In this document: piece after piece, positions 1 through 64,000 of the stretch
Layout of the letters: every line of letters begins with the position of its first letter
Numbering within the stretch: the first letter of the stretch is position 1
Origin: Geobacter sp. FeAm09
Lineage (GTDB): Bacteria; Desulfobacterota; Desulfuromonadia; Geobacterales; Pseudopelobacteraceae
DNA: 64,000 bases
Direction: 5' to 3'
NCBI RefSeq assembly: GCF_008330225.1
Contig: NZ_CP042466.1
Coordinates: 2,722,001-2,786,000, forward strand
The notes under the pieces: generated by a model
Seen by the model: only the letters and a program-made list of their open reading frames with translations
What the model was told of the DNA's origin: nothing
The model's database searches: none
Translations under genes and position numbers: made by a program

Positions 1-1
1 G

Positions 2-1501
2 CTGACATTCCTACAGCCGCTGGTGTCCAAGGACGGCGCCATCTCCGCCTTCGGTTCCAGCAGTCTGCTGGTACTGGACGGCGCCATCAACCTGGGGAAG
101 ATTCAGGACCTCTTGAAGGTCATCGACACGGCCAAGACCCGCGAGGGGGTGGAAATCGTCTACCTGAAGAACGCCGCGGCCGAGAGCACGGCCAAGACCA
201 TCCAGCAATGGCTGTCCGGCAGCGAGAGCAAGGCCGTCGGGCAGCCGAGCGCGGCCGCAGCCACGTCCTCTGGCGGCCAGGCCAGCGTGCTGGCCGACCA
301 GCGGCTGAACGCGCTGTTGGTCTTCGGCAGCGACAGCATCAAGCAGGCGGTGCGGGAGATGGCGGCCAAGCTGGACGTGGCGTCCCCCGAGGCGGGGAGC
401 AAGGTCAACGTCTACTACCTGGAGAACACTGATGCCACGGAGATGGCCAAGGTGCTGGAGGGGGTCATCAAGGGAATGAGCGCCACCGCCACGGCCGGCG
501 CTGGCACCGGGCAGGGCGGCGCGGCTGCGTCATCCGCTCCCCAGGCGTCCGTTTTCGGCAACGACAAGGTCTCCATCACCGCGGACAAGGCCTCCAACTC
601 CCTGGTGATCATGGCCTCTCCAGCCGACTACACCAACCTTCTTCAGGTGATCAAAAAACTGGACCGGCGCAGCAAGCAGGTCTTCGTGCAGGTACTGATA
701 TTCGAGGTTACTTTGAGTAAGTCGGGAGAATTGGGCGCCCAGCTTGGTGCACTGGGACTTGGTGAATTAAATAGTACGTTGGGCATTACAGCGTACTACG
801 ATCCCTTCAGTATTACCAGCAGCGTTTCGTCCGCTGTATCATCGCTTTCATCCACCAGCACCCTGTCCACACCGGTTACCATGGCTGCGGTAATCAAAGC
901 ACTGTCTTCAAATACCTCTACCAACGTGCTTTCCACCCCTACGATCCTCACTTCGGACAACAAGGAGGCGGAGATCGTGGTTGGGCAGAACGTTCCGTTT
1001 ACCGGTTCTTCCTCTACCTCTTCCGGGGTCACGACCACCTCCGTGGAGCGCAAGGACGTGGGCATAACCCTCAAGATCAAACCCCAGATCAGCGAGGGCG
1101 ACTACATCCGCATGGACCTCTCCCAGGAAATCTCGTCCGTAAGTTCGACCGTCACGGTGGGGAGCGGTTCCACGGACCGCATCACCAACAAGCGCACGGC
1201 CAAGACCAACGTCGTGGTCAAGGACAACCAGATGATCGTGATCGGCGGTATGATCCAGGACCAGGACGACGAAACCGAGAGCAAAGTCCCCCTCCTGGGG
1301 GACATCCCGGGCCTGGGGTGGCTGTTCAAGACCAAGACCAAAAGCAAGACCAAGACCAACCTGATCATCATGCTGACGCCCCACATCATCAAGGACAACG
1401 CCGATCTGGCCGCGGTCTCCGACAGCCAGCGCGGCAAATTCGGCGATGCGGCGAAGAAGGTGGAGCCGGTGGACGTGCAGAAGGAGATAGGCGGCAAATG
1501 A
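2..1501 (+). CDS. gspD: Type II secretion secretin GspD (5' end outside window)
   Basis: This is the outer-membrane secretin that forms the exit channel of the type II secretion system. About 499 residues are visible and the reading frame runs off the left edge, so the signal peptide and N0 domain are missing. Repeated N-domain modules occupy roughly the first 210 residues, followed by the secretin core with the family signature VPLLGDIPGLGWLF near 1286-1327. Low-complexity Gly/Ala/Ser linkers lie between the N modules. The gene ends in an ATGA overlap with gspE, showing a translationally coupled operon. Bases about 690-900, at the start of the secretin core, are visibly less GC-rich than the rest of the gene. 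Confidence 0.93.
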   Translation: MTFLQPLVSKDGAISAFGSSSLLVLDGAINLGKIQDLLKVIDTAKTREGVEIVYLKNAAAESTAKTIQQWLSGSESKAVGQPSAAAATSSGGQASVLADQRLNALLVFGSDSIKQAVREMAAKLDVASPEAGSKVNVYYLENTDATEMAKVLEGVIKGMSATATAGAGTGQGGAAASSAPQASVFGNDKVSITADKASNSLVIMASPADYTNLLQVIKKLDRRSKQVFVQVLIFEVTLSKSGELGAQLGALGLGELNSTLGITAYYDPFSITSSVSSAVSSLSSTSTLSTPVTMAAVIKALSSNTSTNVLSTPTILTSDNKEAEIVVGQNVPFTGSSSTSSGVTTTSVERKDVGITLKIKPQISEGDYIRMDLSQEISSVSSTVTVGSGSTDRITNKRTAKTNVVVKDNQMIVIGGMIQDQDDETESKVPLLGDIPGLGWLFKTKTKSKTKTNLIIMLTPHIIKDNADLAAVSDSQRGKFGDAAKKVEPVDVQKEIGGK

Positions 1502-3069
1502 GTCCGAGCCCGCTTGCGGAAGAGTTGGCGGCCACCGCCCTGCGTCTGGGCATCGCCAGCCAGACCGAGATCGCGGTGGCCGAGGTGGACCCTGCCCTCT
1601 TGGCCCGGGTGCCGCTCACCTTTGCCCGTGCCCACGCCATCCTCCCTCTGCGGGAGCAGGAAGGGCGGGTGAGAGTTGCCATTTCCGGCCCCGCGGCGCT
1701 TCTGGCCCTGGACGAGCTCAGGCTTCTCTTCGGCAAACCGGTGGAGGGGGTCCTGGTGCCCGAGACCACCCTGGGTGAGGCCATCAACCACATCTACGGC
1801 AGCCTCTCCGGCACCGCCCAGGAAGTGCTCCAGGAGTTGGAGGGGGAAGACCTCTCCACGGTGGCCACGGCGCTCAACGACCCCCAGGACCTCTTGGATT
1901 TGGCCGACGAAGCCCCGGTCATCCGGCTTCTGAACTCCATCCTCTCGGAAGCGGTCAAGGAACGGGTCAGCGACATCCACATCGAACCCTACGAACGGGA
2001 CTTGGTGGTACGCTTCCGCATCGACGGCATCCTCTACGAGAAACTGACCCCGCCCAAGATCATCCAGGACGCCCTGGTCTCCCGGGTCAAGATCATGGCC
2101 GGGCTCAACATCGCCGAAAAGCGCCTGCCCCAGGACGGGCGCATCCGGGTCATCGTCGCCGGCCGGGACGTGGACATCCGCGTCTCCATCATCCCCACCT
2201 TCTACGGGGAGCGTGCCGTCCTGCGCCTCCTGGACAAGAAGAAAGGGGTCCTCTCCCTGGAGGACATAGGTTTAGGCGACGCCGGGGTGCGCACCATGGA
2301 ACGGGTCCTCGCCCGCACCAGCGGCATCGTCCTGGTCACCGGCCCCACCGGCAGCGGCAAATCCACCACCCTCTACGCCGCCCTGAACCGGCTCAACACC
2401 AGCGAAAAGAACATCATCACCATCGAAGACCCCATCGAATACCAGATCAAAGGCATCGGCCAGATCCAGGTCAACGCCAAGATCGACCTCACCTTTGCCG
2501 CCGGGCTGCGCTCCATCCTGCGCCAGGACCCTGACATCATCATGGTCGGCGAGATCCGCGACGCCGAAACGGCCGAGATCGCCATCCAGGCCAGCTTGAC
2601 CGGCCACCTGGTGCTCTCCACCCTGCACACCAACGACGCCCCCACCGCCGTAACGCGCCTGGTGGACATGGGCATCGAACCCTTCATGATCGCCTCGTCG
2701 CTCACCGCGGTCATGGCCCAGCGTCTGGTGCGGGTGATCTGCCCCCACTGCCGCGAGGAATACCGGCCGGTGGAACAGTACGCCGGCATCACCCTGCCGG
2801 AGCGGCTCTACCGGGGCCGCGGCTGCGACCGATGCTTCGGCCTGGGCACCATGGGACGCAGCGCCATCTACGAGATCATGCCGGTGGACCAGGAGATCTG
2901 CTCCATGATCATCAAACGGGCCCATGCCGGCGAGATCAAGGAATACGCCGTGGCCCACGGCATGAGAACCCTGCGGGACGACGGCCTGGCCCGGGCCGCC
3001 GCCGGCATCACCACCATCGAAGAAGTACTGCGCGTCACCCAGGAAGACTATGCCGACGTACCGGTATAA
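1498..3069 (+). CDS. gspE: Type II secretion ATPase GspE
   Basis: Cytoplasmic hexameric ATPase that powers pseudopilus assembly. The 523-residue protein has an N-terminal MshEN/GspE_N region, Walker A GPTGSGKST at about residues 282-290, an Asp box, and a Walker B region DPDIIMVGEIRD near residue 343. A C-terminal pair of CxxC motifs at about 415-418 and 443-446 forms the zinc-binding element typical of GspE. The ATG at 1498 is chosen because it overlaps the gspD stop and gives the usual family length; an in-frame start further upstream would only add sequence antisense to sense in gspD. gspF starts inside its last codons. Confidence 0.96.
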   Translation: MSPSPLAEELAATALRLGIASQTEIAVAEVDPALLARVPLTFARAHAILPLREQEGRVRVAISGPAALLALDELRLLFGKPVEGVLVPETTLGEAINHIYGSLSGTAQEVLQELEGEDLSTVATALNDPQDLLDLADEAPVIRLLNSILSEAVKERVSDIHIEPYERDLVVRFRIDGILYEKLTPPKIIQDALVSRVKIMAGLNIAEKRLPQDGRIRVIVAGRDVDIRVSIIPTFYGERAVLRLLDKKKGVLSLEDIGLGDAGVRTMERVLARTSGIVLVTGPTGSGKSTTLYAALNRLNTSEKNIITIEDPIEYQIKGIGQIQVNAKIDLTFAAGLRSILRQDPDIIMVGEIRDAETAEIAIQASLTGHLVLSTLHTNDAPTAVTRLVDMGIEPFMIASSLTAVMAQRLVRVICPHCREEYRPVEQYAGITLPERLYRGRGCDRCFGLGTMGRSAIYEIMPVDQEICSMIIKRAHAGEIKEYAVAHGMRTLRDDGLARAAAGITTIEEVLRVTQEDYADVPV

Positions 3070-4261
3070 GGCATACAGCAGCGCCGGCGCCACCGTCTCC
3101 GGCACCCTCGAGGCCGAGTCCGAACGCCAGGCCATGGCCCAGCTCAAGGGTAAAGGACTCCTGCCCCGGGAGGTCAGCGAAGAAACGGCCGGGAGCGGCG
3201 CACAGCGGGCCTTCTCCTTCAAACGGGGCATCACCACCGCCGAACTGTCCCTCTTCACCCGCCGCCTGGCCACCCTGGTGGCCTCCTCCGTCCCCCTGTT
3301 CGAGGCCATGGGGTCGCTGCACGAGCAGGAGGAGAGCGGTCCGCTCAAACAGGTGCTGGCGCGGGTGCGGGATCGGATCGCCGAAGGCGCCTCCCTGTCC
3401 CGGGCTCTTGCTGCCGAACCGAAAATCTTCGGCGAGAGTTTCGTCAGCATGGTGTCGGCCGGAGAAGCAAGCGGCGCCCTGGATGCCGTCCTGGACCGGC
3501 TGGCCGATTTTCTGGAAGAGCAGGAACAGGTAAAGAGCCGGGTGGTCTCCGCCCTGGCCTACCCGATCCTCATGGTCCTGGTGGGGGGCGGGGTCATGCT
3601 CTTCCTGTTGACCGTGGTCATCCCCAAGATCGTGGTCATCTTCGAGGAGAGCAAGGCCGCCCTGCCGCTCATCACGGTGATCCTCATCAAACTGTCCCAC
3701 TTCCTGCGGGGGTGGTGGTGGATCCCGGCCGGCCTGGCCATCGGCTCGGTGCCGCTCTACCGCTCGGCCATGCAGCGGGACAACCTGCGCCTGAAACGGG
3801 ACCAACTGCTGCTCCGACTGCCGGTGGCCGGCGGCATGGTGCAGCACCTGCTCCTGTCGCGCTTTGCACGGGTGCTGGGGCTGTTGCTTTCCAGCGGGGT
3901 GCCGATCATCCGTGCCCTGGAGATCACCTCCGAGGTGCTGGTCAACCGGGTGTACCGCGGCTTCCTCCGGGAGGTGATGGAAGAGGTGTCCCAGGGGGGC
4001 AGCCTGTCGGGGAGCCTGAAGAAGAGCCGGCTCTTCCCCCCCATGCTGGTGCACCTGGCGGGAGTGGGGGAACGGGGCGGCACCCTGGAAGAGATGCTGC
4101 TCAAGGCCGGTACCGCCTACGAGCGGGAGTTCAGCACGCGTCTGACCCGGCTCATGGGGCTCATGGAACCGCTGTTGGTCCTGGGCATGGGCCTGGCGGT
4201 GGGCGTGGTGGTCATGGCCGTCCTCCTCCCCATCTTCGAGATGAACCAGTTGATAAAGTAA
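3050..4261 (+). CDS. gspF: Type II secretion inner-membrane platform protein GspF
   Basis: Polytopic inner-membrane protein that couples the ATPase to pseudopilus growth. It is 403 residues long, the standard GspF length, and contains two T2SSF repeats (about 70-195 and 270-395), each followed by hydrophobic membrane segments, for example AYPILMVLVGGGVMLFLL around residue 168 and a C-terminal VVVMAVLLPIFEM. The start ATG lies 20 bases inside gspE. The N-terminus MPTYRYKA is characteristic of the family. Confidence 0.95.
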   Translation: MPTYRYKAYSSAGATVSGTLEAESERQAMAQLKGKGLLPREVSEETAGSGAQRAFSFKRGITTAELSLFTRRLATLVASSVPLFEAMGSLHEQEESGPLKQVLARVRDRIAEGASLSRALAAEPKIFGESFVSMVSAGEASGALDAVLDRLADFLEEQEQVKSRVVSALAYPILMVLVGGGVMLFLLTVVIPKIVVIFEESKAALPLITVILIKLSHFLRGWWWIPAGLAIGSVPLYRSAMQRDNLRLKRDQLLLRLPVAGGMVQHLLLSRFARVLGLLLSSGVPIIRALEITSEVLVNRVYRGFLREVMEEVSQGGSLSGSLKKSRLFPPMLVHLAGVGERGGTLEEMLLKAGTAYEREFSTRLTRLMGLMEPLLVLGMGLAVGVVVMAVLLPIFEMNQLIK

Positions 4262-4278
4262 CGTGACTTAGGAACGAC

Positions 4279-5592
4279 ATGGACTATCTGGTACTACAGG
4301 TTGAGTCACACCGCGTGCTTGCGGCCGGTTTCGGTGTTGCGGGCACCTCGCTCTCCTTTTCGGGGGCGGCGGAATTCGAAATAACCGAGGAACAGCCGCT
4401 CTCCGCCGCTGCCGGCCGGATCGCCGCCGGTATCAGCGGTGGGCCGCGCATCGTACTGTGCCTCTCTCCGGCGCTGTTCGCCCTGCGGGAGGTCGAATTG
4501 CCCCTGGATAACCTGCGCAAGGTGCGGGAGGTGCTGCCGGGACAGATGCAGGGGGAGATCGCCCTGCCGGTGGAAGAGGTCGTCTTCGACGCCCTGCCGC
4601 TCGAAAGCGGCCACTACCTGGCCCTATGGGCGCGCAAAGCCGATATCGGCCGTGCCATCGACACCTTCCGCGAGGCCGGCTGCGAACCGCAGGTAATCAC
4701 CTCCGCCCCCTTTGCCTGGAACTTCCTCCCGGAATGCCCCGCCGACGCCGTGGTCAGCGACGGCACCGCCCTGGCGGTGGTCAGCGAAGACCGGGTAACC
4801 TTTGCCCGTGCCCTTGCCGCCGAACCGCGCCACGGCATCTCCGCCACCCTGGCGGCCCTGGACCTCTCGGACGCGCCCCTTCCCCCCCGGCTCATCCTCT
4901 TCGGCGAACAAACAGCCGGGCTTGCCGCGAGCGGCAACTTTCTGTTACCCACACAACGGCTGGAGATGCCCGATGCCCTGGCCCCCCTGTTCAAAACCGA
5001 CCAGGCCTTCCAACAACTGGCCGGCCTTCTGGCCGTGGCCCGGGCCTGCCAGGCCGGCGTCCTCCCCGACTTCCGCCGGCAGGAACTGGCCTGGACCGCC
5101 GGTGACGCCGCCCTGCGGAAGAAACTGATCGTCACCGCCGCTCTGGCCGCCGTGGCGATTATTCTCCTCTTCGTCTCCCAGGGACTCCAGTACCGTGCCG
5201 CCACGACCGACCTGGCCTCCCTGAACAAATCCATCGCCGCCATCTACCGGGAAATCTTCCCCAACCGCCCCAAGGCCGTGGATGAAGTGGCCGAGGTCAA
5301 GGCCGAGATCAAAAAACTGGCCGGCGGCCCCGAAGCGGGCAACTCGGTCCTCGACGTCCTCAAAAAACTGGCCGAAGCCAAAGGCGCCACCATCAACGGC
5401 CTCTACGAAGCCGAACTTGAAGCGGGCAACCTGCGGATAAAAGGCGATGCCCGGTCGGCCCAGGCGGTCAACGACTTCAAAGCGGCCCTGGCGCCGCTCC
5501 TGGCCACCGCGGAATTGGGCGAGGTCAAAAGCCGTCCCGACGGCTCGGTGACCTTCACCCTGGCCGGTACCCTCAAGGAGGGTGGAAAATGA
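4279..5592 (+). CDS. gspL: Type II secretion protein GspL-like (PilM/PilN-like fusion architecture)
   Basis: The 437-residue protein has a cytoplasmic actin-like N-terminal half, one membrane segment (about residues 281-301) and a PilN/ferredoxin-like periplasmic C-terminal half. This is the GspL arrangement, which links GspE to GspM and GspF in the inner membrane. It lies 17 bases after gspF and overlaps the next gene by 4 bases. Sequence conservation in this family is low, so the call rests on architecture and on position between gspF and gspM. Confidence 0.82.
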   Translation: MDYLVLQVESHRVLAAGFGVAGTSLSFSGAAEFEITEEQPLSAAAGRIAAGISGGPRIVLCLSPALFALREVELPLDNLRKVREVLPGQMQGEIALPVEEVVFDALPLESGHYLALWARKADIGRAIDTFREAGCEPQVITSAPFAWNFLPECPADAVVSDGTALAVVSEDRVTFARALAAEPRHGISATLAALDLSDAPLPPRLILFGEQTAGLAASGNFLLPTQRLEMPDALAPLFKTDQAFQQLAGLLAVARACQAGVLPDFRRQELAWTAGDAALRKKLIVTAALAAVAIILLFVSQGLQYRAATTDLASLNKSIAAIYREIFPNRPKAVDEVAEVKAEIKKLAGGPEAGNSVLDVLKKLAEAKGATINGLYEAELEAGNLRIKGDARSAQAVNDFKAALAPLLATAELGEVKSRPDGSVTFTLAGTLKEGGK

Positions 5593-6149
5593 CGAACCTG
5601 TCGAACCTGCCGGCACAACTCCAGGACTTCTGGCGCGACCTTGACCGCCGTACCCGGCTCACGGCCGGCTACTGCCTGATCGCCCTCTTGGCGGTCTTCC
5701 TCTTATGGTCGGCCCTGGCCGGGCGCACTGCCGCCCTGGAACAGAAACGCCACGCCCGTGAAGGAGTACTCAAAGAACTGCTTCCCCTCAAAGCGTTCCA
5801 CCGCACGGCCAAACAATCCGCCGACCAGCTTGCCGGTCGCATGGCCTCGGTGCGTCCCGACGACTCCGTCGCCAAAATCATCGACGAGAGCGGCATCAAG
5901 GGCAAAGGAGTCAAGATCGCGCCGATCAAGGGAGAAGAACATGGCGGCATGCTGGAAGACACAGCCGACGTGAAGATCGACGGCCTGACGGCCAACGAAG
6001 CCATCAACCTCATCTACCGCCTGGAAAAGGGGGGGCGCCCGGTCCTGGTGAAAAAGGCCAACCTGCGGGTCCGCTTCGACGACCCCTCCCGCCTCGACCT
6101 GTCCCTGATCGTCGCCCTTTTGAAACCGGCTCCCGGACAGCGCAAATGA
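5589..6149 (+). CDS. gspM: Type II secretion protein GspM
   Basis: A 186-residue bitopic protein with a short cytoplasmic N-terminus, one transmembrane helix (about residues 30-48) and a coiled-coil plus ferredoxin-like periplasmic domain, as in GspM. GspM partners GspL at the inner membrane. The ATGA overlaps on both sides (with gspL and gspN) support strict co-translation. Assigned by size, topology and order. Confidence 0.8.
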   Translation: MTNLSNLPAQLQDFWRDLDRRTRLTAGYCLIALLAVFLLWSALAGRTAALEQKRHAREGVLKELLPLKAFHRTAKQSADQLAGRMASVRPDDSVAKIIDESGIKGKGVKIAPIKGEEHGGMLEDTADVKIDGLTANEAINLIYRLEKGGRPVLVKKANLRVRFDDPSRLDLSLIVALLKPAPGQRK

Positions 6150-6988
6150 TGCCCCGGCACCGCCTGCTGCGGGTGGGAGGCCTGGCGGCGGCGGTCATCG
6201 CCCTCTTCCTGGCCTGCACCTACCTCTTCCTCCCCACGCAACGGGTGAACGAACTGCTCGGCCGCCTGCTGGCCGACCAGGGGCTGAGCCTTACCCCCCA
6301 AGCGCACAAGAGCCTGCTCCCCGGCCTGGCGTGGCGCCAGCCGGTCCTCTCCTCCGACCAGGGGCCGCTCCTGCGCTTCGACCGGCTCGGGGTCCGGCTC
6401 CGGCTGCTGCCGCTGGTGACGGGACAGTCCGTGGTCGGCGTCGCCGGGACCCTGGGGAAGGGGCACCTGGACCTGGGATACGGCATCAACGGCACGGACG
6501 CCCTGGAGCTTGCCGCCGCCGGCATCCAGCTCTCGGACATCCCCTTCTTCAAGACCGCCCTGGGCGCCACGGCCGGGGGCACCCTGTGGAGCGAAGGGCG
6601 GCTTACCCGCACGAAGGGCCGCCTGTCCGGCGACCTGAAGCTGGAGGTGAAACAATTGTCCTTCACCGGGGTCAAGCTGGGGGCCTTCCCGCTGCCCGAC
6701 GCCGCCAACCTGCGCTGCCAGGGGATGGTGCGGGTCACGGCCGGCCGGGCGCGGCTGGAGAGCTTCACCCTGCAGGGTGAGGGCCTCTACATGCGCCTGT
6801 CGGGTGATCTGCCGGGTGGCGCCAATGCCGCGACGCAGCCGCTCAACCTGACCCTTGAGATCATGCCCAAGCCGGAGTTCCTGGACAAACAGAAGCTGGT
6901 GTTCCTGCTTCTGGCCAAGTTCGCCGCCTCCCCCGGCGTGTACAAGGTGCCGATTCGGGGCACGCTGCTTAAACCGGTGATCATGTAA
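6146..6988 (+). CDS. gspN: Type II secretion protein GspN-like
   Basis: The 280-residue protein has an N-terminal signal-anchor (about residues 9-28) and a periplasmic beta-rich domain resembling the GspN family found at the end of delta-proteobacterial secretion operons. It overlaps gspM by 4 bases. GspN is thought to be an accessory periplasmic component; its role in secretion is less clear than that of the other parts. It is the last intact gene of this run. Confidence 0.75.
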   Translation: MMPRHRLLRVGGLAAAVIALFLACTYLFLPTQRVNELLGRLLADQGLSLTPQAHKSLLPGLAWRQPVLSSDQGPLLRFDRLGVRLRLLPLVTGQSVVGVAGTLGKGHLDLGYGINGTDALELAAAGIQLSDIPFFKTALGATAGGTLWSEGRLTRTKGRLSGDLKLEVKQLSFTGVKLGAFPLPDAANLRCQGMVRVTAGRARLESFTLQGEGLYMRLSGDLPGGANAATQPLNLTLEIMPKPEFLDKQKLVFLLLAKFAASPGVYKVPIRGTLLKPVIM

Positions 6989-7057
6989 GACAAGCGGGGG
7001 GCGCGACGACGGCGGATGGAACGATGCGGAACAAACGATAGGAAAACGGGGAATGCA

Positions 7058-7994
7058 ATGTCGGAAGATTTGAGAACACCAACACAGGACATGAACGACC
7101 ATCTGGCGGATTCGCACCTGTTCGCCGACGCCCATAGCAGAGAGATGAAGAACCTGCTCGAGATCGCCCGACGGGTGGCCGCCGGTGATGTTCCGGTGCT
7201 GATTACCGGGGAGAGCGGCGTGGGCAAGGAACTCATGGCCCGCTTCATCCATGAACAGTCCGGGCGCTCGGCTCGGCCGTTCGTGGTCGTGAATTGCGCC
7301 GTTCTCCCGGAGGCGCTGCTGGAGGGCCAACCGGCGGATCGCGGCAAGGGTCCCGCCTCTACCGGGCCGGGCCTTTGGGAGAGGGTGGCCGGCGGCTGGA
7401 TGAGGCCGGAGAGATGCCATCGGACATGCAGCTAAAGGTGCTGCGCCTTTTGCAGGAGCGGGAGGCCGGCAAGATACGGATCGTCGCCACCACGAACCGC
7501 AGCTTGGTGGGAGACGTCGTTACAGGGCGGTTCCGGCATGACCCATTCCGCCACTGCGGGAACGCCGGGAAGATATATTGCCTCTGGCCAGCTATTTTCT
7601 CGATAAAACACTGGGTAATGAGAAACACCCCATAAGCGGATTCAGCAAGGAGGCTGCCGACCATCTGCTGCGTTACCACTGGCCGGGAAATGTTCGGGAG
7701 TTGCAGAACGCCGTAAACTATGCAGCTATTATGTGCCGCAAAAACGAAATCAACTACGGCGACCTGCCTGGTGAAGTGAAATGCCGGCTGCTTTTGAAAC
7801 CTGCGGTGACCGCAAACACAGTCCGTCCTCTGGCGGAGATCGAGCGCGACTATATTCAGGATGTCCTGCGCCTCTTTGGCGGCAACAGGGCGATGGCCGT
7901 AAGACAGCTGGGTATCGGGACGGCCACTCTCCAGCGGAAGATCTGCAAATACAATTCAACCACAGACGCAAGCTCAATGTCATCAAGGAGTTGA
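7058..7994 (+). pseudogene. Decayed sigma-54-dependent transcriptional activator
   Basis: Recognisable pieces of an NtrC-family AAA+ activator occur in three reading frames. The first frame carries Walker A (GESGVGKE) and ends after LPEALLEG. The second begins near 7340 and keeps [14 protein letters not shown] and IVATTNRSL. The third has PPLRERREDILPLASYF (about 7550-7600), the WPGNVREL motif and a C-terminal Fis-like helix-turn-helix. The segment that should contain ESELFG...GAFTGA is missing, as is the stretch around DLYYRLNVL. Without GAFTGA the protein could not contact sigma-54, so this is a dead regulator, possibly the former regulator of the secretion or gspG genes. The tatA ribosome-binding site lies in its last codons. 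Confidence 0.85.
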
Positions 7995-7995
7995 T

Positions 7996-8355
7996 ATGTT
8001 TGGAATTGGAATGCCAGAACTCGTCATTATCATGGTAATTGCCCTGCTTGTTATCGGTCCGTATAAGCTGCCGGAACTCGCCAGGTCACTGGGCAAAGGG
8101 CTGGGAGAGTTCAAAAAGGCCTCGGATGATTTCAAGAAAACCATACAGATTGAAGTGGTCAAAGATGAGGAGAGAAAGCCCAAAAAAACGCAACAAGCCG
8201 CGCCTGCGACTACAACTGTGCCAGCACAAAACGCGGCGGTGGTCAAGGAGGTAACTCCTGAACCAGCACAGGCTGTCGCAGCTGCGCCGGTTCAGGAGCA
8301 GGGAGCAGAGACGAAGTCGAATGCCGCAACCCCTGCGGATCCAATCCCAGCCTGA
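7996..8355 (+). CDS. tatA: Sec-independent translocase component, TatA/TatB family
   Basis: A 119-residue protein with the standard Tat A/B layout: the N-terminal MFGIGMPEL hinge motif, one short transmembrane helix (about residues 7-22), the amphipathic helix LPELARSLGKGLGEFKKA, and a charged then Pro/Ala-rich disordered tail. An AAGGAG site precedes the ATG. It would form the pore that exports folded, twin-arginine proteins; the flavoprotein at 13115 is such a substrate. TatA and TatB cannot be separated with certainty; the helix and FGxxE-like start fit either. Confidence 0.88.
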   Translation: MFGIGMPELVIIMVIALLVIGPYKLPELARSLGKGLGEFKKASDDFKKTIQIEVVKDEERKPKKTQQAAPATTTVPAQNAAVVKEVTPEPAQAVAAAPVQEQGAETKSNAATPADPIPA

Positions 8356-8377
8356 TCTATACGGAGGAGAATCGTTC

Positions 8378-8698
8378 ATGGAGTGCAAGGAAGAGATACG
8401 GAGATATTTTGATGAACTAATTGCCTTGGGCGAACTGGTGCTCGCCACCAAGCAAAGCCCCGATACGCCAGCGATTGGCGATTTTGTGCTTGAACCGCGC
8501 ATCACCTATGTATGGGTAACACATGTGCAAAATTTGCTGGTGAAGGTATTTGGCGCAGAAAGCGCTTATTATGAAAATTTTTCCTATTTAATAGGCAGGG
8601 AGCTCACCTTTATGCCGATGCTGCGCGCCCAAGAGCTTCTTAAATCTGCGCGAGACAGTTTTTTGCCTGAATCGTCAGTCCAGGGCTATCAGACGTAA
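8378..8698 (+). CDS. Small conserved-looking protein of unknown function
   Basis: A 106-residue soluble protein, acidic and largely helical, with no signal peptide or cysteine motif. I do not recognise its family. The ATG at 8378 follows GGAGGAG and is preferred over an upstream in-frame codon lacking such a site. It lies 22 bases after tatA and just before gspG, so it is probably co-transcribed with them. The local base composition is lower in GC than the gsp genes upstream. Confidence 0.65.
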   Translation: MECKEEIRRYFDELIALGELVLATKQSPDTPAIGDFVLEPRITYVWVTHVQNLLVKVFGAESAYYENFSYLIGRELTFMPMLRAQELLKSARDSFLPESSVQGYQT

Positions 8699-8732
8699 CT
8701 ATGGGCAACCGTCAAAAGGAAAGGAGTCTGTC

Positions 8733-9176
8733 ATGATGCATGTTGTCTGCAACAAAAAAGGCTTCACCCTCATTGAGATCATGGTTGTCATCGTCATTCT
8801 GGCACTTTTGGCCGCGCTGGTCGGCCCCAAGATCATGGGGCGCACTGACGATGCCAAGATTCAGACCACCAAGACGCAAATACGAAATCTCGAATCGGCC
8901 CTGAAACTGTACAAGCTCGATAACGGCGTGTACCCCTCAACAGAGCAGGGGCTGAGCGCACTGGTCATAAAACCGACCGTTGGGCAGATTCCCAAAGCTT
9001 ACAAGGATGGCGGCTATCTGGAGAGCAAGCAGGTGCCGAAGGATGGCTGGGGGAACGAGTATCTCTATATGTCTCCCGGCGATCATGGCGATTACGACCT
9101 CTATTCCTTTGGTACCGATGGCGCCAAAGGAGGCGAAGATAAAAATGCCGATATCTGCAGTTGGGAGCTGAAGTGA
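8733..9176 (+). CDS. gspG: Type II secretion major pseudopilin GspG
   Basis: A 147-residue pseudopilin. It has a short basic leader ending in KKG, then the prepilin peptidase site G/FTLIE with Glu at position +5, the long hydrophobic N-helix, and the C-terminal GspG signature region (DGWGNEYLYMSPG... DLYSFGTDG) that binds calcium in homologues. It forms the pseudopilus fibre. It is separated from gspD-N by about 1.7 kb that contains the decayed activator, tatA and a small gene. A good AAAGGAAAGGAG site precedes the double ATG; the second ATG at 8736 is equally possible. Confidence 0.95.
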   Translation: MMHVVCNKKGFTLIEIMVVIVILALLAALVGPKIMGRTDDAKIQTTKTQIRNLESALKLYKLDNGVYPSTEQGLSALVIKPTVGQIPKAYKDGGYLESKQVPKDGWGNEYLYMSPGDHGDYDLYSFGTDGAKGGEDKNADICSWELK

Positions 9177-9203
9177 ACTTGGTGATATCAGGGAGAACAA
9201 TAT

Positions 9204-9494
9204 ATGAATAAATCCGGTTTGATTACGCTTCTGGCAATGAAAAAGAACATCAGCAGGGTGACTGCACAAAAAGTTGTTGATGACATTTTCAACTCAATGG
9301 CTATTGCTCTGGTTGCCGGTGAGAGGATTGAAATCCGCGGTTTCGGCAACTTTGTAATCCGTGATTATGCCAGCTATAGCGGCACAAATCCAAGAACAGG
9401 TGCATCTATAATTGTCAAACCGAAGAAAGTGCCGTTTTTCAAAGTGGGTAAAGATATAAGGGAACGTATCATGAAAGGCCAAAATACCAGATAA
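9204..9494 (+). CDS. HU/IHF-family DNA-binding protein
   Basis: A 96-residue nucleoid-associated protein. The N-terminal helices and the beta-arm region (GFGNFVIRDYASYSGTNPRTG followed by the K-P-rich arm) match the HU/IHF fold, which bends DNA as a dimer. The RxGRNP-like arm is present as GTNPRTG. It could be a HU or an IHF beta-type subunit; the sequence alone does not settle this. IHF-type bending is a usual helper of sigma-54 promoters, and an activator gene lies convergently next door. Confidence 0.85.
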   Translation: MNKSGLITLLAMKKNISRVTAQKVVDDIFNSMAIALVAGERIEIRGFGNFVIRDYASYSGTNPRTGASIIVKPKKVPFFKVGKDIRERIMKGQNTR

Positions 9495-9588
9495 AACTTA
9501 GTTGTTATTATTTTACATATGATACGGAGCATCATTAGCCTTATTTTACCGCAAACGCCATAAACAAAGATTTTATATGGATGTAAGT

Positions 9589-11382
9589 TTAATCTGTCGC
9601 TCTACTCATCTTATATTTGCCGTACTCCACGTGCAACTTTTTCATTCGTCCGGCCAGAGTGCTGGCATTGATACCGAGTAATTCTGCGGCCCCGTTTGGA
9701 CCACTTATCTTGCCATTGGTCATCTCCAGGACCATTCTGATATGCAAAGCCATGGCCTCATTCAGATTCAGGGGAGGATTGGCTGCTGTTTCAGCTCCCT
9801 CCGAAACGGCTTGTACATCCCTTTGTTCAGCCCCCAAAGAAGCAATCATGGCATCGAGCAACTCTTTGGCTTCGTCAGGATTATTGAACTTGTTGCGAGC
9901 GGCGGCCAAAAGTCTACAAATATGCTGCATAATCAGCTCATCCATTGCCGAAGAATCGGCGTCCGGTTTCTCGTGAAGAGTTGCTACAGTGTCGAGAGCA
10001 GCACCAGCAGGCCGTTCCACGACAGATGCATTTTCACGGCAGCGTTCTTCCGCCAGTACGCAATCAAAACGCAGGCACTCGCCACGACAGCAGATAAGCT
10101 CACGCTCCACCTGGTTCTCCAACTCGCGCACGTTCCCTGGCCAACGATAATTAACCAACCTATCCATGCCTTCCGGTGCAATAGCAGGAGGCGTGGCAAT
10201 ACCCAAGTCCTTCGCCTTCTGCGCTATAAAACGCCTTACCAGGGCCGGAATATCTTCCCGACGCCGCCTCAACGGCGGCACGTTGATCGGGAGTACATTC
10301 AGGCGGAACCACAGATCCTCCCGGAAGGTCCCCTCGGCCACCATCCGCTTCAAATCACGGTTGGTAGCGGCAATGATCCGTACATCCACCGGTATCGCTT
10401 TCTCACCCCCCACCCGGCTGATCATACGGCTCTGTAGCACCCGCAGTAGTCGTACCTGACTTTGTAGCGGCAGTTCGCCGATCTCGTCCAGAAACAGGGT
10501 GCCGCCGTCAGCCCGTTCGAAGCGCCCCCGCTTCATGGTCGTGGCACCGGTGAAGGCCCCCTTTTCGTGACCGAACAGCTCGCTGTCGATGAGGTTCTCC
10601 GTGATGGCGCCGCAGTTGAGTTTGATGAACGGCCCGTCCCGGCGCGGCGAGGCGGTGTGCACTGCATTCGCGATCAGCTCCTTGCCGGTTCCCGTCTCGC
10701 CGATAATGAGCACCGTGGTCTTCTGGGGTGCCACCTGCTGTACCAGGTCCATTACGTTGCGCAACCCCGAATTAGCTCCAATGATCTCACCGTCGAATTG
10801 AGCATACAATTCTCTGCTCAGAAAGTGGTTATCGTCAATGACCCGGTCGCGTTCATTCTGCACAGCCTTATATTCAAGGGTGTTGGCAAGGACAATGGCA
10901 AACGGTTCAGCCACCAGTTCAAGCAACTCCAGATGCTCTTCAGTATAGATGTTTTGACCGGTAGAGCAGACATCAAGAAAGCCAATCATTACACTCTCAA
11001 CCCAGAGCGGCACGAGAAAGGATGAAACCTTCTCACCTCTCCCAAGAAAACTAGTCAGTGTGCGTATAAAGGGATCTGGGCTGGAAATTGACAAAATAAA
11101 TGGCTTACAATTAACCTGTACCCCACCCTGCGCAAACCCCTTGTGGGTCACAAGGGTCTGTGGATAAGGGATTGTGTTGTCCCCCGCTGCCGCGACGATC
11201 CGAGTAACTCCGGGGCTTGTTTCCGGAATACCGAGTAGCAGGTGGTTGAGAGGAATGTGCTCACGCAAATAGTTGAACACCCGTTCCATAATAACCGTAA
11301 TATCAAGACTGCTGCATATTCTCAGGGTCATTTCCCTGAAGAATTTATTTTTGTCCACAATAAGACGTTTAATGGCCCCCAC
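9589..11382 (-). CDS. GAF-domain sigma-54-dependent activator (FhlA-like)
   Basis: A 597-residue regulator with an N-terminal GAF sensor domain (about residues 20-165), a complete AAA+ domain (Walker A GETGTGKE, GAFTGA sigma-54 contact loop, Walker B LFLDEIGELP, R-finger region) and a C-terminal Fis-type helix-turn-helix ending about residue 590. It would activate sigma-54 promoters in response to a small ligand. The 11382 start is a GTG whose upstream purine tract abuts it; the same tract (GGGAGGTGG) is better spaced for the ATT four codons in, so the true start may be non-canonical. It is convergent with the HU gene; no terminator is obvious in the 94 bases between. Confidence 0.92.
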   Translation of the reverse strand: MGAIKRLIVDKNKFFREMTLRICSSLDITVIMERVFNYLREHIPLNHLLLGIPETSPGVTRIVAAAGDNTIPYPQTLVTHKGFAQGGVQVNCKPFILSISSPDPFIRTLTSFLGRGEKVSSFLVPLWVESVMIGFLDVCSTGQNIYTEEHLELLELVAEPFAIVLANTLEYKAVQNERDRVIDDNHFLSRELYAQFDGEIIGANSGLRNVMDLVQQVAPQKTTVLIIGETGTGKELIANAVHTASPRRDGPFIKLNCGAITENLIDSELFGHEKGAFTGATTMKRGRFERADGGTLFLDEIGELPLQSQVRLLRVLQSRMISRVGGEKAIPVDVRIIAATNRDLKRMVAEGTFREDLWFRLNVLPINVPPLRRRREDIPALVRRFIAQKAKDLGIATPPAIAPEGMDRLVNYRWPGNVRELENQVERELICCRGECLRFDCVLAEERCRENASVVERPAGAALDTVATLHEKPDADSSAMDELIMQHICRLLAAARNKFNNPDEAKELLDAMIASLGAEQRDVQAVSEGAETAANPPLNLNEAMALHIRMVLEMTNGKISGPNGAAELLGINASTLAGRMKKLHVEYGKYKMSRATD

Positions 11383-11416
11383 CTCCCTCTGACGAGATAC
11401 CGCTTCTGGACAGCTA

Positions 11417-11446
11417 TATATACAACACTATGCAACAAAAACACAA
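11417..11446 (-). promoter_or_regulatory. Candidate sigma-70 promoter of the GAF activator gene
   Basis: On the minus strand TTGTGT (11446-11441) and TATATA (11422-11417) are separated by 18 bases, about 35 bases upstream of the gene start. The match to consensus is moderate and rests on position. Confidence 0.35.
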
Positions 11447-11564
11447 GTAACCTGGCTGCCTCTGTGATCTAAACGACATCAAACAGCACAACTGTCCTTC
11501 GAAACAAAATACTCGCACTGCAATTGGACAACGTTTCCCAGTTCTATTCAACAATTTAATATTA

Positions 11565-12146
11565 CATCAAATTTTCGAGCGAATACAGGCCGTTGAGGCT
11601 CTTGTTGAACCGTTCCATTACGCCATTGGTCTGGGGCTGCGATACAAGCGTAAAGCTTGGTGCAATGCCTCAGAACTTGATCTGATTTTGGAAATGATCC
11701 GAAAGATAGTGGCTACCGTTGTCAATCTGTAAAATGAGCCCACGGGCGGCGCCGGCACTAATAGAGCCGAATCGTTGCTTCAGGGCCATGGAAAGTGGCA
11801 AAAGTGCAGTAAAACGGTCGCCGGTCTTAGCAGTGTGCCAGCCAACGCATTCGGTGTTGAAATGCTCGGCTGCGGTAAAAAACCAGCCCCAGCTGTCATC
11901 AGTGATGAAGATTTTTGTTCCGTCGGTGCCTCACATGGCATCAGGGGCCGCCGTGATGATCTTGCCGGTATATTCTTGCTTTTGGTCCTTGGCAATCCAC
12001 GCCGCTATAAAAGGAGGACAGATAGCAGTCGTCCTACGCATTGGGGGGGGGTCCAACACAACCACCGGAATCGTCTTTTTCCACCAGCCTCTGACATAAC
12101 AGCAGCAGTTTACCAATCTCGGCCAGAAATAGGGCGCTGTCGTCAA
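11565..12146 (-). pseudogene. Decayed DDE transposase (integrase-core, IS481/IS3-like)
   Basis: Read on the minus strand, one frame gives a broken integrase catalytic core: WIAKDQKQEYTGKI, ITDDSWGWFFTAAEHFN, LQIDNGSHYLSDHF and PQTNGVMERFNKSLNGLYS. The second Asp (IDNG) and the final Glu (MERF) of the DDE triad are recognisable. Two in-frame stops (near 11940 and 11676) and a G9 run near 12045 break it. No intact terminal inverted repeats were found, so this is a fossil of an insertion sequence. Confidence 0.75.
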
Positions 12147-12363
12147 ATGTCACCAAATATGCAGGGCCTTCACCAAATATGCATAAGATATTTGTTTCTT
12201 GTGCCAACCACAAGCAATTGAATATTTAGTTATAGCGCTGCAGTTATGAATATTAGTAATTGAATTTTAAGTAATTACATTAATACAAACAATACAACAA
12301 TAAGTTGGCATAATTTTAGCTAATGTTCGTAACGCGATATGGATATTAGATACAACATAAGAG
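12147..12363. other. AT-rich gap between two transposase remnants
   Basis: About 215 bases much richer in A/T than the surroundings, with a duplicated phrase (ttcaccaaatatgca near 12168-12183). A lone GG-N10-GC element at 12307-12320 resembles a sigma-54 core but no gene follows closely. I see no coding sequence. Confidence 0.4.
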
Positions 12364-12560
12364 TTACGCCACCGTCTTTGGTTGATAGTTGTAGAAGTTG
12401 TTCAATGTCTGTTTAAGCTTCTGAAGCCGAGTTTTTTCACCAGCCAGTGCTGGTTGCCTCTTTTCGATGTTTTGGTGGGTACGGCCTAGATAATCTGCTC
12501 TTTGAGAGCCTGGTTGAAGCGTTCCACTATGCCATTGGTCTGAGGAGTTCATTCTCCATG
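12364..12560 (-). pseudogene. 3' fragment of a second integrase-core transposase
   Basis: On the minus strand PQTNGIVERFNQALKEQII occurs in one frame, and the C-terminal part (RTHQNIEKRQPALAGEKTR, LKQTLNNFYNYQ) continues in another. It is thus a frameshifted tail of a related but not identical transposase. Together with the preceding remnant it marks this AT-rich stretch as a repeatedly invaded accessory region. Confidence 0.65.
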
Positions 12561-12726
12561 GTGATCTCGCCGATTCTGCGCATGGCCGCATCGAATTCGG
12601 TTTCAAATATAAGTTGCACACTTCATAAGTGTATCAAAAAAGGGGGTGATAATGACTCGCTTGGTAGCAAGCTTCGTGGTTAGTCAAAAGCCAACAAATA
12701 AAGTTGATTACGAAAGGAAAAGCTAA

Positions 12727-13056
12727 ATGATTCAGTTGAATAACTGTAAAATTATTATGTTGTTAGCGTTATTATTAGTGGTTGCCGGTTGCGGTGAAGA
12801 TAAGACGATCTATGAAGATGGAACAATTACAAGCTCAACCACAACAACTATTACTGATACAACAACGACTACAGCGTCCAGCACGCCCGGCGACGCGACA
12901 AATGGCGCGACCCTTTTTAACTCCAAGTGCAAAAGTTGCCATTCTGCCTCATCGTTGAAAAATACTACGGTAGCAAATATAAAGTCAAATGCAATGACCT
13001 ATGGTCTGACCGATTCAGAGTTAAATGATGTAGTCGCTTATCTGTCGAACCTGTAG
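12727..13056 (+). CDS. Monohaem c-type cytochrome lipoprotein
   Basis: A 109-residue exported electron carrier. The signal peptide ends in a lipobox VVAGC (Cys22), followed by a Ser/Thr-rich linker (about 35-55) that tethers a small class I cytochrome domain with one haem motif CKSCH at 68-72 and a likely Met ligand near residue 95. It would sit on a membrane facing the periplasm. It ends 58 bases before the Tat-exported flavoprotein gene, which suggests it feeds electrons to that enzyme. An AAAGGAAAAG site precedes the ATG. Base composition is lower in GC than the chromosome core. Confidence 0.88.
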   Translation: MIQLNNCKIIMLLALLLVVAGCGEDKTIYEDGTITSSTTTTITDTTTTTASSTPGDATNGATLFNSKCKSCHSASSLKNTTVANIKSNAMTYGLTDSELNDVVAYLSNL

Positions 13057-13114
13057 CCATTCTGGAAGCCCAATCGTCTGCATATTCTGAATTTTCTTGA
13101 AAGGAGCAGCAGGA

Positions 13115-14830
13115 ATGAATGAAGTGAAAAATGGTGAAGTAACAACCGGTCTGTCCCGTCGTGGTTTTCTGAAAGCTGGCGGTACCGCCATGGGGGCTGT
13201 GGTTTTGGGGGGGCTTGCCGGATGTGGTGACGATGTGACTAAAATCGTCAAGTCATCTACTGACTCGGGGAGCACGACCACCGAAACGTTATGGTACGGC
13301 ACTGAACCGGCCACCGGAACTATTGTAGAGGAGGTTACAACCGATATCCTGATCTGTGGTTTAGGACATGGGGGTTTAAATGCAACCTTAGCCTCTGCCG
13401 AAGCGGGCGCCAAAACATTGGCAATAGAAAAGGCGAGCGGTCCTGGCAGTGTGAAAACATATCTGGGTGCCGTTGGGACCACAGCTCAGAATAATGCTGG
13501 CGTGAATATCAATAAGGGGGAATTACTTAACGATATTGCCCGTTATGCCGGCGGTAAATGTAATTATGACCTGATCCGTATGTGGATTGACGAAAGCGGC
13601 GCGACCGTGGATTGGCTCGCAAGCTATATGGCTAAGTATGGTTACACCCATGTGGCTGAGTACGATGTCGGTGATGGCACCCATGGCTATTTCAAGGTGT
13701 TTCCCGTACATACCAAACTTCTCGCTGGCGATAACGTCACGACGGGGACGGCGGATGCAATTGTCGCCGAAGCTGAAGCATTGGGAGCAACACTCCGTTA
13801 CGACACATCATTAATCAAATTTATCAAGGATGCCTCTGGCAAAGTTACCGGTGTATATGCCAAGAACGACAAAGGGTACATCAAGATATCGGTATCAAAG
13901 GCTGTAATACTGTGCACCGGCGGATATGAGGGAGATGCAAAGCTATATACAAAACTGAATCCCTACGCTGCCGGTATTACAACTATTATTGCAGGCCGTA
14001 GTTACAATACCGGTGACGGCATAAAGGCTGCCATTTGGGCCGGCGGCCGTAAGCAGGAAACTGCTGCGGTGCAGTTATTCGACCGTGGTCCGGTAAAACC
14101 CGGTGATAAAGCCGGTTATCCGTTCCACAGTGACGAAGTTATGGGGCCGTTCTGGATGGGGAGTCAGCCTTTCTTAAAGGTTAACATGAAAGGCAAAAGA
14201 TTCATGAATGAATCCGCCCCTTATGATTGGCCGTTATTTGCCGCGGGGTACCAGAATGGCGGAGTCTATTGCCCGATATTCGATGCCAATTACTGGGATA
14301 ATATTGCGGGGTTTCATACCATTGGCTGTTCGCGGCAGATACCGAGTACAACGGTTCCCGCGACTGGAGAGGGGCAGGGCAAGGCAAATTTTGATGAAAC
14401 ACTCGCACAATATATTGGGGCCGGGATTATCCAGCAGGCCGATACCATTGCGGAATTGGCGACCAAGCTTGGCTTGCCGTCTGCTGAACTGGTCAATACG
14501 GTTAATCGTTTTAATACGTTGGCCCAAAACAAGAATGATACTGATTATGGAAAACCGGCCAAGGATTTGTTTCCGGTCAATACACCTCCCTTTTATGGGT
14601 ACACCTTAGGGGGAAGTTTAATGTGCACAGAGGACGGCATCATCATTGACGAACATTGCCGGGTGATCGACTCCGATAACAATCCGATCACAGGGCTCTA
14701 TGCAGCCGGAAACGTGAGCGGAGGAATATTTGATACCAATTATCCCGAATTGATCGTAGGACTTACATGCGGGAGAGCCATGACCCAAGCACGTCATGCG
14801 GTACGGCATGCATTGGGGATTATAAGCTAG
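13115..14830 (+). CDS. Tat-exported FAD-dependent reductase, fumarate reductase/flavocytochrome c flavin-subunit family
   Basis: A 571-residue FAD_binding_2 protein. It starts with a twin-arginine signal SRRGFLK (residues 14-20) followed by a lipobox-like LAGC (Cys37), so it may be a Tat-exported lipoprotein. The dinucleotide fold GLGHGG is at 82-87, and the C-terminal FAD motif GLYAAGNVSGG is present. Instead of the HGxNRLGGN segment that supplies the catalytic Arg of fumarate reductases, the end reads NYPELIVGLTCGRAMT, as in Tat flavin reductases of unknown or diverse substrates. With the preceding haem lipoprotein it resembles split systems such as methacrylate reductase or the Cgr1/Cgr2 pair; the substrate cannot be read from sequence. 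The ATG at 13115 follows AAAGGAGCAG. Confidence 0.85.
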   Translation: MNEVKNGEVTTGLSRRGFLKAGGTAMGAVVLGGLAGCGDDVTKIVKSSTDSGSTTTETLWYGTEPATGTIVEEVTTDILICGLGHGGLNATLASAEAGAKTLAIEKASGPGSVKTYLGAVGTTAQNNAGVNINKGELLNDIARYAGGKCNYDLIRMWIDESGATVDWLASYMAKYGYTHVAEYDVGDGTHGYFKVFPVHTKLLAGDNVTTGTADAIVAEAEALGATLRYDTSLIKFIKDASGKVTGVYAKNDKGYIKISVSKAVILCTGGYEGDAKLYTKLNPYAAGITTIIAGRSYNTGDGIKAAIWAGGRKQETAAVQLFDRGPVKPGDKAGYPFHSDEVMGPFWMGSQPFLKVNMKGKRFMNESAPYDWPLFAAGYQNGGVYCPIFDANYWDNIAGFHTIGCSRQIPSTTVPATGEGQGKANFDETLAQYIGAGIIQQADTIAELATKLGLPSAELVNTVNRFNTLAQNKNDTDYGKPAKDLFPVNTPPFYGYTLGGSLMCTEDGIIIDEHCRVIDSDNNPITGLYAAGNVSGGIFDTNYPELIVGLTCGRAMTQARHAVRHALGIIS

Positions 14831-14953
14831 AGAGAACAATCTATAGTAAAATTTTCAAGTTTAGTATCGCGCCTTCACGGCACACAATCGAGTAAATTAT
14901 CGGGGATGCTAGTCAGAACAAGAGTCCGCTGTATGAGCAACAGGGCATATCAC

Positions 14954-14988
14954 GGTACCGTGTCCGGGCTCAATTCCGGATACGGTAC
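14954..14988 (+). promoter_or_regulatory. Strong hairpin in the leader of the barrel gene
   Basis: The bases around 14954-14966 (GTACCGTGTCCGG) and 14976-14988 (CCGGATACGGTAC) form a 13-base stem with one G-U type mismatch and a loop of about 9 bases. There is no T-run, so it is not an intrinsic terminator. It stands about 70 bases ahead of the barrel gene start and could be a leader RNA element or an operator. Confidence 0.45.
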
Positions 14989-15055
14989 GTCCGTTTCAGT
15001 GAGGTACATCGCAGGTACCACACCCCACCAGACCCATTTATCAAGGAGACGCGCA

Positions 15056-16564
15056 GTGCACAGACATCCATCATGGGGCATCCCGCTGGCGGCGATGCTC
15101 TGCACCATCGCCCTTGCCGCCGAGGCCCCGGCTTTCGAGCAGGGGGACTACACCACCCCGGACACCTGGTCGCGGCAGGTTTCGCCGGGGCAGATGCAGG
15201 AGAGCGCCACCGGTATCGGCCTGGGCGGCACCAAGGTCTACACTACCCTTACGTCCCGGTACCGGCTCAGGTTCAACGATATCGGCAGCAACCACCTGGG
15301 TAACGACCAGGACTTCTACCAGTACCTGCGGGTGCGTACCGACTCCACGAAAGTGGGCAGCGGCACCGTCTCCCTCTCCGCCTACGCCCGGTTTGCCGCC
15401 GACGTCAACGGCGACAAGGGAAAGTACGAAGGGAACAGAAACGGGGACCTGTACTACTATTACCGCGACGCCCTGGATACGCAGCTCAAGCATGACGAAT
15501 GGGCGCCGCGCTTCTATGTGGGCACCGCCACCTTCGACGGGGTGGTGAAGAACACCAAAGCCACCGTGGGCCGGCTGACCACCAACCACCTGAACGACTT
15601 TGTGCTGGACGGCGGCGACGTGGGGGTCAAGCTGGGGGACAAGGCCACCGCTTACGTCTACGGCGGCAAGCCGGTGAGCTTCTACTACCACACGGGGCAC
15701 GACCTGCTCGCGGGGGGCGGCGCCACCTACCAGCTTGCGTCGCGCACCAGATTTGCCGGGGAATACACCCGCCTGAGCACCAAAGGGGTGGACACCGACT
15801 ACGGCAAGATGCGCGTGGACCAGACCTTTGCCAACGGCAGCGCCTCTTTGGGGAGCACCGTTATGAACGGCGCCGTCGGCCTCAATGGGGAAATGGGCTA
15901 TGAAGTGGCGGCCACCGGCACCATCCTCACCGCCAAATACCACGGGATGCTCAACGACGTCGGCACCGCCAGCTATGTGGTCAACCCGCTGACCGACGTG
16001 GTCGGGGTGGAAAGCCGCTACAACAAATACGAACTGGGCGCCCACCAGGCGTTCCTCAACCACTTCGTCCTGGGCATCCGTTTTCAGGAGCGCATCGTCA
16101 CCGGCCAGGAAAACTTCGGCAACCGCAGTTACGAGAGAATCGGCGGCACCTTCGACATCTCCGGCCTGCCCCACAAGGACACCTACATCTCCTTCAGCGC
16201 CGACTACTGGGGGGTCAGGCGCACCCCCATCTCCAACAGCAACGACAGCATCCAGTACGGCGTCCGGGTGGGCCAGAAACTCACCAAAGCGGTTGACATC
16301 TGGGCCGGCACCTCCTACAACCGCTACGACTACGACCAGAACCTCAACCTGAGCCTCAACCCGGACTACAGCACCGGCTACAACTACTACGCCAAGAAAA
16401 TGGACTGGTCGCGCAACTACTATATCGGCGCCCAGTACCGGCCCACGAAGATGATCAGCCTCTCCGCCGACGTCAACCTGGAGCACGGCAGCTTCTACAA
16501 CGATCTGAACAACGGCCTGAACACGAACTACACCACGGAATTGTGGGCGAACATCATCTTTTAG
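15056..16564 (+). CDS. Outer-membrane beta-barrel protein (porin-cytochrome type partner)
   Basis: A 502-residue exported protein: signal peptide (about residues 1-25, ending AEA/APAFE), then alternating amphipathic strands rich in Tyr, Gly and Asp, closing with Phe, the hallmark of BamA-folded barrels. The GTG at 15056 after AAGGAG is chosen because a normal signal peptide then begins; longer forms lack one. It is 14 bases from a gene for a hexahaem cytochrome, an arrangement like the porin-cytochrome conduits of Geobacter that carry electrons across the outer membrane. I cannot assign it to a named conduit. Base composition returns to high GC here. Confidence 0.82.
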   Translation: MHRHPSWGIPLAAMLCTIALAAEAPAFEQGDYTTPDTWSRQVSPGQMQESATGIGLGGTKVYTTLTSRYRLRFNDIGSNHLGNDQDFYQYLRVRTDSTKVGSGTVSLSAYARFAADVNGDKGKYEGNRNGDLYYYYRDALDTQLKHDEWAPRFYVGTATFDGVVKNTKATVGRLTTNHLNDFVLDGGDVGVKLGDKATAYVYGGKPVSFYYHTGHDLLAGGGATYQLASRTRFAGEYTRLSTKGVDTDYGKMRVDQTFANGSASLGSTVMNGAVGLNGEMGYEVAATGTILTAKYHGMLNDVGTASYVVNPLTDVVGVESRYNKYELGAHQAFLNHFVLGIRFQERIVTGQENFGNRSYERIGGTFDISGLPHKDTYISFSADYWGVRRTPISNSNDSIQYGVRVGQKLTKAVDIWAGTSYNRYDYDQNLNLSLNPDYSTGYNYYAKKMDWSRNYYIGAQYRPTKMISLSADVNLEHGSFYNDLNNGLNTNYTTELWANIIF

Positions 16565-16578
16565 GGAGAGGTACAACC

Positions 16579-17022
16579 ATGAACATCAAGACAACGGCAC
16601 TGAGTCTGGCGACGGCCGCACTACTGCTGTGCGTCGCTCTTGCCGCATTTGCCGTGGAATCGAACAAGCCAGCCAGCCACGACGCCACCTGGCTGCACAA
16701 CCACGGCGCCGCGAGCAAGGTGAAACTGGCCGAATGCCTGGAATGCCACGCGGACCGTGTGTCGTGCATCCAATGCCACCAGGAGGTGCAGCCGCGCAAC
16801 CACACGGGTGCCTGGACGAGGAAAGGGCATGGCCTGGAGGCCCGCTGGGACCGGAGTTCCTGCCTTGCCTGCCACAAGGAGGACAGCTGTATCGAATGCC
16901 ACCAGAACACGCCGCCGGCAAGCCACCGCAGCGGCTGGAGTTCCGGCCACTGCACCCAGTGCCACAAACCGGTTCAGGAGAGCACCTGCTTCGTCTGTCA
17001 CAAGACTACGCCGCATAACTAA
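16579..17022 (+). CDS. Periplasmic hexahaem c-type cytochrome
   Basis: A 147-residue exported multihaem protein. A signal peptide (about 1-26) precedes six CxxCH motifs: CLECH 53-57, CIQCH 63-67, CLACH 95-99, CIECH 104-108, CTQCH 125-129 and CFVCH 137-141. They are arranged as three close pairs, interspersed with His-containing NH.xxW/HxSGW repeats that may give the distal ligands. Such a haem density in a small protein suggests an electron wire or shuttle, probably serving the barrel encoded just upstream. The ATG follows GGAGAGG. A strong terminator follows. Confidence 0.92.
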   Translation: MNIKTTALSLATAALLLCVALAAFAVESNKPASHDATWLHNHGAASKVKLAECLECHADRVSCIQCHQEVQPRNHTGAWTRKGHGLEARWDRSSCLACHKEDSCIECHQNTPPASHRSGWSSGHCTQCHKPVQESTCFVCHKTTPHN

Positions 17023-17059
17023 GTCCCTGATGCGTCGTACCGCCGTGCCGTCCTGCAGT

Positions 17060-17140
17060 CCGTGGGGAAGGGAAGTGTGGGCCTCTTCCCCACGGCGTGA
17101 GCCCGTGGAGTTCTCCCTCCTTCCTCCACGGGCTTTTTTT
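17060..17140 (+). terminator. Tandem hairpins ending in an intrinsic terminator
   Basis: First hairpin: CCGTGGGGAAG (17060-17070) with CTTCCCCACGG (17085-17095). Second: AGCCCGTGGAG (17100-17110) with CTCCACGGGCT (17124-17134), followed by a run of T. The second is a textbook Rho-independent terminator for the barrel-cytochrome operon. Confidence 0.88.
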
Positions 17141-17418
17141 AGGGGCATACCCCGGGCTCAATTTAGCAGCTGACGATAAGGCCCCCTAGGCGTGGCAATA
17201 TTCCTCCATCTGGATAAGGATTACTTTGTCGAGTTTACCGCCGGTTTATTCCCTGGATATGTAATTCTTGAAAAAATACTGTACACTCAAACTGTACACC
17301 AAAATTTGGTAAACATGGTAAATATGGTTGACATGGGAAGGGTAGCGATGGTATCTAATTACTTAATATAACTGTAAGTTTTTAAAATTACACAAGAAGC
17401 GGAAAACGGGAAAAACGC
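17141..17418. other. Non-coding gap after the cytochrome operon
   Basis: AT-rich sequence with short direct repeats (CTGTACAC at 17280 and 17291; ATGGTAAATATGGT near 17325). I see no credible gene. It leads into the tRNA fragment that follows. Confidence 0.35.
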
Positions 17419-17447
17419 CTCATAACCCGAAGGTCACAGGTTCAAAT
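17419..17447 (+). other. Fragment of an initiator tRNA-Met gene (integration scar)
   Basis: Twenty-nine bases match the anticodon arm through T-loop of bacterial initiator tRNA-Met (CTCATAACCCGAAGG at the start, GGTTCAAAT at the end). The 5' half and the acceptor end are missing, so this is not a functional tRNA. Such 3'-half pieces are typical of attachment-site duplications left by elements that integrate into tRNA genes. Confidence 0.65.
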
Positions 17448-17688
17448 TGTGTGCTGAAATGTGCCGCTGCTGCGCCAAGTCCTGCACTATGATGGCAAAA
17501 AGCTGCTGCGACATGATGTCCAAGGCCGCCTGATATGATTTCCCGTTGATACGTTGGAAACTTTCACCTGCCTTTCACTGACAAGGTGGATTTTGATAGA
17601 TTTGAGAAGATTTAAATAGACTGTTGACGGCAAGATACACAAGGCAACTATATGTTTTTGTTCAAATATTTAAATCTGAAGGACAGCT

Positions 17689-17711
17689 TTCGAATCCCTA
17701 CTTCTCCGCCA
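17689..17711 (+). other. 3' end of a tRNA-Ser gene (integration scar)
   Basis: The 23 bases end in TTCTCCGCCA and carry TTCGAATCCCT, matching the T-loop, acceptor and CCA end of a tRNA-Ser. No 5' half is present. About 240 bases from the tRNA-Met fragment, it is a second likely attachment-site remnant. Confidence 0.6.
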
Positions 17712-17720
17712 GTAAAAACA

Positions 17721-17757
17721 AAGGGTTACAGCTTTACGGCTATAACCCTTTTTGTTT
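17721..17757 (+). terminator. Intrinsic terminator after the tRNA-Ser fragment
   Basis: AAGGGTTACAGC (17721-17732) pairs with GCTATAACCCTT (17739-17750) with one mismatch and a six-base loop, followed by TTTTTGTTT. It probably was the terminator of the tRNA gene whose end was copied here. Confidence 0.75.
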
Positions 17758-17825
17758 AAGGAACAAAAACCTGAGGATGGAATGTTCCCGGTTCATGGGC
17801 ATCGTTGCCTGAAAGGAAAGAGACC

Positions 17826-18401
17826 ATGGGAAGATCTATGCAGGAAATATTGATATTCAATGCGTTCATGCAACATACGAGCGATTCCATCGTCATCAAG
17901 GAATACTTCGCCACCGAGCGGGGCGAGTTCACGGGCGGCAAAATTATCTGCGCCAGCGCAACCAAGGCCCGGCACTACGGCCTCACCATGGACACCATCC
18001 GGGGTTGCACCGATTTCGACCTGCTGCCCCGCGAACAGGCCGAAAAGGCCCTGCAGGACGACCTGTGGGTGATGAAACACCGCAAACCGATTGAAGACCA
18101 GCGCGAAACCATAACCCACAAAAACGGCGAAATCGTCAAGGTTTCCGTCACCAAATTTCCCTGGATCCTGCCGAGCGGTGAAGTGGTGGGGGTCATGTGC
18201 ATAGCCCGGAACATCACCATAAGAGAAAGGGCCAAGCAACAGGCCCGCGACCTGCTGGAGTTCATGAAACGGGAGATTTTGCACCCCCTTCTCCCGCTGT
18301 ACCATGCCGGTTGCAGGCCATCTCCGTCAGGCAACGTGCTGAAGCCCGTCATCCTGCGTTTGATACGAAAGCTGGCCGAAACGAGGGATTTGAAGGCATG
18401 A
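17826..18401 (+). CDS. Stand-alone PAS-domain protein
   Basis: A 191-residue cytoplasmic protein with one PAS fold over about residues 8-140 (FDLLPREQAEKALQDDLWVM, then the ...HKNGEIVKVSVTKFPW and GVMCIARNITIRERAKQQ elements that normally lead into a kinase helix). After about residue 140 there is a short helix and a tail with no kinase domain. It is therefore either a single-domain sensor or a truncated histidine kinase. The ATG follows AAAGGAAAGAG. Function and partner are unknown; it lies directly upstream of the molybdenum-linked cluster. Confidence 0.75.
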   Translation: MGRSMQEILIFNAFMQHTSDSIVIKEYFATERGEFTGGKIICASATKARHYGLTMDTIRGCTDFDLLPREQAEKALQDDLWVMKHRKPIEDQRETITHKNGEIVKVSVTKFPWILPSGEVVGVMCIARNITIRERAKQQARDLLEFMKREILHPLLPLYHAGCRPSPSGNVLKPVILRLIRKLAETRDLKA

Positions 18402-18693
18402 TCGCACATAATGCCGCCGCTGCGCCTGCCACGACCATGCTGTTCGCCCCGCCCCCCCTGCCCCATCTCCGCACGCAACCGGTCATTGCCACGACCGCTT
18501 GCCATTGCCTTGTCAATTTGACGACGTTTTATCAAAATGAAAGGCTTTCTATCAAATCGACACTGCCTGCGGCAGATATGGCAGCAATTTTCCCTTCCGG
18601 CCTGAAACGGCACATCCCGCGTTCCACGTTCCGCCGCCTGCGTTAAGCTGCGTCCCTCCCCCTGTTTACGACAGAATGTCGCTCCTTGGCATA

Positions 18694-18717
18694 CATTATG
18701 TATCGAAATACATAACG
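18694..18717. promoter_or_regulatory. ModE-like operator candidate A
   Basis: A dyad of 9-base halves separated by 6 bases. Read on the minus strand it is CGTTATGTA, TTTCGA, TACATAATG. The inner 20 bases are a perfect inverted repeat. Spacing and half-site fit the described ModE box (CGnTATATA-N6-TATATAnCG) with one central change in each half. Confidence 0.6.
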
Positions 18718-18767
18718 CCTGTTTGTTTGCACAGCGGTCTTTTTCACGCGGATAGTATTGTATCATA

Positions 18768-18791
18768 CGTTATATACTTACAAACATATCG
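18768..18791. promoter_or_regulatory. ModE-like operator candidate B
   Basis: CGTTATATA, spacer CTTACA, then AACATATCG. The left half is a perfect ModE half-site; the right half matches the inverted consensus at six of nine positions. It includes TATACT, a possible -10 box, so binding here would repress. It lies about 90 bases upstream of the first gene of the cluster. Confidence 0.6.
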
Positions 18792-18881
18792 CATGGTACG
18801 AGGGCAATCCCTGCCGTGAAATATCGCGGAACACTGCCCAACGTATGAGCATCCTGCAAATCTATTCACCATGGAGAGGTT

Positions 18882-19487
18882 ATGGCGATCAACGCCCATG
18901 AATTCGATGAGATTGCGCGAAATATCTTCGCACCTGCGTATCCGCTGCTGGCGGGACAGATCGTTTCTGCTACCGGCCTCTCAAAAGGTGCATGCCTCGA
19001 TGTCGGCAGCGGGGGCGGCTATCTGGGGCTGGCATTGGCCTCGGTGACCGACCTTCAGGTCTGGCTGCTCGACGAATGCGAAGACAACAGGAACATCGCC
19101 GAGGAAAACATCTGCCAAAGGGACCTGGCCGGCAGGGTCCGGGCGCTCACCGGGGATGTCCACGCCATCCCGCTTGGAGACGGGTCCATTGACCTTGTGG
19201 TCAGCAGGAGTTCGCTCTTTTTCTGGAAGAACCCGGATGTGGCCTTCAGGGAAATCAGGCGGGTGCTCGCTCCGGGAGGTTCGGCATATATCGGCGGCGG
19301 CTTCGGTTCAAAGGAGCTTCGCTGCCGTATTGAAGAGCAGATGTCCCGGCGTTCGCCCGACTGGCGGCCGAAGTTCGACGAAAGACAGGACGATGATTTC
19401 TTTGTCGCCCACCTCCGCTCCGCAGGCATCGAGGATTTCCGGATTACCAGGGATGAAAGCGGTTTCTGGATTTCATTCCCCAAATAA
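18882..19487 (+). CDS. Class I SAM-dependent methyltransferase, first gene of the cluster
   Basis: A 201-residue cytoplasmic enzyme with the Rossmann-type SAM fold: motif I LDVGSGGGYLGLALA (about residues 38-52), the acidic ribose-binding position in LLDEC, and a motif-III-like RVLAPGGSAYIGG. It belongs to the methyltransferase-11 group; the substrate is not evident. It starts the run that leads to FmdE and TonB, with two ModE-like dyads upstream. Such methyltransferases recur near FecBCD-type importers, where they may modify a metal ligand; that role is inference. Confidence 0.85.
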   Translation: MAINAHEFDEIARNIFAPAYPLLAGQIVSATGLSKGACLDVGSGGGYLGLALASVTDLQVWLLDECEDNRNIAEENICQRDLAGRVRALTGDVHAIPLGDGSIDLVVSRSSLFFWKNPDVAFREIRRVLAPGGSAYIGGGFGSKELRCRIEEQMSRRSPDWRPKFDERQDDDFFVAHLRSAGIEDFRITRDESGFWISFPK

Positions 19488-19555
19488 CCACCACGTGCCC
19501 CGCGGCAAATCTCCCCGCCCGGGCGGTATGCACGACAACCAGGCAAAGGATACCA

Positions 19556-20482
19556 GTGATGGAGCAACGGGAGAACAGACAGCCGGCCGGTATGCTCGAC
19601 AACGATAGCCACAGCTCGTCCCGGCACCTGCTCGACGGGACCGCGCAAACTCTCCGGGAGCTCACCGGCGGCGCCATCGCGGAATTACGGATCGAACGGG
19701 TCGTCGTGGGGGTCTTTTTCACCGGGGTCAAGCTGAGTAACGGTTGCGGCGGGGTCGCCTACACACCTCCCGCCCAGATCAAGCGGGCCGGCGTGGAGAT
19801 CCTGAAGGGCTCCTCGCAGGTCATCAAGGGGATGGAAGTGACGCGGGTGCTCGCGGGAGAGCTCGTCGGCCCCTTTGCCGAGATCGTCAGGCTCTCCACC
19901 ATCAACGCCCTTTCGGTGCCGTTCTTCAACAGCGGCCGCTATGCGGTGGATTCCGGCAACGATATCAGCGGCTTCGACCAGTTGTTCAGCGGCCGCCGCG
20001 TCTGCGTGGTGGGCGCGATCATACCGCTGCTCAAGCGCCTGAGGAGCCTGGGGACAGCGGAAACGGTCATCATCGATCAGAAGGAGGATACCACGTTCGA
20101 GGCGAGCCTCGGTAGGCGCGTATCCCTGGGACAAACGGCCGAGGCCCTGGCCCGCTGTGAAACCGCCGTGTTTACCGGGGCATCGATAGCCAACGGCTCG
20201 CTGCCCCGGCTGCTCGCCATGGTGCCGGCCGATGCGGCCATTGCGGTGGTCGGGCCGACCGCCGGGTTTATCCCGGACGAACTGTTCCGCCGCAATGTGG
20301 CGCTGGTCGGCACGGTAATCATGCACGACAGCGACCGGGCCCTGGATGTGCTTGCGGAAGGCGGGGGGGCCTACCAGCTCTTCGGAACCTGCATGCGAAA
20401 GATCAATATCCGTAACGTGAAACGGATACGTGAGCTGCATCTGGCAGGCAGCAATCAAACCAAAAGGAGAAATGCTTCATGA
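19556..20482 (+). CDS. DUF364 (putative heavy-metal chelation) family protein
   Basis: A 308-residue cytoplasmic protein matching the DUF4213/DUF364 type: an N-terminal enolase-like part (about 20-120) with GVKLSNGCGGVAYTP, then a Rossmann-like domain with VCVVGAIIPLLKRL and the GPTAGFIPDELFRRNV region. Relatives lie near metal and siderophore transport genes, and the family name records a suspected metal-binding role that is unproven. The GTG at 19556 or the ATG three bases on can start it after AAAGGA. It overlaps fmdE by 4 bases. Confidence 0.8.
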   Translation: MMEQRENRQPAGMLDNDSHSSSRHLLDGTAQTLRELTGGAIAELRIERVVVGVFFTGVKLSNGCGGVAYTPPAQIKRAGVEILKGSSQVIKGMEVTRVLAGELVGPFAEIVRLSTINALSVPFFNSGRYAVDSGNDISGFDQLFSGRRVCVVGAIIPLLKRLRSLGTAETVIIDQKEDTTFEASLGRRVSLGQTAEALARCETAVFTGASIANGSLPRLLAMVPADAAIAVVGPTAGFIPDELFRRNVALVGTVIMHDSDRALDVLAEGGGAYQLFGTCMRKINIRNVKRIRELHLAGSNQTKRRNAS

Positions 20483-21054
20483 GCGCGTTTTCGCAGGACG
20501 AGTATCGCAAACTGCTGGAGGAGGCGGTGAATTACCACGGCCACAAGTGCGCCGGTATCGAAAGCGGCACCAGGATGACCATGTGCGCCCTCGAGAGGGT
20601 CGGCATTGCAGACCCCAAGGGTGCCGACAGGAAGAAGCTTTTGGTGTTTGTCGAGGTGGATCGTTGTGCAACCGATGCCATAACGGCCCTGACCGGATGC
20701 CAGCCGGGCAAGCGCACCATGAAGGTACTCGATTACGGCAAGATGGCGGCGACCTTCGTCAATCTGGATACGGGCAAGGCGGTTCGCCTGGCCTCCAACA
20801 TGGGCAAGCAGGAGGCGCCCGACGGCACGAGCATCATGCCCGACTTCACCACCGCCACCGACGACGAGCTGTTCATCATCCAGGATGTGGAGGTGCCGCT
20901 GCGCCCGGAAGACCTGCCCGGCAAGCCGGTGCGCAAGGCGACCTGCTCAAAATGCGGCGAAAAGGTCATGGATGGCCGTGAGGTGGAGGTGGACGGCAGG
21001 CCGTTGTGCAAACCCTGTGCGGAGGACAGGACCTATTACCGCGCCATTGCCTGA
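20479..21054 (+). CDS. FmdE-family protein with C-terminal zinc ribbon
   Basis: A 191-residue protein of the FmdE (molybdenum formylmethanofuran dehydrogenase subunit E) family. It has the N-terminal YHGHKCAG motif (His20, His22, Cys24), VEVDRCATDAITALTGCQPGK (Cys63, Cys74) and DYGKMAATF, all FmdE hallmarks, and a C-terminal ribbon CxxC-x17-CxxC (Cys156, 159, 177, 180). Bacteria lack the methanofuran enzyme, so FmdE proteins here probably bind or deliver a metal. The start overlaps the DUF364 gene (ATGA), so the two are co-translated. Confidence 0.9.
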   Translation: MSAFSQDEYRKLLEEAVNYHGHKCAGIESGTRMTMCALERVGIADPKGADRKKLLVFVEVDRCATDAITALTGCQPGKRTMKVLDYGKMAATFVNLDTGKAVRLASNMGKQEAPDGTSIMPDFTTATDDELFIIQDVEVPLRPEDLPGKPVRKATCSKCGEKVMDGREVEVDGRPLCKPCAEDRTYYRAIA

Positions 21055-21132
21055 GTGCGGTTCGCTCCAATCGGCCATGCCGGCTGATTGAAACCAAACG
21101 CGAGGTGTTCGGATGAGAAGGACTTCAGAGGT

Positions 21133-21917
21133 ATGAGCACAGGTTGCAAATCATTCCTATTCTCGCTGTTGCTGCACCTTGTCCTTGTCGGCGGCGCGCT
21201 TTCGTTTGCCGGCATAAAGGTGCCGCAGGACAAACCGGTACTCATCGACTTTACGATCGAGAACGCACAGGTGGCGGAACAGGATATGAAAAGATCCGAT
21301 CCCGGCGGGACGCCGCCGCCGTCCCGTACCAAGCCCGCGCCGAAGACGGCGGCTACCGCGGCACCGCCGGTTCCCCCGCCCCCGAAGACGCTCCACCAGC
21401 CGGCCGTGGCCCAGGTTTCCCCGGAGGCGGCCCCCGTGGCCCCCCGGTTGCGTCACTGCCCGCACCGGTCCACGCCGCCGGAGCGGCTCAGGCCGCGCCG
21501 GCGGCCAGCAGTGCCGCTGTTGCTTCAAGCTCCTTCGGCGGCAGCCATGGGGGCAAGGCGACCACGGCATCGGAGGGCTCCGGTTCAGGCTCGCCCGGCA
21601 AAGATCCCAAGGGCGAAAGCACCGAAACGCTGCGGTCGCGTTACCTGAAAAAACATTTCGCCTACATCCGGGACCTGGTGGCCGGCAACATGAGGTACCC
21701 CGGCCTGGCGCGCCGCATGGGGTGGAGCGGCACGCTCCTGATCGAGTTCGTCGTTCAGAAGGATGGCTCGGCCGACATGGTGCGCATTGTCTCCAGCAGT
21801 GGCGTACCCCTGCTCGACAGGGACGCCCGGGAGACGGTATTGAAAAGCGCGCCGTTCCCCAAGCCCCCGGTCAGTGCCACGCTGAGGTTTCCCATGGAAT
21901 ACAAGCTCGAAAACTGA
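21133..21917 (+). CDS. tonB: TonB energy-transducing protein, split by a -1 frameshift at a C6 run
   Basis: The first frame encodes the membrane anchor (FLFSLLLHLVLVGGALSF) and the start of a Pro/Ala-rich periplasmic spacer. Near 21440-21445 (six C) coding shifts by one base, and the second frame continues with GGSHGG..., the C-terminal TonB domain (YLKKHFAYIRDLVAGNMRYP, LLIEFVVQKDGSADMVRIV, SSGVPLLDRDA) and stop at 21917. One extra C restores a 262-residue TonB. The gene is either phase-variable, programmed to frameshift, mutated or misread. Its product should energise the receptor at 25188. The start has only a weak GAGG site; an upstream TTG at 21088 is possible. Confidence 0.85.
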
Positions 21918-21988
21918 CATGGCCCGCCCCGCGTTTTTCCTTGCGCGCCCCTGACGGCGGGCGGCCGAAATCGAAGAGAGGCTACCGA

Positions 21989-23014
21989 ATGTATTCTAAA
22001 TTCCTGCTGTTTCTTTTGCTCAACCTGATCCTCGCGCCGTCACTCCACGCGCGGGAGATTACCGATATGGCCGGCCGCAGGGTCGTGGTGCCGGATGTCA
22101 TCAGACGCGTCTTCACCTCATCGCCGCCGGCCACGTACATGATGTACGCCCTGGACCCCACCCTGCTCGTGGGCAGCAACTACAGCGTCAAGGAGCAGGA
22201 CAAACGCTTCCTCCGGCCCGAGTTTACCCGCCTTCCGGTTGCCGGCGGGATGTTCGGCCAGGGACATACCGTCAACATGGAGACGCTTCTGGCCCTCAAG
22301 CCGGATATCGTGCTGAGCTGGAGCACCTGGGGCTCGAAGGCGGATGAGCTCTTTGTCGAACGGATGCGCAAGGCCGGCATACCGACCGTGTTCATAAAGC
22401 TCGACCGCCTCGAAGACTACCCCGACGCTTTCCGCTTCATGGGTGATCTGTTCGGCCGCAGGGAACGGGCAAAGCAGCTGGGCACGTACGCAAGCGAGAC
22501 CCTGCGGACCATGGCGGGCATTGCCGCCCGTATTCCCGAAAAGGAGCGGCTGAGGGTCTATTACGCGGAGGGGACGGACGGGCTTTCCACCGAAGGGGAA
22601 AAATCGTGGCATGCCCAGTTGATCCCCATGGCGGGGGGGAAAAACGTCCACAAGGGGGGGCAGTCCGACCAGGCAGGCATGGAGAAGGTCAGCATGGAAC
22701 AGGTGCTGATGTACAACCCGGACGTCATCCTCACCCATGACCGGATCTTTTACGCCTCCCTCGCCAAAGACCGGCGCTGGCACGATGTGCGGGCCGTTGC
22801 GGGAAAACGCGTCTATCTCATCCCCACGGTTCCCTTCAACTGGTTCGACCGCCCCCCTTCGTTCATGAGGCTCCTGGGCCTGAAGTGGCTTGCCGGCACC
22901 CTCTATCCGAAGCGCTATCCGCTGGATATCCGCACCGAAACCAGAAAATTCTACCGTTTGTTCCTCGGTGTGGAACTGAGCGAACGGGATATCCGGGAGA
23001 TACTCAACCGATGA
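21989..23014 (+). CDS. FecB/TroA-like periplasmic binding protein of an ABC importer
   Basis: A 341-residue protein with a signal peptide (about 1-21, ending LHA) and the two-lobed periplasmic-binding fold joined by a long helix: ITDMAGRRVVVPD at the start, LLALKPDIVLSW, and VLMYNPDVILTHD in the second lobe. It carries no lipobox. It would bind a chelated metal or oxyanion complex after the outer-membrane receptor and pass it to the permease at 23011, whose ATG overlaps its stop. A paralogue lies at 30351, sharing FNWFDRPPS and the last 60 residues closely. Confidence 0.92.
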   Translation: MYSKFLLFLLLNLILAPSLHAREITDMAGRRVVVPDVIRRVFTSSPPATYMMYALDPTLLVGSNYSVKEQDKRFLRPEFTRLPVAGGMFGQGHTVNMETLLALKPDIVLSWSTWGSKADELFVERMRKAGIPTVFIKLDRLEDYPDAFRFMGDLFGRRERAKQLGTYASETLRTMAGIAARIPEKERLRVYYAEGTDGLSTEGEKSWHAQLIPMAGGKNVHKGGQSDQAGMEKVSMEQVLMYNPDVILTHDRIFYASLAKDRRWHDVRAVAGKRVYLIPTVPFNWFDRPPSFMRLLGLKWLAGTLYPKRYPLDIRTETRKFYRLFLGVELSERDIREILNR

Positions 23015-24021
23015 AATCGCTGAAACTGCTCGTGTTCGCCCTGATTCTCGTCCTCGTCATGCTCGTGTCCCTTGCCCTGGGCAAATACCCGTTGCAGTTG
23101 ACGGAGATCGTCAACTTCCTCGCCTACCGTTTTTTCGGCTGGGGGACCTTCGATGCCGAACGCCTGCAACTGCTGCACAACCTGATCATCGAAATCAGGC
23201 TCCCGCGGATCATCAACGCGGCCCTGATCGGCGCGGCCCTGTCGGTGTCCGGGGCGGCCTACCAGGCGATCTTCATCAATCCGCTGGCCGACCCGAAGAT
23301 CCTGGGGGTGTTGGCCGGGGCTTCCTTCGGCGCCTCTCTCGGCATGGTCTTCCTGAAGACGTGGTACGCCGTGCAGGTCTCCACCCTGATCGGGGGCTTT
23401 GCCGCGGTGGGGATCACCATCGGCGTGGCCCGCCTCTACAGGATCAACAGCCCCATCATGCTGGTGCTGGGGGGGATCGTCAGCGAAGTGCTCTTCATGT
23501 CGCTCCTTTCCATAGTCAAATACATCTCCGACCCGTACAACCAACTCCCGGCCATCACCTACTGGCTTCTGGGCAACACCGCCATGGCCGACATGGATAT
23601 GGCCGTCAAATGCGGCACCCCGATCTGCCTCGGCATTATCTGCCTGATCTTTCTGGGGCGGCATCTCAACGTGCTCAGCATGGGGGACGAGGAGGCCCGG
23701 GCGCTCGGCGTCAACGTGGAGCTGGTCAGAATGACGGTGATCATCTGCGCCACCGTGGTCAGCACCCTGACGGTGGTCATGGCCGGCATGATCAACTGGG
23801 TCGGCCTGATCATCCCCCATATCGTCAGGATGATGATCGGCCCGGACAACGAGACGCTGATGCCGGCTTCCGTGCTGGTGGGGGCGTCGTATCTCGTGGT
23901 TGCCGACGACGTCTCCCGCCTGGCGTTCAATTTCGAGATTCCCATCGGCATCGTGACCTCACTGGTCGGAATCGTGTTCTTCTTGCTGGTGTTGAAAAAT
24001 GCCCAGAAAGGATGGCAGTGA
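23011..24021 (+). CDS. FecCD-family ABC transporter permease
   Basis: A 336-residue inner-membrane permease with about ten hydrophobic helices. The motif SVSGAAYQAIFINPLADPKILGVLAGASFGA (residues about 73-103) and the ATP-binding-protein docking region ...GDEEARALGVNVELVR are typical of BtuC/FecCD/MolB-type type II importers. It overlaps both neighbours by one to four bases. FecCD permeases import ferric siderophores, cobalamin, haem or molybdate (MolB); the neighbours point to molybdenum or tungsten, which is inference. Confidence 0.94.
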   Translation: MKSLKLLVFALILVLVMLVSLALGKYPLQLTEIVNFLAYRFFGWGTFDAERLQLLHNLIIEIRLPRIINAALIGAALSVSGAAYQAIFINPLADPKILGVLAGASFGASLGMVFLKTWYAVQVSTLIGGFAAVGITIGVARLYRINSPIMLVLGGIVSEVLFMSLLSIVKYISDPYNQLPAITYWLLGNTAMADMDMAVKCGTPICLGIICLIFLGRHLNVLSMGDEEARALGVNVELVRMTVIICATVVSTLTVVMAGMINWVGLIIPHIVRMMIGPDNETLMPASVLVGASYLVVADDVSRLAFNFEIPIGIVTSLVGIVFFLLVLKNAQKGWQ

Positions 24022-24821
24022 TGGCGCTCATCGATACGCAGCACCTTTCATTTTCCTATCGCCGCCAGGCAGTGCTGACGGATATCGACCTCTCCGTTGC
24101 CGAGGGGTCGGTGCTGGCCCTATTGGGCCCCAACGGCAGCGGCAAGACCACCCTGCTCAAGCTGATGACCGGCCTGCTGAAGCCGGTTCGCGGGCACGTC
24201 CGCCTGAACGACCGCGATATCCATACCATGCCGCAGCGGGAATTGGCCCGAAACCTGGCCTATGTGCCGCAGGTGCATCGCGAGACGTTTGCCTACCGGG
24301 TCGTGGATGTGGTGCTCATGGGCAGGATGCCGCACAAAAGTTTTTTTTCACGCTACGGCGCGGCGGACCGTCTGATAGCCCACGAGGCGCTGGAAAAGCT
24401 CGGCATAGCGCACCTGGCTGATCGTCCCTACACCGAGGTCAGCGGCGGCGAGCGCCAACTGGCCCTGATCGCCCGCGCCATGACCCAGGGGGCGCGGGCC
24501 TTCATCATGGACGAACCGACCAACGGCCTGGATTACGGCAACCAGGTCCGCCTGCTGGAACGCCTCAAGGCGCTTGCGGCGGACGGCTACACCTTTGTCT
24601 TTTCCACCCACCATCCCGATCACGCATTGGCCGTCGCGGACCGGGTGGTGATGATGCGCAAGGGCGTCATCACCCATGACGGCGTGGTCGGCGACACGGT
24701 CACCCAGGACAGCCTCATGGATTTGTACAACGTGGATGTACGCATGTATCCGGTGGAGAACGGGGTCTGCGTCTGCGTCCCGGCGGTGCGCCTGTGCGGT
24801 TGCGGGGGAAAGGCCCATTAG
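24021..24821 (+). CDS. ABC importer ATPase with cysteine-rich C-terminal tail
   Basis: A 266-residue FecE/BtuD-type ATPase: Walker A GPNGSGKT 36-43, Q-loop PQVHRE near 84, signature SGGER 141-145, Walker B FIMDEP 161-166, H-loop His197. The last 17 residues hold CVC at 250-252 and CGC at 259-261 and end in His. This tail is not part of the normal ATPase fold and looks like a metal-binding or redox-sensing appendix. The start overlaps the permease stop (TGATG). Confidence 0.93.
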   Translation: MALIDTQHLSFSYRRQAVLTDIDLSVAEGSVLALLGPNGSGKTTLLKLMTGLLKPVRGHVRLNDRDIHTMPQRELARNLAYVPQVHRETFAYRVVDVVLMGRMPHKSFFSRYGAADRLIAHEALEKLGIAHLADRPYTEVSGGERQLALIARAMTQGARAFIMDEPTNGLDYGNQVRLLERLKALAADGYTFVFSTHHPDHALAVADRVVMMRKGVITHDGVVGDTVTQDSLMDLYNVDVRMYPVENGVCVCVPAVRLCGCGGKAH

Positions 24822-24959
24822 CGCGGCGAGGGTGGCCGCTCAAACGTCCCTGACGGACAAGGACGACCGCAAGGGACGGCAGCCAGGCCCGGCAGTTCGT
24901 TCTTTCGTATCAGTTCAATCTCTGGTTTGAACGGCACAACAGCTGCTAGAAGCGGCAAT

Positions 24960-24983
24960 CGTTATATAACATAGCGCATATCG
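24960..24983. promoter_or_regulatory. ModE-like operator candidate C
   Basis: CGTTATATA, spacer ACATAG, then CGCATATCG. The left half is identical to that of site B, and the right half shares CATATCG with it. It lies about 205 bases before the receptor gene. Confidence 0.6.
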
Positions 24984-25066
24984 ACCATCTGCCGGACAGA
25001 GCACCAAAGACCGGATGGTCACCTGTACGTTTCACCAAGCTCCACAGAAGTCTCCTTCTTGTGATG

Positions 25067-25093
25067 GGGGGATGTCCGCATCCCCCGTTTTTT
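25067..25093 (+). terminator. Intrinsic terminator between the ATPase and the receptor gene
   Basis: GGGGGATG (25067-25074), loop TCCG, CATCCCCC (25079-25086), then G and six T. It either ends the importer operon or, because it stands downstream of site C, acts as an attenuator of receptor transcription. Confidence 0.85.
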
Positions 25094-25187
25094 CCGTAAC
25101 GGCGCAGGAAAGCGGCACCCGAGGCTTTGGGACAACCAGATAAACCCGCGTGGTTTAAATACAAATGAAGGGAGAACAGGCAATTTT

Positions 25188-27248
25188 ATGAAACGAAGCG
25201 CATGCAGGACGGTAAGCAACGGGATCGTGGGCGCAGCGGCGGCCATGTGTGTCATGGCGGCTTTCGCCATGCCGGTATCGGCTGAAGACAAGGAGGTGAA
25301 AAACGACGAAAACGGCAACGTGTTCACCCTGGGCAAGGTTGAGGTGGGGGCAAAGGCCGACAAGCAGAAAAACTCCGTGGTTTCAACGGTAGGCGAAGAG
25401 GAGATGCTGCAGTTCGACACAAAGAATATCGGCCAGGCCGCCAACCTGATCTCCGGCGTCACCGCATCGGTGTCCGGCAAACGGGGGGAATCAGGCTTTA
25501 ACGTCCGCGGCTTTGACAACAGGCGCACCCCCATCTACCTGGACGGCATTCCGCTCTATGTCCCCTATGACGGCTACATCGATACGGGGCGCTTCATGAC
25601 CTACGATCTGTCGGAAATAGACATTTCAAAAGGTTTCGCCTCGGTGCTCTACGGCCCCAACACCCTGGGCGGCGCGGTAAACATGGTGTCCAAGCGACCG
25701 ACAAAGACGTTTGAAGGCAATGCCGGGGCCGGCTACACCTCGGGCGACGCCTACCATGCCTTTGCCAACCTGGGCACCAACCAGAAATCGTGGTACCTGC
25801 AAGGGGGCGGATCATGGGTAGATGTCCATTCCTTCACACTCTCCGATGATTTCAAAGCGACAGCGCTGGAAAGTGGCGACAGGCGCAAGAACTCCTACCA
25901 GCGCGACGGCAAGGCTTCCATCAAGGTCGGCTTTACCCCGAACAGCACCGACGAGTATGCGCTCAGCTACATCTACCAGCATGGCGAAAAGGGGGTCCCC
26001 CCCTATGCCGGCAGCAATAGCAACTCCATATCGAAAGCCACGTATTGGCAGTGGCCGTGGTGGGATAAACAGAGCGTGTACCTGAGCAGCAATACCGCCA
26101 TTGCAGAGAAAAGTTATGTCAAAACACGCATCTACTACGACCAATTCAAAAACTCGCTGAATCAATATGCTTCAGACTATGCAACATTATTAACAGGCAG
26201 TTATTCGCCCAGCAGGTATGACGACTACACGGTCGGGACCTCCATTGAGGCAGGAACAACCCTTATACCGTACAATACCCTTAAGATGGCGTTCCATTTC
26301 AAGGATGACGTACATCGCGACGTCACAACCGTAACGCCAGAGTCGCGCTACGAGGATCGCACCTACTCCGTAGGAGTCGAGGACACCATTGATTTCACCA
26401 AAAAGCTTTCTGCTGTTGTGGGAATCGGATATGACAAGCTCACGGGCGTCGAGGCGCACAAGTACGATTCAAACAGCAAAGCCTTCCTTGACATCCCGCT
26501 TGCCGACAGAGATGCGCTAAGCCCTCAGGCAACTTTGTTTTACACATACTCCGACACCGGGAAAATACACGCCTCCGTTGCCATGAAAACCCGCTTCCCT
26601 TCCATCAAGGAGAGAACGACGGCCAGCATTGACGGTTCCAACCTTCCCAACCCCGGTTTGAAACCGGAAACATCGATCAACTATGAACTCGGCGTTCAGG
26701 ATACCGTCGTCAACCTGGTCAAGGTCAAATCAAATTTCTTTGTTGACGCCATCAGCGACTATATCGCATCCGTCAACACCGGCATCCTGGTAACCAATTA
26801 CAACAACAAAAAAGTAAATCAGACCCAGAATAGAAACACTGGAAGGGTCAACCGGTACGGATATGAATTCGAAGCGTTGGCGCCAATTGGCGACACGGCA
26901 GAAGCAGGTTTCAACTACACGTTCATCTACAATGACAATTTGAGCAGTTCCGACAACATTACCGATATTCCCAAACACAAGCTGTTTGCCTACGGCAAAG
27001 TGTCTCCCATAAAACAGCTGAGTGTTCTTGCCTCGGTGGAGTACGACACCAAACGCTTCAGCAGCACCGATGGTTCAACCACTGCAAGAGAATTTGTCGT
27101 CGTCAACACCAAGGTCGGCTATGAAGTGATAAAAGACGGCACGCTGGAAGCGGGGATCAACAACCTGCTCGACAGGAACTATTCCTACAGCGACGGCTAC
27201 CCGGAACCGGGCAGGACCTATTTCGTCCAGGCAAGGTATCGGTTCTAG
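25188..27248 (+). CDS. TonB-dependent outer-membrane receptor
   Basis: A 686-residue receptor: signal peptide about 1-32, a TonB-box-like segment FTLGKVEVGA near 46-55, plug domain about 60-170 (QAANLISGVTAS, GFDNRRTPIYLDGIPL, YGPNTLGGAVNMVSKRP) and a 22-strand barrel ending in Phe (QARYRF). It imports a scarce chelate into the periplasm using energy from TonB. The flanking importer, TonB and FmdE genes make it the outer gate of the same system. The second half (from about 26150) is slightly less GC-rich, as is common for surface-exposed barrel segments. The ATG follows GAAGGGAG. Confidence 0.94.
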   Translation: MKRSACRTVSNGIVGAAAAMCVMAAFAMPVSAEDKEVKNDENGNVFTLGKVEVGAKADKQKNSVVSTVGEEEMLQFDTKNIGQAANLISGVTASVSGKRGESGFNVRGFDNRRTPIYLDGIPLYVPYDGYIDTGRFMTYDLSEIDISKGFASVLYGPNTLGGAVNMVSKRPTKTFEGNAGAGYTSGDAYHAFANLGTNQKSWYLQGGGSWVDVHSFTLSDDFKATALESGDRRKNSYQRDGKASIKVGFTPNSTDEYALSYIYQHGEKGVPPYAGSNSNSISKATYWQWPWWDKQSVYLSSNTAIAEKSYVKTRIYYDQFKNSLNQYASDYATLLTGSYSPSRYDDYTVGTSIEAGTTLIPYNTLKMAFHFKDDVHRDVTTVTPESRYEDRTYSVGVEDTIDFTKKLSAVVGIGYDKLTGVEAHKYDSNSKAFLDIPLADRDALSPQATLFYTYSDTGKIHASVAMKTRFPSIKERTTASIDGSNLPNPGLKPETSINYELGVQDTVVNLVKVKSNFFVDAISDYIASVNTGILVTNYNNKKVNQTQNRNTGRVNRYGYEFEALAPIGDTAEAGFNYTFIYNDNLSSSDNITDIPKHKLFAYGKVSPIKQLSVLASVEYDTKRFSSTDGSTTAREFVVVNTKVGYEVIKDGTLEAGINNLLDRNYSYSDGYPEPGRTYFVQARYRF

Positions 27249-27297
27249 ACGGTACCACGGAGTCTGAACGGATTTTCGCCATCTTCCGCAAAAAAAT

Positions 27298-27323
27298 ACG
27301 CCCCGGTCCGCCGGGGCGTTTCA
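27298..27323. terminator. Hairpin, probable bidirectional terminator after the receptor gene
   Basis: ACGCCCCGG pairs with CCGGGGCGT across a TCCG loop. It is followed on the plus strand by only a short TTT and preceded by a run of A, so termination is better in the minus direction, where no gene is read. Confidence 0.55.
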
Positions 27324-27356
27324 CCATCCACCGAGCAACTATGACAAGGACAGAAC

Positions 27357-28166
27357 ATGAACGGACATACCATAGACTGGAACCATGCCTGGAAACAGGC
27401 CAAGGGAGAACTCGCGCGCATCGACAACCGGGAATTCTGGAACAAGCGGGCGCCGTCGTTCTCCAGCCATGTGCGGGAAACGGATTACGAAAAGCATTTT
27501 TTGCGGATGATGCCGGTCGATCCGTCCTGGAGCGTGCTCGATGTGGGATGTGCGGCCGGGACCCTGGCCATTCCGCTGGCAAAGAGCGTCAGGTCGGTGA
27601 CCGCACTCGATCTTTCGCCCGTCATGATCGATCTGCTGCGCCAGCGCTGCACCGAGTCGGCAATCACCAACATCACCCCCCTCGTCGGCAGATGGGAGGA
27701 CGACTGGGACAGCCTGGGCATCGGGGAATACGATGTCGCCATCGCCTCGCGGTCCCTGGTAATGGACGACCTTGCCGAAGGCATTGCCAAGCTGAACCGG
27801 GCGGCACGGCGGATGGTCTGCATCTCCGCCCTGGTGGGCGACGGCCCCTTCGACCGGCGGCTCTACGACGCCGTGGGGCGGCCGCTCAAAATGGGACCCG
27901 ATTATATCTATGTGTACAACTACCTGTACCAGATGGGCATATACGCGGATGTCGGCTTCATCGGCACCACGGAATGGAAGAACTATGAAAGCCCGGCCGA
28001 GGCGCTGGAAAAGATGCTCTGGATGCTGGACGGGATTACGCCGGAAGAAGAACGCCGGCTCAAGGAGTATCTCGACGCCCAACTGGTCAGGCATGATGGT
28101 GGATGGCGCCTGCCGGAGCCAAAGGTGGTGCGCTGGGCCTTCATCAGGTGGGAAAAGGAGGCCTGA
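27357..28166 (+). CDS. Class I SAM-dependent methyltransferase (second of the cluster)
   Basis: A 269-residue cytoplasmic enzyme. The N-terminus WNHAWKQ...WNKRAPSFSSHV is a helical cap; the SAM fold follows with motif I LDVGCAAGTLAIPLA (about residues 62-76), VTALDLSPVMIDLL and SRSLVMDDL. It differs from the methyltransferase at 18882. Downstream, the radical SAM gene starts 2 bases after its stop, so the two are one transcript. A substrate cannot be named; a metal-binding small molecule or cofactor is a guess from context. Confidence 0.86.
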   Translation: MNGHTIDWNHAWKQAKGELARIDNREFWNKRAPSFSSHVRETDYEKHFLRMMPVDPSWSVLDVGCAAGTLAIPLAKSVRSVTALDLSPVMIDLLRQRCTESAITNITPLVGRWEDDWDSLGIGEYDVAIASRSLVMDDLAEGIAKLNRAARRMVCISALVGDGPFDRRLYDAVGRPLKMGPDYIYVYNYLYQMGIYADVGFIGTTEWKNYESPAEALEKMLWMLDGITPEEERRLKEYLDAQLVRHDGGWRLPEPKVVRWAFIRWEKEA

Positions 28167-28168
28167 CC

Positions 28169-29152
28169 ATGCGGTGCAACTTCTGCGAATGGCGCTGTGA
28201 ACTGGGTGCCGATACCTATGGCCGATGCCGGATGTATTACGCGGACGGTCAGGCCATCAGGGAACGCTTTCCGGGAATGTGGTGTTCCTACGAGGTGGGA
28301 AAGATCGAAGCGGTCCCCTTTTACCATGCATATCCCGGAAGCCGGTGCCTGACCACGGGCACGAGCAGTTGCAACTTTTCCTGCACCTACTGTTCGAATG
28401 CCTTCATTGCCAAACAAAACCCCGCCGCCATGCAGGGGAGCATGTTTCATTTCTCGGCGCAACGCATGGTGGGGATGGCGCTGAAACTGGGGTGCCGCAG
28501 TATTGTCTTTAATGTGAACGAACCGACCGTGTCCCTCCCCACCCTCCGGGAATTGGCGACAGAAGCGGCAGCGGCGGGCATCCCCCTCGGTTGCCTGACC
28601 AACGGCTACACGACCCCGGAAGCCACCGAACTGCTGGCCACCATCTTCACGTTCTTCAACATCAGCCTGAAAGGGTTGGCCGACGACTTCAACCGGAGCC
28701 ATATCGGCATCCCGTCGGTTGATCCAATCCTGCGCACCATCACCCGGTTGGCGGGAACGCATCATGTCGAGGTGACAACGCCGGTCATTCAGGGGGCCAA
28801 TGACCATGAGCTCGACGATATCGCGCGCTTTATCGCCGCTGTTGATCCCGAAATCCCGTGGCACGTGCTCCGTCTGCTCCCCGAAGACGAGATGAAGGAC
28901 GCGGTCTATCCCGATATCGTGCGTATCAACGAGACGTTGCACACGGCAAGAAGGCACCTGCCCTATGTCTATTTTCACAATTTCGTCGGCTCCGACTGGG
29001 TGAACACCCTCTGCCCGGAGTGTGCCGCGCCGGCCATGGAACGTTTCAGCCTGGGGTGCGGGGGGGACCAGCTGCAACGTTTCTCATGCCCCGACGGGAA
29101 CTGCCCATCCTGTGGTCACACCATCAAACTACTGAGGGACGAAACGCCATGA
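28169..29152 (+). CDS. Radical SAM enzyme, AmmeMemoRadiSam/PflA-like
   Basis: A 327-residue radical SAM protein with the cluster motif CNFSCTYC (Cys68, Cys72, Cys75). The N-terminus CNFCEWRCELG...GRC (Cys3, 6, 10, 20) resembles the extra cysteine segment of the AmmeMemoRadiSam activating enzymes. The C-terminus has CPEC and CPSC pairs that could hold zinc or another cluster. The product activates or modifies an unknown target, perhaps the protein encoded by the next gene, which overlaps by 4 bases. Target assignment is inference. Confidence 0.88.
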   Translation: MRCNFCEWRCELGADTYGRCRMYYADGQAIRERFPGMWCSYEVGKIEAVPFYHAYPGSRCLTTGTSSCNFSCTYCSNAFIAKQNPAAMQGSMFHFSAQRMVGMALKLGCRSIVFNVNEPTVSLPTLRELATEAAAAGIPLGCLTNGYTTPEATELLATIFTFFNISLKGLADDFNRSHIGIPSVDPILRTITRLAGTHHVEVTTPVIQGANDHELDDIARFIAAVDPEIPWHVLRLLPEDEMKDAVYPDIVRINETLHTARRHLPYVYFHNFVGSDWVNTLCPECAAPAMERFSLGCGGDQLQRFSCPDGNCPSCGHTIKLLRDETP

Positions 29153-30318
29153 AACCGACGACGCACGACCACCACGCAAGCCTGGCCATAATAGACACCC
29201 GGGAGTGGCAGAACCGGTTTGACCTGAGAACCGGCGACAAGTCGGGCGAGCAGGGCCCCCTGGTCGAGATGATGCAGCAGGTGCTGAGCCGGCACCACTA
29301 CCCTGGCGATCTCCATGCCGACAGCAACCGCTGGGTAACCGACATCGCCCTGGACCTGGCGGCCGGCTACCAACCGCGCTTCACCTTCCTGACCTATGCC
29401 CAACAGTATTTTGCCAGCAGGGTCGGCCCCATGGATGTCGCGGAACGCCGCCGGATGATGGCGGAACTGTTCCGCGAAGTGGAACGTTTTCTCGGCGAAT
29501 CCGGATGTATGCCGGTAATCGTCGGACGGGGTGGCGTGACGTCCCTCAACGGCATCATCGACCTGAGCATGCTCGACGGAATCGGCATTTCCACCCATTG
29601 GTCGGCCAGATACGCCGGACTGCACGAACCAAGCGGGGCGGACCTGAAACGGCTGCGCGAGGAACCGGGCCTGGACAGGATCGTGACCAGGAGCGAGTTC
29701 CTGGAACTGTTCGATGGTTCCCCCGGGGACGGGAGACTGCTCCCCGATTACCTGCTGGTCGCCCGGCGGGGCTATGCCTTCAGGGCACTGGGGTGCACCA
29801 TGCGGAAACCGGTCATGATCCCGGATGCCGCCGACCACATCCCGCTTTCCAGCCCTCTGGGGACGGCAGCCGACATAACCGCCATCCGGGGGCTCGTCGA
29901 ACGGGGGTTGCAACAGGGACACCGGGTCGCTCTCATCGTCCTCGAGGGGGTGGGCAGCGACGATTTCCTGCTGCCCTTCACCCCCTGCGGGAACAACCGG
30001 GCCTGGTTTTGTTACGAACCGGGCGACGCCCAGTTTCTGGCCATTACCACCGGGCAACACCGGATATTCGACTACCCGCCGGGCTACCTGTTTCACGATG
30101 AAGACACCAGGGAGAAGGAATACCCGCTTTCCGGGTACTTCAAGAAAATACCGGCCGGGACCATCGGCGCCGAATTTTCCGGCAGGAGCATCGCCGTGGG
30201 CAACAAAAGCATGGCCATGCACATGGTAGCCGGTGCGGACCTGTGTGTGGAGTGCTTTGCCAGAAATTATTACAACCAGGGGACGCTGGGGGTGATCCAC
30301 CGCCAGGATAAGCCGTGA
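29149..30318 (+). CDS. Unrecognised 389-residue protein of the metal cluster
   Basis: I do not recognise the family. It is cytoplasmic (no signal peptide or membrane helix). Features visible are an N-terminal GDKSGEQGPLVEMMQQVLSRHH, a central VIVGRGGVTSLNGIIDLS, a Rossmann-like HRVALIVLEGVGSDDF near residue 265, and Cys in CGNNRAW and CVECFARNYY near the C-terminus. Its ATG overlaps the radical SAM stop, and the second binding-protein gene follows after 32 bases. It may be the substrate or partner of the radical SAM enzyme. Confidence 0.75.
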   Translation: MKPTTHDHHASLAIIDTREWQNRFDLRTGDKSGEQGPLVEMMQQVLSRHHYPGDLHADSNRWVTDIALDLAAGYQPRFTFLTYAQQYFASRVGPMDVAERRRMMAELFREVERFLGESGCMPVIVGRGGVTSLNGIIDLSMLDGIGISTHWSARYAGLHEPSGADLKRLREEPGLDRIVTRSEFLELFDGSPGDGRLLPDYLLVARRGYAFRALGCTMRKPVMIPDAADHIPLSSPLGTAADITAIRGLVERGLQQGHRVALIVLEGVGSDDFLLPFTPCGNNRAWFCYEPGDAQFLAITTGQHRIFDYPPGYLFHDEDTREKEYPLSGYFKKIPAGTIGAEFSGRSIAVGNKSMAMHMVAGADLCVECFARNYYNQGTLGVIHRQDKP

Positions 30319-30350
30319 CGTCCCCCGTTATCCGTATTGGAGGTTATTAC

Positions 30351-31382
30351 ATGCTGCGTTTTGCCCTTACTATCGTCATGGTGCTTTCCCTTTGCGCCAG
30401 CGCATATTCGCGCACGATCACCGACATGACGGGGAGGCGGGTGGCCATCCCCGACCGGATCGAACGGGCCGTTGCCCTGTCGCCGCCGGCTACCTACCTG
30501 ATCTATACGGTCGCTCCCGAGCTTCTGGCCGGGCTCAACTTTCCGTTATGGGAGAGCGAAAAGATCTTCACGCCGGAGCGGTTCAGAAAGCTCCCGGTCA
30601 TCGGCGGCATGGTCGGCGAAGGGAGGAACCTCAACCTGGAGGTGCTGCTCAGGATCAAGCCGGACGTGGCCTTTCTCTGGGAACGGAACAGGGGCCAATT
30701 CAGTGCGGTCAACAGGGAATATGAACGAATCCTCAAGCCGCTGGGCATACCGCTGGTCTATGTGTACATCGACTCGCTGAAGGATTATCCCGCAGCGCTT
30801 TTGTTCATGGGAGACGTGCTGGGCAGGAAAGAGCGGGCGGCACGGCTTCACCGTTACGCGGTCAACGCGCTGCACAAGACGGAGCGGGCAGTGGCGGCCC
30901 TGCCGGAGGGCAGACGGGTGCCGGTCTATTATGCCGAAGGTATCGACGGACTCTCCACCGAGGGCGAAGGCTCCATGCACACGGAGCTCATTCAGCTGAG
31001 CGGCGGCAAAAACGCCTGCCGTCTGAAACCGACCAGCCCCAACGGCATGGAGCGGATCTCCATGGAGCAGCTTCTGGTGTACGATCCCGAGGTGATCCTG
31101 GTGAAGGAGCGGATCTGCTACGAACGGATTCTGAAGGATGCGCGCTGGAGACAACTGCGGGCCGTCCGCAGCAAAAAGGTCTATCTCATCCCCCATGTGC
31201 CGTTCAACTGGTTCGACCGGCCGCCCTCCTACATGCGGCTGTTGGGCGTCCAGTGGCTGACCAACCTCCTCCACCCAACCCGGTACCCGGCCGATATGAT
31301 GAAGGAAACCAGGGAGTTTTACAGTTTGTTCCTCGGCAAGGAACTCTCGGACCGGGAAACCCGCGACGTGTTGCAACCGTGA
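30351..31382 (+). CDS. Second FecB-like periplasmic binding protein
   Basis: A 343-residue paralogue of the protein at 21989, with signal peptide about 1-20, ITDMTGRRVAIPD, VLLRIKPDVAFLWE and VPFNWFDRPPSYMRLLG. It lacks its own permease and ATPase genes here, so it probably shares those at 23011-24821. Two binding proteins for one importer suggest two ligand forms (for example two chelates or molybdate versus tungstate complexes); that is inference. The ATG follows TTGGAGG. Confidence 0.92.
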   Translation: MLRFALTIVMVLSLCASAYSRTITDMTGRRVAIPDRIERAVALSPPATYLIYTVAPELLAGLNFPLWESEKIFTPERFRKLPVIGGMVGEGRNLNLEVLLRIKPDVAFLWERNRGQFSAVNREYERILKPLGIPLVYVYIDSLKDYPAALLFMGDVLGRKERAARLHRYAVNALHKTERAVAALPEGRRVPVYYAEGIDGLSTEGEGSMHTELIQLSGGKNACRLKPTSPNGMERISMEQLLVYDPEVILVKERICYERILKDARWRQLRAVRSKKVYLIPHVPFNWFDRPPSYMRLLGVQWLTNLLHPTRYPADMMKETREFYSLFLGKELSDRETRDVLQP

Positions 31383-31510
31383 TTCCCTTTGCGGATCGTG
31401 GCGCCGGATGCTATTTTAGCCGCTATACGGAACGGGCGACGGTACGCCGGCCGATCGCCCGGCCTGAAGCGGAGCATGTATCGGAGCGGGATGAAAAGGG
31501 GGGGAAGACT

Positions 31511-32341
31511 ATGGGAAATATGGCAACGATGCTGTTGTGCCTGGCGTTCATGGCCGGTTGCGCAACACTGGAAAAGCACGACACGACACCGGTCACCAAG
31601 GGAAGAGTTCAGGGCTACCTGCCCTCCGGCTCCCTGCCCGATATGGTGGCACTGATCCCGCCGCCGCCCGCCGCCGGTTCAACCGCGTTTGCGCTCGACC
31701 AGGAAACCGGCCGCGCCAGTTTCCCCCTGCGGGATTCGGCCCGCTGGGCGCTGGCCGTCCAGGATGCCGACCTCTCCTTTCCGGCCGCGGCAGAGAGTTT
31801 TTCCTGCGTCCTGAACGCCCGCATCAGCGAACAGGATACCCCCCGCCTCTTCCGTCTGCTGCGCCGTACCCTGGCCGATGCGGGCAACGCCGTTTCCCGG
31901 CCGAAGGATACCTATAAGCGCCCCCGCCCCTTCATGGTGAACGGAGAACGCATCTGCACCCCGGACTACGAGCAGCGTTTGCGCACCAGCGGTTCCTACC
32001 CGTCGGGGCACACCACGGCCGGTTGGGCCTGGGCGCTCATCCTGAGCGAGATCGCGCCGGAACGGGCCGAGGCGATCCTGGTTCGGGGAAGGGCCTATGG
32101 CCAGAGCCGGATCGTGTGCAACGTGCACTGGCTGAGCGACGTGAATGAAGGGCGCACCGTTGCCGCGGCGGTGGTGGCCCGGCTCCATACCGATCCCGCC
32201 TTCCGGGCGGATCTGGAGGCCGCCAGGGCCGAGCTTGCCGCGGTCAGGGCCAAAGGGCTGGCGCCTGTCCGCGACTGTCGCGCCGAGGCCGAGGCGCTGG
32301 CCCTGTCCCAGGTTCCCGGGCCGCAGCCGCCATCCCACTAG
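31511..32341 (+). CDS. Class A acid phosphatase lipoprotein (PAP2/PhoN type)
   Basis: A 276-residue exported enzyme. The lipobox FMAGC puts the lipid-bearing Cys at residue 17. The three phosphatase motifs are present: KDTYKRPRP (KxxxxxxRP-like), SYPSGHTT, and SRIVCNVHWLSDVNEG. This fold is shared with vanadium haloperoxidases and binds phosphate-like oxyanions such as vanadate, molybdate and tungstate. It would hydrolyse phosphate esters in the periplasm; in this cluster it may act on a phospho-ligand or as an oxyanion binder, which is speculation. The ATG at 31511 follows GGGGAAG. Confidence 0.88.
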   Translation: MGNMATMLLCLAFMAGCATLEKHDTTPVTKGRVQGYLPSGSLPDMVALIPPPPAAGSTAFALDQETGRASFPLRDSARWALAVQDADLSFPAAAESFSCVLNARISEQDTPRLFRLLRRTLADAGNAVSRPKDTYKRPRPFMVNGERICTPDYEQRLRTSGSYPSGHTTAGWAWALILSEIAPERAEAILVRGRAYGQSRIVCNVHWLSDVNEGRTVAAAVVARLHTDPAFRADLEAARAELAAVRAKGLAPVRDCRAEAEALALSQVPGPQPPSH

Positions 32342-32440
32342 TGCCCGGAACCGCCACCGAAACCATCTGGCTCAAAACGGCCGGCATTGCCGAAAACCCA
32401 CGACAGATCACACGTTCCAACTACCAAAGGGGGAAACGCC

Positions 32441-32953
32441 ATGAATCACACCGAAAATACGAACCCGGAAACCAAACCCCATGGCAAGCATAAATACGGC
32501 CCGGAATACATGTCCCACGAACTGAAGGTGACCGGACGCGTGGAGAGGCCGCTTTGCTTGAGTGTCTCCGATCTGCGGGAGATGGCCGCCCTGGAGATCG
32601 AGGCGCTGCCCATCATCTGCGGCAGCGGCACGGAGAAGGGGACCATCAAGAGCTACCGCGGGGTATTGCTGCAGGAAATCCTGGACCGGGCGGCCGTAAT
32701 CATCACGGAACATCATGCACCCAACAGGCTGTACCTCAAACTCACGTCCAACGACGGCTATATGGCGCTCTTCAGCTGGCAGGAGATCAACAACACCGCG
32801 GTCGGCGACAAGGCGATCGTGGTGTTCGAGCGGGAGGGGCAGCCCCTGGACGAGAACGAGGGCGAATTCGCCTTTGTCTCGGCCAACGACGACCGCCCCG
32901 GCCCGCGCCGCATGCGCTACCTGGGACAGATCGAGGTGTGCGAGGCCGTCTGA
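32441..32953 (+). CDS. Cytoplasmic molybdopterin-binding domain protein (sulfite oxidase fold)
   Basis: A 170-residue protein consisting of one oxidoreductase molybdopterin-binding domain. The element LEIEALPIICGSG (Cys60) corresponds to the region that supplies the Mo-ligating cysteine in sulfite oxidase relatives, followed by YRGVLLQEIL and a C-terminal MRYLGQIEV. There is no signal peptide and no dimerisation domain. It may be a Moco carrier, storage protein or stand-alone enzyme. A GGGGGAAA site precedes the ATG. It links the cluster to molybdenum. Confidence 0.82.
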   Translation: MNHTENTNPETKPHGKHKYGPEYMSHELKVTGRVERPLCLSVSDLREMAALEIEALPIICGSGTEKGTIKSYRGVLLQEILDRAAVIITEHHAPNRLYLKLTSNDGYMALFSWQEINNTAVGDKAIVVFEREGQPLDENEGEFAFVSANDDRPGPRRMRYLGQIEVCEAV

Positions 32954-32963
32954 TCGCCCCTGC

Positions 32964-33003
32964 CCCGGTATGGCCGCTCCCTCACGCGGGGGGCCATGCC
33001 GGG
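32964..33003. terminator. Hairpin between convergent genes
   Basis: CCCGGTATGGCC (32964-32975) pairs with GGCCATGCCGGG (32992-33003), one wobble, loop 16. There is no T-run on either side. It could still separate the two convergent transcripts. Confidence 0.4.
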
Positions 33004-33011
33004 CCGGTTCG

Positions 33012-33407
33012 TCAGGGTTGCTCTATCAACTCGATGAACTCTTCCCGCTTGATTTCATCGACGATCCAGGAGCAGGCGGCAAAGCAGCGGTCCCGGGTCG
33101 CGCCGGAGACGATCGCCAGCAGCACCGAATCGCAGGCGCCGATGGTCCCGAGGCGGTGGACGATCAGGACCTGATTGAGCTTAAACCGCTCCTCTGCCCG
33201 GCGGGCAAGTGCGGCGAGCCGTTCGTCGGCATCGGCGACGAGCGGTTTAAGCTCGACGGCGGCAAAGTTCGGGACCTGCTTTCCCGGCCGTTTCACCCGG
33301 CCGTGGTGCATGACCACCGTGCCGGTGCTGTCGGTTTCACGCTCGAGAAAAGCGCGGTAGAGCCCCAGGTGGTCAAACTCCTCTGTGGAACAGAATGCGG
33401 TAATCAC
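33012..33407 (-). CDS. moaE: MoaE-like protein (molybdopterin synthase large-subunit family), divergent C-terminus
   Basis: A 131-residue MoaE-family protein with FAAVELKPLVADADERLAALA, FKLNQVLIVHRLGTIGACDSVLLAIVSGATRD and CFAACSWIVDEIKREE, which match the MoaE core. Canonical MoaE continues as KTRAPFWKKE and contributes a second active-site Lys; here the protein ends REEFIELIEQP and that Lys is absent. It may be a regulatory or non-catalytic MoaE paralogue, or use another residue. The GTG start has an AAGGAG site. It is convergent with the molybdopterin-domain gene. Confidence 0.8.
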   Translation of the reverse strand: MITAFCSTEEFDHLGLYRAFLERETDSTGTVVMHHGRVKRPGKQVPNFAAVELKPLVADADERLAALARRAEERFKLNQVLIVHRLGTIGACDSVLLAIVSGATRDRCFAACSWIVDEIKREEFIELIEQP

Positions 33408-33740
33408 GTGCGTACACTCCTTGTTGTATAAAATCGGTCATGGGCGGACCGGTATCAGGTTCAAGGCAGCATCGGCGGCCCGGCCTTTTCCCCGTTCTCC
33501 CGGGTCTGCCGACAATGATCCGCAATTTATCAGAGTTTTACCGATTCTGCACCCACTCCGTACGCCTCCCCCGTCATCCAACCGGATCATCCGTGCGCTT
33601 TCCGGGATTTTTCACAAAAAAATCCCCGTAGCACGGAGGGATAGCTACGGGGCGCCTTATGGGCAATTCCCATCATGAATAGCGTTATGAATGGATATCC
33701 TTAGCCCGGAACAGACCTTGCGGGCGAAAAAACCGGCGAA
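33408..33740. other. Gap between moaE and a small membrane-protein gene
   Basis: Contains a minus-strand terminator at 33615-33652 and the moaE ribosome-binding site near 33415. I see no further gene in the remaining 200 bases. Confidence 0.4.
33615..33652 (-). terminator. Intrinsic terminator of the small membrane-protein gene
   Basis: CCCCGTAGC (33624-33632) pairs with GCTACGGGG (33644-33652) across an 11-base loop; read on the minus strand it is followed by TTTTTTT. It lies about 90 bases after the stop of the gene at 33741. Confidence 0.8.
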
Positions 33741-33911
33741 TTAGTGGGTAACCCACCACATCCTGGCCATGAAACCGGCAAAAAGGATAACGCCAAGCGT
33801 GAACATGCCCGTCACCCCAATGGGTACGATGGCATCCACCAGCATCATCTGCTGCCGCGCCCCCTGGCTTCGCTCCCGGTTGCTCTCATAATTTTCGTTT
33901 GATCTCTGCAT
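33741..33911 (-). CDS. Small single-pass membrane protein
   Basis: A 56-residue protein with a charged N-terminal third and one transmembrane helix (about residues 24-48). The ATG at 33911 has an AGGAGG site, which decides the start over a longer form. I do not recognise it. A perfect 12-base inverted repeat lies just upstream and a terminator downstream, so it is a separately regulated monocistronic gene. Confidence 0.65.
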   Translation of the reverse strand: MQRSNENYESNRERSQGARQQMMLVDAIVPIGVTGMFTLGVILFAGFMARMWWVTH

Positions 33912-33942
33912 GATATGCCTCCTGCTCGTACACTGCACACCT

Positions 33943-33976
33943 ATTAAGGATAAACAATACCATTTTTATCCTTAAT
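33943..33976. promoter_or_regulatory. Perfect 12-base inverted repeat, candidate operator
   Basis: ATTAAGGATAAA (33943-33954) and TTTATCCTTAAT (33965-33976) separated by 10 bases, so the half centres are two helical turns apart. It stands about 32 bases upstream of the small membrane-protein gene. No matching known regulator box comes to mind. Confidence 0.55.
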
Positions 33977-34123
33977 GTCAACCATTCTATTGAAACGCCC
34001 GGTATCCCCCGTCCCCGCGACAGGAGCAATGCAGAACAAAAAATATCACCGCTGCCGACAGCGGGAACGGGCGTATAATAGAAATGTAGGGCAGAAACGG
34101 TCCGCCCGGAAAGGATGGCCGAT

Positions 34124-34348
34124 ATGTCGGTCTTTCTCAGCTTCATCTCTGCGACGGGTCTGATGCTCGGATTATTCATCCTGGCGTTTGTGGGGGTGTA
34201 CATATTGGCGTTGCTTTTATCGCCGATTGAACGCAGAATATCCAACTACGTATGGTCACACCCCGTGCATGCGCCGGCAACAGGCCCCCATAAGGGATCA
34301 TTCAGAACATTCAGCAAGAGAATTCAGCATGGTCACGACACCAGATAA
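34124..34348 (+). CDS. Small membrane protein of unknown function
   Basis: A 74-residue protein with one long hydrophobic segment (about residues 3-32) and a basic hydrophilic tail. The ATG at 34124 follows GGAAAGG. Its end overlaps the next gene start by about 20 bases, which hints at coupling. No family is recognised. Confidence 0.5.
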   Translation: MSVFLSFISATGLMLGLFILAFVGVYILALLLSPIERRISNYVWSHPVHAPATGPHKGSFRTFSKRIQHGHDTR

Positions 34349-34799
34349 CCGCATGCGTGGAGCAAGGCGTCACAGGAGGTTCCTGGGAGTGGCGGCCGTA
34401 CTCTGCGGTGTCGTGCTGCAAGCCGCCGTTTGCCGCGCCGGCGAGGAGAAGGACGGTTTCTCGCTGGGGTACGGCATCCTGCGGCCTGTTGCCAACGATA
34501 CGACCGGCAAGAGCCCCGGCCTGCTGACCGCGAAGTACGGCTTCAGCCTGCTGAAAAACGTCACCCCGTACATCGGGACCGGGGTGGCCTATATCCTCCC
34601 CCAGGATGCAACCGCCACGGACGCCGCCACAAAACTGAAAACCGGGGTGGCGGGCCAGGCCGGCGTCAGCTTCAGCCTGAGCGGCACGTCGTCCCTCGTC
34701 ATCGACTACAAATATCTGCACTTCACCAACGAACCCGCCACAAACGACAAGAGCACGCCCCCCCAATCGCTGGGTATCGGCGTGCACATCAAGTTCTGA
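34329..34799 (+). CDS. Small outer-membrane beta-barrel protein (OmpW/PagL-like)
   Basis: A 156-residue exported protein. After a basic N-terminus and signal peptide (about 1-36, ending CRA), amphipathic strands such as LLTAKYGFSLLKNVTPYIGTGVAY and SSLVIDYKYLHFT form an eight-strand barrel ending in Phe. The overall form resembles OmpW or PagL-type barrels, without catalytic residues I can verify for PagL. A weak ribosome-binding site (AAGAGAATTC) precedes the ATG. Confidence 0.6.
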   Translation: MVTTPDNRMRGARRHRRFLGVAAVLCGVVLQAAVCRAGEEKDGFSLGYGILRPVANDTTGKSPGLLTAKYGFSLLKNVTPYIGTGVAYILPQDATATDAATKLKTGVAGQAGVSFSLSGTSSLVIDYKYLHFTNEPATNDKSTPPQSLGIGVHIKF

Positions 34800-34842
34800 A
34801 AACTCATTAAATTACAATAAGCTTGTTTTTTCGAATGATTAT

Positions 34843-34856
34843 AAGTGTATACACTT
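34843..34856. promoter_or_regulatory. Perfect 14-base palindrome upstream of the chemoreceptor promoter
   Basis: AAGTGTATACACTT is a complete palindrome located 10 bases upstream of the -35 box of the next gene. It could be an activator or repressor operator. Confidence 0.45.
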
Positions 34857-34866
34857 TTTTCACCAT

Positions 34867-34896
34867 TTGACTTACCCGACGGCCATCGGCTATAGT
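34867..34896 (+). promoter_or_regulatory. Sigma-70 promoter of the haem chemoreceptor gene
   Basis: TTGACT (34867-34872) and TATAGT (34891-34896) separated by 18 bases, 45 bases before the ATG. The match to consensus is good. Confidence 0.65.
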
Positions 34897-34916
34897 TTCC
34901 ACTTCGGCATACTATA

Positions 34917-34940
34917 GAGGGAGAGGGAGAGGGAGAGGGA
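34917..34940 (+). repeat. Four tandem GAGGGA hexamers abutting the start codon
   Basis: Exactly four perfect copies of GAGGGA fill the 24 bases before the ATG at 34941, providing overlapping Shine-Dalgarno-like sites. Change in copy number would move the sites relative to the start and could tune translation. Confidence 0.85.
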
Positions 34941-36521
34941 ATGCTCAGAAAAAAACTGGCTTTCAAGGTATTGGTAATCCTGGGGATTTCGCTCGGCTGC
35001 GGCCTGGCAGCCATGATGGTGATTTCGATCTGGCAGCAGGCCAGTTCGACCATGAAGCTGCAGTTGAAGAATACCCGCAACCTGGCGGCCATCTTCATCA
35101 GGGACATCGACGATTACATGATGAAGGGTGACTCCAAAGAGGTCAACAAGTACATCCGTGAAAACAAGGAAAAGAAGCTGTTCCTCGACCTCAAGATCTA
35201 CGACGAGCACGGCAAGGAGTCGGAAGCCAAGGACGGCGCCGTACAGCCCGCCATCGTGAAAGCGCTTGAAACCGGCAAGACCATCGAGTTCAAAACCGAG
35301 GAAAACGGCGTGAAGGCGCTCAACCTCGCCATCCCCTTCGAGAACGAGCAGCGCTGCAAGCAGTGCCATGACGCCGCCCCCAAATTCCTGGGAGGGATGC
35401 TCCTGAAGACCTCCATCCAGGAGGGCTACGACAGCGCCAAAGAGACGTCCATTACCCTTCTTCTGACCAGCGTTCTCTTCTTCTTCGTCCTGCTCGGGAC
35501 GATCTTCCTCTTCCTGAGAGCGGCGATCATCAAACATATCCTGGCGTTTTCCCAAAAGGTCGATGAGCTGTCCAGCGGCGCCGGCGACCTGACCACGGTT
35601 ATCCAGGTGTCGTCCGACGACGAGATCGGCCACCTTGCCGTCGGGATCAACAAGCTCATTTCCAAAATCCACGACATCATGTCCCAGATCGCCCAGAATG
35701 CGGCGGCACTGTCGGTCTCCGCCGACCAGTTGCTCGCCACCTCCCGGAAAATGACCGAAGGGATCGACGATGCGGTCAGCCAGACGGACACGGTGGCCAC
35801 CGCCAGCGAAGAGATGGCGGCGACTTCCGGCACGATCGCCACGAATTGCACCGCAGCGGCGGAGGAGTCCGACAGGGCGAACGATTCCGCCACCGCCGGC
35901 GCCCAGGTGGTGTCGAGAACCATCGAGGTCATGGCGCGCATTGCCGACAAGGTGCGGGAATCGGCATCGACCATCGAGTCCCTGGGCAGCAGGTCGGACC
36001 AGATCGGGGAGATCGTCGGCACCATCGAGGACATCGCCGACCAGACCAATCTCCTGGCCCTGAACGCCGCCATCGAAGCGGCCCGGGCCGGAGAACAGGG
36101 GCGCGGTTTCGCCGTGGTCGCCGACGAGGTCCGCGCCCTGGCGGAACGGACCACCAAGGCCACCCACGAGATCGGCAAAATGATCAAGGCCATCCAAAAC
36201 GAGACCAAAAGCGCGGTCGCCACCATGGAAGAGGGTGTCAAAGAGGTGGAGGCCGGTACCGAAGAGGCCGCCAGTTCGGGAGAGGCAATCTTCGAGATCA
36301 TCGAGCAGATTCGCGCCGTCGTGACCCAGGTCAACCAGATCGCCACCGCGGCCGAACAGCAGACGGCAACCACCAGCGAGATCAGTTGCAATATCCAGCG
36401 GGTCACCACCGTCGTCCAGGGGGCGGCAAACGGAGCCCAGGAATCGGCCGCAGCGGCCAACCAACTGGCGGACCTGGCCCACGACCTGAAACGGCTCGTG
36501 GGGCAGTTCAAACTCTCGTAA
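34941..36521 (+). CDS. Methyl-accepting chemotaxis protein with c-type haem sensor domain
   Basis: A 526-residue chemoreceptor. Membrane helices at about 11-32 and 172-195 flank a periplasmic PAS-like sensor with a haem motif CKQCH at 139-143 (Tll0287/DUF3365-like). A HAMP-type linker follows, then the signalling helices with the conserved hairpin tip [20 protein letters not shown] and [21 protein letters not shown]. Geobacter homologues with this layout bind covalently attached haem and are thought to sense redox or gases. It signals to CheA, whose gene is not in the window. Confidence 0.94.
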
Positions 36522-36774
36522 CGGCAGGATAGCGCCCAGGCGGGGCAATTCCCCAACCGCCCGACATACAGCTGCACCAACGAAACGGGAGATGCCATCT
36601 CCCGTTTCGTGTGCGCAGGGCTGCAAGACACCATGCCGCCGCCCTTTTCCCCCCCAGGAGCGGATGCTGCGCCGCAAACAGCATCCGCATGCACTTTTGC
36701 CCTCATCTGTGGTACACTGTCTCTCGGCAAAAGACCCATCGGCACATCCAGCAAACATCCATCGAGGACCGAAC

Positions 36775-37716
36775 GTGGCGATACCCGGCAACACGTGCAT
36801 GACCACGCTGCTCGACACCTTGAGCCGCGATTACCTCCACGGCAAGGAAGAGGTGCTGCGCCTGTCCCTGGTCGCCCTTTTGACCGGCGGGCATATCCTG
36901 ATCGAGGACCTTCCCGGCCTGGGCAAGACGACCATCGCCCTGGCCCTGGCCGGGATCACCGGCCTCTCCTTCGGCAGGGTGCAGTGCACCAGCGACCTGC
37001 TCCCGTCGGACATCACCGGCCTGTCGGTCTTCAACCGCGAGGAGGGGCATTTCGCCTTCCTGCCGGGGCCGATCTTCAACAACATCGTCCTGTTGGACGA
37101 GATCAACCGGGCCATGCCGCGCACCCAGAGCGCCATGCTGGAGGCCATGGAAGAGCGGCGGGTCACGGTGGAGGGAACGACGCACCACCTGCCCGACCCC
37201 TTCATGGTGTTCGCCACCCAGAATCCCTCCGACCAGAGCGGCACGTTCCCCCTGCCCGAATCCCAGCTCGACCGTTTCCTGATCTGCACCGGCATCGGCT
37301 ACCCCCCGGAACATCTGGAAAAGGGCATCATCGCCGGCGGCGGCATCCGCGAGCGGATCGGCGGCATGACGCCGGTGGCCTCCACGGCCGACATCCTGGC
37401 CGCGCGCCGGTGCGTCGAAACCGGCATCTATCTCTCGGACAAGGTGGTCAACTATATCTACGCCCTGGTGGAAGCCACCCGTAGCCACGCCATGATCCAG
37501 ACCGGCCTCTCCACCCGGGCCGCCATCAGCCTGGCCCAGGCAGCACGCGCCGCCGCCTTCCTGGAAGGGCGCGATTACGTGGCGCCGGACGACGTCAGGG
37601 GGATTGCGGCCGCGGTCTGCGCCCACCGCCTGGTCATGCGTCCCGATCAACAAACCGTTGACAGGGGAGAATTGTTACGGGCACTCGTCGCCGACATAGC
37701 GCTGCCTTTGGCCTGA
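36775..37716 (+). CDS. MoxR-family AAA+ ATPase
   Basis: A 313-residue MoxR ATPase with Walker A GLGKTT (near residue 50), Walker B IVLLDEINRA, sensor region FATQNPSDQSGTFPLPESQLDRF and the lid domain. It is a chaperone-like ATPase found with DUF58 and transglutaminase proteins, as here. The GTG at 36775 after GAGGA is favoured; the ATG at 36799 is the alternative. The DUF58 gene follows at once. Confidence 0.92.
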   Translation: MAIPGNTCMTTLLDTLSRDYLHGKEEVLRLSLVALLTGGHILIEDLPGLGKTTIALALAGITGLSFGRVQCTSDLLPSDITGLSVFNREEGHFAFLPGPIFNNIVLLDEINRAMPRTQSAMLEAMEERRVTVEGTTHHLPDPFMVFATQNPSDQSGTFPLPESQLDRFLICTGIGYPPEHLEKGIIAGGGIRERIGGMTPVASTADILAARRCVETGIYLSDKVVNYIYALVEATRSHAMIQTGLSTRAAISLAQAARAAAFLEGRDYVAPDDVRGIAAAVCAHRLVMRPDQQTVDRGELLRALVADIALPLA

Positions 37717-37760
37717 AGATCAGCAAGGCGGGGGCGCTCTACATCGCCATCACCCTCCTT

Positions 37761-38579
37761 TTGGGCTTCTCGGCCGTCAACACCGGCAACAACCTGCTGT
37801 TCCTGGTGGTTTCGGGCCTGCTGGCATTCATGTCGGTTACCGGGTATGCCGGCATGCGCAACATCAAGGGGCTCGCCCCCGAGATAGTTCCGCCGGCCGA
37901 GATCTTCGCGGAAAGCGCCGCCCCGTTCCGCCTGCGCATCCACAATACCAGGCGGCATGGCGCCTCCTTCCTGGTCCGCCTGGAATGCCCCGGCGGCCAG
38001 GGTGTCACCTTCCCCCTGATCGGCTCCGGCGACTCGGCCGAGGGCAGCATCCCTCTCACGTTCCCCGACCGGGGACACGCCGCCATCGACCGGCTCACCG
38101 TCAGCTCACCATTTCCGGTGAACTTCTTCACCCGCTACTGGACCTACGCGACCGGCTGCAACTTTATCGTCTTCCCCCGTCTGCAGGCCGGTGTGACGAT
38201 CGGCGATGGCGACGAGGCAAAACGCCAGGGCGGCGCTTCCCGGCATGATCGGGGCCTGGATGGCGAACTGGAACGGATCTCAACCTATTCCGGCCGCGAG
38301 CCGCTGCGGATGATTCACTGGAAACTTTCCGCCCGCAGCGAGGAGCTGCTGGTCAAGGAGTTCGGGCGCCAGACGGCGCCGCCCCTGGTCATCGATCTCG
38401 ACTCCCTGCCGGGGCTGGGCCTGGAGCAGCGCATCTCCCGCGCCGCCTGGCTGGTCAGGCGCTGGGTGGGGTTGCGGCCGGTCGGCCTCAGGTGCAACGG
38501 AAGGATCATCCCGGCCGAAACCGGCCGGCACCACGGCCGAAAACTGCTGGCGGAGCTTGCCCTCTATGGTCGCGATTAG
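37761..38579 (+). CDS. DUF58 domain protein
   Basis: The protein has two N-terminal hydrophobic segments and a von Willebrand-like DUF58 core with the motif GLDGELERISTYSGREPLRMIHWKLSARSEELLVKEF. Family similarity (KISKAGALYIAITLLLGFSAVNTGNNLLF) extends upstream of the TTG at 37761 to about 37671, where no ATG, GTG or TTG is available in frame, so the true start may be an ATT or another rare codon; at least 272 residues are certain. It overlaps the next gene by 14 bases. It works with MoxR and the transglutaminase in an undefined envelope process. Confidence 0.85.
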   Translation: MGFSAVNTGNNLLFLVVSGLLAFMSVTGYAGMRNIKGLAPEIVPPAEIFAESAAPFRLRIHNTRRHGASFLVRLECPGGQGVTFPLIGSGDSAEGSIPLTFPDRGHAAIDRLTVSSPFPVNFFTRYWTYATGCNFIVFPRLQAGVTIGDGDEAKRQGGASRHDRGLDGELERISTYSGREPLRMIHWKLSARSEELLVKEFGRQTAPPLVIDLDSLPGLGLEQRISRAAWLVRRWVGLRPVGLRCNGRIIPAETGRHHGRKLLAELALYGRD

Positions 38580-40488
38580 TTCGCTTACCGCCGTTCTCTC
38601 CTACGCCATCGCCCTGTGCGGGATCGTACCGCTCTTCCCCTGGCTGACCGCTGCGCCGCGAACAGCCCTGGCGGCAGGCCTCCTGGCCGGCATCTGGCAG
38701 GACCGCCGGGGCGCCTGGCCCATCAAAAACTGGCAGTTCAACCTGGCCGTCCTGCCGGTATTCCTCTACTACGCCTTCCAGTTCAGCCGCGCCAACCCGG
38801 TCCAACCGGTGGTAAACGCACTGGCCATCATGCTGGCGGCCAGGTTGTGCGGCGAGAAGAGCGTGCGCCACTATCTGCAGATTGCTGCCTTGTCACTGTT
38901 CTGCCTTGCCGCCTCCTCCCTGTTCGACCTCAGCCCTGTCTTTCTCTTCTACCTGGCCCTGCTGCTGCTGTTGGTGGCGGTGTCGCTGGTTCTGCTCACC
39001 TTTCTCGCCCAGGACAGCCGCCTGATCCTGTCCGGCGCCCACCTGCGCAAGGTGCTGGCCGCCGGCGTTCTGATGCCCCTGGCTTCGCTGCCGCTCCTGA
39101 TCCTCTTCTTTCCGATCCTGCCCCGCACCCAGATCCCCCTGTGGAATATCGCGGCCGCTCCGGCGCCCCGCCCCTCCGGCTTCAGCGACAAGGTCGAGCC
39201 CGGCACCAGCGCCGCTGTCGGGGAATCGCGAACCATTGCCTTCCGGGTCGAGATGCCCCGGCAGCCGCAGCAGCAGCTCTACTGGCGCGGCACGGTCTTC
39301 AACCGCATGGAGGGGCGCCGCTGGGTGCGGGATGCAGCCGTGCCATCGGAACACCTGCTGTACAAAGGGGCGCGCATCGCCCAGACCATCTATCCCGAGC
39401 CGGGGCTCTCCCGCGCTCTCTTCAGCCTGGATGCCCCCGCCCTCATCGCCCTGGCCAGGGCGCGGAGCACCTCGGACGGCGTCTTCGAGTATCCGGGGCC
39501 GATCACCCGGCGCCTGGGCTACCGGGCGGAGTCGGTTGCCGCAGGTATCCTGCCGACGGCCGGGGGGATCGACCGGGCCTTCTACCTGAAGCTGCCCGAC
39601 GGCATCCCGGAGCGGGTGAAACGATTGGCGAACGACATCAGACGCCGGGGGAGCAATGATGTCCGCAGGCTGGAGTTGCTGGAGCAATATTTCCGCGACG
39701 GCAACTACCGTTACAGCATGCGCGACCTCCCCACCGGAGAACATGCCCTGGAACAGTTCCTGTTTGAAAAGAAACAGGGACACTGCGAGTTCTTTGCCTC
39801 CACCTTCGCCCTGCTCCTGCGGGCCGCCGGCGTCCCGGCGCGGCTGGTGGGGGGATATCTGGGGGGAGATTACAACGACCTGGGGGGGTACTACCTGGTC
39901 AGCGACGATATGGCCCATGTCTGGGTCGAGGCATACCTGGACGGGCGCGGTTGGCTGCGGGTGGATCCCAGCAGCCTGGCCCGCAACGCCGGCGAGGTCT
40001 GGGGCGGCGAAAAGCAGCGCAGCCTGGCGACGAGGCTGCGCCTGTTCGTTGACTCCCTCGACCACACCTGGAACCGCACCATCGTCACCTACGACTTCGA
40101 GCAGCAGGTGGAAATCGCCCGCAGCGCCGGCAAGCGCCTGCAAAAATTCGAGGCGGGCAAGGCGGCCCGGGCCGCCCTCCCCTACCTTCTTCCCTCCCTG
40201 GTCCTGGCCTTCGCTCTGGTGGCGGCCGTGCGCCGTCCACGGCTGTTCCCATCGCAAAACGAGCGGTTGTTGCGGCGCTTCTACCGTTTGATCGAGCGGG
40301 ATTGCGGCATACGGGTCCAGCCGGGCCGCCAGGGGCTCCTGGAAATTGCCGGACAGACCGGGAACGACAGGGTGCGGGAATTCGCAGGCGTCTACGCCGG
40401 AGCCCTGTACCGGGATCGGAAGTTGACCCACGCCGAGGCGGCACGGCTTCGCCGCATCCTGAAAGACGGTTTTGTTACAAGAACATGA
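38566..40488 (+). CDS. Membrane transglutaminase-like protein (TgpA/DUF3488 type)
   Basis: A 640-residue inner-membrane protein. Six or so N-terminal helices (about 1-195) precede a periplasmic transglutaminase-core domain with Cys in GHCEFFAST, His in MAHVWVEAY and Asp in RVDPSS, the catalytic triad order. Another membrane helix near residue 540 and a DUF4129-like tail follow. The ATG at 38566 is inside the DUF58 gene. It completes the MoxR-DUF58-TgpA operon. Confidence 0.92.
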   Translation: MVAISSLTAVLSYAIALCGIVPLFPWLTAAPRTALAAGLLAGIWQDRRGAWPIKNWQFNLAVLPVFLYYAFQFSRANPVQPVVNALAIMLAARLCGEKSVRHYLQIAALSLFCLAASSLFDLSPVFLFYLALLLLLVAVSLVLLTFLAQDSRLILSGAHLRKVLAAGVLMPLASLPLLILFFPILPRTQIPLWNIAAAPAPRPSGFSDKVEPGTSAAVGESRTIAFRVEMPRQPQQQLYWRGTVFNRMEGRRWVRDAAVPSEHLLYKGARIAQTIYPEPGLSRALFSLDAPALIALARARSTSDGVFEYPGPITRRLGYRAESVAAGILPTAGGIDRAFYLKLPDGIPERVKRLANDIRRRGSNDVRRLELLEQYFRDGNYRYSMRDLPTGEHALEQFLFEKKQGHCEFFASTFALLLRAAGVPARLVGGYLGGDYNDLGGYYLVSDDMAHVWVEAYLDGRGWLRVDPSSLARNAGEVWGGEKQRSLATRLRLFVDSLDHTWNRTIVTYDFEQQVEIARSAGKRLQKFEAGKAARAALPYLLPSLVLAFALVAAVRRPRLFPSQNERLLRRFYRLIERDCGIRVQPGRQGLLEIAGQTGNDRVREFAGVYAGALYRDRKLTHAEAARLRRILKDGFVTRT

Positions 40489-40628
40489 CAGCGTGCCGTA
40501 ACACTTGCATTAATCGGCCCAAGGCATACAATAATCACACCTTCTTCCGGTTCGGGGCGGCTTGCCATCCCGCCGAAACGGGACGGGATTCCGAGTGGGT
40601 TCACATGCCGAATTACGGGGGGTGATCC

Positions 40629-41495
40629 GTGCCGAAGCCCGGCGACTATCGGGAACGCATCAATGCCGTTGTCAAAGCCCGCTGGAAAGGCCTGCTCAAG
40701 AATCGGGAGGCCTGCCTGCACAGCGACGATGTGGACGCCGTCCATGACCTGCGGGTCGCAACGCGCCGGCTCAGGGCGGCGCTCGGTCTTTTCGGGATCT
40801 TGTGCCCCGGCGGCGAGGCGCCGCGCGCCCGCGCGGCGATCCGGCGCCTGACCCGCGGCATTGGCGAGTTGCGCAACCTGGACGAAGGGATCATCTTCTT
40901 TTCCCGAAACATACCGGGCAAACGGACGGACGGCGATACCTTTGCCCCCCTGCTGGGCCATCTGCGCGGCAGACGGGAAGCCGAGGCCCGCCATGTGCAC
41001 AGGTTATTGGAAAAACTGGATATAACCGGGATGGAACGGGCGATCGGCGGCCTCGCCGGATGCCTGCGGGAACCGGATCGCGGCAGGAACGGGAAAGGGG
41101 CGCCGGCCTCCATCCCGGCATACTTTTCAGAGGAGGGGCTGCGCCTGTATGGCGAAATCCGTCGCCACCTTCCCGGAGCGCTGGCGGCGGAGAACGTCCA
41201 AACCCGCCATGCGTTGCGGATTGCCATAAAGCGCTGGCGCTATTTTCTGGAGATAGCCGCGGAAATATTCGAGCAGGATTACCGCGAGACGCTGGAATTG
41301 CTCAAGGAGTACCAGCAACTGCTCGGCGACCTGAACGATCTGCGGGTATTCGGGGCTTTCACCAGCGAAACGCCGCTGGCCCCTGCCGGTTCGGCGCTGC
41401 TCGACACCCGGATCGAACGCCTGACAGCGGGCCATCTCAAGCGCCTTGCCCTGCTGCTCGACAAACGCCCGATCCGTTACCAATTTTCGGTGTAA
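40629..41495 (+). CDS. CHAD-domain protein (polyphosphate-binding)
   Basis: A 288-residue all-helical protein with the conserved-histidine CHAD repeats: AVHDLRVATRRLRAALGLF near residue 38 and TRHALRIAIKRWRYFLEIAAEIF near residue 195. CHAD proteins bind polyphosphate granules through these basic helices. The start is a GTG after GGGGGGTGATCC; an alternative start is not obvious. The Ppx/GppA gene follows after 13 bases, a functional match. Confidence 0.9.
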   Translation: MPKPGDYRERINAVVKARWKGLLKNREACLHSDDVDAVHDLRVATRRLRAALGLFGILCPGGEAPRARAAIRRLTRGIGELRNLDEGIIFFSRNIPGKRTDGDTFAPLLGHLRGRREAEARHVHRLLEKLDITGMERAIGGLAGCLREPDRGRNGKGAPASIPAYFSEEGLRLYGEIRRHLPGALAAENVQTRHALRIAIKRWRYFLEIAAEIFEQDYRETLELLKEYQQLLGDLNDLRVFGAFTSETPLAPAGSALLDTRIERLTAGHLKRLALLLDKRPIRYQFSV

Positions 41496-41508
41496 GAGGT
41501 CTTCTGCA

Positions 41509-43038
41509 ATGAAAAAGACACGACTGGCAGCTATCGACATAGGCACCAACTCCATCCGCTGTATCGTGGTCGAAGCGGAGCAGCAGGGGCGCTTCATGGT
41601 CCTGGACGACGAGAAGGCCACGGTGCGCCTCGGCGAACAGTTGAGCAAGACCGGCGCCATCTCTCCCGCCGCCTTTGCCCGGGCTGTCGAGGCCATCAGC
41701 CGCATCCGCAAACTGATCGGCGGCCTGAAGGTGACCGAGGTCGAGGCGGTGGCAACCAGCGCCGTCAGAAGCGCCGCCAACGGGCCCGAACTGGTGGAGG
41801 TACTGAGCCGGGAGCTGGGCCGGGAGATCAGGGTGATTTCCGGGGAAGAGGAGGCCGAGCTGGCCGCCATATCCGCCCTGCACAACTTCGAGATGAACGG
41901 CAAGCGTTATGCCATGATCGACATCGGCGGCGGCAGTGTGGAGATCGTCACGGCCCAGGGGAACCATATCGAAGAGTACTACTCCCTCGACCTGGGCGCC
42001 GTGGTGCTGACCGAACGCTTTTTCCCCACCGACCCGATCAAGACGGGCGATTTCCAGAAGTTCCAGCGCCATGTGCGGGCAGAGCTCAAAAGGGTCTTCG
42101 CCGGGCAGAAACTCGCCGTCCAGACCTTCATCGGCTCCGGCGGCACCATTACCTCCCTGGGCTACATGGTCATGAACATGCGGCGGCAGGAGTATTCATC
42201 GGTCCACGGCTACGAGACCCTGCGCTCCGAACTGGTGCACCTGCTGGCCATGCTGATGCGGCGTGACATCAAGGGACGGCGGGCGATACCGGGGTTGAAT
42301 CCTGACCGGGCCGACATCATCGTGGCCGGCCTGGGGGTCGTCGACGAACTCATGCGCTTTTTCGGCGCCAACACGCTCCTGGTCAACGAGCGCGGCATCC
42401 GCGAGGGGTTGATCCTCCGCGGCATGAAGCGGCTCGGGCTCATGGCCGAGGAACAGGGGCAGCGCACCTGGCGCCGGTCGGTGCTGGAGTTCGCCCGTTC
42501 CTGCCACTTCGACGAGGCCCACTCCCGGCATGTGGCCGGCATGGCGCTGGCCATGTTCGATTCCCTGGCCAAGGAGTTCCGCCTGAAGAAAACGGAACGC
42601 CGGATGCTCGAAGCAGCGGCCTACCTGCACGATATCGGCTACTTCATAAGCTACACCAGCCATCACAAGCATTCCTACCACCTGATCCGCCATGCGGACC
42701 TGTTCGGCTTCACCCCCCAGGAACGGGAGATGGTCGCCCAGGTCGCCCGGTATCACCGCAAGTCGCTCCCCAAGAAAAAACACGCGGAATTCCTGCGCAT
42801 GTCGGAAAAGGATCAGCAGACCGTCTGCAGGCTGGGGGGCATCCTGCGCATCGCCGACGGCCTCGACCGGCGCCGGAGCGGCCTGGTGGAGGTGGTGGAG
42901 CTTCTCCATGGCGGGAATGATTACCGGATGAAACTCTTGGGGACCGAGGACATCTCGGTGGAGATCTTCGGCGGCAATGCCAAAAAGGACCTGTTTGAAA
43001 AGGCCTTCGCGGGGAACATCGTCTTTGTGACCAGCTAA
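41509..43038 (+). CDS. Ppx/GppA exopolyphosphatase with C-terminal HD domain
   Basis: A 509-residue protein. The actin-like N-terminal part has AIDIGTNSIR, the ATSAVRSA and GEEEAEL motifs and the second phosphate-binding loop MIDIGGGSVEI; the C-terminal half is an HD domain (AAAYLHDIGYF). It hydrolyses polyphosphate and/or pppGpp. Co-transcription with CHAD points to polyphosphate. Confidence 0.94.
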   Translation: MKKTRLAAIDIGTNSIRCIVVEAEQQGRFMVLDDEKATVRLGEQLSKTGAISPAAFARAVEAISRIRKLIGGLKVTEVEAVATSAVRSAANGPELVEVLSRELGREIRVISGEEEAELAAISALHNFEMNGKRYAMIDIGGGSVEIVTAQGNHIEEYYSLDLGAVVLTERFFPTDPIKTGDFQKFQRHVRAELKRVFAGQKLAVQTFIGSGGTITSLGYMVMNMRRQEYSSVHGYETLRSELVHLLAMLMRRDIKGRRAIPGLNPDRADIIVAGLGVVDELMRFFGANTLLVNERGIREGLILRGMKRLGLMAEEQGQRTWRRSVLEFARSCHFDEAHSRHVAGMALAMFDSLAKEFRLKKTERRMLEAAAYLHDIGYFISYTSHHKHSYHLIRHADLFGFTPQEREMVAQVARYHRKSLPKKKHAEFLRMSEKDQQTVCRLGGILRIADGLDRRRSGLVEVVELLHGGNDYRMKLLGTEDISVEIFGGNAKKDLFEKAFAGNIVFVTS

Positions 43039-43095
43039 CCTTACCGATTCTGCCGCATTACTGCACCCAGGACCGGTCCTCCGGCCATGGCCCTC

Positions 43096-45246
43096 TCACG
43101 TCGGGACGGGGAACAACCGCACCAGCTTTTCGAAGTCGTCCGGCGGCAGCGGCCTGCTGAAATAATGCCCCTGCATCTCCTCGCATCGCTGGCCCGCAAG
43201 GAACAGGTATTGATCCTCCGACTCGACCCCTTCGGCAACGAGCTTCTTGCCCAGGCTGTGCCCCATGGTGATGATCGCGGAAACCACCGCCGCCTCGCCC
43301 GGATCGAAGGTGATGCCGTTGACCAGGGATTTATCGATCTGCAATTCGTCGATGGGGAGGCGGTTCAGGTAACTGAGCGACGAGTAGCCCGTACCGAAGT
43401 TGTCGAGGGAAATCTTGACGCCGATCTCCCGCAATTCCCCCAGTTTGCGCACGCTTTCGGTGATATTGTCCATGATGATCTTTTCCGGGAGCTCGATTTC
43501 CAGGTACTGCGGGTCGAGCCGGGTAGCCGAGAGGGCCCGGGCCACCTTTTCCGTAAAATCGTCCTGGTGGAACTGGCGCGCCGACGTGTTCACCGCCACG
43601 CGGAGCGGCTCCATCCCCCGGTCCTGCCACGTCTTGTTCTGGCGGCACACCTTGTCGAGCAGCCATTCGCCGGCCGGGACGATCAGGCCGCTTTCTTCCA
43701 GCATGGGGAAAAATTCCCCGGGGAAAGCCAGGGGGGCCCCCTTGGGCTGCCAGCGCATCAGCGCCTCCATCCCGGTGATCTTCCCGGTGGTGGAATCGAT
43801 GCGCGGCTGGTAGTGGGGCAGGAATTCCTCCCGTTCCAGGGCGGAACGCAACCGTTTTTTCATGACGGCCCGCTCGTCGCTCTTGAGGCTCATGGATTCG
43901 GTGAAGAACTGGAACGAGTTCTTGCCGTCCCTCTTGGCCTGGTACATGGCCATGTCGGCCGTTTTCAGCAGCCCTTCGATGGTGGTGCTCTGCAGCGGGT
44001 AGATGGAGATGCCGATGCTGGTCGTCACATAGGTGGGCTGTTCAAGGATGTAGAACGGCCGCTGGAACAGGTCCCGGACCTTCTCGGCAAACTTTACGAT
44101 ATCGTGGATGTCCGGCATCTCGTTGACCACGATGACGAATTCGTCGCCGCCGAACCGGGCGACCGTATCGTACTGCCGCATGCACTGCTGGAGACGCCTG
44201 GCCACGTCCTTCAGGAGGATATCCCCGACAACGTGGCCGAGCGTGTCGTTGATGTTTTTGAAGTTGTCCAGGTCGAGGATCATCAGGGCCAGCAGGTTGT
44301 TATGCCGGTCCTCGTAGGCCAGGGCCTGCTTCAGGCGGTCGAAGAGCAGTTCCCGGTTGGGAAGGCCGGTCAGGGAATCGTGGTTTGCCTGATGCTTGAG
44401 CTGTTTTTCCGAGTTTCTGCGCTCGGCGATCTCTTCCTTCAGGAGCGTGTTCACCTTGATAAGCTCGGCATTGAGGGCGCGAATTTCCTCCTGGGCCCGC
44501 TGAATCTCGGTGATGTCGATCATCGACACGACGCACCGCTCCGTGCCGGGCACCTTCTTGATCTTGGTGCAGACGTGGCTGGTACGCTGGTTGTTGCCGA
44601 TGAACAGAGAGGTGGTATCCAGCGAAGCCGTCCCGTTGGTCGTCCCTTTCAGGCATTGTTGTATCTCTTTGGCGGCAAACTGCTCCATGACAAAGAAGTC
44701 GGACCACTCTTTCCGAGATTCCACCGCCTCCCTGGGGTAGCCGGACAGGTGTTCGAACTCTTCGTTGACCATGGCAATGGTGCCGTTTTCGTCCACGATC
44801 ATCATGGCGCTGCCACTGACCTCGAAAATGGTGCGGTACTGCTCGCCGCTCTCCTTCAACCGCCTTTCCATCGCATGCTTGGCGAGCGCGACTTCGATGG
44901 TCTGGCGCAGGCGCAGGGAATCGAACGGCTTTAAGAGGAAGGCGAAGGGGCCGGTCAGGAGCGAGCGCCGGAACGTGGCGTCATCGGTGCGGGAGGAGAG
45001 GTAAATCACCGGGAGGTCGAAGCGGGTGCGGACCTTTTCGGCGATCGTAATGCCGTCGTCGCCTTTTCCGAGGGAGATGTCCATCAGGATAAGATCGGGC
45101 CGTTCCTCCGCCGTCGCATCGAGGACAAATTCTCCGGAATGGACCGCGGCGGGCACGTCGTAGCCCATCCCCAGCAGCGTCTGCCTGAGGTCTTCCGCGA
45201 CAACGGCCTGGTCCTCGACGACCAGTATCTTCACCTTACCGGACAT
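43096..45246 (-). CDS. REC-PAS-GGDEF-EAL response regulator (cyclic-di-GMP)
   Basis: A 716-residue protein: receiver domain (about 1-120, phosphorylatable Asp in LILMDISLGKG), PAS (about 130-260), GGDEF domain with intact GGDEF, and EAL domain with EALMRW, ELPEKIIM, LQIDKSLV and AEGVES. The loop-6 DDFGTG reads LDNFGTG, so one of two metal-coupled aspartates is Asn, which may lower phosphodiesterase activity. It sits 19 bases downstream of a histidine kinase gene, its likely partner. Good GGGGAGGGGAG site. Confidence 0.93.
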   Translation of the reverse strand: MSGKVKILVVEDQAVVAEDLRQTLLGMGYDVPAAVHSGEFVLDATAEERPDLILMDISLGKGDDGITIAEKVRTRFDLPVIYLSSRTDDATFRRSLLTGPFAFLLKPFDSLRLRQTIEVALAKHAMERRLKESGEQYRTIFEVSGSAMMIVDENGTIAMVNEEFEHLSGYPREAVESRKEWSDFFVMEQFAAKEIQQCLKGTTNGTASLDTTSLFIGNNQRTSHVCTKIKKVPGTERCVVSMIDITEIQRAQEEIRALNAELIKVNTLLKEEIAERRNSEKQLKHQANHDSLTGLPNRELLFDRLKQALAYEDRHNNLLALMILDLDNFKNINDTLGHVVGDILLKDVARRLQQCMRQYDTVARFGGDEFVIVVNEMPDIHDIVKFAEKVRDLFQRPFYILEQPTYVTTSIGISIYPLQSTTIEGLLKTADMAMYQAKRDGKNSFQFFTESMSLKSDERAVMKKRLRSALEREEFLPHYQPRIDSTTGKITGMEALMRWQPKGAPLAFPGEFFPMLEESGLIVPAGEWLLDKVCRQNKTWQDRGMEPLRVAVNTSARQFHQDDFTEKVARALSATRLDPQYLEIELPEKIIMDNITESVRKLGELREIGVKISLDNFGTGYSSLSYLNRLPIDELQIDKSLVNGITFDPGEAAVVSAIITMGHSLGKKLVAEGVESEDQYLFLAGQRCEEMQGHYFSRPLPPDDFEKLVRLFPVPT

Positions 45247-45265
45247 GCTCGCTCCCCTCCCGGGG

Positions 45266-46636
45266 CTATCCTCTGAATGAAATTTTACACACCGTTCCGG
45301 AAGTGCCGATAAACTCGACCACCCCCTGGAGCTGTTTGGTCAACGTGGCGACCAGGCTCAGGCCAAGGGTGGACGGAGCATCCAGGTCAAGCCCCTTGGG
45401 GAGACCGATGCCGTTGTCGCCCACCACAAGCGTGTACAACCCCGCTTCATCGCGATCGAAATCGATGCTGATCATGCCGTTGCGAATCTCCGGGAAGCCG
45501 TGTTTCAGGCTGTTGGAGACCAACTCGTGGATAATGAGGCCGCAGGGGACGGCTATCTCAAGGCTGACGACGATCCTGCCGATGCGCATCTCCACCTGAA
45601 GGTTGCTCTGGCTGGGACTGTAGGCGCTGATGATGCCCCCCACCAGGCTCCGCGCATATTCGTTGAAATCGATCCGGCCCTGATTGCCGGAGTTGCCCAG
45701 CATCTCGTGGATAAGCACCATGGCCCTGACCCGCTCCTGGCTCTCCCTGAAAAACTCCGTGGTGTCGGGATTGGCCAGATACCTCGACTGCAGGTTGAGC
45801 AGGCTCATGATGACCAGCATATTGTTCTTTGCCCGGAGGTGGACATCCCGGAGCATGTCGTCCTTTTCCTGAAGCGCGGTCTTGAGATCGTTTTCGGCGC
45901 GCTTGCCCGCGGTAACATCCATGGCCATGGTGATGAACAAACGACGTTCGTCGGGAAGGGTGCCTGCGGGGGCGGAGCAGAAGCTCCATACGAGTTTCTC
46001 GCCGCTGCTGGTGCTCACCGGCAGTTCCTCATACGTACAGGGCGTCTTGGTTTTATACAGGAAACCGAACGTCTCGAACATGGAAGCGGAGTCGGCGCCA
46101 AAAGCCTTCTTCACCCAGGCATCGATCGTGGGAATATCCTTGAAGGCATAGCCGGTTCGCCTGGTCCATTCGCTGTTGAGCATCACCACGACGCCGTCCT
46201 CGGCATGCACCATGATCGGAAGCGGTGCGGAAAAGACCGCCTGCCGGAACCTGCCCCCCGTTTCCAGGAGGTCCTTTTCCACCCGCCGGTACAGGGTGAT
46301 ATCACGCATAAAGACGCAGATGAGGTCCTTTCCCCCGGAACGGATCAGGCTCAGCCTCAGTTCCACGTCAACCAGCCCGCCGTCGGACCGCCGGCACTTC
46401 ACCTCGCCTACATACTGTCCCTTCCCGGCAAAGACCTGGGTATAGAGCCTCTCGATCCCCACCGGAGAAAGATCGATAACATCGTTGAGGGTCATGGAGA
46501 ACAGCAGTTCTTCCGGATAGCCGACCAGTTCGGCAAAGGCTTTATTGACCTCCAGCAGGTATCTGCTGGCGCCATCGATCAGGACAATCCCTTCCGATGC
46601 CTGCTCGAAAACCGTCTGAAAAAAATGCTCGCTCAT
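45266..46636 (-). CDS. PAS-PAS sensor histidine kinase (HisKA_2 type)
   Basis: A 456-residue cytoplasmic kinase. Two PAS domains (about 8-120 and 125-255) precede HisKA_2 (MLRDVHLRAKNNMLVIMSLL, His at about residue 271) and the ATPase domain with GDNGIGLP. There are no membrane helices. It phosphorylates the REC domain of the cyclic-di-GMP protein encoded 19 bases downstream. Confidence 0.92.
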   Translation of the reverse strand: MSEHFFQTVFEQASEGIVLIDGASRYLLEVNKAFAELVGYPEELLFSMTLNDVIDLSPVGIERLYTQVFAGKGQYVGEVKCRRSDGGLVDVELRLSLIRSGGKDLICVFMRDITLYRRVEKDLLETGGRFRQAVFSAPLPIMVHAEDGVVVMLNSEWTRRTGYAFKDIPTIDAWVKKAFGADSASMFETFGFLYKTKTPCTYEELPVSTSSGEKLVWSFCSAPAGTLPDERRLFITMAMDVTAGKRAENDLKTALQEKDDMLRDVHLRAKNNMLVIMSLLNLQSRYLANPDTTEFFRESQERVRAMVLIHEMLGNSGNQGRIDFNEYARSLVGGIISAYSPSQSNLQVEMRIGRIVVSLEIAVPCGLIIHELVSNSLKHGFPEIRNGMISIDFDRDEAGLYTLVVGDNGIGLPKGLDLDAPSTLGLSLVATLTKQLQGVVEFIGTSGTVCKISFRG

Positions 46637-47161
46637 ACCAGTTCCTTAACCCTTCAAATCGGCGGCCCTACGAAACCATGTGCGCAGGAGGTTCGATTCC
46701 GCCTAATTGCGGCCCTCACCGGTTAAACACCGGAGTGGTGGAAAGACCCTGCCGAGGCACAGACCACCCCCTGGCCCCGAGGATACCCGTACCGTACCGG
46801 CGTCCTCTCTTGCCATACATCCCCATGCAGAGGGGGAGAGTCCCGACACCGGCAATCTTTGCAAGAATTGATCCTCAATCGGCAGAGAAATCAGGAAGGG
46901 TCACGATGGCGCTGTTTACAAAAAAACCTCGAAGACATAGCATGTTACCGCCATGAATTCGAGGCCTCCGTTTCTCTTGGATAAAGTTAGGGACAGTCGT
47001 GGGTACTAGCGATTTTTTAGCAGATTTCCCCCCCAACATCAAGCTGGAAATTGGTCCAGCACCCCACGATACGCCCCCAGTAAAGCGCCACCCAGGCGCT
47101 GCGTCTGTAAAGTAATCAAGAATCCTTGTCGATATATTTTACACAATACCGTCTCTCCCGC
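46637..47161. other. Long non-coding region upstream of the histidine kinase
   Basis: About 525 bases. It contains GGTTCGATTCCGCC near 46692 (a T-arm-like string without a full tRNA), several GC-rich hairpins between 46720 and 46850 that could form a long structured leader of the minus-strand kinase gene, and a minus-strand terminator at 46920-46964. I could not match it to a known riboswitch. Confidence 0.4.
46920..46964 (-). terminator. Intrinsic terminator (minus strand)
   Basis: CCTCGAA (46927-46933) pairs with TTCGAGG (46958-46964) with a large loop; on the minus strand it is followed by seven T. It would stop transcripts coming from the STAS-like and chemoreceptor genes. Confidence 0.6.
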
Positions 47162-47500
47162 TCAATCGTCGGCGGCAGGCGGCGGCGATTTCCAGTCCAC
47201 GTCCCGGAACGGCCCTCTATCCGCAGGCCTGATCACCGGATTGAAGCCACGATGGTGGAGATGTCCCAGCCACATCACCAACATCCGGCGGCCGCTTTCG
47301 TCAAGGGCGGTGATGCCCCGCAGATCGATCTCGGTGGTTATCCCGGCACCGGGACAGAGCTCGCTGAAGCGCAAGGCCTGTTCAGAGATCAGCTGGGATT
47401 GCCGGGCGATCCAGGGGATCCGGCCGGCGACCGAATTGACGGTCCATTCGCCTTCCAGTGAGACATGACATACCTTGCATTCGTTCCGATTGGCTCGCAT
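47162..47500 (-). CDS. STAS-like domain protein
   Basis: A 112-residue cytoplasmic protein whose strands and helices (VSLEGEWTV, EIDLRGITALDESGRRMLVMWL, GFNPVI) resemble STAS / anti-sigma-factor-antagonist domains. The phosphorylatable Ser position is GITALDESG. It starts 17 bases after the chemoreceptor stop and is probably co-transcribed, so it may link chemosensing to another output. Start: the ATG at 47500; a GTG one codon earlier is equal. Confidence 0.65.
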   Translation of the reverse strand: MRANRNECKVCHVSLEGEWTVNSVAGRIPWIARQSQLISEQALRFSELCPGAGITTEIDLRGITALDESGRRMLVMWLGHLHHRGFNPVIRPADRGPFRDVDWKSPPPAADD

Positions 47501-47516
47501 CACGGGTGACCTGGTG

Positions 47517-49157
47517 CTACAGCTTGAACTGGTTCACGAGCCGCTGCAACTCCTCGGCCTGCCGCGAAACATTGTCGGCCGTCTCGGCGGTTTCCTGAAT
47601 CGCGGCGTTGTTCTGGTGCGCCAGTTCGTTCAGGCTCAGCACGTTGTGGCTTATCTCCCGGGTCGTGGCGGTCTGCTCTTCGGCAGCCGTGGCGATCTGG
47701 CTGATCTGTTCGGTCACATCGTTGATGATCGCAAGGATTTCCTGCAGCGATTTGCCGGAGGCGGATGCATGGGTGCTCCCCTGCTCGACCTGGGCAACGC
47801 TCTGTTCCATGGTATGGACCGCCTCGCGGGTTTCTTTCTGGATCGCCTTGATCATCTCGCCGATCTCCTTGGTGGCGCGGGTAGTGCGCTCCGCCAGGGC
47901 CCGCACCTCGTCGGCCACCACGGCGAAGCCCCGCCCCTGCTCCCCGGCCCGGGCCGCCTCGATGGCCGCGTTGAGCGCCAACAGATTGGTCTGGTCGGCG
48001 ATGTCCTCGATGGTGCCCACGATGGTGCCGATCTGATCGGAGCGGTTGCCCAGGGTCTCGACCGTATCGGCTGCGCTCTTGACCCGCTCGGCGATGGCCT
48101 GCATGATCCCGATGGACTGGTTCACGACCCCGGCGCCCTCGGCGGCCTTGTCCGAAGCACCGCCGGCATTGGTGGCGGCGTGATGGCAGTTGCCGGCAAT
48201 GTCCGACGAGGTGGCCGACATCTCTTCTCCGGCGGTGGCCAGAGAGGTGGACTGGGACGACAGGTGCGCCACGCTTTGCGACATCTCCTTTGAAGTCGAT
48301 TGCAGCTCATTGGCGGATGAGGAGAGTTGGAGGGCGCTGCCCGATACCTGGGAGATGATCCCGTGCAGTTTGTCCACAAAGGTATTGAACCATTCGCTCA
48401 ATTCGCCGATCTCGTTGTTGCCGCTGATCGGCAGACGCTTGGTCAGATCACCCTCCCCCTGGGCGATGTCCTTGATGGTTTCCACCACCTCCTTGACCGG
48501 CCGGGTGATGGATCGGGAAACCAGACCGGCCACAAGGACGCTGAGCCCCAGGATCACCAGAAGGCCGGCCCAGATGCCGAACTGCACATGCCGCATATCC
48601 TCGTCCACGCCATCGATATAGATACCGGTCGCCACCACCCAGCCCCACGGTTTGAAAAGTTTGGTGTAGCTGAGCTTCGGCAGCGGTTTGGACTCCTTGG
48701 GCTTGATCTGGCGGTAACTGACGAACCCGCCCCCTTTGTCGCCCAACGCCGCCTTGGTGAATTCCTGGTACATGAGCATCCCGTCGGCATCCTTGAAGGA
48801 ACTCATGTCCTTGCCTTCGTTTTCCGGACGCAGCGGATGGGCTATGAGCCGATTGTTGAGATCGCTGATGAAGAAGTATTCCTTGCCGTCGTAGCGCAGT
48901 TGCCTGATATCCGCGGCGGCCCGTTTTTTAGCGTCTTCCGGGGTGAGTATTCCCGCCTCGGCCTGTTTCTGATATGTGGCAAGGATGGTCGACGCCTCTT
49001 CGACCAGAAAGCGAACCATATCCTTTTTCTCATCCATGATCAGCCCGCGGATGTACGGCACCAACGCAAAGGTGGCGGCCAGCGCCAGAATTGCCCAGGT
49101 CAGCAGCGACAGGCTCATGATCTTGGAAAAGATTCCCCAGTGTTTGTAGCTTTTCAT
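47517..49157 (-). CDS. Methyl-accepting chemotaxis protein with single Cache sensor
   Basis: A 546-residue receptor: membrane helix about 9-31, periplasmic sCache_2 sensor ([49 protein letters not shown]), second membrane helix about 190-210, HAMP, then the signalling domain with [14 protein letters not shown] and [21 protein letters not shown]. It is not haem-bearing. The ATG at 49157 follows GGAGGAG and gives a normal N-terminus. Confidence 0.93.
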
Positions 49158-49444
49158 GGTGATGACTCCTCCGCGCATTCGTTGATAAGACCGTCAAATG
49201 CCAAAAAAACCGGCTGCGGTTTCCCGTATTGCAGCTTCCCACGGTAAAGAGCATGACACGTGCCAAGGGGATCTGCCAAATTTTTACTTATATTACAGTA
49301 TGTTGCAATTGCACCACGGTGACGCCCCTGCGTCGCAAGTTGACAGGCCGGCAGGCAGGGCGGAATGGGTTGCAACGGATAGCAGGGGTTGCGGGGCAAC
49401 GACAGAAATTGCGGCTGCAATAATTGTCGCAGGGGTGGGGCGTG
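49158..49444. other. Non-coding gap between chemoreceptor and NtrC-type regulator
   Basis: About 287 bases, with a CA/GT-rich stretch. It contains the chemoreceptor promoter but no box I can place securely, and no gene. Confidence 0.3.
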
Positions 49445-50854
49445 CTACGCAGGTGAGCGGGAGAGGCGCTTGTTGAGGGCCTGACGGGTAATGCCGAGAT
49501 ATGAGGCGGCCAGGCGCTGGTTACCGCCGGCCAGCCGCAACGCCTCGGCGATCAGGTATTCTTCGGCTCCCTTCAACGTGGGGAAGCGGTCCCGCAAAAG
49601 GCAGGTATGGCACCGCTCCACGTTCGACGCTTCATCCTGCGGGAGGGCGAGATCGCTGCTTATGGCGCTCAGAAATGGTTCCAGGGAGAGGACACGGCCC
49701 GGGTGCCGGGCCACGGCATCCCGTACCAGGGCCTCGAGCTCGCGGATATTGCCCGGGAAACGATAGGCGGCCAGGTAACGGCTCAACTCCGGGGGGGCGG
49801 ACGGACGGGCCTTATTGAGCGCCCGGGCGGCATTGTCGAGGAAATGCTCCAACAGAAGCGGGATATCCTCCGCCCGCTCCCGCAGGGGGGGGAGCGCCAC
49901 ATGATGGGCGCAGAGGCGGTAATAGAGATCGGAGCGGAAGCGGCCCGATTCCATGCCGGCCTTCAAGTCCACATGGGTGGCGACGACAATCCGCGCTTCA
50001 CAGGTGCGGGGCGTATCGGCCCCCAGAGGCAGGTACTCCCTTTCCTGCACCAGGCGCAGCAGCTTGACCTGGGACGAGGGGGAGAGATCACCGATCTCAT
50101 CCAGAAAGAGCGTCCCCGCCTCGGCACGGCGGACCAGCCCCTCCCGGGCCCGGTCCGCGCCGGTGAAGGCCCCCTTCTGGTGGCCGAAAAGCGTATCGCT
50201 GAACATGGTATCGTCCAGGCCGGCCAGGTTCACCGCGACAAACGGGCCGCCCCCCCCGCTCAGGGAATGAACGGCGCGGGCGACCAATTCCTTGCCGGTG
50301 CCGGTTTCGCCGGTGATCAGCACCGGCTGCCGGGAAGGCGCTACCGACTCGAGATAGAAAAAGATGCTGCGCATGCGGGGCGAAGCCGTGATGATGTCGC
50401 GAAAAGCGCCCTCGTTCTCCAGGTGCCCTTCCGACAGATGCCGGCGCAGGCGAGCCAGTTCGGTGCGGGTGCGCCCCAGGTCGTGGCAGGTCCGGACCGT
50501 GGCGACCAGCCTGGTGCGGTCCACCGGCTTCACCAGGTAGTTGTCCGCCCCGGCCTGCATGCAGGTCACGGCGGTGTCCACATCATTGACGGCCGTCATC
50601 ATCACGATCGGCAGGCCGGGATGGGTTTCCTTCACCTGCCGGAGCAGATCCAGGCCGGAGAGATGCGGCATGGTCATATCCAGCACCAGTACGGCAATCG
50701 GATGCTCGTCGAGCATGGCCGCCACCAGGCGGCTGTCCGACTGGGTCAGGACGTTGGCGAAACCTTCCCGCCGCAGAATCAGGCGGGTGCTGAAGAGGAG
50801 TTCCTCTTCGTCATCGACCAGAAGTATGGCAGGTTCCTTGGCGTCAGTTTTCAT
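49445..50854 (-). CDS. NtrC-type response regulator
   Basis: A 469-residue sigma-54 activator: receiver domain (about 10-120, Asp in VLVLDMTMP), AAA+ domain with GETGTGKE, GAFTGA, LFLDEIGDL and FPGNIREL, and a C-terminal helix-turn-helix ending ASYLGITRQALNKRL. Its ATG overlaps the stop of the kinase gene upstream by 4 bases, so the two form a two-component pair. Confidence 0.95.
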   Translation of the reverse strand: MKTDAKEPAILLVDDEEELLFSTRLILRREGFANVLTQSDSRLVAAMLDEHPIAVLVLDMTMPHLSGLDLLRQVKETHPGLPIVMMTAVNDVDTAVTCMQAGADNYLVKPVDRTRLVATVRTCHDLGRTRTELARLRRHLSEGHLENEGAFRDIITASPRMRSIFFYLESVAPSRQPVLITGETGTGKELVARAVHSLSGGGGPFVAVNLAGLDDTMFSDTLFGHQKGAFTGADRAREGLVRRAEAGTLFLDEIGDLSPSSQVKLLRLVQEREYLPLGADTPRTCEARIVVATHVDLKAGMESGRFRSDLYYRLCAHHVALPPLRERAEDIPLLLEHFLDNAARALNKARPSAPPELSRYLAAYRFPGNIRELEALVRDAVARHPGRVLSLEPFLSAISSDLALPQDEASNVERCHTCLLRDRFPTLKGAEEYLIAEALRLAGGNQRLAASYLGITRQALNKRLSRSPA

Positions 50855-52476
50855 GGAATGGCCCCCTGCCCCGGCACGACGCAGGGCGGTAAATGGATGA
50901 TGGCGCGGGTTCCCTTTCCTTCTTCGCTTTCGAAGCACAAGGCGCCGCCGTGTTCCCTCAGGATCGAGTCGCTTATGGAGAGGCCCAGCCCGGTGCCGCC
51001 GGACTCGTGCCTGGTGGAGAAAAAGGGCTCCGTGAGACGCGCCAGGGTTTCGCGGGACATCCCCACCCCCTCGTCGGCGACCATTATCGTCCCTCCGCCG
51101 CGTTCCTCATCCCTGGCCGTACTGACCACAATCCCCCGCTCGCGCCCCGGCAAAGCCTGCAGAGCATTGCTGATCAGATTGATCAGGACCTGTTCGATCT
51201 GTTGCGGAAACCCGCGCACCGGCGGGAGATCGGGAGACAACTTGAGTTCGAAACGGTCGGTTATGCGCTTTATCTGATGATCCAGCAGCGTAACGGCGCT
51301 GGTGACCGCCCGGTTCACGTCGCACCCCTCGGCTCCCGTCCCACCGGGACGTGCGTATTGCTTGAGCTGCCCCACAATGGCGTCGATGCGGCGGGAACCA
51401 TCCACAAGGCCTTTGAAGAGACGGTCGGTGGTGACGGGGACCTCCCCGAAGGGAAGCCCCCCAAGGGTGAAGCCGGGATGTGTTCCGGCGTGGCCGGCGA
51501 GGACCGGCAGGGAGTCGCGCCAGACCTCGGCCAGCAGATCGGTGTTGAAGGCGATCAGATTGTTGGGATTGTTGATCTCGTGGGCGATCCCCGAGGCCAG
51601 CATGCCTATGGACGCCAGCTTATGCGCCTGGATGAGGCGGGTCTGGGAGTCCTGCAACCGCTTCTCGAGCATGATTTTTTCCGTGGCATTGCGCAATGAG
51701 CAGTAGAGTACGGTTTCATTGCCGATGGTTATGGACCAGGCCTTGAGGGATACGACAAGCTCCGTGCCTGCGCGGTCCTTTGCCTCGAGGTGCTCCCTCA
51801 GGAAAAACGATTCGCCGGTCAGGCGTGCCAGGCCCGCGATCAGATCCGGCCGCTCCGCCGTTGCGAAGAACAGCGGCAGTTTTCGGGCGAGTATCTCCTG
51901 GCAGGGAAATCCGAACAGCTTGGACGCAGCCGGATTCGCATCCAGGATAACCAGGTCCGGGACCCGGCAGAGGATGATGGCATCATCGTGCTTGAGGAAA
52001 AACTGGTAGAAGCGCTGCTCGCTTTGCCTGAGCTGCCGTGTCCGCTCCTCCACGAGGTGTTCCAGGCGCTGGCGGTACTCCAGGTTTTCCCGCACCAGGC
52101 GGGCGCGTTCCAGCACGCGGGCTATGGTGATGCCGATCTCATCCAGGTTCATGATCGGCTTGGTGATATATCCCCAGGCGCCCAAATGCATGGCGCGAAT
52201 GGCTTCGCCGAAGTTCCCCACGCCGGACATGGCGATGATGGGGACCTCCGGGAGTTCCTGCGTCAGCCGCTCCACCACCTCAAAACCGCTCATGACCGGC
52301 ATGCGGAGATCGGTAAACACCAGGGTTGGCCGGTGACGGTACAACAGTTCGAGCCCCTGGCTGCCGTCGGAAGCCTGAAGCACGCAATAGCCCTGCTCCT
52401 CCAGGCAGCTTGCCAGGGACTCGCGGGCCAGCATCTCGTCATCTATGACGAGTATGGTGATGGGGGCTTCGGACAT
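50851..52476 (-). CDS. Hybrid REC-PAS-histidine kinase
   Basis: A 541-residue cytoplasmic protein with a receiver domain at the N-terminus (about 5-125, FTDLRMP), a coiled segment, a PAS domain (about 155-275), HisKA with GIAHEINNPNNLIAFN and an ATPase domain (ADEGVGMSR, GGTGLGLSI). Having REC first suggests it is itself phosphorylated before signalling to the NtrC-type regulator. Good GGAGG site; the divergent region with the next gene is at 52477-52635. Confidence 0.93.
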   Translation of the reverse strand: MSEAPITILVIDDEMLARESLASCLEEQGYCVLQASDGSQGLELLYRHRPTLVFTDLRMPVMSGFEVVERLTQELPEVPIIAMSGVGNFGEAIRAMHLGAWGYITKPIMNLDEIGITIARVLERARLVRENLEYRQRLEHLVEERTRQLRQSEQRFYQFFLKHDDAIILCRVPDLVILDANPAASKLFGFPCQEILARKLPLFFATAERPDLIAGLARLTGESFFLREHLEAKDRAGTELVVSLKAWSITIGNETVLYCSLRNATEKIMLEKRLQDSQTRLIQAHKLASIGMLASGIAHEINNPNNLIAFNTDLLAEVWRDSLPVLAGHAGTHPGFTLGGLPFGEVPVTTDRLFKGLVDGSRRIDAIVGQLKQYARPGGTGAEGCDVNRAVTSAVTLLDHQIKRITDRFELKLSPDLPPVRGFPQQIEQVLINLISNALQALPGRERGIVVSTARDEERGGGTIMVADEGVGMSRETLARLTEPFFSTRHESGGTGLGLSISDSILREHGGALCFESEEGKGTRAIIHLPPCVVPGQGAIP

Positions 52477-52635
52477 ATGCCTCCGGGCACATGGTGAGGT
52501 ACGGGGACAACCGCACTTCCCGACGTCTGCACTATATCATAAGCGGGCGGCATCTCAAGCATCGCCGCTTGATTTACCCGCGGTATTCAAGTATACCAAT
52601 GACAAGGAATATTGTATACACATCTCGGAGACGTG

Positions 52636-54591
<1,956 letters not shown>

Positions 54592-54606
54592 ATTTCTAAA
54601 CAAAAA

Positions 54607-54797
54607 AATCTGCCACGGAGACGCAGAGACACAGAGAACGTCAAAGACAGAACCTATTTTACAAGGATGAACAGGATGAACAGGATGAAAGGGATAAAAA
54701 GCCTAAACCCACGCTGTTGGCTGAATCGTTACATGGCTATCCAGTTTACCCCTGTTTTTTGCTTTTTCTCCGTGTCTCTGTGTCTCCGTGGCAGATT
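54607..54797. repeat. MITE-like element with 32-base terminal inverted repeats
   Basis: Bases 54607-54638 and 54766-54797 are inverted repeats of 32 bases with two mismatches, centred on TGCCACGGAGAC. Between them is a tandem of AGGATGAAC-type units (about 54664-54695). No transposase gene is present. It lies between the kinase and regulator genes of one pair and could have separated them or could act as a terminator. Confidence 0.7.
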
Positions 54798-54831
54798 CTA
54801 GTACTTGGTATAACAAAGGAACGACGTAAAG

Positions 54832-56226
54832 ATGCCCGACAAGAAACGCATCCTCCTCATCGACAACGAAGAAGGCCTGTGCCGCATGATGGAGCAGGTG
54901 CTGCTGGACAACGGCTACCTGGCCCGCGCCTACACGTCGCCGCTCAAGGCGATCGAGGAGTTCCGTCCCGGTGCCTGGGACCTGCTCATCACCGACATCA
55001 AGATGCCCGGCATGAGCGGCTTGGAAGTGCTCCAGAAGGCCAAGGAGAAGGAAAAGGACATCCCGGTGATCATGATCACCGCCTACGCCACGGTTGACAT
55101 GTCGATCCAGGCCCTGCGCAAGGGTGCCTACGACATGCTGACCAAGCCGTTCGAGCCGGAGGAGCTGGTCTACCGGGTCAAGAATGCCCTGCAACAGTCG
55201 CGGCTTTTGGAGGAAAACCGCGAACTGCGGGCCGAACTGGAGGGCAAGTTCTGTTTCGACAACATCATCGGCGCCTCGGGCGGTCTGAAGGGGGTGCTGG
55301 AACGGGTCGAGAAGGTGGCGGTGCGCGACACCTCGGTGCTGATCACCGGCGAATCCGGCACCGGCAAGGAGTTGATCGCCCAGGCCATCCATTACAACTC
55401 GCCGCGGCGGGAGCGCAAGTTCGTTGCCATCAATTGCGGCGCCCTGCCCGAGACCCTGCTGGAAAGCGAACTGTTCGGCTACAAGAAGGGGGCCTTCACC
55501 GGCGCCAGGGAGAACCGTCACGGCCTTCTGGAAGCGGCCGACGGCGGCACGCTCTTCCTGGACGAGGTGGGCAACCTGCCCATGAACGTACAGAAGACGC
55601 TGCTGCGTTTTTTGCAGGAAAAGGAGTTCAACCGCCTGGGGGAAACCGCCCCCACCCGGGTGGACGTACGGGTGCTGTCCGCCACCAATTCCGACCTGAA
55701 AGAAGCGGTCAGGAGCGGCGCCTTCCGGGAGGACCTCTACTACCGGCTGAACGTGGTCAACATCCATCTGCCGCCGCTCAGGGAGCGGGCCGACGACATC
55801 CCCCTGCTGGCGGCCCATTTCATCGCCGTGCAGAACCAGAAGTTCGACGCGGCGGTCAAAGGGTTCGACAAGGAGGCCATGCAGGCGTTGTGCGACTGTG
55901 CCTGGCCCGGCAACATCCGCCAGTTGAAAAACGTGATCGAGGCCTGCATGGCCATGGCCGGCGAGGAACACATCTCCCGCGAGACCCTGGACCAGTTCGT
56001 GGAGATCGACCACGAACCGGTCGGCATCCCCCCGGCGGCGGCCACCACGGCGGGAGAGCTTCCCTTCAACGCCGCCCTGGAGCGCTTCGAAGCCGACCTG
56101 CTCACGGGGCTCCTGAAGAAACATGGGGGCAACATCGATGCCGCAGCCCGCGAAGCGGGCATGAACATGGCCACCATCTACCGCAAGATCAAGAAATACG
56201 GGCTCAAGAAGGAAGACTACCTGTAA
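54832..56226 (+). CDS. NtrC-type response regulator
   Basis: A 464-residue sigma-54 activator: receiver domain (Asp in LLITDIKMPGMSG), AAA+ domain (GESGTGKE, KKGAFTGA, LFLDEVGNLP, WPGNIRQL), and C-terminal Fis-type helix-turn-helix (AAREAGMNMATIYRKIKKYG). It is the probable partner of the double-Cache kinase upstream. It would switch on sigma-54 promoters elsewhere. Confidence 0.95.
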   Translation: MPDKKRILLIDNEEGLCRMMEQVLLDNGYLARAYTSPLKAIEEFRPGAWDLLITDIKMPGMSGLEVLQKAKEKEKDIPVIMITAYATVDMSIQALRKGAYDMLTKPFEPEELVYRVKNALQQSRLLEENRELRAELEGKFCFDNIIGASGGLKGVLERVEKVAVRDTSVLITGESGTGKELIAQAIHYNSPRRERKFVAINCGALPETLLESELFGYKKGAFTGARENRHGLLEAADGGTLFLDEVGNLPMNVQKTLLRFLQEKEFNRLGETAPTRVDVRVLSATNSDLKEAVRSGAFREDLYYRLNVVNIHLPPLRERADDIPLLAAHFIAVQNQKFDAAVKGFDKEAMQALCDCAWPGNIRQLKNVIEACMAMAGEEHISRETLDQFVEIDHEPVGIPPAAATTAGELPFNAALERFEADLLTGLLKKHGGNIDAAAREAGMNMATIYRKIKKYGLKKEDYL

Positions 56227-56274
56227 TGCCGGTTTCAGCTCCGGGGCAGGATCGAGGCGGCGAGGAGTGAGGCC

Positions 56275-56691
56275 ATGTTCAATTGGTTTCGCAGAAAAGA
56301 AGAGCCCCCGGTGAATTTCCCGGATAATGGCGCCGCCTTTGCCCATGCCTGCACCATGGGGTATCGCCTGCTGCTGAATGCGCTGATCCCGGCCCTGGTG
56401 ATCGGAACGGGACGGCGCGGCGGCGAGGGGGAACGCTGTTTTCGCCTGCGCCTGGCCGGGCCCGACGGGATGGAGATCTGGGGCTGCACCATGGCCGACG
56501 CTCCGGGCTACCCGGAGGTCGGGGACCTGGTGGCTTTCCGTATTGTCAGGATCGCCACGGAACTGCCAAAGGAAGCACAACTGATCGGCTACATCGCCTG
56601 CAAGCTCTCACCGGTCCTGAACGGGAGCAAGGGGTGGCGGATCGCCGCCAGTTTCACCCCCGCCCATCTCAAGCCGGAACTGCACCTGTAG
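56275..56691 (+). CDS. Conserved-looking protein of unknown function
   Basis: A 138-residue soluble protein starting MFNWFRRKEEPP, with a beta-rich middle (CFRLRLAGPDGMEIWGCTM, LVAFRIVRIA). I do not recognise the family. The ATG follows GAGGAG, and the gene lies 48 bases after the response regulator, so it may be the last gene of that operon. Confidence 0.65.
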   Translation: MFNWFRRKEEPPVNFPDNGAAFAHACTMGYRLLLNALIPALVIGTGRRGGEGERCFRLRLAGPDGMEIWGCTMADAPGYPEVGDLVAFRIVRIATELPKEAQLIGYIACKLSPVLNGSKGWRIAASFTPAHLKPELHL

Positions 56692-56834
56692 AATCTCCCC
56701 CCAGCACCTCCCATCCCCTGGCCCCTCCCGCGGGCCACTGCCGTTTCCGCCCGCCTCCGTGCTTACTTTCCCCTGCCGACCTTCCGCCAGCGCCATAATG
56801 GGGTATACTAACGATAGAAGAGAAAGGAGGGCCT

Positions 56835-58112
56835 ATGCGCCTCGGCCTCTGCATCTGCCTGTGCCTGCTGCTGGCATGGGCAATCGCCCCGGCAGCCGAA
56901 CGGGCCAGGGTGCGGGTCGTAACCATCCACGACCCGATCACCCCGGTGACGGCCCAGTTTCTCCAGCGCACCCTGAATGAGGCGGCCCGGAGCGGCGACA
57001 GCCTGGTGCTGGTGGAACTGGACACCCCCGGAGGCCTGGATAAGGCCATGCGGGAGATCGTCAAGGACATCTTTGCCAGCCCGGTGCCGCTGGCGGTCTA
57101 TGTGGCGCCCTCCGGCGCCCGGGCCGCATCGGCCGGCGCCATCATCTGCCTGGCGGCGGATGTGTGCGCCATGGCCCCCGGCACCAATATCGGCGCGGCC
57201 CACCCGGTCTCCCTGGGCGAAAAGCCCGACAAGACCATGGCGGAAAAGGTGGTCAACGACGCCGAGGCCTATGCGGAGGGGATCGCCCGCAAACGGAGCC
57301 GCGACGAGACCCTGGCGCGCAGGATGGTGCGGGAGAGCATCTCCCTGAGCGCGGAAAAGGCCCTGGCCGGCAAGGTTATCGACCTGGTCGCCCGGGACCG
57401 GGCCGACCTGCTGCACCAGATGGAGGGACGCAGCATCGTGCGGGACGGCCGGGAGGTGCCCCTGCGCCTGTCCGGGGCTGAAACGGTTTCGGCCGGGATG
57501 AGGTCGGGAGAGCGGATACTGAACGCCATCAGCAACCCCAACGTGGCCTATGTCCTGATGATGCTCGGCATGCTGGGCCTGTTCTTCGAGCTGTCCAATC
57601 CGGGGGTGATCCTGCCCGGGGTGATCGGGGGGATCTCCCTGATCCTGGCCTTCTTCGCCTTTCAAACGCTGCCGGTCAACTATGCCGGCGCCCTGCTCAT
57701 CCTGCTGGCGCTGGTGCTTTTTATCGCCGAGATCAAGGTCGTCTCCCACGGCATGCTGACGGTGGGAGGGATCATCGCCATGGTGTTCGGCTCGCTGCTC
57801 CTGTTCGAATCCCCGGCGCCCTACCTGCGGGTTTCCTGGAGCGTGATCCTGGTGACCGTGCTCTTCACGGCCGGATTCTTCTCGGTGGCCGTTGCCAAGG
57901 CGCTGCGCGTCCATCGTTTGAAACCGGCCACCGGCGTGGAAGGGCTGCTGGGGAGGGAGGGGCGGGCCGAGAGTGCCATCGCCCCCGAGGGGAAGGTTTT
58001 TATCGACGGCGAGTATTGGGATGCCTGGAGCGACCGGCCGATTGCCGCCGGCACCAGGGTCGCAGTGGTGGCGGTGGAAGGCATGCGGCTCAAGGTGCGG
58101 GAGATGGCGTAG
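56835..58112 (+). CDS. NfeD-type membrane serine protease
   Basis: A 425-residue protein: signal peptide about 1-20, ClpP-like domain ([23 protein letters not shown] with Ser as nucleophile in SAGA, and a Lys general-base candidate near EKVVND), four membrane helices (about 228-345) and a C-terminal NfeD OB-fold ([25 protein letters not shown]). It cleaves or controls the slipin encoded 80 bases downstream; pairs of this kind act in membrane quality control. AAAGGAGGG site; TATACT at 56804 may be its -10 box. Confidence 0.93.
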
Positions 58113-58192
58113 GGGCCAGGTGCCTCGCCGGGGCGCATCGTGCGCCGTTTCAGGCGTCCCGCGGACGCCTCACACGAAAGCGGAGGTTTGTC

Positions 58193-58960
58193 ATGTTCAA
58201 CCTGTTCAACTACATCCCGGTCCTTTTCCTCGCCGTCCTGTTCATCATGTTCGTTGCCAGCGCGGTGCGCATCCTCCCCGAGTACGAACGGGGCGTGCTG
58301 TTCCGCCTGGGCCGGTTGGCCGGGGTGCGGGGCCCGGGCCTCTTCTTCATCATCCCGGGCATCGACCGTCTGGTGCGGGTGACCCTGCGCACGGTGGTCA
58401 TGGATGTCCCGCCCCAGGACGTGATCACCCACGACAACGTCACGGTTAAGGTGTCGGCGGTCATCTACTTCCGGGTCATGGAACCCCAACGGGCGGTCGT
58501 GGATGTGGAAAACTACCTGTACGCCACCAGCCAACTGTCCCAGACCACCCTGCGGAGCGTCCTGGGGCAGGTGGACCTGGACGAACTCCTGGCCAACCGG
58601 GAGAAGATAAACAAGGAACTGCAGGAGATTCTCGACCGCCATACCGGGCCGTGGGGGGTCAAGGTGGCCAACGTGGAGGTGAAGAACATCGACCTGCCCC
58701 AGGAGATGCAGCGGGCCATCGCCAAGCAGGCCGAGGCGGAGCGGGAGCGCCGCGCCAAGATCATCCACGCCGAGGGGGAGTTGCAGGCGTCGGAAAAACT
58801 GGCCCAGGCGGCGACAACCCTGGCCGCCGAGCCGACCGCCCTGCAACTGCGCTACCTCCAGACCCTGACCGAGATCGCTGCGGAAAAGAACTCCACCACC
58901 ATCTTCCCGATCCCCATCGATCTGATCAAGATGTTTCTGGAGCGCGGGAACAAGGTGTGA
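58193..58960 (+). CDS. Slipin (SPFH/stomatin family)
   Basis: A 255-residue protein with an N-terminal membrane hairpin or helix (about 8-26) and an SPFH domain ([46 protein letters not shown]), then a coiled-coil ([18 protein letters not shown]). It scaffolds membrane domains and is the partner of the upstream NfeD protease. Confidence 0.94.
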
Positions 58961-58990
58961 TGCTCCCTCGCGTCTTGCGCGGCCGGCCGG

Positions 58991-59392
58991 TCAGCCCGAA
59001 AAGGCGACGAACACCGTGCGTTCCCGGGGACCGTCGAACTCGCAGAAATAGATCCCCTGCCAGGTCCCGAGCCACAGGGCGCCGCCCCGCAGGATGACCT
59101 GCACCGACGAGCCGAAGAAGCTGGCCTTGATGTGCGCGTCGGAGTTTCCCTCGCTGTGGCGAAAATGAGGGTGGCGGGGAACCAACTCGTCGCTGAACCA
59201 CTCCATGTCCCGCGCCACATCGGGGTCGGCGTTTTCGTTGATCGTCACACCGGCGGTGGTGTGGGGCACATACACGGTGAGCACACCGTCCTGCCATCCG
59301 TTCCGCCCCACGAGATCCGCGATCTGGCGGGTTAAGGAAATGAACTGGGTTCTTCTGCCGCTCGAAACGGAAATTTCGGCCGTAGCCGGCAT
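58991..59392 (-). CDS. YjbQ family protein (UPF0047)
   Basis: A 133-residue soluble protein with the YjbQ signature HTTAGVTINENAD, and conserved WQGIYFCEFDGPR at the C-terminus. Some members have weak thiamine-phosphate synthase activity; the true role is unclear. It is convergent with the slipin gene, from which it is 30 bases away. Confidence 0.92.
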   Translation of the reverse strand: MPATAEISVSSGRRTQFISLTRQIADLVGRNGWQDGVLTVYVPHTTAGVTINENADPDVARDMEWFSDELVPRHPHFRHSEGNSDAHIKASFFGSSVQVILRGGALWLGTWQGIYFCEFDGPRERTVFVAFSG

Positions 59393-59444
59393 ACGGGCCT
59401 CCTTGCGCAGAGTCGGAACCGATACCCTTCAGGTCCTGGAATTG

Positions 59445-59453
59445 TGTTATACT
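59445..59453 (+). promoter_or_regulatory. Extended -10 promoter of the small basic protein gene
   Basis: TG (59445-59446), one base, then TATACT (59448-59453). No good -35 box is visible, as is usual with an extended -10. It lies about 35 bases before the ATG. Confidence 0.45.
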
Positions 59454-59487
59454 GTAAATGGAGAGGAATGCAAAGGAGGTGGCGGCC

Positions 59488-59649
59488 ATGAGAGATGCCA
59501 AAGGTCCGTTCGCGAAGCCTCGGAAAACAATGAAGACGGCCATGCCCGGCAAACATGAGATGATGATCCGCCGCGCGGGCAATCACAATGTCCATGTCAT
59601 CACCCCCCACGGCAAGATTCAGGCCGGCCGCAAGGGACGCAAGGCGTGA
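59488..59649 (+). CDS. Small basic protein of unknown function
   Basis: A 53-residue, Lys/Arg-rich protein with no cysteine or membrane segment. The ATG at 59488 has an AAAGGAGG site, which decides the start over an earlier ATG. It has its own extended -10 promoter and a terminator, so it is a real transcription unit. Function unknown; an RNA- or DNA-binding role would fit the charge. Confidence 0.6.
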   Translation: MRDAKGPFAKPRKTMKTAMPGKHEMMIRRAGNHNVHVITPHGKIQAGRKGRKA

Positions 59650-59672
59650 TGACGCACCGAAGACGCAAAAAA

Positions 59673-59696
59673 AGCCCGGTGTATGCCGGGCTTTTT
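59673..59696 (+). terminator. Intrinsic terminator
   Basis: AGCCCGG (59673-59679), TGTATG loop, CCGGGCT (59686-59692), then T-run; preceded by A7 so it also works on the minus strand for the kinase gene that ends at 59717. Confidence 0.9.
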
Positions 59697-59716
59697 CGTG
59701 ACGCCATCCCTCCCCG

Positions 59717-60532
59717 CTATTCCCCCAGCCCGGGGGACACGCCACCGCTGGCGGCGGGAAGAACTATCTCGAAACGGCTCCCCACGCCGACGGTCGAGGA
59801 CACCTCGACGGCCCCTCCGTGCTTTTTGACGATGGAGAGCACCGAGGGGAGCCCCAGGCCTGTTCCGCTGGGCTTGGTGGTGAAATAGGGGTCGAAGATC
59901 TTCTGGAGGTCCTCGGGGGGGATGCCGCTGCCCTCGTCCTCAACGGCAAGCCACACATAATCCCCCGGAGGCAGGCGATACGGTTTCCCGTACTCCAGAT
60001 GCAGGTTGGCGGCCCGGACCGCTACCCTCCCCCCTTCGGGCATGGCCTGAACCGCATTGATCAGCAAATTGCTCAGGGCCTGGCCGATCTGTCCGCCATC
60101 CGCTTCAACCGGCCAGAGGCCATCCGCCACGTCCACCACCCGCTCAATCCGGGAGCTGTGCAATATGAACAGCGCCACATCCCGGATCAGGGGGGGGAGA
60201 GCGATCCGCTTCTTTGCCGCAAGTTCTCCGCCAAAATTGAACGCGAGCAGCTTGCGGGCCAGTTCGCCGGCCCGGACTGCCGCCTTTTCCGACTCTTCCA
60301 GCCGCAGGGCGGCCCCGTGGCAGGGTTCCAGCTGCATCCGTGCCAGGGAGATGTTTCCCAGGATACCGCAGAGGATGTTGTTGAAGTCGTGGGCGATCCC
60401 ACCGACCAACACCTCCATGGCATTCAGCTTCTCGACTTTGTTCCGGTCCTCATGCTCAAAGCGGCCTATGGCATCCTCGAGACGGTGTATTTCGGCTATC
60501 AGTTCGTCCCGGGACCTTGTTTCCAAAGGCAT
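59717..60532 (-). CDS. Soluble histidine kinase
   Basis: A 271-residue protein with a short coiled-coil N-terminus, HisKA (LVGGIAHDFNNILCGILGN) and an ATPase domain (DEGSGIPPEDLQKIFDPYF, GTGLGLPSVLSIVKKHGG). It has no sensor or membrane segment of its own, so it probably receives its signal from another protein. The ATG at 60532 follows GAGAGGA; longer forms lack a site. Confidence 0.9.
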   Translation of the reverse strand: MPLETRSRDELIAEIHRLEDAIGRFEHEDRNKVEKLNAMEVLVGGIAHDFNNILCGILGNISLARMQLEPCHGAALRLEESEKAAVRAGELARKLLAFNFGGELAAKKRIALPPLIRDVALFILHSSRIERVVDVADGLWPVEADGGQIGQALSNLLINAVQAMPEGGRVAVRAANLHLEYGKPYRLPPGDYVWLAVEDEGSGIPPEDLQKIFDPYFTTKPSGTGLGLPSVLSIVKKHGGAVEVSSTVGVGSRFEIVLPAASGGVSPGLGE

Positions 60533-61311
60533 GAAAATTCCTCTCACGAGCCATCGGCTGGTATAAGAGACCGTGAAATTCGGACTTTGCCGGACGTTCC
60601 CGTGGTGGCCCTGCGATGGCGACCGCAGCGGCATGAGACGCGCCTGCCGGCCGCGAGGGGAGCCATTCCATCCCCGACGACGTTTTTCAAAAGAACCGGG
60701 GCCGCCACACGGCCTCCCTGCCGTTGTTGCAGGACAACCTGACACGGATTAAGCAGTTTTGCGTATTCATCGTGACGAAACAGTATGCATCGCCGGCCAA
60801 ATGTTGATATACTATAATTTTTCTAAATTAGAATTTCTGTCTCGTGGCCATTCCCTGCCAACGTCCAAGGTAGTGGGGTTGACAGCAGCGCCCAAACCCC
60901 ATGGGAGGAGACGACACGACTCATGATTTCAGCCGGAAGAATTACGCACCATTACCGCGCTACCCGTGCATCATGCGGGCAGGGACATCGCCCATGACCT
61001 GTCCACCGGCGCATACCCCGCTTCTCCATACCCAAAAGGAAACCTGTCTTCGGCCGGCCGGTACGGCAGCGCCCGCCGGCTCGCGACGTTTTAATGAGAC
61101 GCGACAGTTTTGCGTAAATTTAATCGCATGTCAACAAAAATATACTCATGAACGAACCTGCCCGGCACCAAGAAGCCGCGGCGCATCGGCCGGCCCGGAT
61201 ACGTTCATCGGAAGCTGCCTGGCCTCATCATCACCATTATGTCCAGCCATCGGCCCCCGGGCCTGCCGGCCGTTTCTTTGTCATCTTTATTTTTTTACGC
61301 AATGAGGGATA
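60533..61311. other. Long regulatory region upstream of the S24-type repressor
   Basis: About 780 bases. Visible elements: a 12-base direct repeat CAGTTTTGCGTA at 60754-60765 and 61105-61116; a TATAAT at 60813-60818; a dyad TTCTAAATTAGAA at 60821-60833 directly after it; and an imperfect dyad TGCGTAAATTTAATCGCA at 61111-61128. These may be operators of the repressor. A 134-codon frame (60901-61305) is not convincing as a gene. Confidence 0.45.
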
Positions 61312-62046
61312 ATGGGACGAAAAGGGAACACATCGCACACACCGAAAGCGCCCGATTCGCAAACGCCCGAAAAACCGGAGCCCACCCCCGAGCTCTTGGG
61401 CTTTTCGGAACGTCTGAAGAACGTCATCGGTGCGGAAAGCCTGCGCACCTTCGGCAGCCGCTGCCGTCTGTCGGAAGGGGTTCTGAGAAGCTATCTGCGC
61501 CGCAGCACCTTTCCCAGCCTCGACCGGCTGGCCGCCATAGCACGAGCGGGCGGCGTCAGCCTGGCGTGGCTGGCCAGCGGCGCGGCCCCCATGTATCCCG
61601 CGGGCAACGCCCCCCCGTCACGGGACGGGCAGCGCCTGAACGAAAGTTATATCCTGCCGCTTCGCGAGATCGTCGCACATGGGGGGGCCCGGCTGAGCAG
61701 GCAGGTTGTGGATTATCTGGCGTTGCATGCCGAATGGCTGACGGCGTCTCTCGGGCTTTCACCGGCCCATGTGGCGTTGATCAGCGTGATCGGCGACAGC
61801 ATGGAGCCCTACCTGGCCGACGGCGACCTGGTCCTGCTCGACACCAGCGTGACGCACGTGGAGGCGGACAACGTCTATGTCCTGCAATACGGGGATGTGT
61901 TGCTGGCGAGGCGCATCCAGATCAAACTGGACGGCACGGTGGCAGTAAGAAGCTATAACGGCGCCTATGAATCCGAGGTGCTGCCGGCGGAGATGGCCGA
62001 TAAGCTGCAGGTGATCGGGCGCGTCGTCCGCCGCATCGTGCGCTGA
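61312..62046 (+). CDS. CI/LexA-like S24 repressor lacking the usual catalytic lysine
   Basis: A 244-residue protein with an N-terminal lambda-repressor-type helix-turn-helix (about residues 31-90) and a C-terminal S24 peptidase-like domain with Ser163 in GDSMEP. The position that normally holds the catalytic Lys (LLVKRL-like) reads LLARRI, and no A-G cleavage site is obvious. It may be a non-cleaving repressor or use another residue. It does not sit in a prophage: no phage structural genes are near. The ATG follows GAGGGATA. Confidence 0.85.
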   Translation: MGRKGNTSHTPKAPDSQTPEKPEPTPELLGFSERLKNVIGAESLRTFGSRCRLSEGVLRSYLRRSTFPSLDRLAAIARAGGVSLAWLASGAAPMYPAGNAPPSRDGQRLNESYILPLREIVAHGGARLSRQVVDYLALHAEWLTASLGLSPAHVALISVIGDSMEPYLADGDLVLLDTSVTHVEADNVYVLQYGDVLLARRIQIKLDGTVAVRSYNGAYESEVLPAEMADKLQVIGRVVRRIVR

Positions 62047-62077
62047 CCGGGAGAACCCGGCCCGTGGTGCGGCACCA

Positions 62078-62716
62078 TTACCCTGTAAAAACCCTTTTCC
62101 AGATCAGGCTGGCACCGATGCCCCACATGGTGCACCCCACCAGAATATCGAGAACCCGCCAGGCAACCGGCTTGCGAAACAGCGGCGCACAGACCCCGGC
62201 GCCATAGCCGATGCCGTAAAACCAGACAAGCGATGCCGTCATGGCCCCCACGGCAAAGAGAACCCGGGCCTGTCCGCTGAATTGCGCCGCCAGGCTGCCC
62301 AACAGCAGTACCGTATCCAGATAGACGTGGGGGTTCAGAAGGCTGAGGGCCAAGGTGGTCGCCACCACGGCGGCAAGCCCTCCATCCCCCGTGCTTTTCC
62401 CATCGGCCGCCAGCCCCTGCGGCCTGGCCGCCGACCAGAAGGAACGGATGCCGTAGCAGAAGAGGAAAGCGGCCCCTCCCCACAGGGCACAGACGAGCAA
62501 GCGCGGCGACGAGGCGACGACCGTGCCGAAACCGCCGGCCCCCAGCGCGATCAGAATCATGTCGCACAGAAAACAGATGGTGCTTACCGTAAAGACGTAC
62601 TCACGGCGCAGCCCCTGCCGCAGGACAAAGGCGTTCTGGCTGCCGATGGCGATGATCAGGCTTGCGCCGAGGCTGAAACCGTGCACCAGGGGTTCATAGG
62701 ACAAGACAGGGGTCAT
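62078..62716 (-). CDS. LysE/ArgO-type amino acid exporter
   Basis: A 212-residue inner-membrane protein with six hydrophobic helices and the family motifs SLGASLIIAIGSQNAFVLRQGL near the N-terminus and LLNPHVYLDTV in the middle. It exports basic amino acids or related compounds. It is convergent with the repressor gene. Confidence 0.9.
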   Translation of the reverse strand: MTPVLSYEPLVHGFSLGASLIIAIGSQNAFVLRQGLRREYVFTVSTICFLCDMILIALGAGGFGTVVASSPRLLVCALWGGAAFLFCYGIRSFWSAARPQGLAADGKSTGDGGLAAVVATTLALSLLNPHVYLDTVLLLGSLAAQFSGQARVLFAVGAMTASLVWFYGIGYGAGVCAPLFRKPVAWRVLDILVGCTMWGIGASLIWKRVFTG

Positions 62717-62848
62717 GGGGTCTGCGCTCCTGCCGCAAGAATACCGACTTCGCCACCATTAATCAACGCCGTTGTCCCCCGGCAATCGGGCCGCATGGCA
62801 GAAAATGCCTGTTTGTTGTCATTGCGCCCTCTGCCGCTTTGTGAAAAA

Positions 62849-63871
62849 ATGCGCATCATGAATCGACGCAATCACGACCAGCATAGCAAGACCGGGGCAC
62901 GCGAACCGCGCACCATCGTCGTGGTGGCCCATGAGGGGTGCGAGCTCCTGGATGCCACCGGCCCCGCCGCGGTATTCGGGGTGGTGAACAGGACGCTGCG
63001 GGAGCAGGCGGCGCCCACCGGCTACCGGACCATCATTGCGGCAGAGGAGCGGGGGGCCGTCACGACCTCCGCGGGGGTGCAACTGGTGGCCGACGCGGCA
63101 TGGCGCGACATTGCCGGCCCCATCGACACCCTGCTCGTGGTGGGAAGCCCGGACGAGCCCCTCTGCCGCACCATGGCAAACCGGGAGTTGATCCACTGGC
63201 TGAAAGAAATGGGGGGACGGGCCAGGCGGCTGGTATCGGTCTGCACCGGCGCTTTCCTCCTGGCGGAGGCGGGTCTCCTGAACGGGCGGCGGGCCACGAC
63301 CCACTGGATGGACGTGGACCGCATGGTCAGGGAGTACCCGGAAGTAACCGTGGAGCCGGATGCAATCTATGTCAGGGACGGCTCCGTAGCCACCTCCGCG
63401 GGCATTACGGCCGGGATCGACCTGGCGCTCGCCCTGGTGGAGGAGGATTACGGCAGGAAGCTGGCCCTGGCAATCGCCCGCCGGCTCGTCCTCTACCTCA
63501 AACGCCCGGGCGGGCAGAGCCAGTTCAGCAGCCGCCTCCGTTCCCAGATGGTCACGGGCGGGCCCCTGGCACCGCTTCTGGCCTGGCTTGAGGAAAACTC
63601 CCATCAGGATATCACGGTCGATGCCCTGGCAGACCGGGCAGCCATGAGTCCCCGCAATTTCGCCCGGGTGTTCCTCCGGGAAACCGGTACGACGCCGTCG
63701 AAATACCTGGACCGGTTACGGATCGAACGGGCCAAGCATCTCCTGGAGGAGACGAATCATCCCATGGAGACGGTGGCGCGGGAGAGCGGTTTCGCCAGCG
63801 CCGAGCAGTTGCGGCGCACTTTCCAGCGCTGCCTGGGGATCACGCCCCGCGCCTACCGCGAACGTTTCTGA
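62849..63871 (+). CDS. GlxA-like AraC-family transcriptional regulator
   Basis: A 340-residue regulator. The N-terminal DJ-1/PfpI-like domain (AHEGCELLDATGPAAVFGVV, SVCTGAFLLAEAGLL with the elbow Cys) is fused to a C-terminal AraC helix-turn-helix pair (TVDALADRAAMSPRNFARVF, ETVARESGFASAEQLRRTFQ). Such regulators respond to small ligands. The start at 62849 or the ATG at 62858 has only a weak site. The DUF2917 gene follows after 22 bases and may be its target or share its transcript. Confidence 0.92.
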   Translation: MRIMNRRNHDQHSKTGAREPRTIVVVAHEGCELLDATGPAAVFGVVNRTLREQAAPTGYRTIIAAEERGAVTTSAGVQLVADAAWRDIAGPIDTLLVVGSPDEPLCRTMANRELIHWLKEMGGRARRLVSVCTGAFLLAEAGLLNGRRATTHWMDVDRMVREYPEVTVEPDAIYVRDGSVATSAGITAGIDLALALVEEDYGRKLALAIARRLVLYLKRPGGQSQFSSRLRSQMVTGGPLAPLLAWLEENSHQDITVDALADRAAMSPRNFARVFLRETGTTPSKYLDRLRIERAKHLLEETNHPMETVARESGFASAEQLRRTFQRCLGITPRAYRERF

Positions 63872-63893
63872 CCATTACCCCGAGGAGCCATGT

Positions 63894-64000
63894 ATGGACT
63901 ACCTGCTGAAACGAGGCGAAACCATTGCGGTCACCGCCGGTCCCGAGGGGTGTTCCCTGCGTACGGACCGGGGAAGCGTGTGGCTGACCCGCTACGACGA
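63894..64000 (+). CDS. DUF2917 domain protein (cut by window edge)
   Basis: The first 35 residues are present: MDYLLKRGETIAVTAGPEG..., a beta-rich start with CSLRTDRGSVWLT, the motif typical of DUF2917. The ATG at 63894 follows GAGGAGCC. The 3' end lies outside the window. The family function is unknown. Confidence 0.65.
   Translation, partial: MDYLLKRGETIAVTAGPEGCSLRTDRGSVWLTRYD

Follow-up and report, generated by a model that had tools for sequence, protein, structure and literature searches.

A ModE-associated gene cluster predicted to import and process a molybdenum or tungsten complex in Geobacter sp. FeAm09

Within the 64,000-nucleotide stretch of the Geobacter sp. FeAm09 genome analysed here (the window), positions 18690-33410 hold a gene cluster that is probably a ModE-controlled module for TonB-dependent import of a molybdenum or tungsten complex, followed by processing of its ligand in the cytoplasm. 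The initial annotation had proposed that Mo or W, perhaps chelated, enters through the outer membrane, and that accompanying enzymes make or strip the ligand; this remains the best reading, in which we infer ModE binding, the substrate, its transport and every enzymatic step. The cluster addresses the question of how anaerobes supply scarce Mo to nitrogenase and Moco enzymes in sulfidic or organic-rich settings, and it singles out one receptor, a pair of enzymes and two binding proteins. No TonB receptor for Mo was described in the literature searched.

Gene content and ModE-type operators

The cluster comprises the following features:

18694-18717 (.), predicted ModE-type operator CATTATGTATCGAAATACATAACG, a perfect 8-8-8 dyad
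18768-18791 (.), predicted ModE-type operator CGTTATATACTTACAAACATATCG, score 23.5 with a matrix trained on outside sites
18882-19487 (+), MT1, SAM methyltransferase (Pfam Methyltransf_11 5.8e-19)
19556-20482 (+), DUF4213-DUF364 protein (PF04016 9.8e-35, PF13938 6.8e-12)
20479-21054 (+), FmdE with a zf-dskA_traR zinc finger (PF02663 1.8e-29, PF01258 1.7e-09)
21133-21917 (+), TonB (TonB_C, PF03544 2e-15)
21989-23014 (+), SBP1, MolA-like class III periplasmic binding protein (Peripla_BP_2)
23011-24021 (+), FecCD permease (PF01032 4.9e-77)
24021-24821 (+), ABC ATPase (PF00005 6e-31)
24960-24983 (.), predicted ModE-type operator CGTTATATAACATAGCGCATATCG, preceding the receptor gene
25067-25086 (+), predicted terminator-like hairpin, between operator 24960 and the receptor start
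25188-27248 (+), TonB-dependent receptor, 686 aa (PF00593 4.1e-28, PF07715 4.7e-20)
27357-28166 (+), MT2, SAM methyltransferase (PF13649 1.4e-11)
28169-29152 (+), radical SAM enzyme, rSAM (PF04055 8.3e-17)
29149-30318 (+), UNK, 389 aa, from a family with no Pfam or NCBIfam model
30351-31382 (+), SBP2, second MolA-like binding protein (Peripla_BP_2)
31511-32341 (+), secreted PAP2 acid phosphatase (PF01569 5.8e-20)
32441-32953 (+), Oxidored_molyb domain protein without a signal peptide (PF00174 1.9e-08)
33012-33407 (-), MoaE, a convergent neighbour of uncertain cluster membership (PF02391 5e-21)

Every component named in the initial annotation is present and bears the expected Pfam domain, with UNK matching no family in Pfam or NCBIfam. 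Both a plug-and-barrel receptor and a TonB are encoded, and no ExbBD was seen in the window cluster. The TonB coding frame is broken once, near runs of C at 21431-21445, such that the N-terminal anchor and the C-terminal TonB_C lie in different frames, an observation that counts against the proposed mechanism. The DUF364 protein is the only copy over cut-off genome-wide, the N-terminus of SBP1 resembles a signal peptide, and that of the PAP2 phosphatase is lipoprotein-like. The rSAM protein carries a CX3CX2C motif, with additional conserved Cys residues near both ends that are invariant in eight homologues.

The three dyads share the 8-8-8 bp form of the E. coli modA site, CGTTATATTGTCGCCTACATAACG, and the pattern CRTTATRT-N8-RYATAWYG is matched perfectly at 18694, 18768 and 24960. 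Allowing up to 3 mismatches, the window contains 11 matches as compared to 3.8 +/- 2.2 in shuffled sequences (largest 10). The initial pattern was derived from the window's own sites, and the significance therefore rests on an outside-trained matrix and on spacing controls. Indeed, a matrix built exclusively from sites outside the cluster recovered just these three in the 64 kb, where 0.1 would be expected. Only six distinct perfect sites occur in the 4.1 Mb genome; half of them are in the cluster and the others are located at nif/mod and Mop/Mo-storage genes, while strong sites outside the cluster lie upstream of modD-modABC, a MoeA-like gene, and Mop and Mo-storage genes. The genome also encodes two copies of full-length ModE (HTH plus two Mop/TOBE domains), at L032 and L033. 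Within L032, beside nifH-modE-modDABC genes and behind two ModE sites, lies a 63% identical paralogue of MT1; similarly, the nifH/mod locus encodes a paralogue of the Oxidored_molyb protein with 55% identity. Judged from its operators, the cluster seems to be under the control of the cellular molybdenum sensor. The ModE-like dyads noted at the outset are real, and control by Mo/W rather than iron or cobalamin held at the sequence level, given the operators, full-length ModE, operators of this type at homologous clusters from other families, and Mo-gene neighbours. These operators and neighbours, together with the MolA homology described below, now carry the Mo reading, having superseded the weaker earlier arguments from the name of FmdE and from analogy to FecCD importers.

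The conserved rSAM-UNK pair and its homologous loci

Recurrence of these families together across Desulfuromonadia had been put forward as a check on the cluster, and it was borne out: rSAM and UNK recur as a conserved pair in 41 genomes, extending beyond Desulfuromonadia to Syntrophus, Desulfobacula, Sporomusa and Spirochaetia. Among these 41 genomes, UNK was counted in 41, rSAM in 39, the binding protein in 35, FecCD in 29, the ABC ATPase in 28, the receptor in 21, FmdE in 18, MT2 in 17, DUF364 in 15 and MT1 in 14. A Syntrophomonadaceae locus (L088) from a presumably single-membrane organism retains SBP-FecCD-ABC-rSAM-UNK with no receptor seen. Homologous loci contained 17 ModE-type sites at spacing 8, as compared to 13 for 12 other spacings combined. 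The spacing-8 sites lie at the promoters of genes for the receptor, radical SAM enzyme, ABC/FmdE, DUF364, Mop and ModE, and a relative in the same genus showed four further sites. Neighbours of these loci include nifHDK-modCBADE (L036/L053), modA-type genes, MoeA, Mop, MOT1 and ModE. The scan of homologous loci revealed no ModE-type sites in Sporomusa, Desulfobacula or Spirochaetia, and in two Sporomusa genomes the opposite strand carries, close by, a gene of the Fur family and an importer classed by eye as Znu-like; both observations count against the mechanism. UNK was not found on plasmids. An apparent rSAM-UNK fusion in L073 proved to be a gene-calling artefact, its upstream part having been read in the wrong frame.

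Three further observations are new: the secreted phosphatases beside the pair, the core fold of UNK, and the fusion of radical SAM and binding-protein domains. Secreted phosphatases of several unrelated families lie near UNK in 14 of the 41 loci. Radical SAM paralogues occur fused to a binding-protein domain, which implies that the family acts on an imported ligand. For UNK, a structure model (pLDDT 87.7) resembled phosphonoacetate hydrolase/NPP (1ei6) with Foldseek probability 1.00 and E 4.5e-6, at a TM of only 0.37-0.40, and with Z 10.4 at 3.7 A over 218 residues. Residues 9-255 are predicted from the model to form an alkaline-phosphatase-superfamily core, a partial match that leaves the rest of UNK unmatched. 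The likeness is one of fold: profile alignment to phosphodiesterases, in a comparison set that held some spurious frames, gave no sequence-level match, and the canonical phosphatase motifs (nucleophile and two-metal ligands) were not obvious in UNK alignments, which counts against the mechanism. The UNK profile likewise found nothing credible among PDB sequences. A circular permutation of the phosphatase fold was suspected from UNK motifs; modelled alone, however, the C-terminal half did not fold (pLDDT 42.7).

Substrate and rival readings

Among the characterised structures listed, both binding proteins appear nearest to MolA, ahead of BtuF: SBP1 matched 4pag at 1.1e-83, MolA (3psa) at 1.6e-22 and BtuF at 8e-12, and SBP2 matched 4pag at 3.1e-70 and MolA at 2e-20. 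The FecCD, binding-protein and receptor families mostly serve cobalamin, haem and siderophores, and the top NCBIfam names here are indeed B12, haem and siderophore models. However, all of these score far under cut-off (for cobalamin, BtuF 59 vs 234, BtuC at most 177 vs 334-461 and BtuD 119 vs 281), no cobalamin riboswitch is present in the window or in 21 homologous loci, and, with as many as 3 mismatches allowed, the delta-proteobacterial Fur box consensus matches nowhere in the window. The operators and Mo neighbours, moreover, recur in independent genomes. It is highly improbable that this is a standard importer of cobalamin, haem or a ferric siderophore whose ModE-like sites are incidental. 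ModE-type regulators can also respond to tungstate, which counts in favour of a system for tungsten or vanadium rather than molybdenum. A published study also places DUF364 genes in the vicinity of those for tungstate and vanadium (PMC2954201). We nevertheless regard this as very unlikely: the nitrogenase adjoining the L036 cluster is of the Mo type and, for vanadium, the delta subunit of V/Fe-only nitrogenase (AnfG/VnfG) occurs in none of nine carrier genomes. Tungsten may still be a cargo.

Two other readings accept a metal complex and differ in its origin. The cell might build its own molybdophore using rSAM, UNK, DUF364, the methyltransferases and, elsewhere, TrmO-like proteins, then secrete it, load it with Mo/W and re-import it. 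Several SAM-using enzymes are grouped in the cluster, a role in making pterin, flavin or siderophore-like chelators has been suggested for DUF364 (PMC2954201), and at L069 and L074 the cluster contains or adjoins a gene resembling an amino-acid permease. On the other hand, no dedicated exporter was seen in the window cluster, the genome has neither a condensation domain nor an IucA/IucC protein, as classical NRPS/NIS siderophore synthesis would involve, and the fusion of radical SAM and binding-protein domains better fits processing of an imported ligand, making self-synthesis unlikely. Alternatively, the complex could be Moco or a pterin-Mo fragment from other anaerobes, with molybdopterin dephosphorylated by a secreted phosphatase and the metal or pterin recycled by cytoplasmic enzymes. 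This would suit the secreted phosphatases near UNK, the presence at several loci of a secreted protein resembling deaminases, the Oxidored_molyb proteins of the window, the paralogous locus, L056 and L074, the neighbouring MoeA, MoaE and Mop, the DUF364 cleft predicted to suit pterins (PMC2954201), and the anaerobe lineages of the carriers. Yet the case for a pterin ligand is indirect, the phosphatases might serve phosphate supply instead, and no Moco import was described in the literature searched; we consider this quite unlikely. No Moco riboswitch was found in the loci scanned.

Proposed mechanism and known systems

In the preferred reading, Mo/W-complex import with ligand processing, scarcity of molybdate (or tungstate) would cause ModE to leave two promoters (18694/18768 and 24960). 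The TonB-driven receptor would then carry the complex over the outer membrane, and the two MolA-like proteins would hand it to the FecCD-ABC importer. The secreted phosphatase may remove a phosphate group from the ligand, and in the cytoplasm rSAM and UNK, aided by DUF364, FmdE and the methyltransferases, would bind and chemically alter it, freeing the metal for nitrogenase and Moco enzymes. Free molybdate passes porins, and the need for a receptor therefore depends on the postulated complex, a point that counts against the mechanism. A more specific version, an anaerobe-dedicated and horizontally spread importer of a phosphorylated Mo/W complex (possibly Moco or a molybdophore), with a TonB receptor, extracytoplasmic dephosphorylation, and metal release by rSAM and its alkaline-phosphatase-fold partner, is offered only tentatively.

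Parts of the module have counterparts elsewhere. ModABC/ModE has the regulator, operator and physiological demand in common with it, but handles free molybdate through other permease and binding-protein families and has no outer-membrane part. FecA-FecBCDE and BtuB-BtuFCD likewise combine a receptor, TonB, a class III binding protein and a FecCD importer, and in lanthanide metallophore uptake a metal complex is imported through a TonB receptor (PMC11317620); in contrast, the ModE control, Mo gene neighbourhood and ligand-enzyme set are not known from TonB siderophore or metallophore systems. The closest named family to rSAM is AmmeMemoRadiSam (TIGR04337), whose model it scores at 125.6 against a cut-off of 220, and its partner gene here is UNK rather than AMMECR1 or Memo. 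Through the cluster, the family of UNK, of about 380 aa, gains a physiological context, as do DUF364 and FmdE. Finally, MolBCA of Haemophilus influenzae (HI1470-1472), a reported molybdate carrier repressed by molybdate, similarly pairs a FecCD-type importer with a binding protein homologous to those here, but imports molybdate with low affinity and is reported with no TonB receptor, radical SAM, UNK, DUF364, FmdE or methyltransferases (PMC4031551). That MolA binds molybdate with low affinity, and that no partner receptor is mentioned for it (PMC4031551), counts against the mechanism. The cluster suggests that MolA-type importers may handle Mo complexes and not bare molybdate.

Layout and predicted operators of the cluster

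All genes named in the initial annotation were found at 18.7-33.4 kb of the window (bases 2722001-2786000 of a 4.10-Mb, single-contig genome), each confirmed by Pfam, and are arranged as follows:

18882-24821, + strand, first block of closely spaced genes, ModE-type dyads ahead
21133-21917, TonB gene in two frames, break near C5/C6 runs at 21431-21445
25188-32953, + strand, second block of closely spaced genes, ModE-type dyad ahead
28169-29152, radical SAM gene (rSAM), its stop overlapping the next start
29149-30318, gene of the unknown protein UNK
33012-33407, MoaE gene, convergent to the second block

The MoaE gene may lie outside the cluster, and the TonB frame split could be a sequencing or assembly error, a real break or phase variation. 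A strong terminator-like hairpin (25067-25086), located past the third ModE site and ahead of the receptor start, might close the first block or act as an attenuator.

The dyads (18694, 18768 and 24960) comprise two 8-bp arms separated by 8 bp, a form identical to the E. coli modA operator in the genome record (CGTTATATTGTCGCCTACATAACG) and equal in spacing to the site that PMC545781 gives for G. sulfurreducens. The whole genome contains only six distinct perfect sites. Three are in the cluster, a pair lies behind the nif/mod region (1392.5 kb) and one is at 955.5 kb; weaker sites precede modD-modABC (1399390) and a MoeA-like gene (421212; genome scale). A gene ending at 958.7 kb matches Mo storage protein beta (2e-144), and two full-length ModE proteins, ModD, ModA, ModB, Mop and NifH were confirmed in the genome as protein families. 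When an operator matrix was trained on sites from outside the cluster only, the three dyads that the initial annotation had called ModE-like were alone recovered from the window (scores 20.4, 23.5 and 19.1), with no other site reaching 12 (0.1 expected). Scans for cobalamin and Moco riboswitches were negative in the window and in 21 homologous loci, as was a search of the window for a Fur box. Control of the cluster by Mo or W is a well-supported prediction from sequence.

Two other loci of this genome are also ModE-linked. L032 (G000:C1:1389200-1403000), a nifH, nifX, modE, modD, modABC region with ModE sites, carries paralogues of the first-block methyltransferase MT1 and of the cluster's Oxidored_molyb protein, as well as a CobW-type GTPase and an ABC-like ATPase, a pair seen again in L053 and L072. 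L033 (G000:C1:2273000-2292900, outside the window) has six ModE-type sites, full-length ModE, a porin, TonB-ExbD-ExbB, a two-partner secretion transporter, a small ModE-like HTH protein and a 2234-aa exoprotein of filamentous-haemagglutinin type, possibly a Mo-regulated secreted protein system.

Recurrence of the module and its molybdenum link

UNK has relatives in 40 named contigs and, among 146 genomes sampled from its class, in 9, a count that includes the genome of the window. Carriers include Desulfuromonadia, Geobacter MAGs, Syntrophus, Syntrophorhabdus, Desulfotignum, Desulfobacula, Sporomusa, Megamonas, Selenomonadales, Spirochaetia and an acidobacterial MAG. The co-occurrence that the initial annotation proposed to check is borne out beside UNK in 41 genomes, with counts that are lower bounds because several contigs are short: at least 41 UNK, 39 rSAM, 35 binding proteins (SBP), 29 FecCD, 28 ABC, 21 TonB receptors, 18 FmdE, 17 second-block methyltransferases (MT2), 15 DUF364, 14 MT1, 9 TrmO-like proteins and 9 ExbB (largest ExbB cluster). 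Coherence of the module is well supported. The Syntrophomonadaceae locus L088, presumably from a single-membrane lineage, retains SBP-FecCD-ABC-rSAM-UNK, with no receptor or TonB seen in the locus. Sporomusa has an outer membrane, and its loci carry receptor, ExbBD and TonB.

Over 40 loci the matrix detected 17 dyads at spacing 8, as compared with 13 in sum at 12 other spacings. These spacing-8 dyads lie upstream of the receptor (L063, L066, L074), rSAM (L063, L066), ABC/FmdE (L060, L074), DUF364 (L059), Mop preceding rSAM (L064) and ModE (L053, L069). In the same-genus relative L042, four sites precede ExbB-ExbD-rSAM-UNK-DUF364-FmdE; in Sporomusa, Desulfobacula and Spirochaetia loci the matrix found none. 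Mo-type nifHDK and modCBADE adjoin the module in L036/L053, a second modE-modA locus occurs in L050 and a modA-type gene in L059; nearby are MoeA (L063, L064), Mop (L064, L076), MOT1 (L062, L081), ModD (L041, L070) and small ModE (L069). Altogether, about 13 of 41 loci have a Mo gene nearby versus about 5 by chance, assuming our estimate of ~25 Mo genes per genome.

Proposed import and processing of a metal complex

Both binding proteins (SBP1, 21989-23014; SBP2, 30351-31382) match 4pag best and, first among the characterised structures listed, H. influenzae MolA (1.6e-22 and 2e-20), with BtuF weaker (8e-12); cluster proteins score far under the cut-offs of B12, haem and siderophore models. 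MolBCA imports molybdate with low affinity, and molybdate represses it (PMC4031551). Import of a Mo or W complex through the TonB receptor is our best inference. Structural and contextual evidence has linked DUF364 to the transport of heavy metals and to chelators resembling pterins or siderophores, and genes for tungstate, vanadium and molybdate were noted among its neighbours (PMC2954201); the present gene set extends this hint to a regulated module. In open-access literature, where absence is weak evidence, no comparable TonB-dependent route for Mo came to light; the initial annotation likewise knew of no described system of such composition. The parts are of known kinds; what is new to us is the way they are combined, together with the regulator and the rSAM-UNK pair.

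In our view, the cluster enzymes are about twice as likely to process the ligand as to synthesise it. Of the 41 loci, 14 have a secreted phosphatase close to UNK, and these enzymes are of unrelated families: PAP2 (window, L054, L074), alkaline phosphatase-like (L061, L087, L089; named by eye), calcineurin-like (L073, L090, L092), purple-acid-like (L076, L077, L085, L086) and fn3/PAP-like (L066). PAP2 and Metallophos have only five matches each in the window's genome, and Alk_phosphatase has none, so this repeated independent recruitment suggests that dephosphorylation is needed. A paralogous radical SAM protein (L038, L054, L083, L084) has a C-terminal binding-protein-like domain, with Pfam support in L083, which we read as a putative cytoplasmic ligand holder; such a domain would imply that the enzyme family works on imported ligand. 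rSAM itself has CX3CX2C and further invariant cysteines near both ends.

UNK (389 aa; 38 relatives aligned) belongs to no Pfam family. Its confident predicted model (pLDDT 87.7, pTM 0.90) resembles, over residues 9-255, phosphonoacetate hydrolase and NPP enzymes (Foldseek probability 1.00, E 4.5e-6, TM about 0.4; Z 10.4); the usual catalytic motifs of that type are not apparent and profile alignment gave no match. We suspect a circularly permuted phosphatase fold. Judged by eye, the UNK of L088 forms a fusion with a TrmO-like portion that has an FmdE-like tail; a TrmO-FmdE fusion was confirmed in L068.

Other neighbours also recur, including a secreted deaminase-like protein (L060, L062, L066, L083-L085) and large multihaem cytochromes directly or closely downstream of UNK (L079-L081, L085), possibly for a redox step on the complex; one has MtrC/MtrF-like domains. 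A secreted esterase shares an operon with UNK (L054:7883-9514, L038:17931-end). Esterases of its kind act on siderophores that contain esters, a hint that the ligand may contain one too. Near the cluster, Oxidored_molyb and tetrapyrrole methylase are joined in signal-peptide-like proteins (L056:2610-4358, L074:14178-15953).
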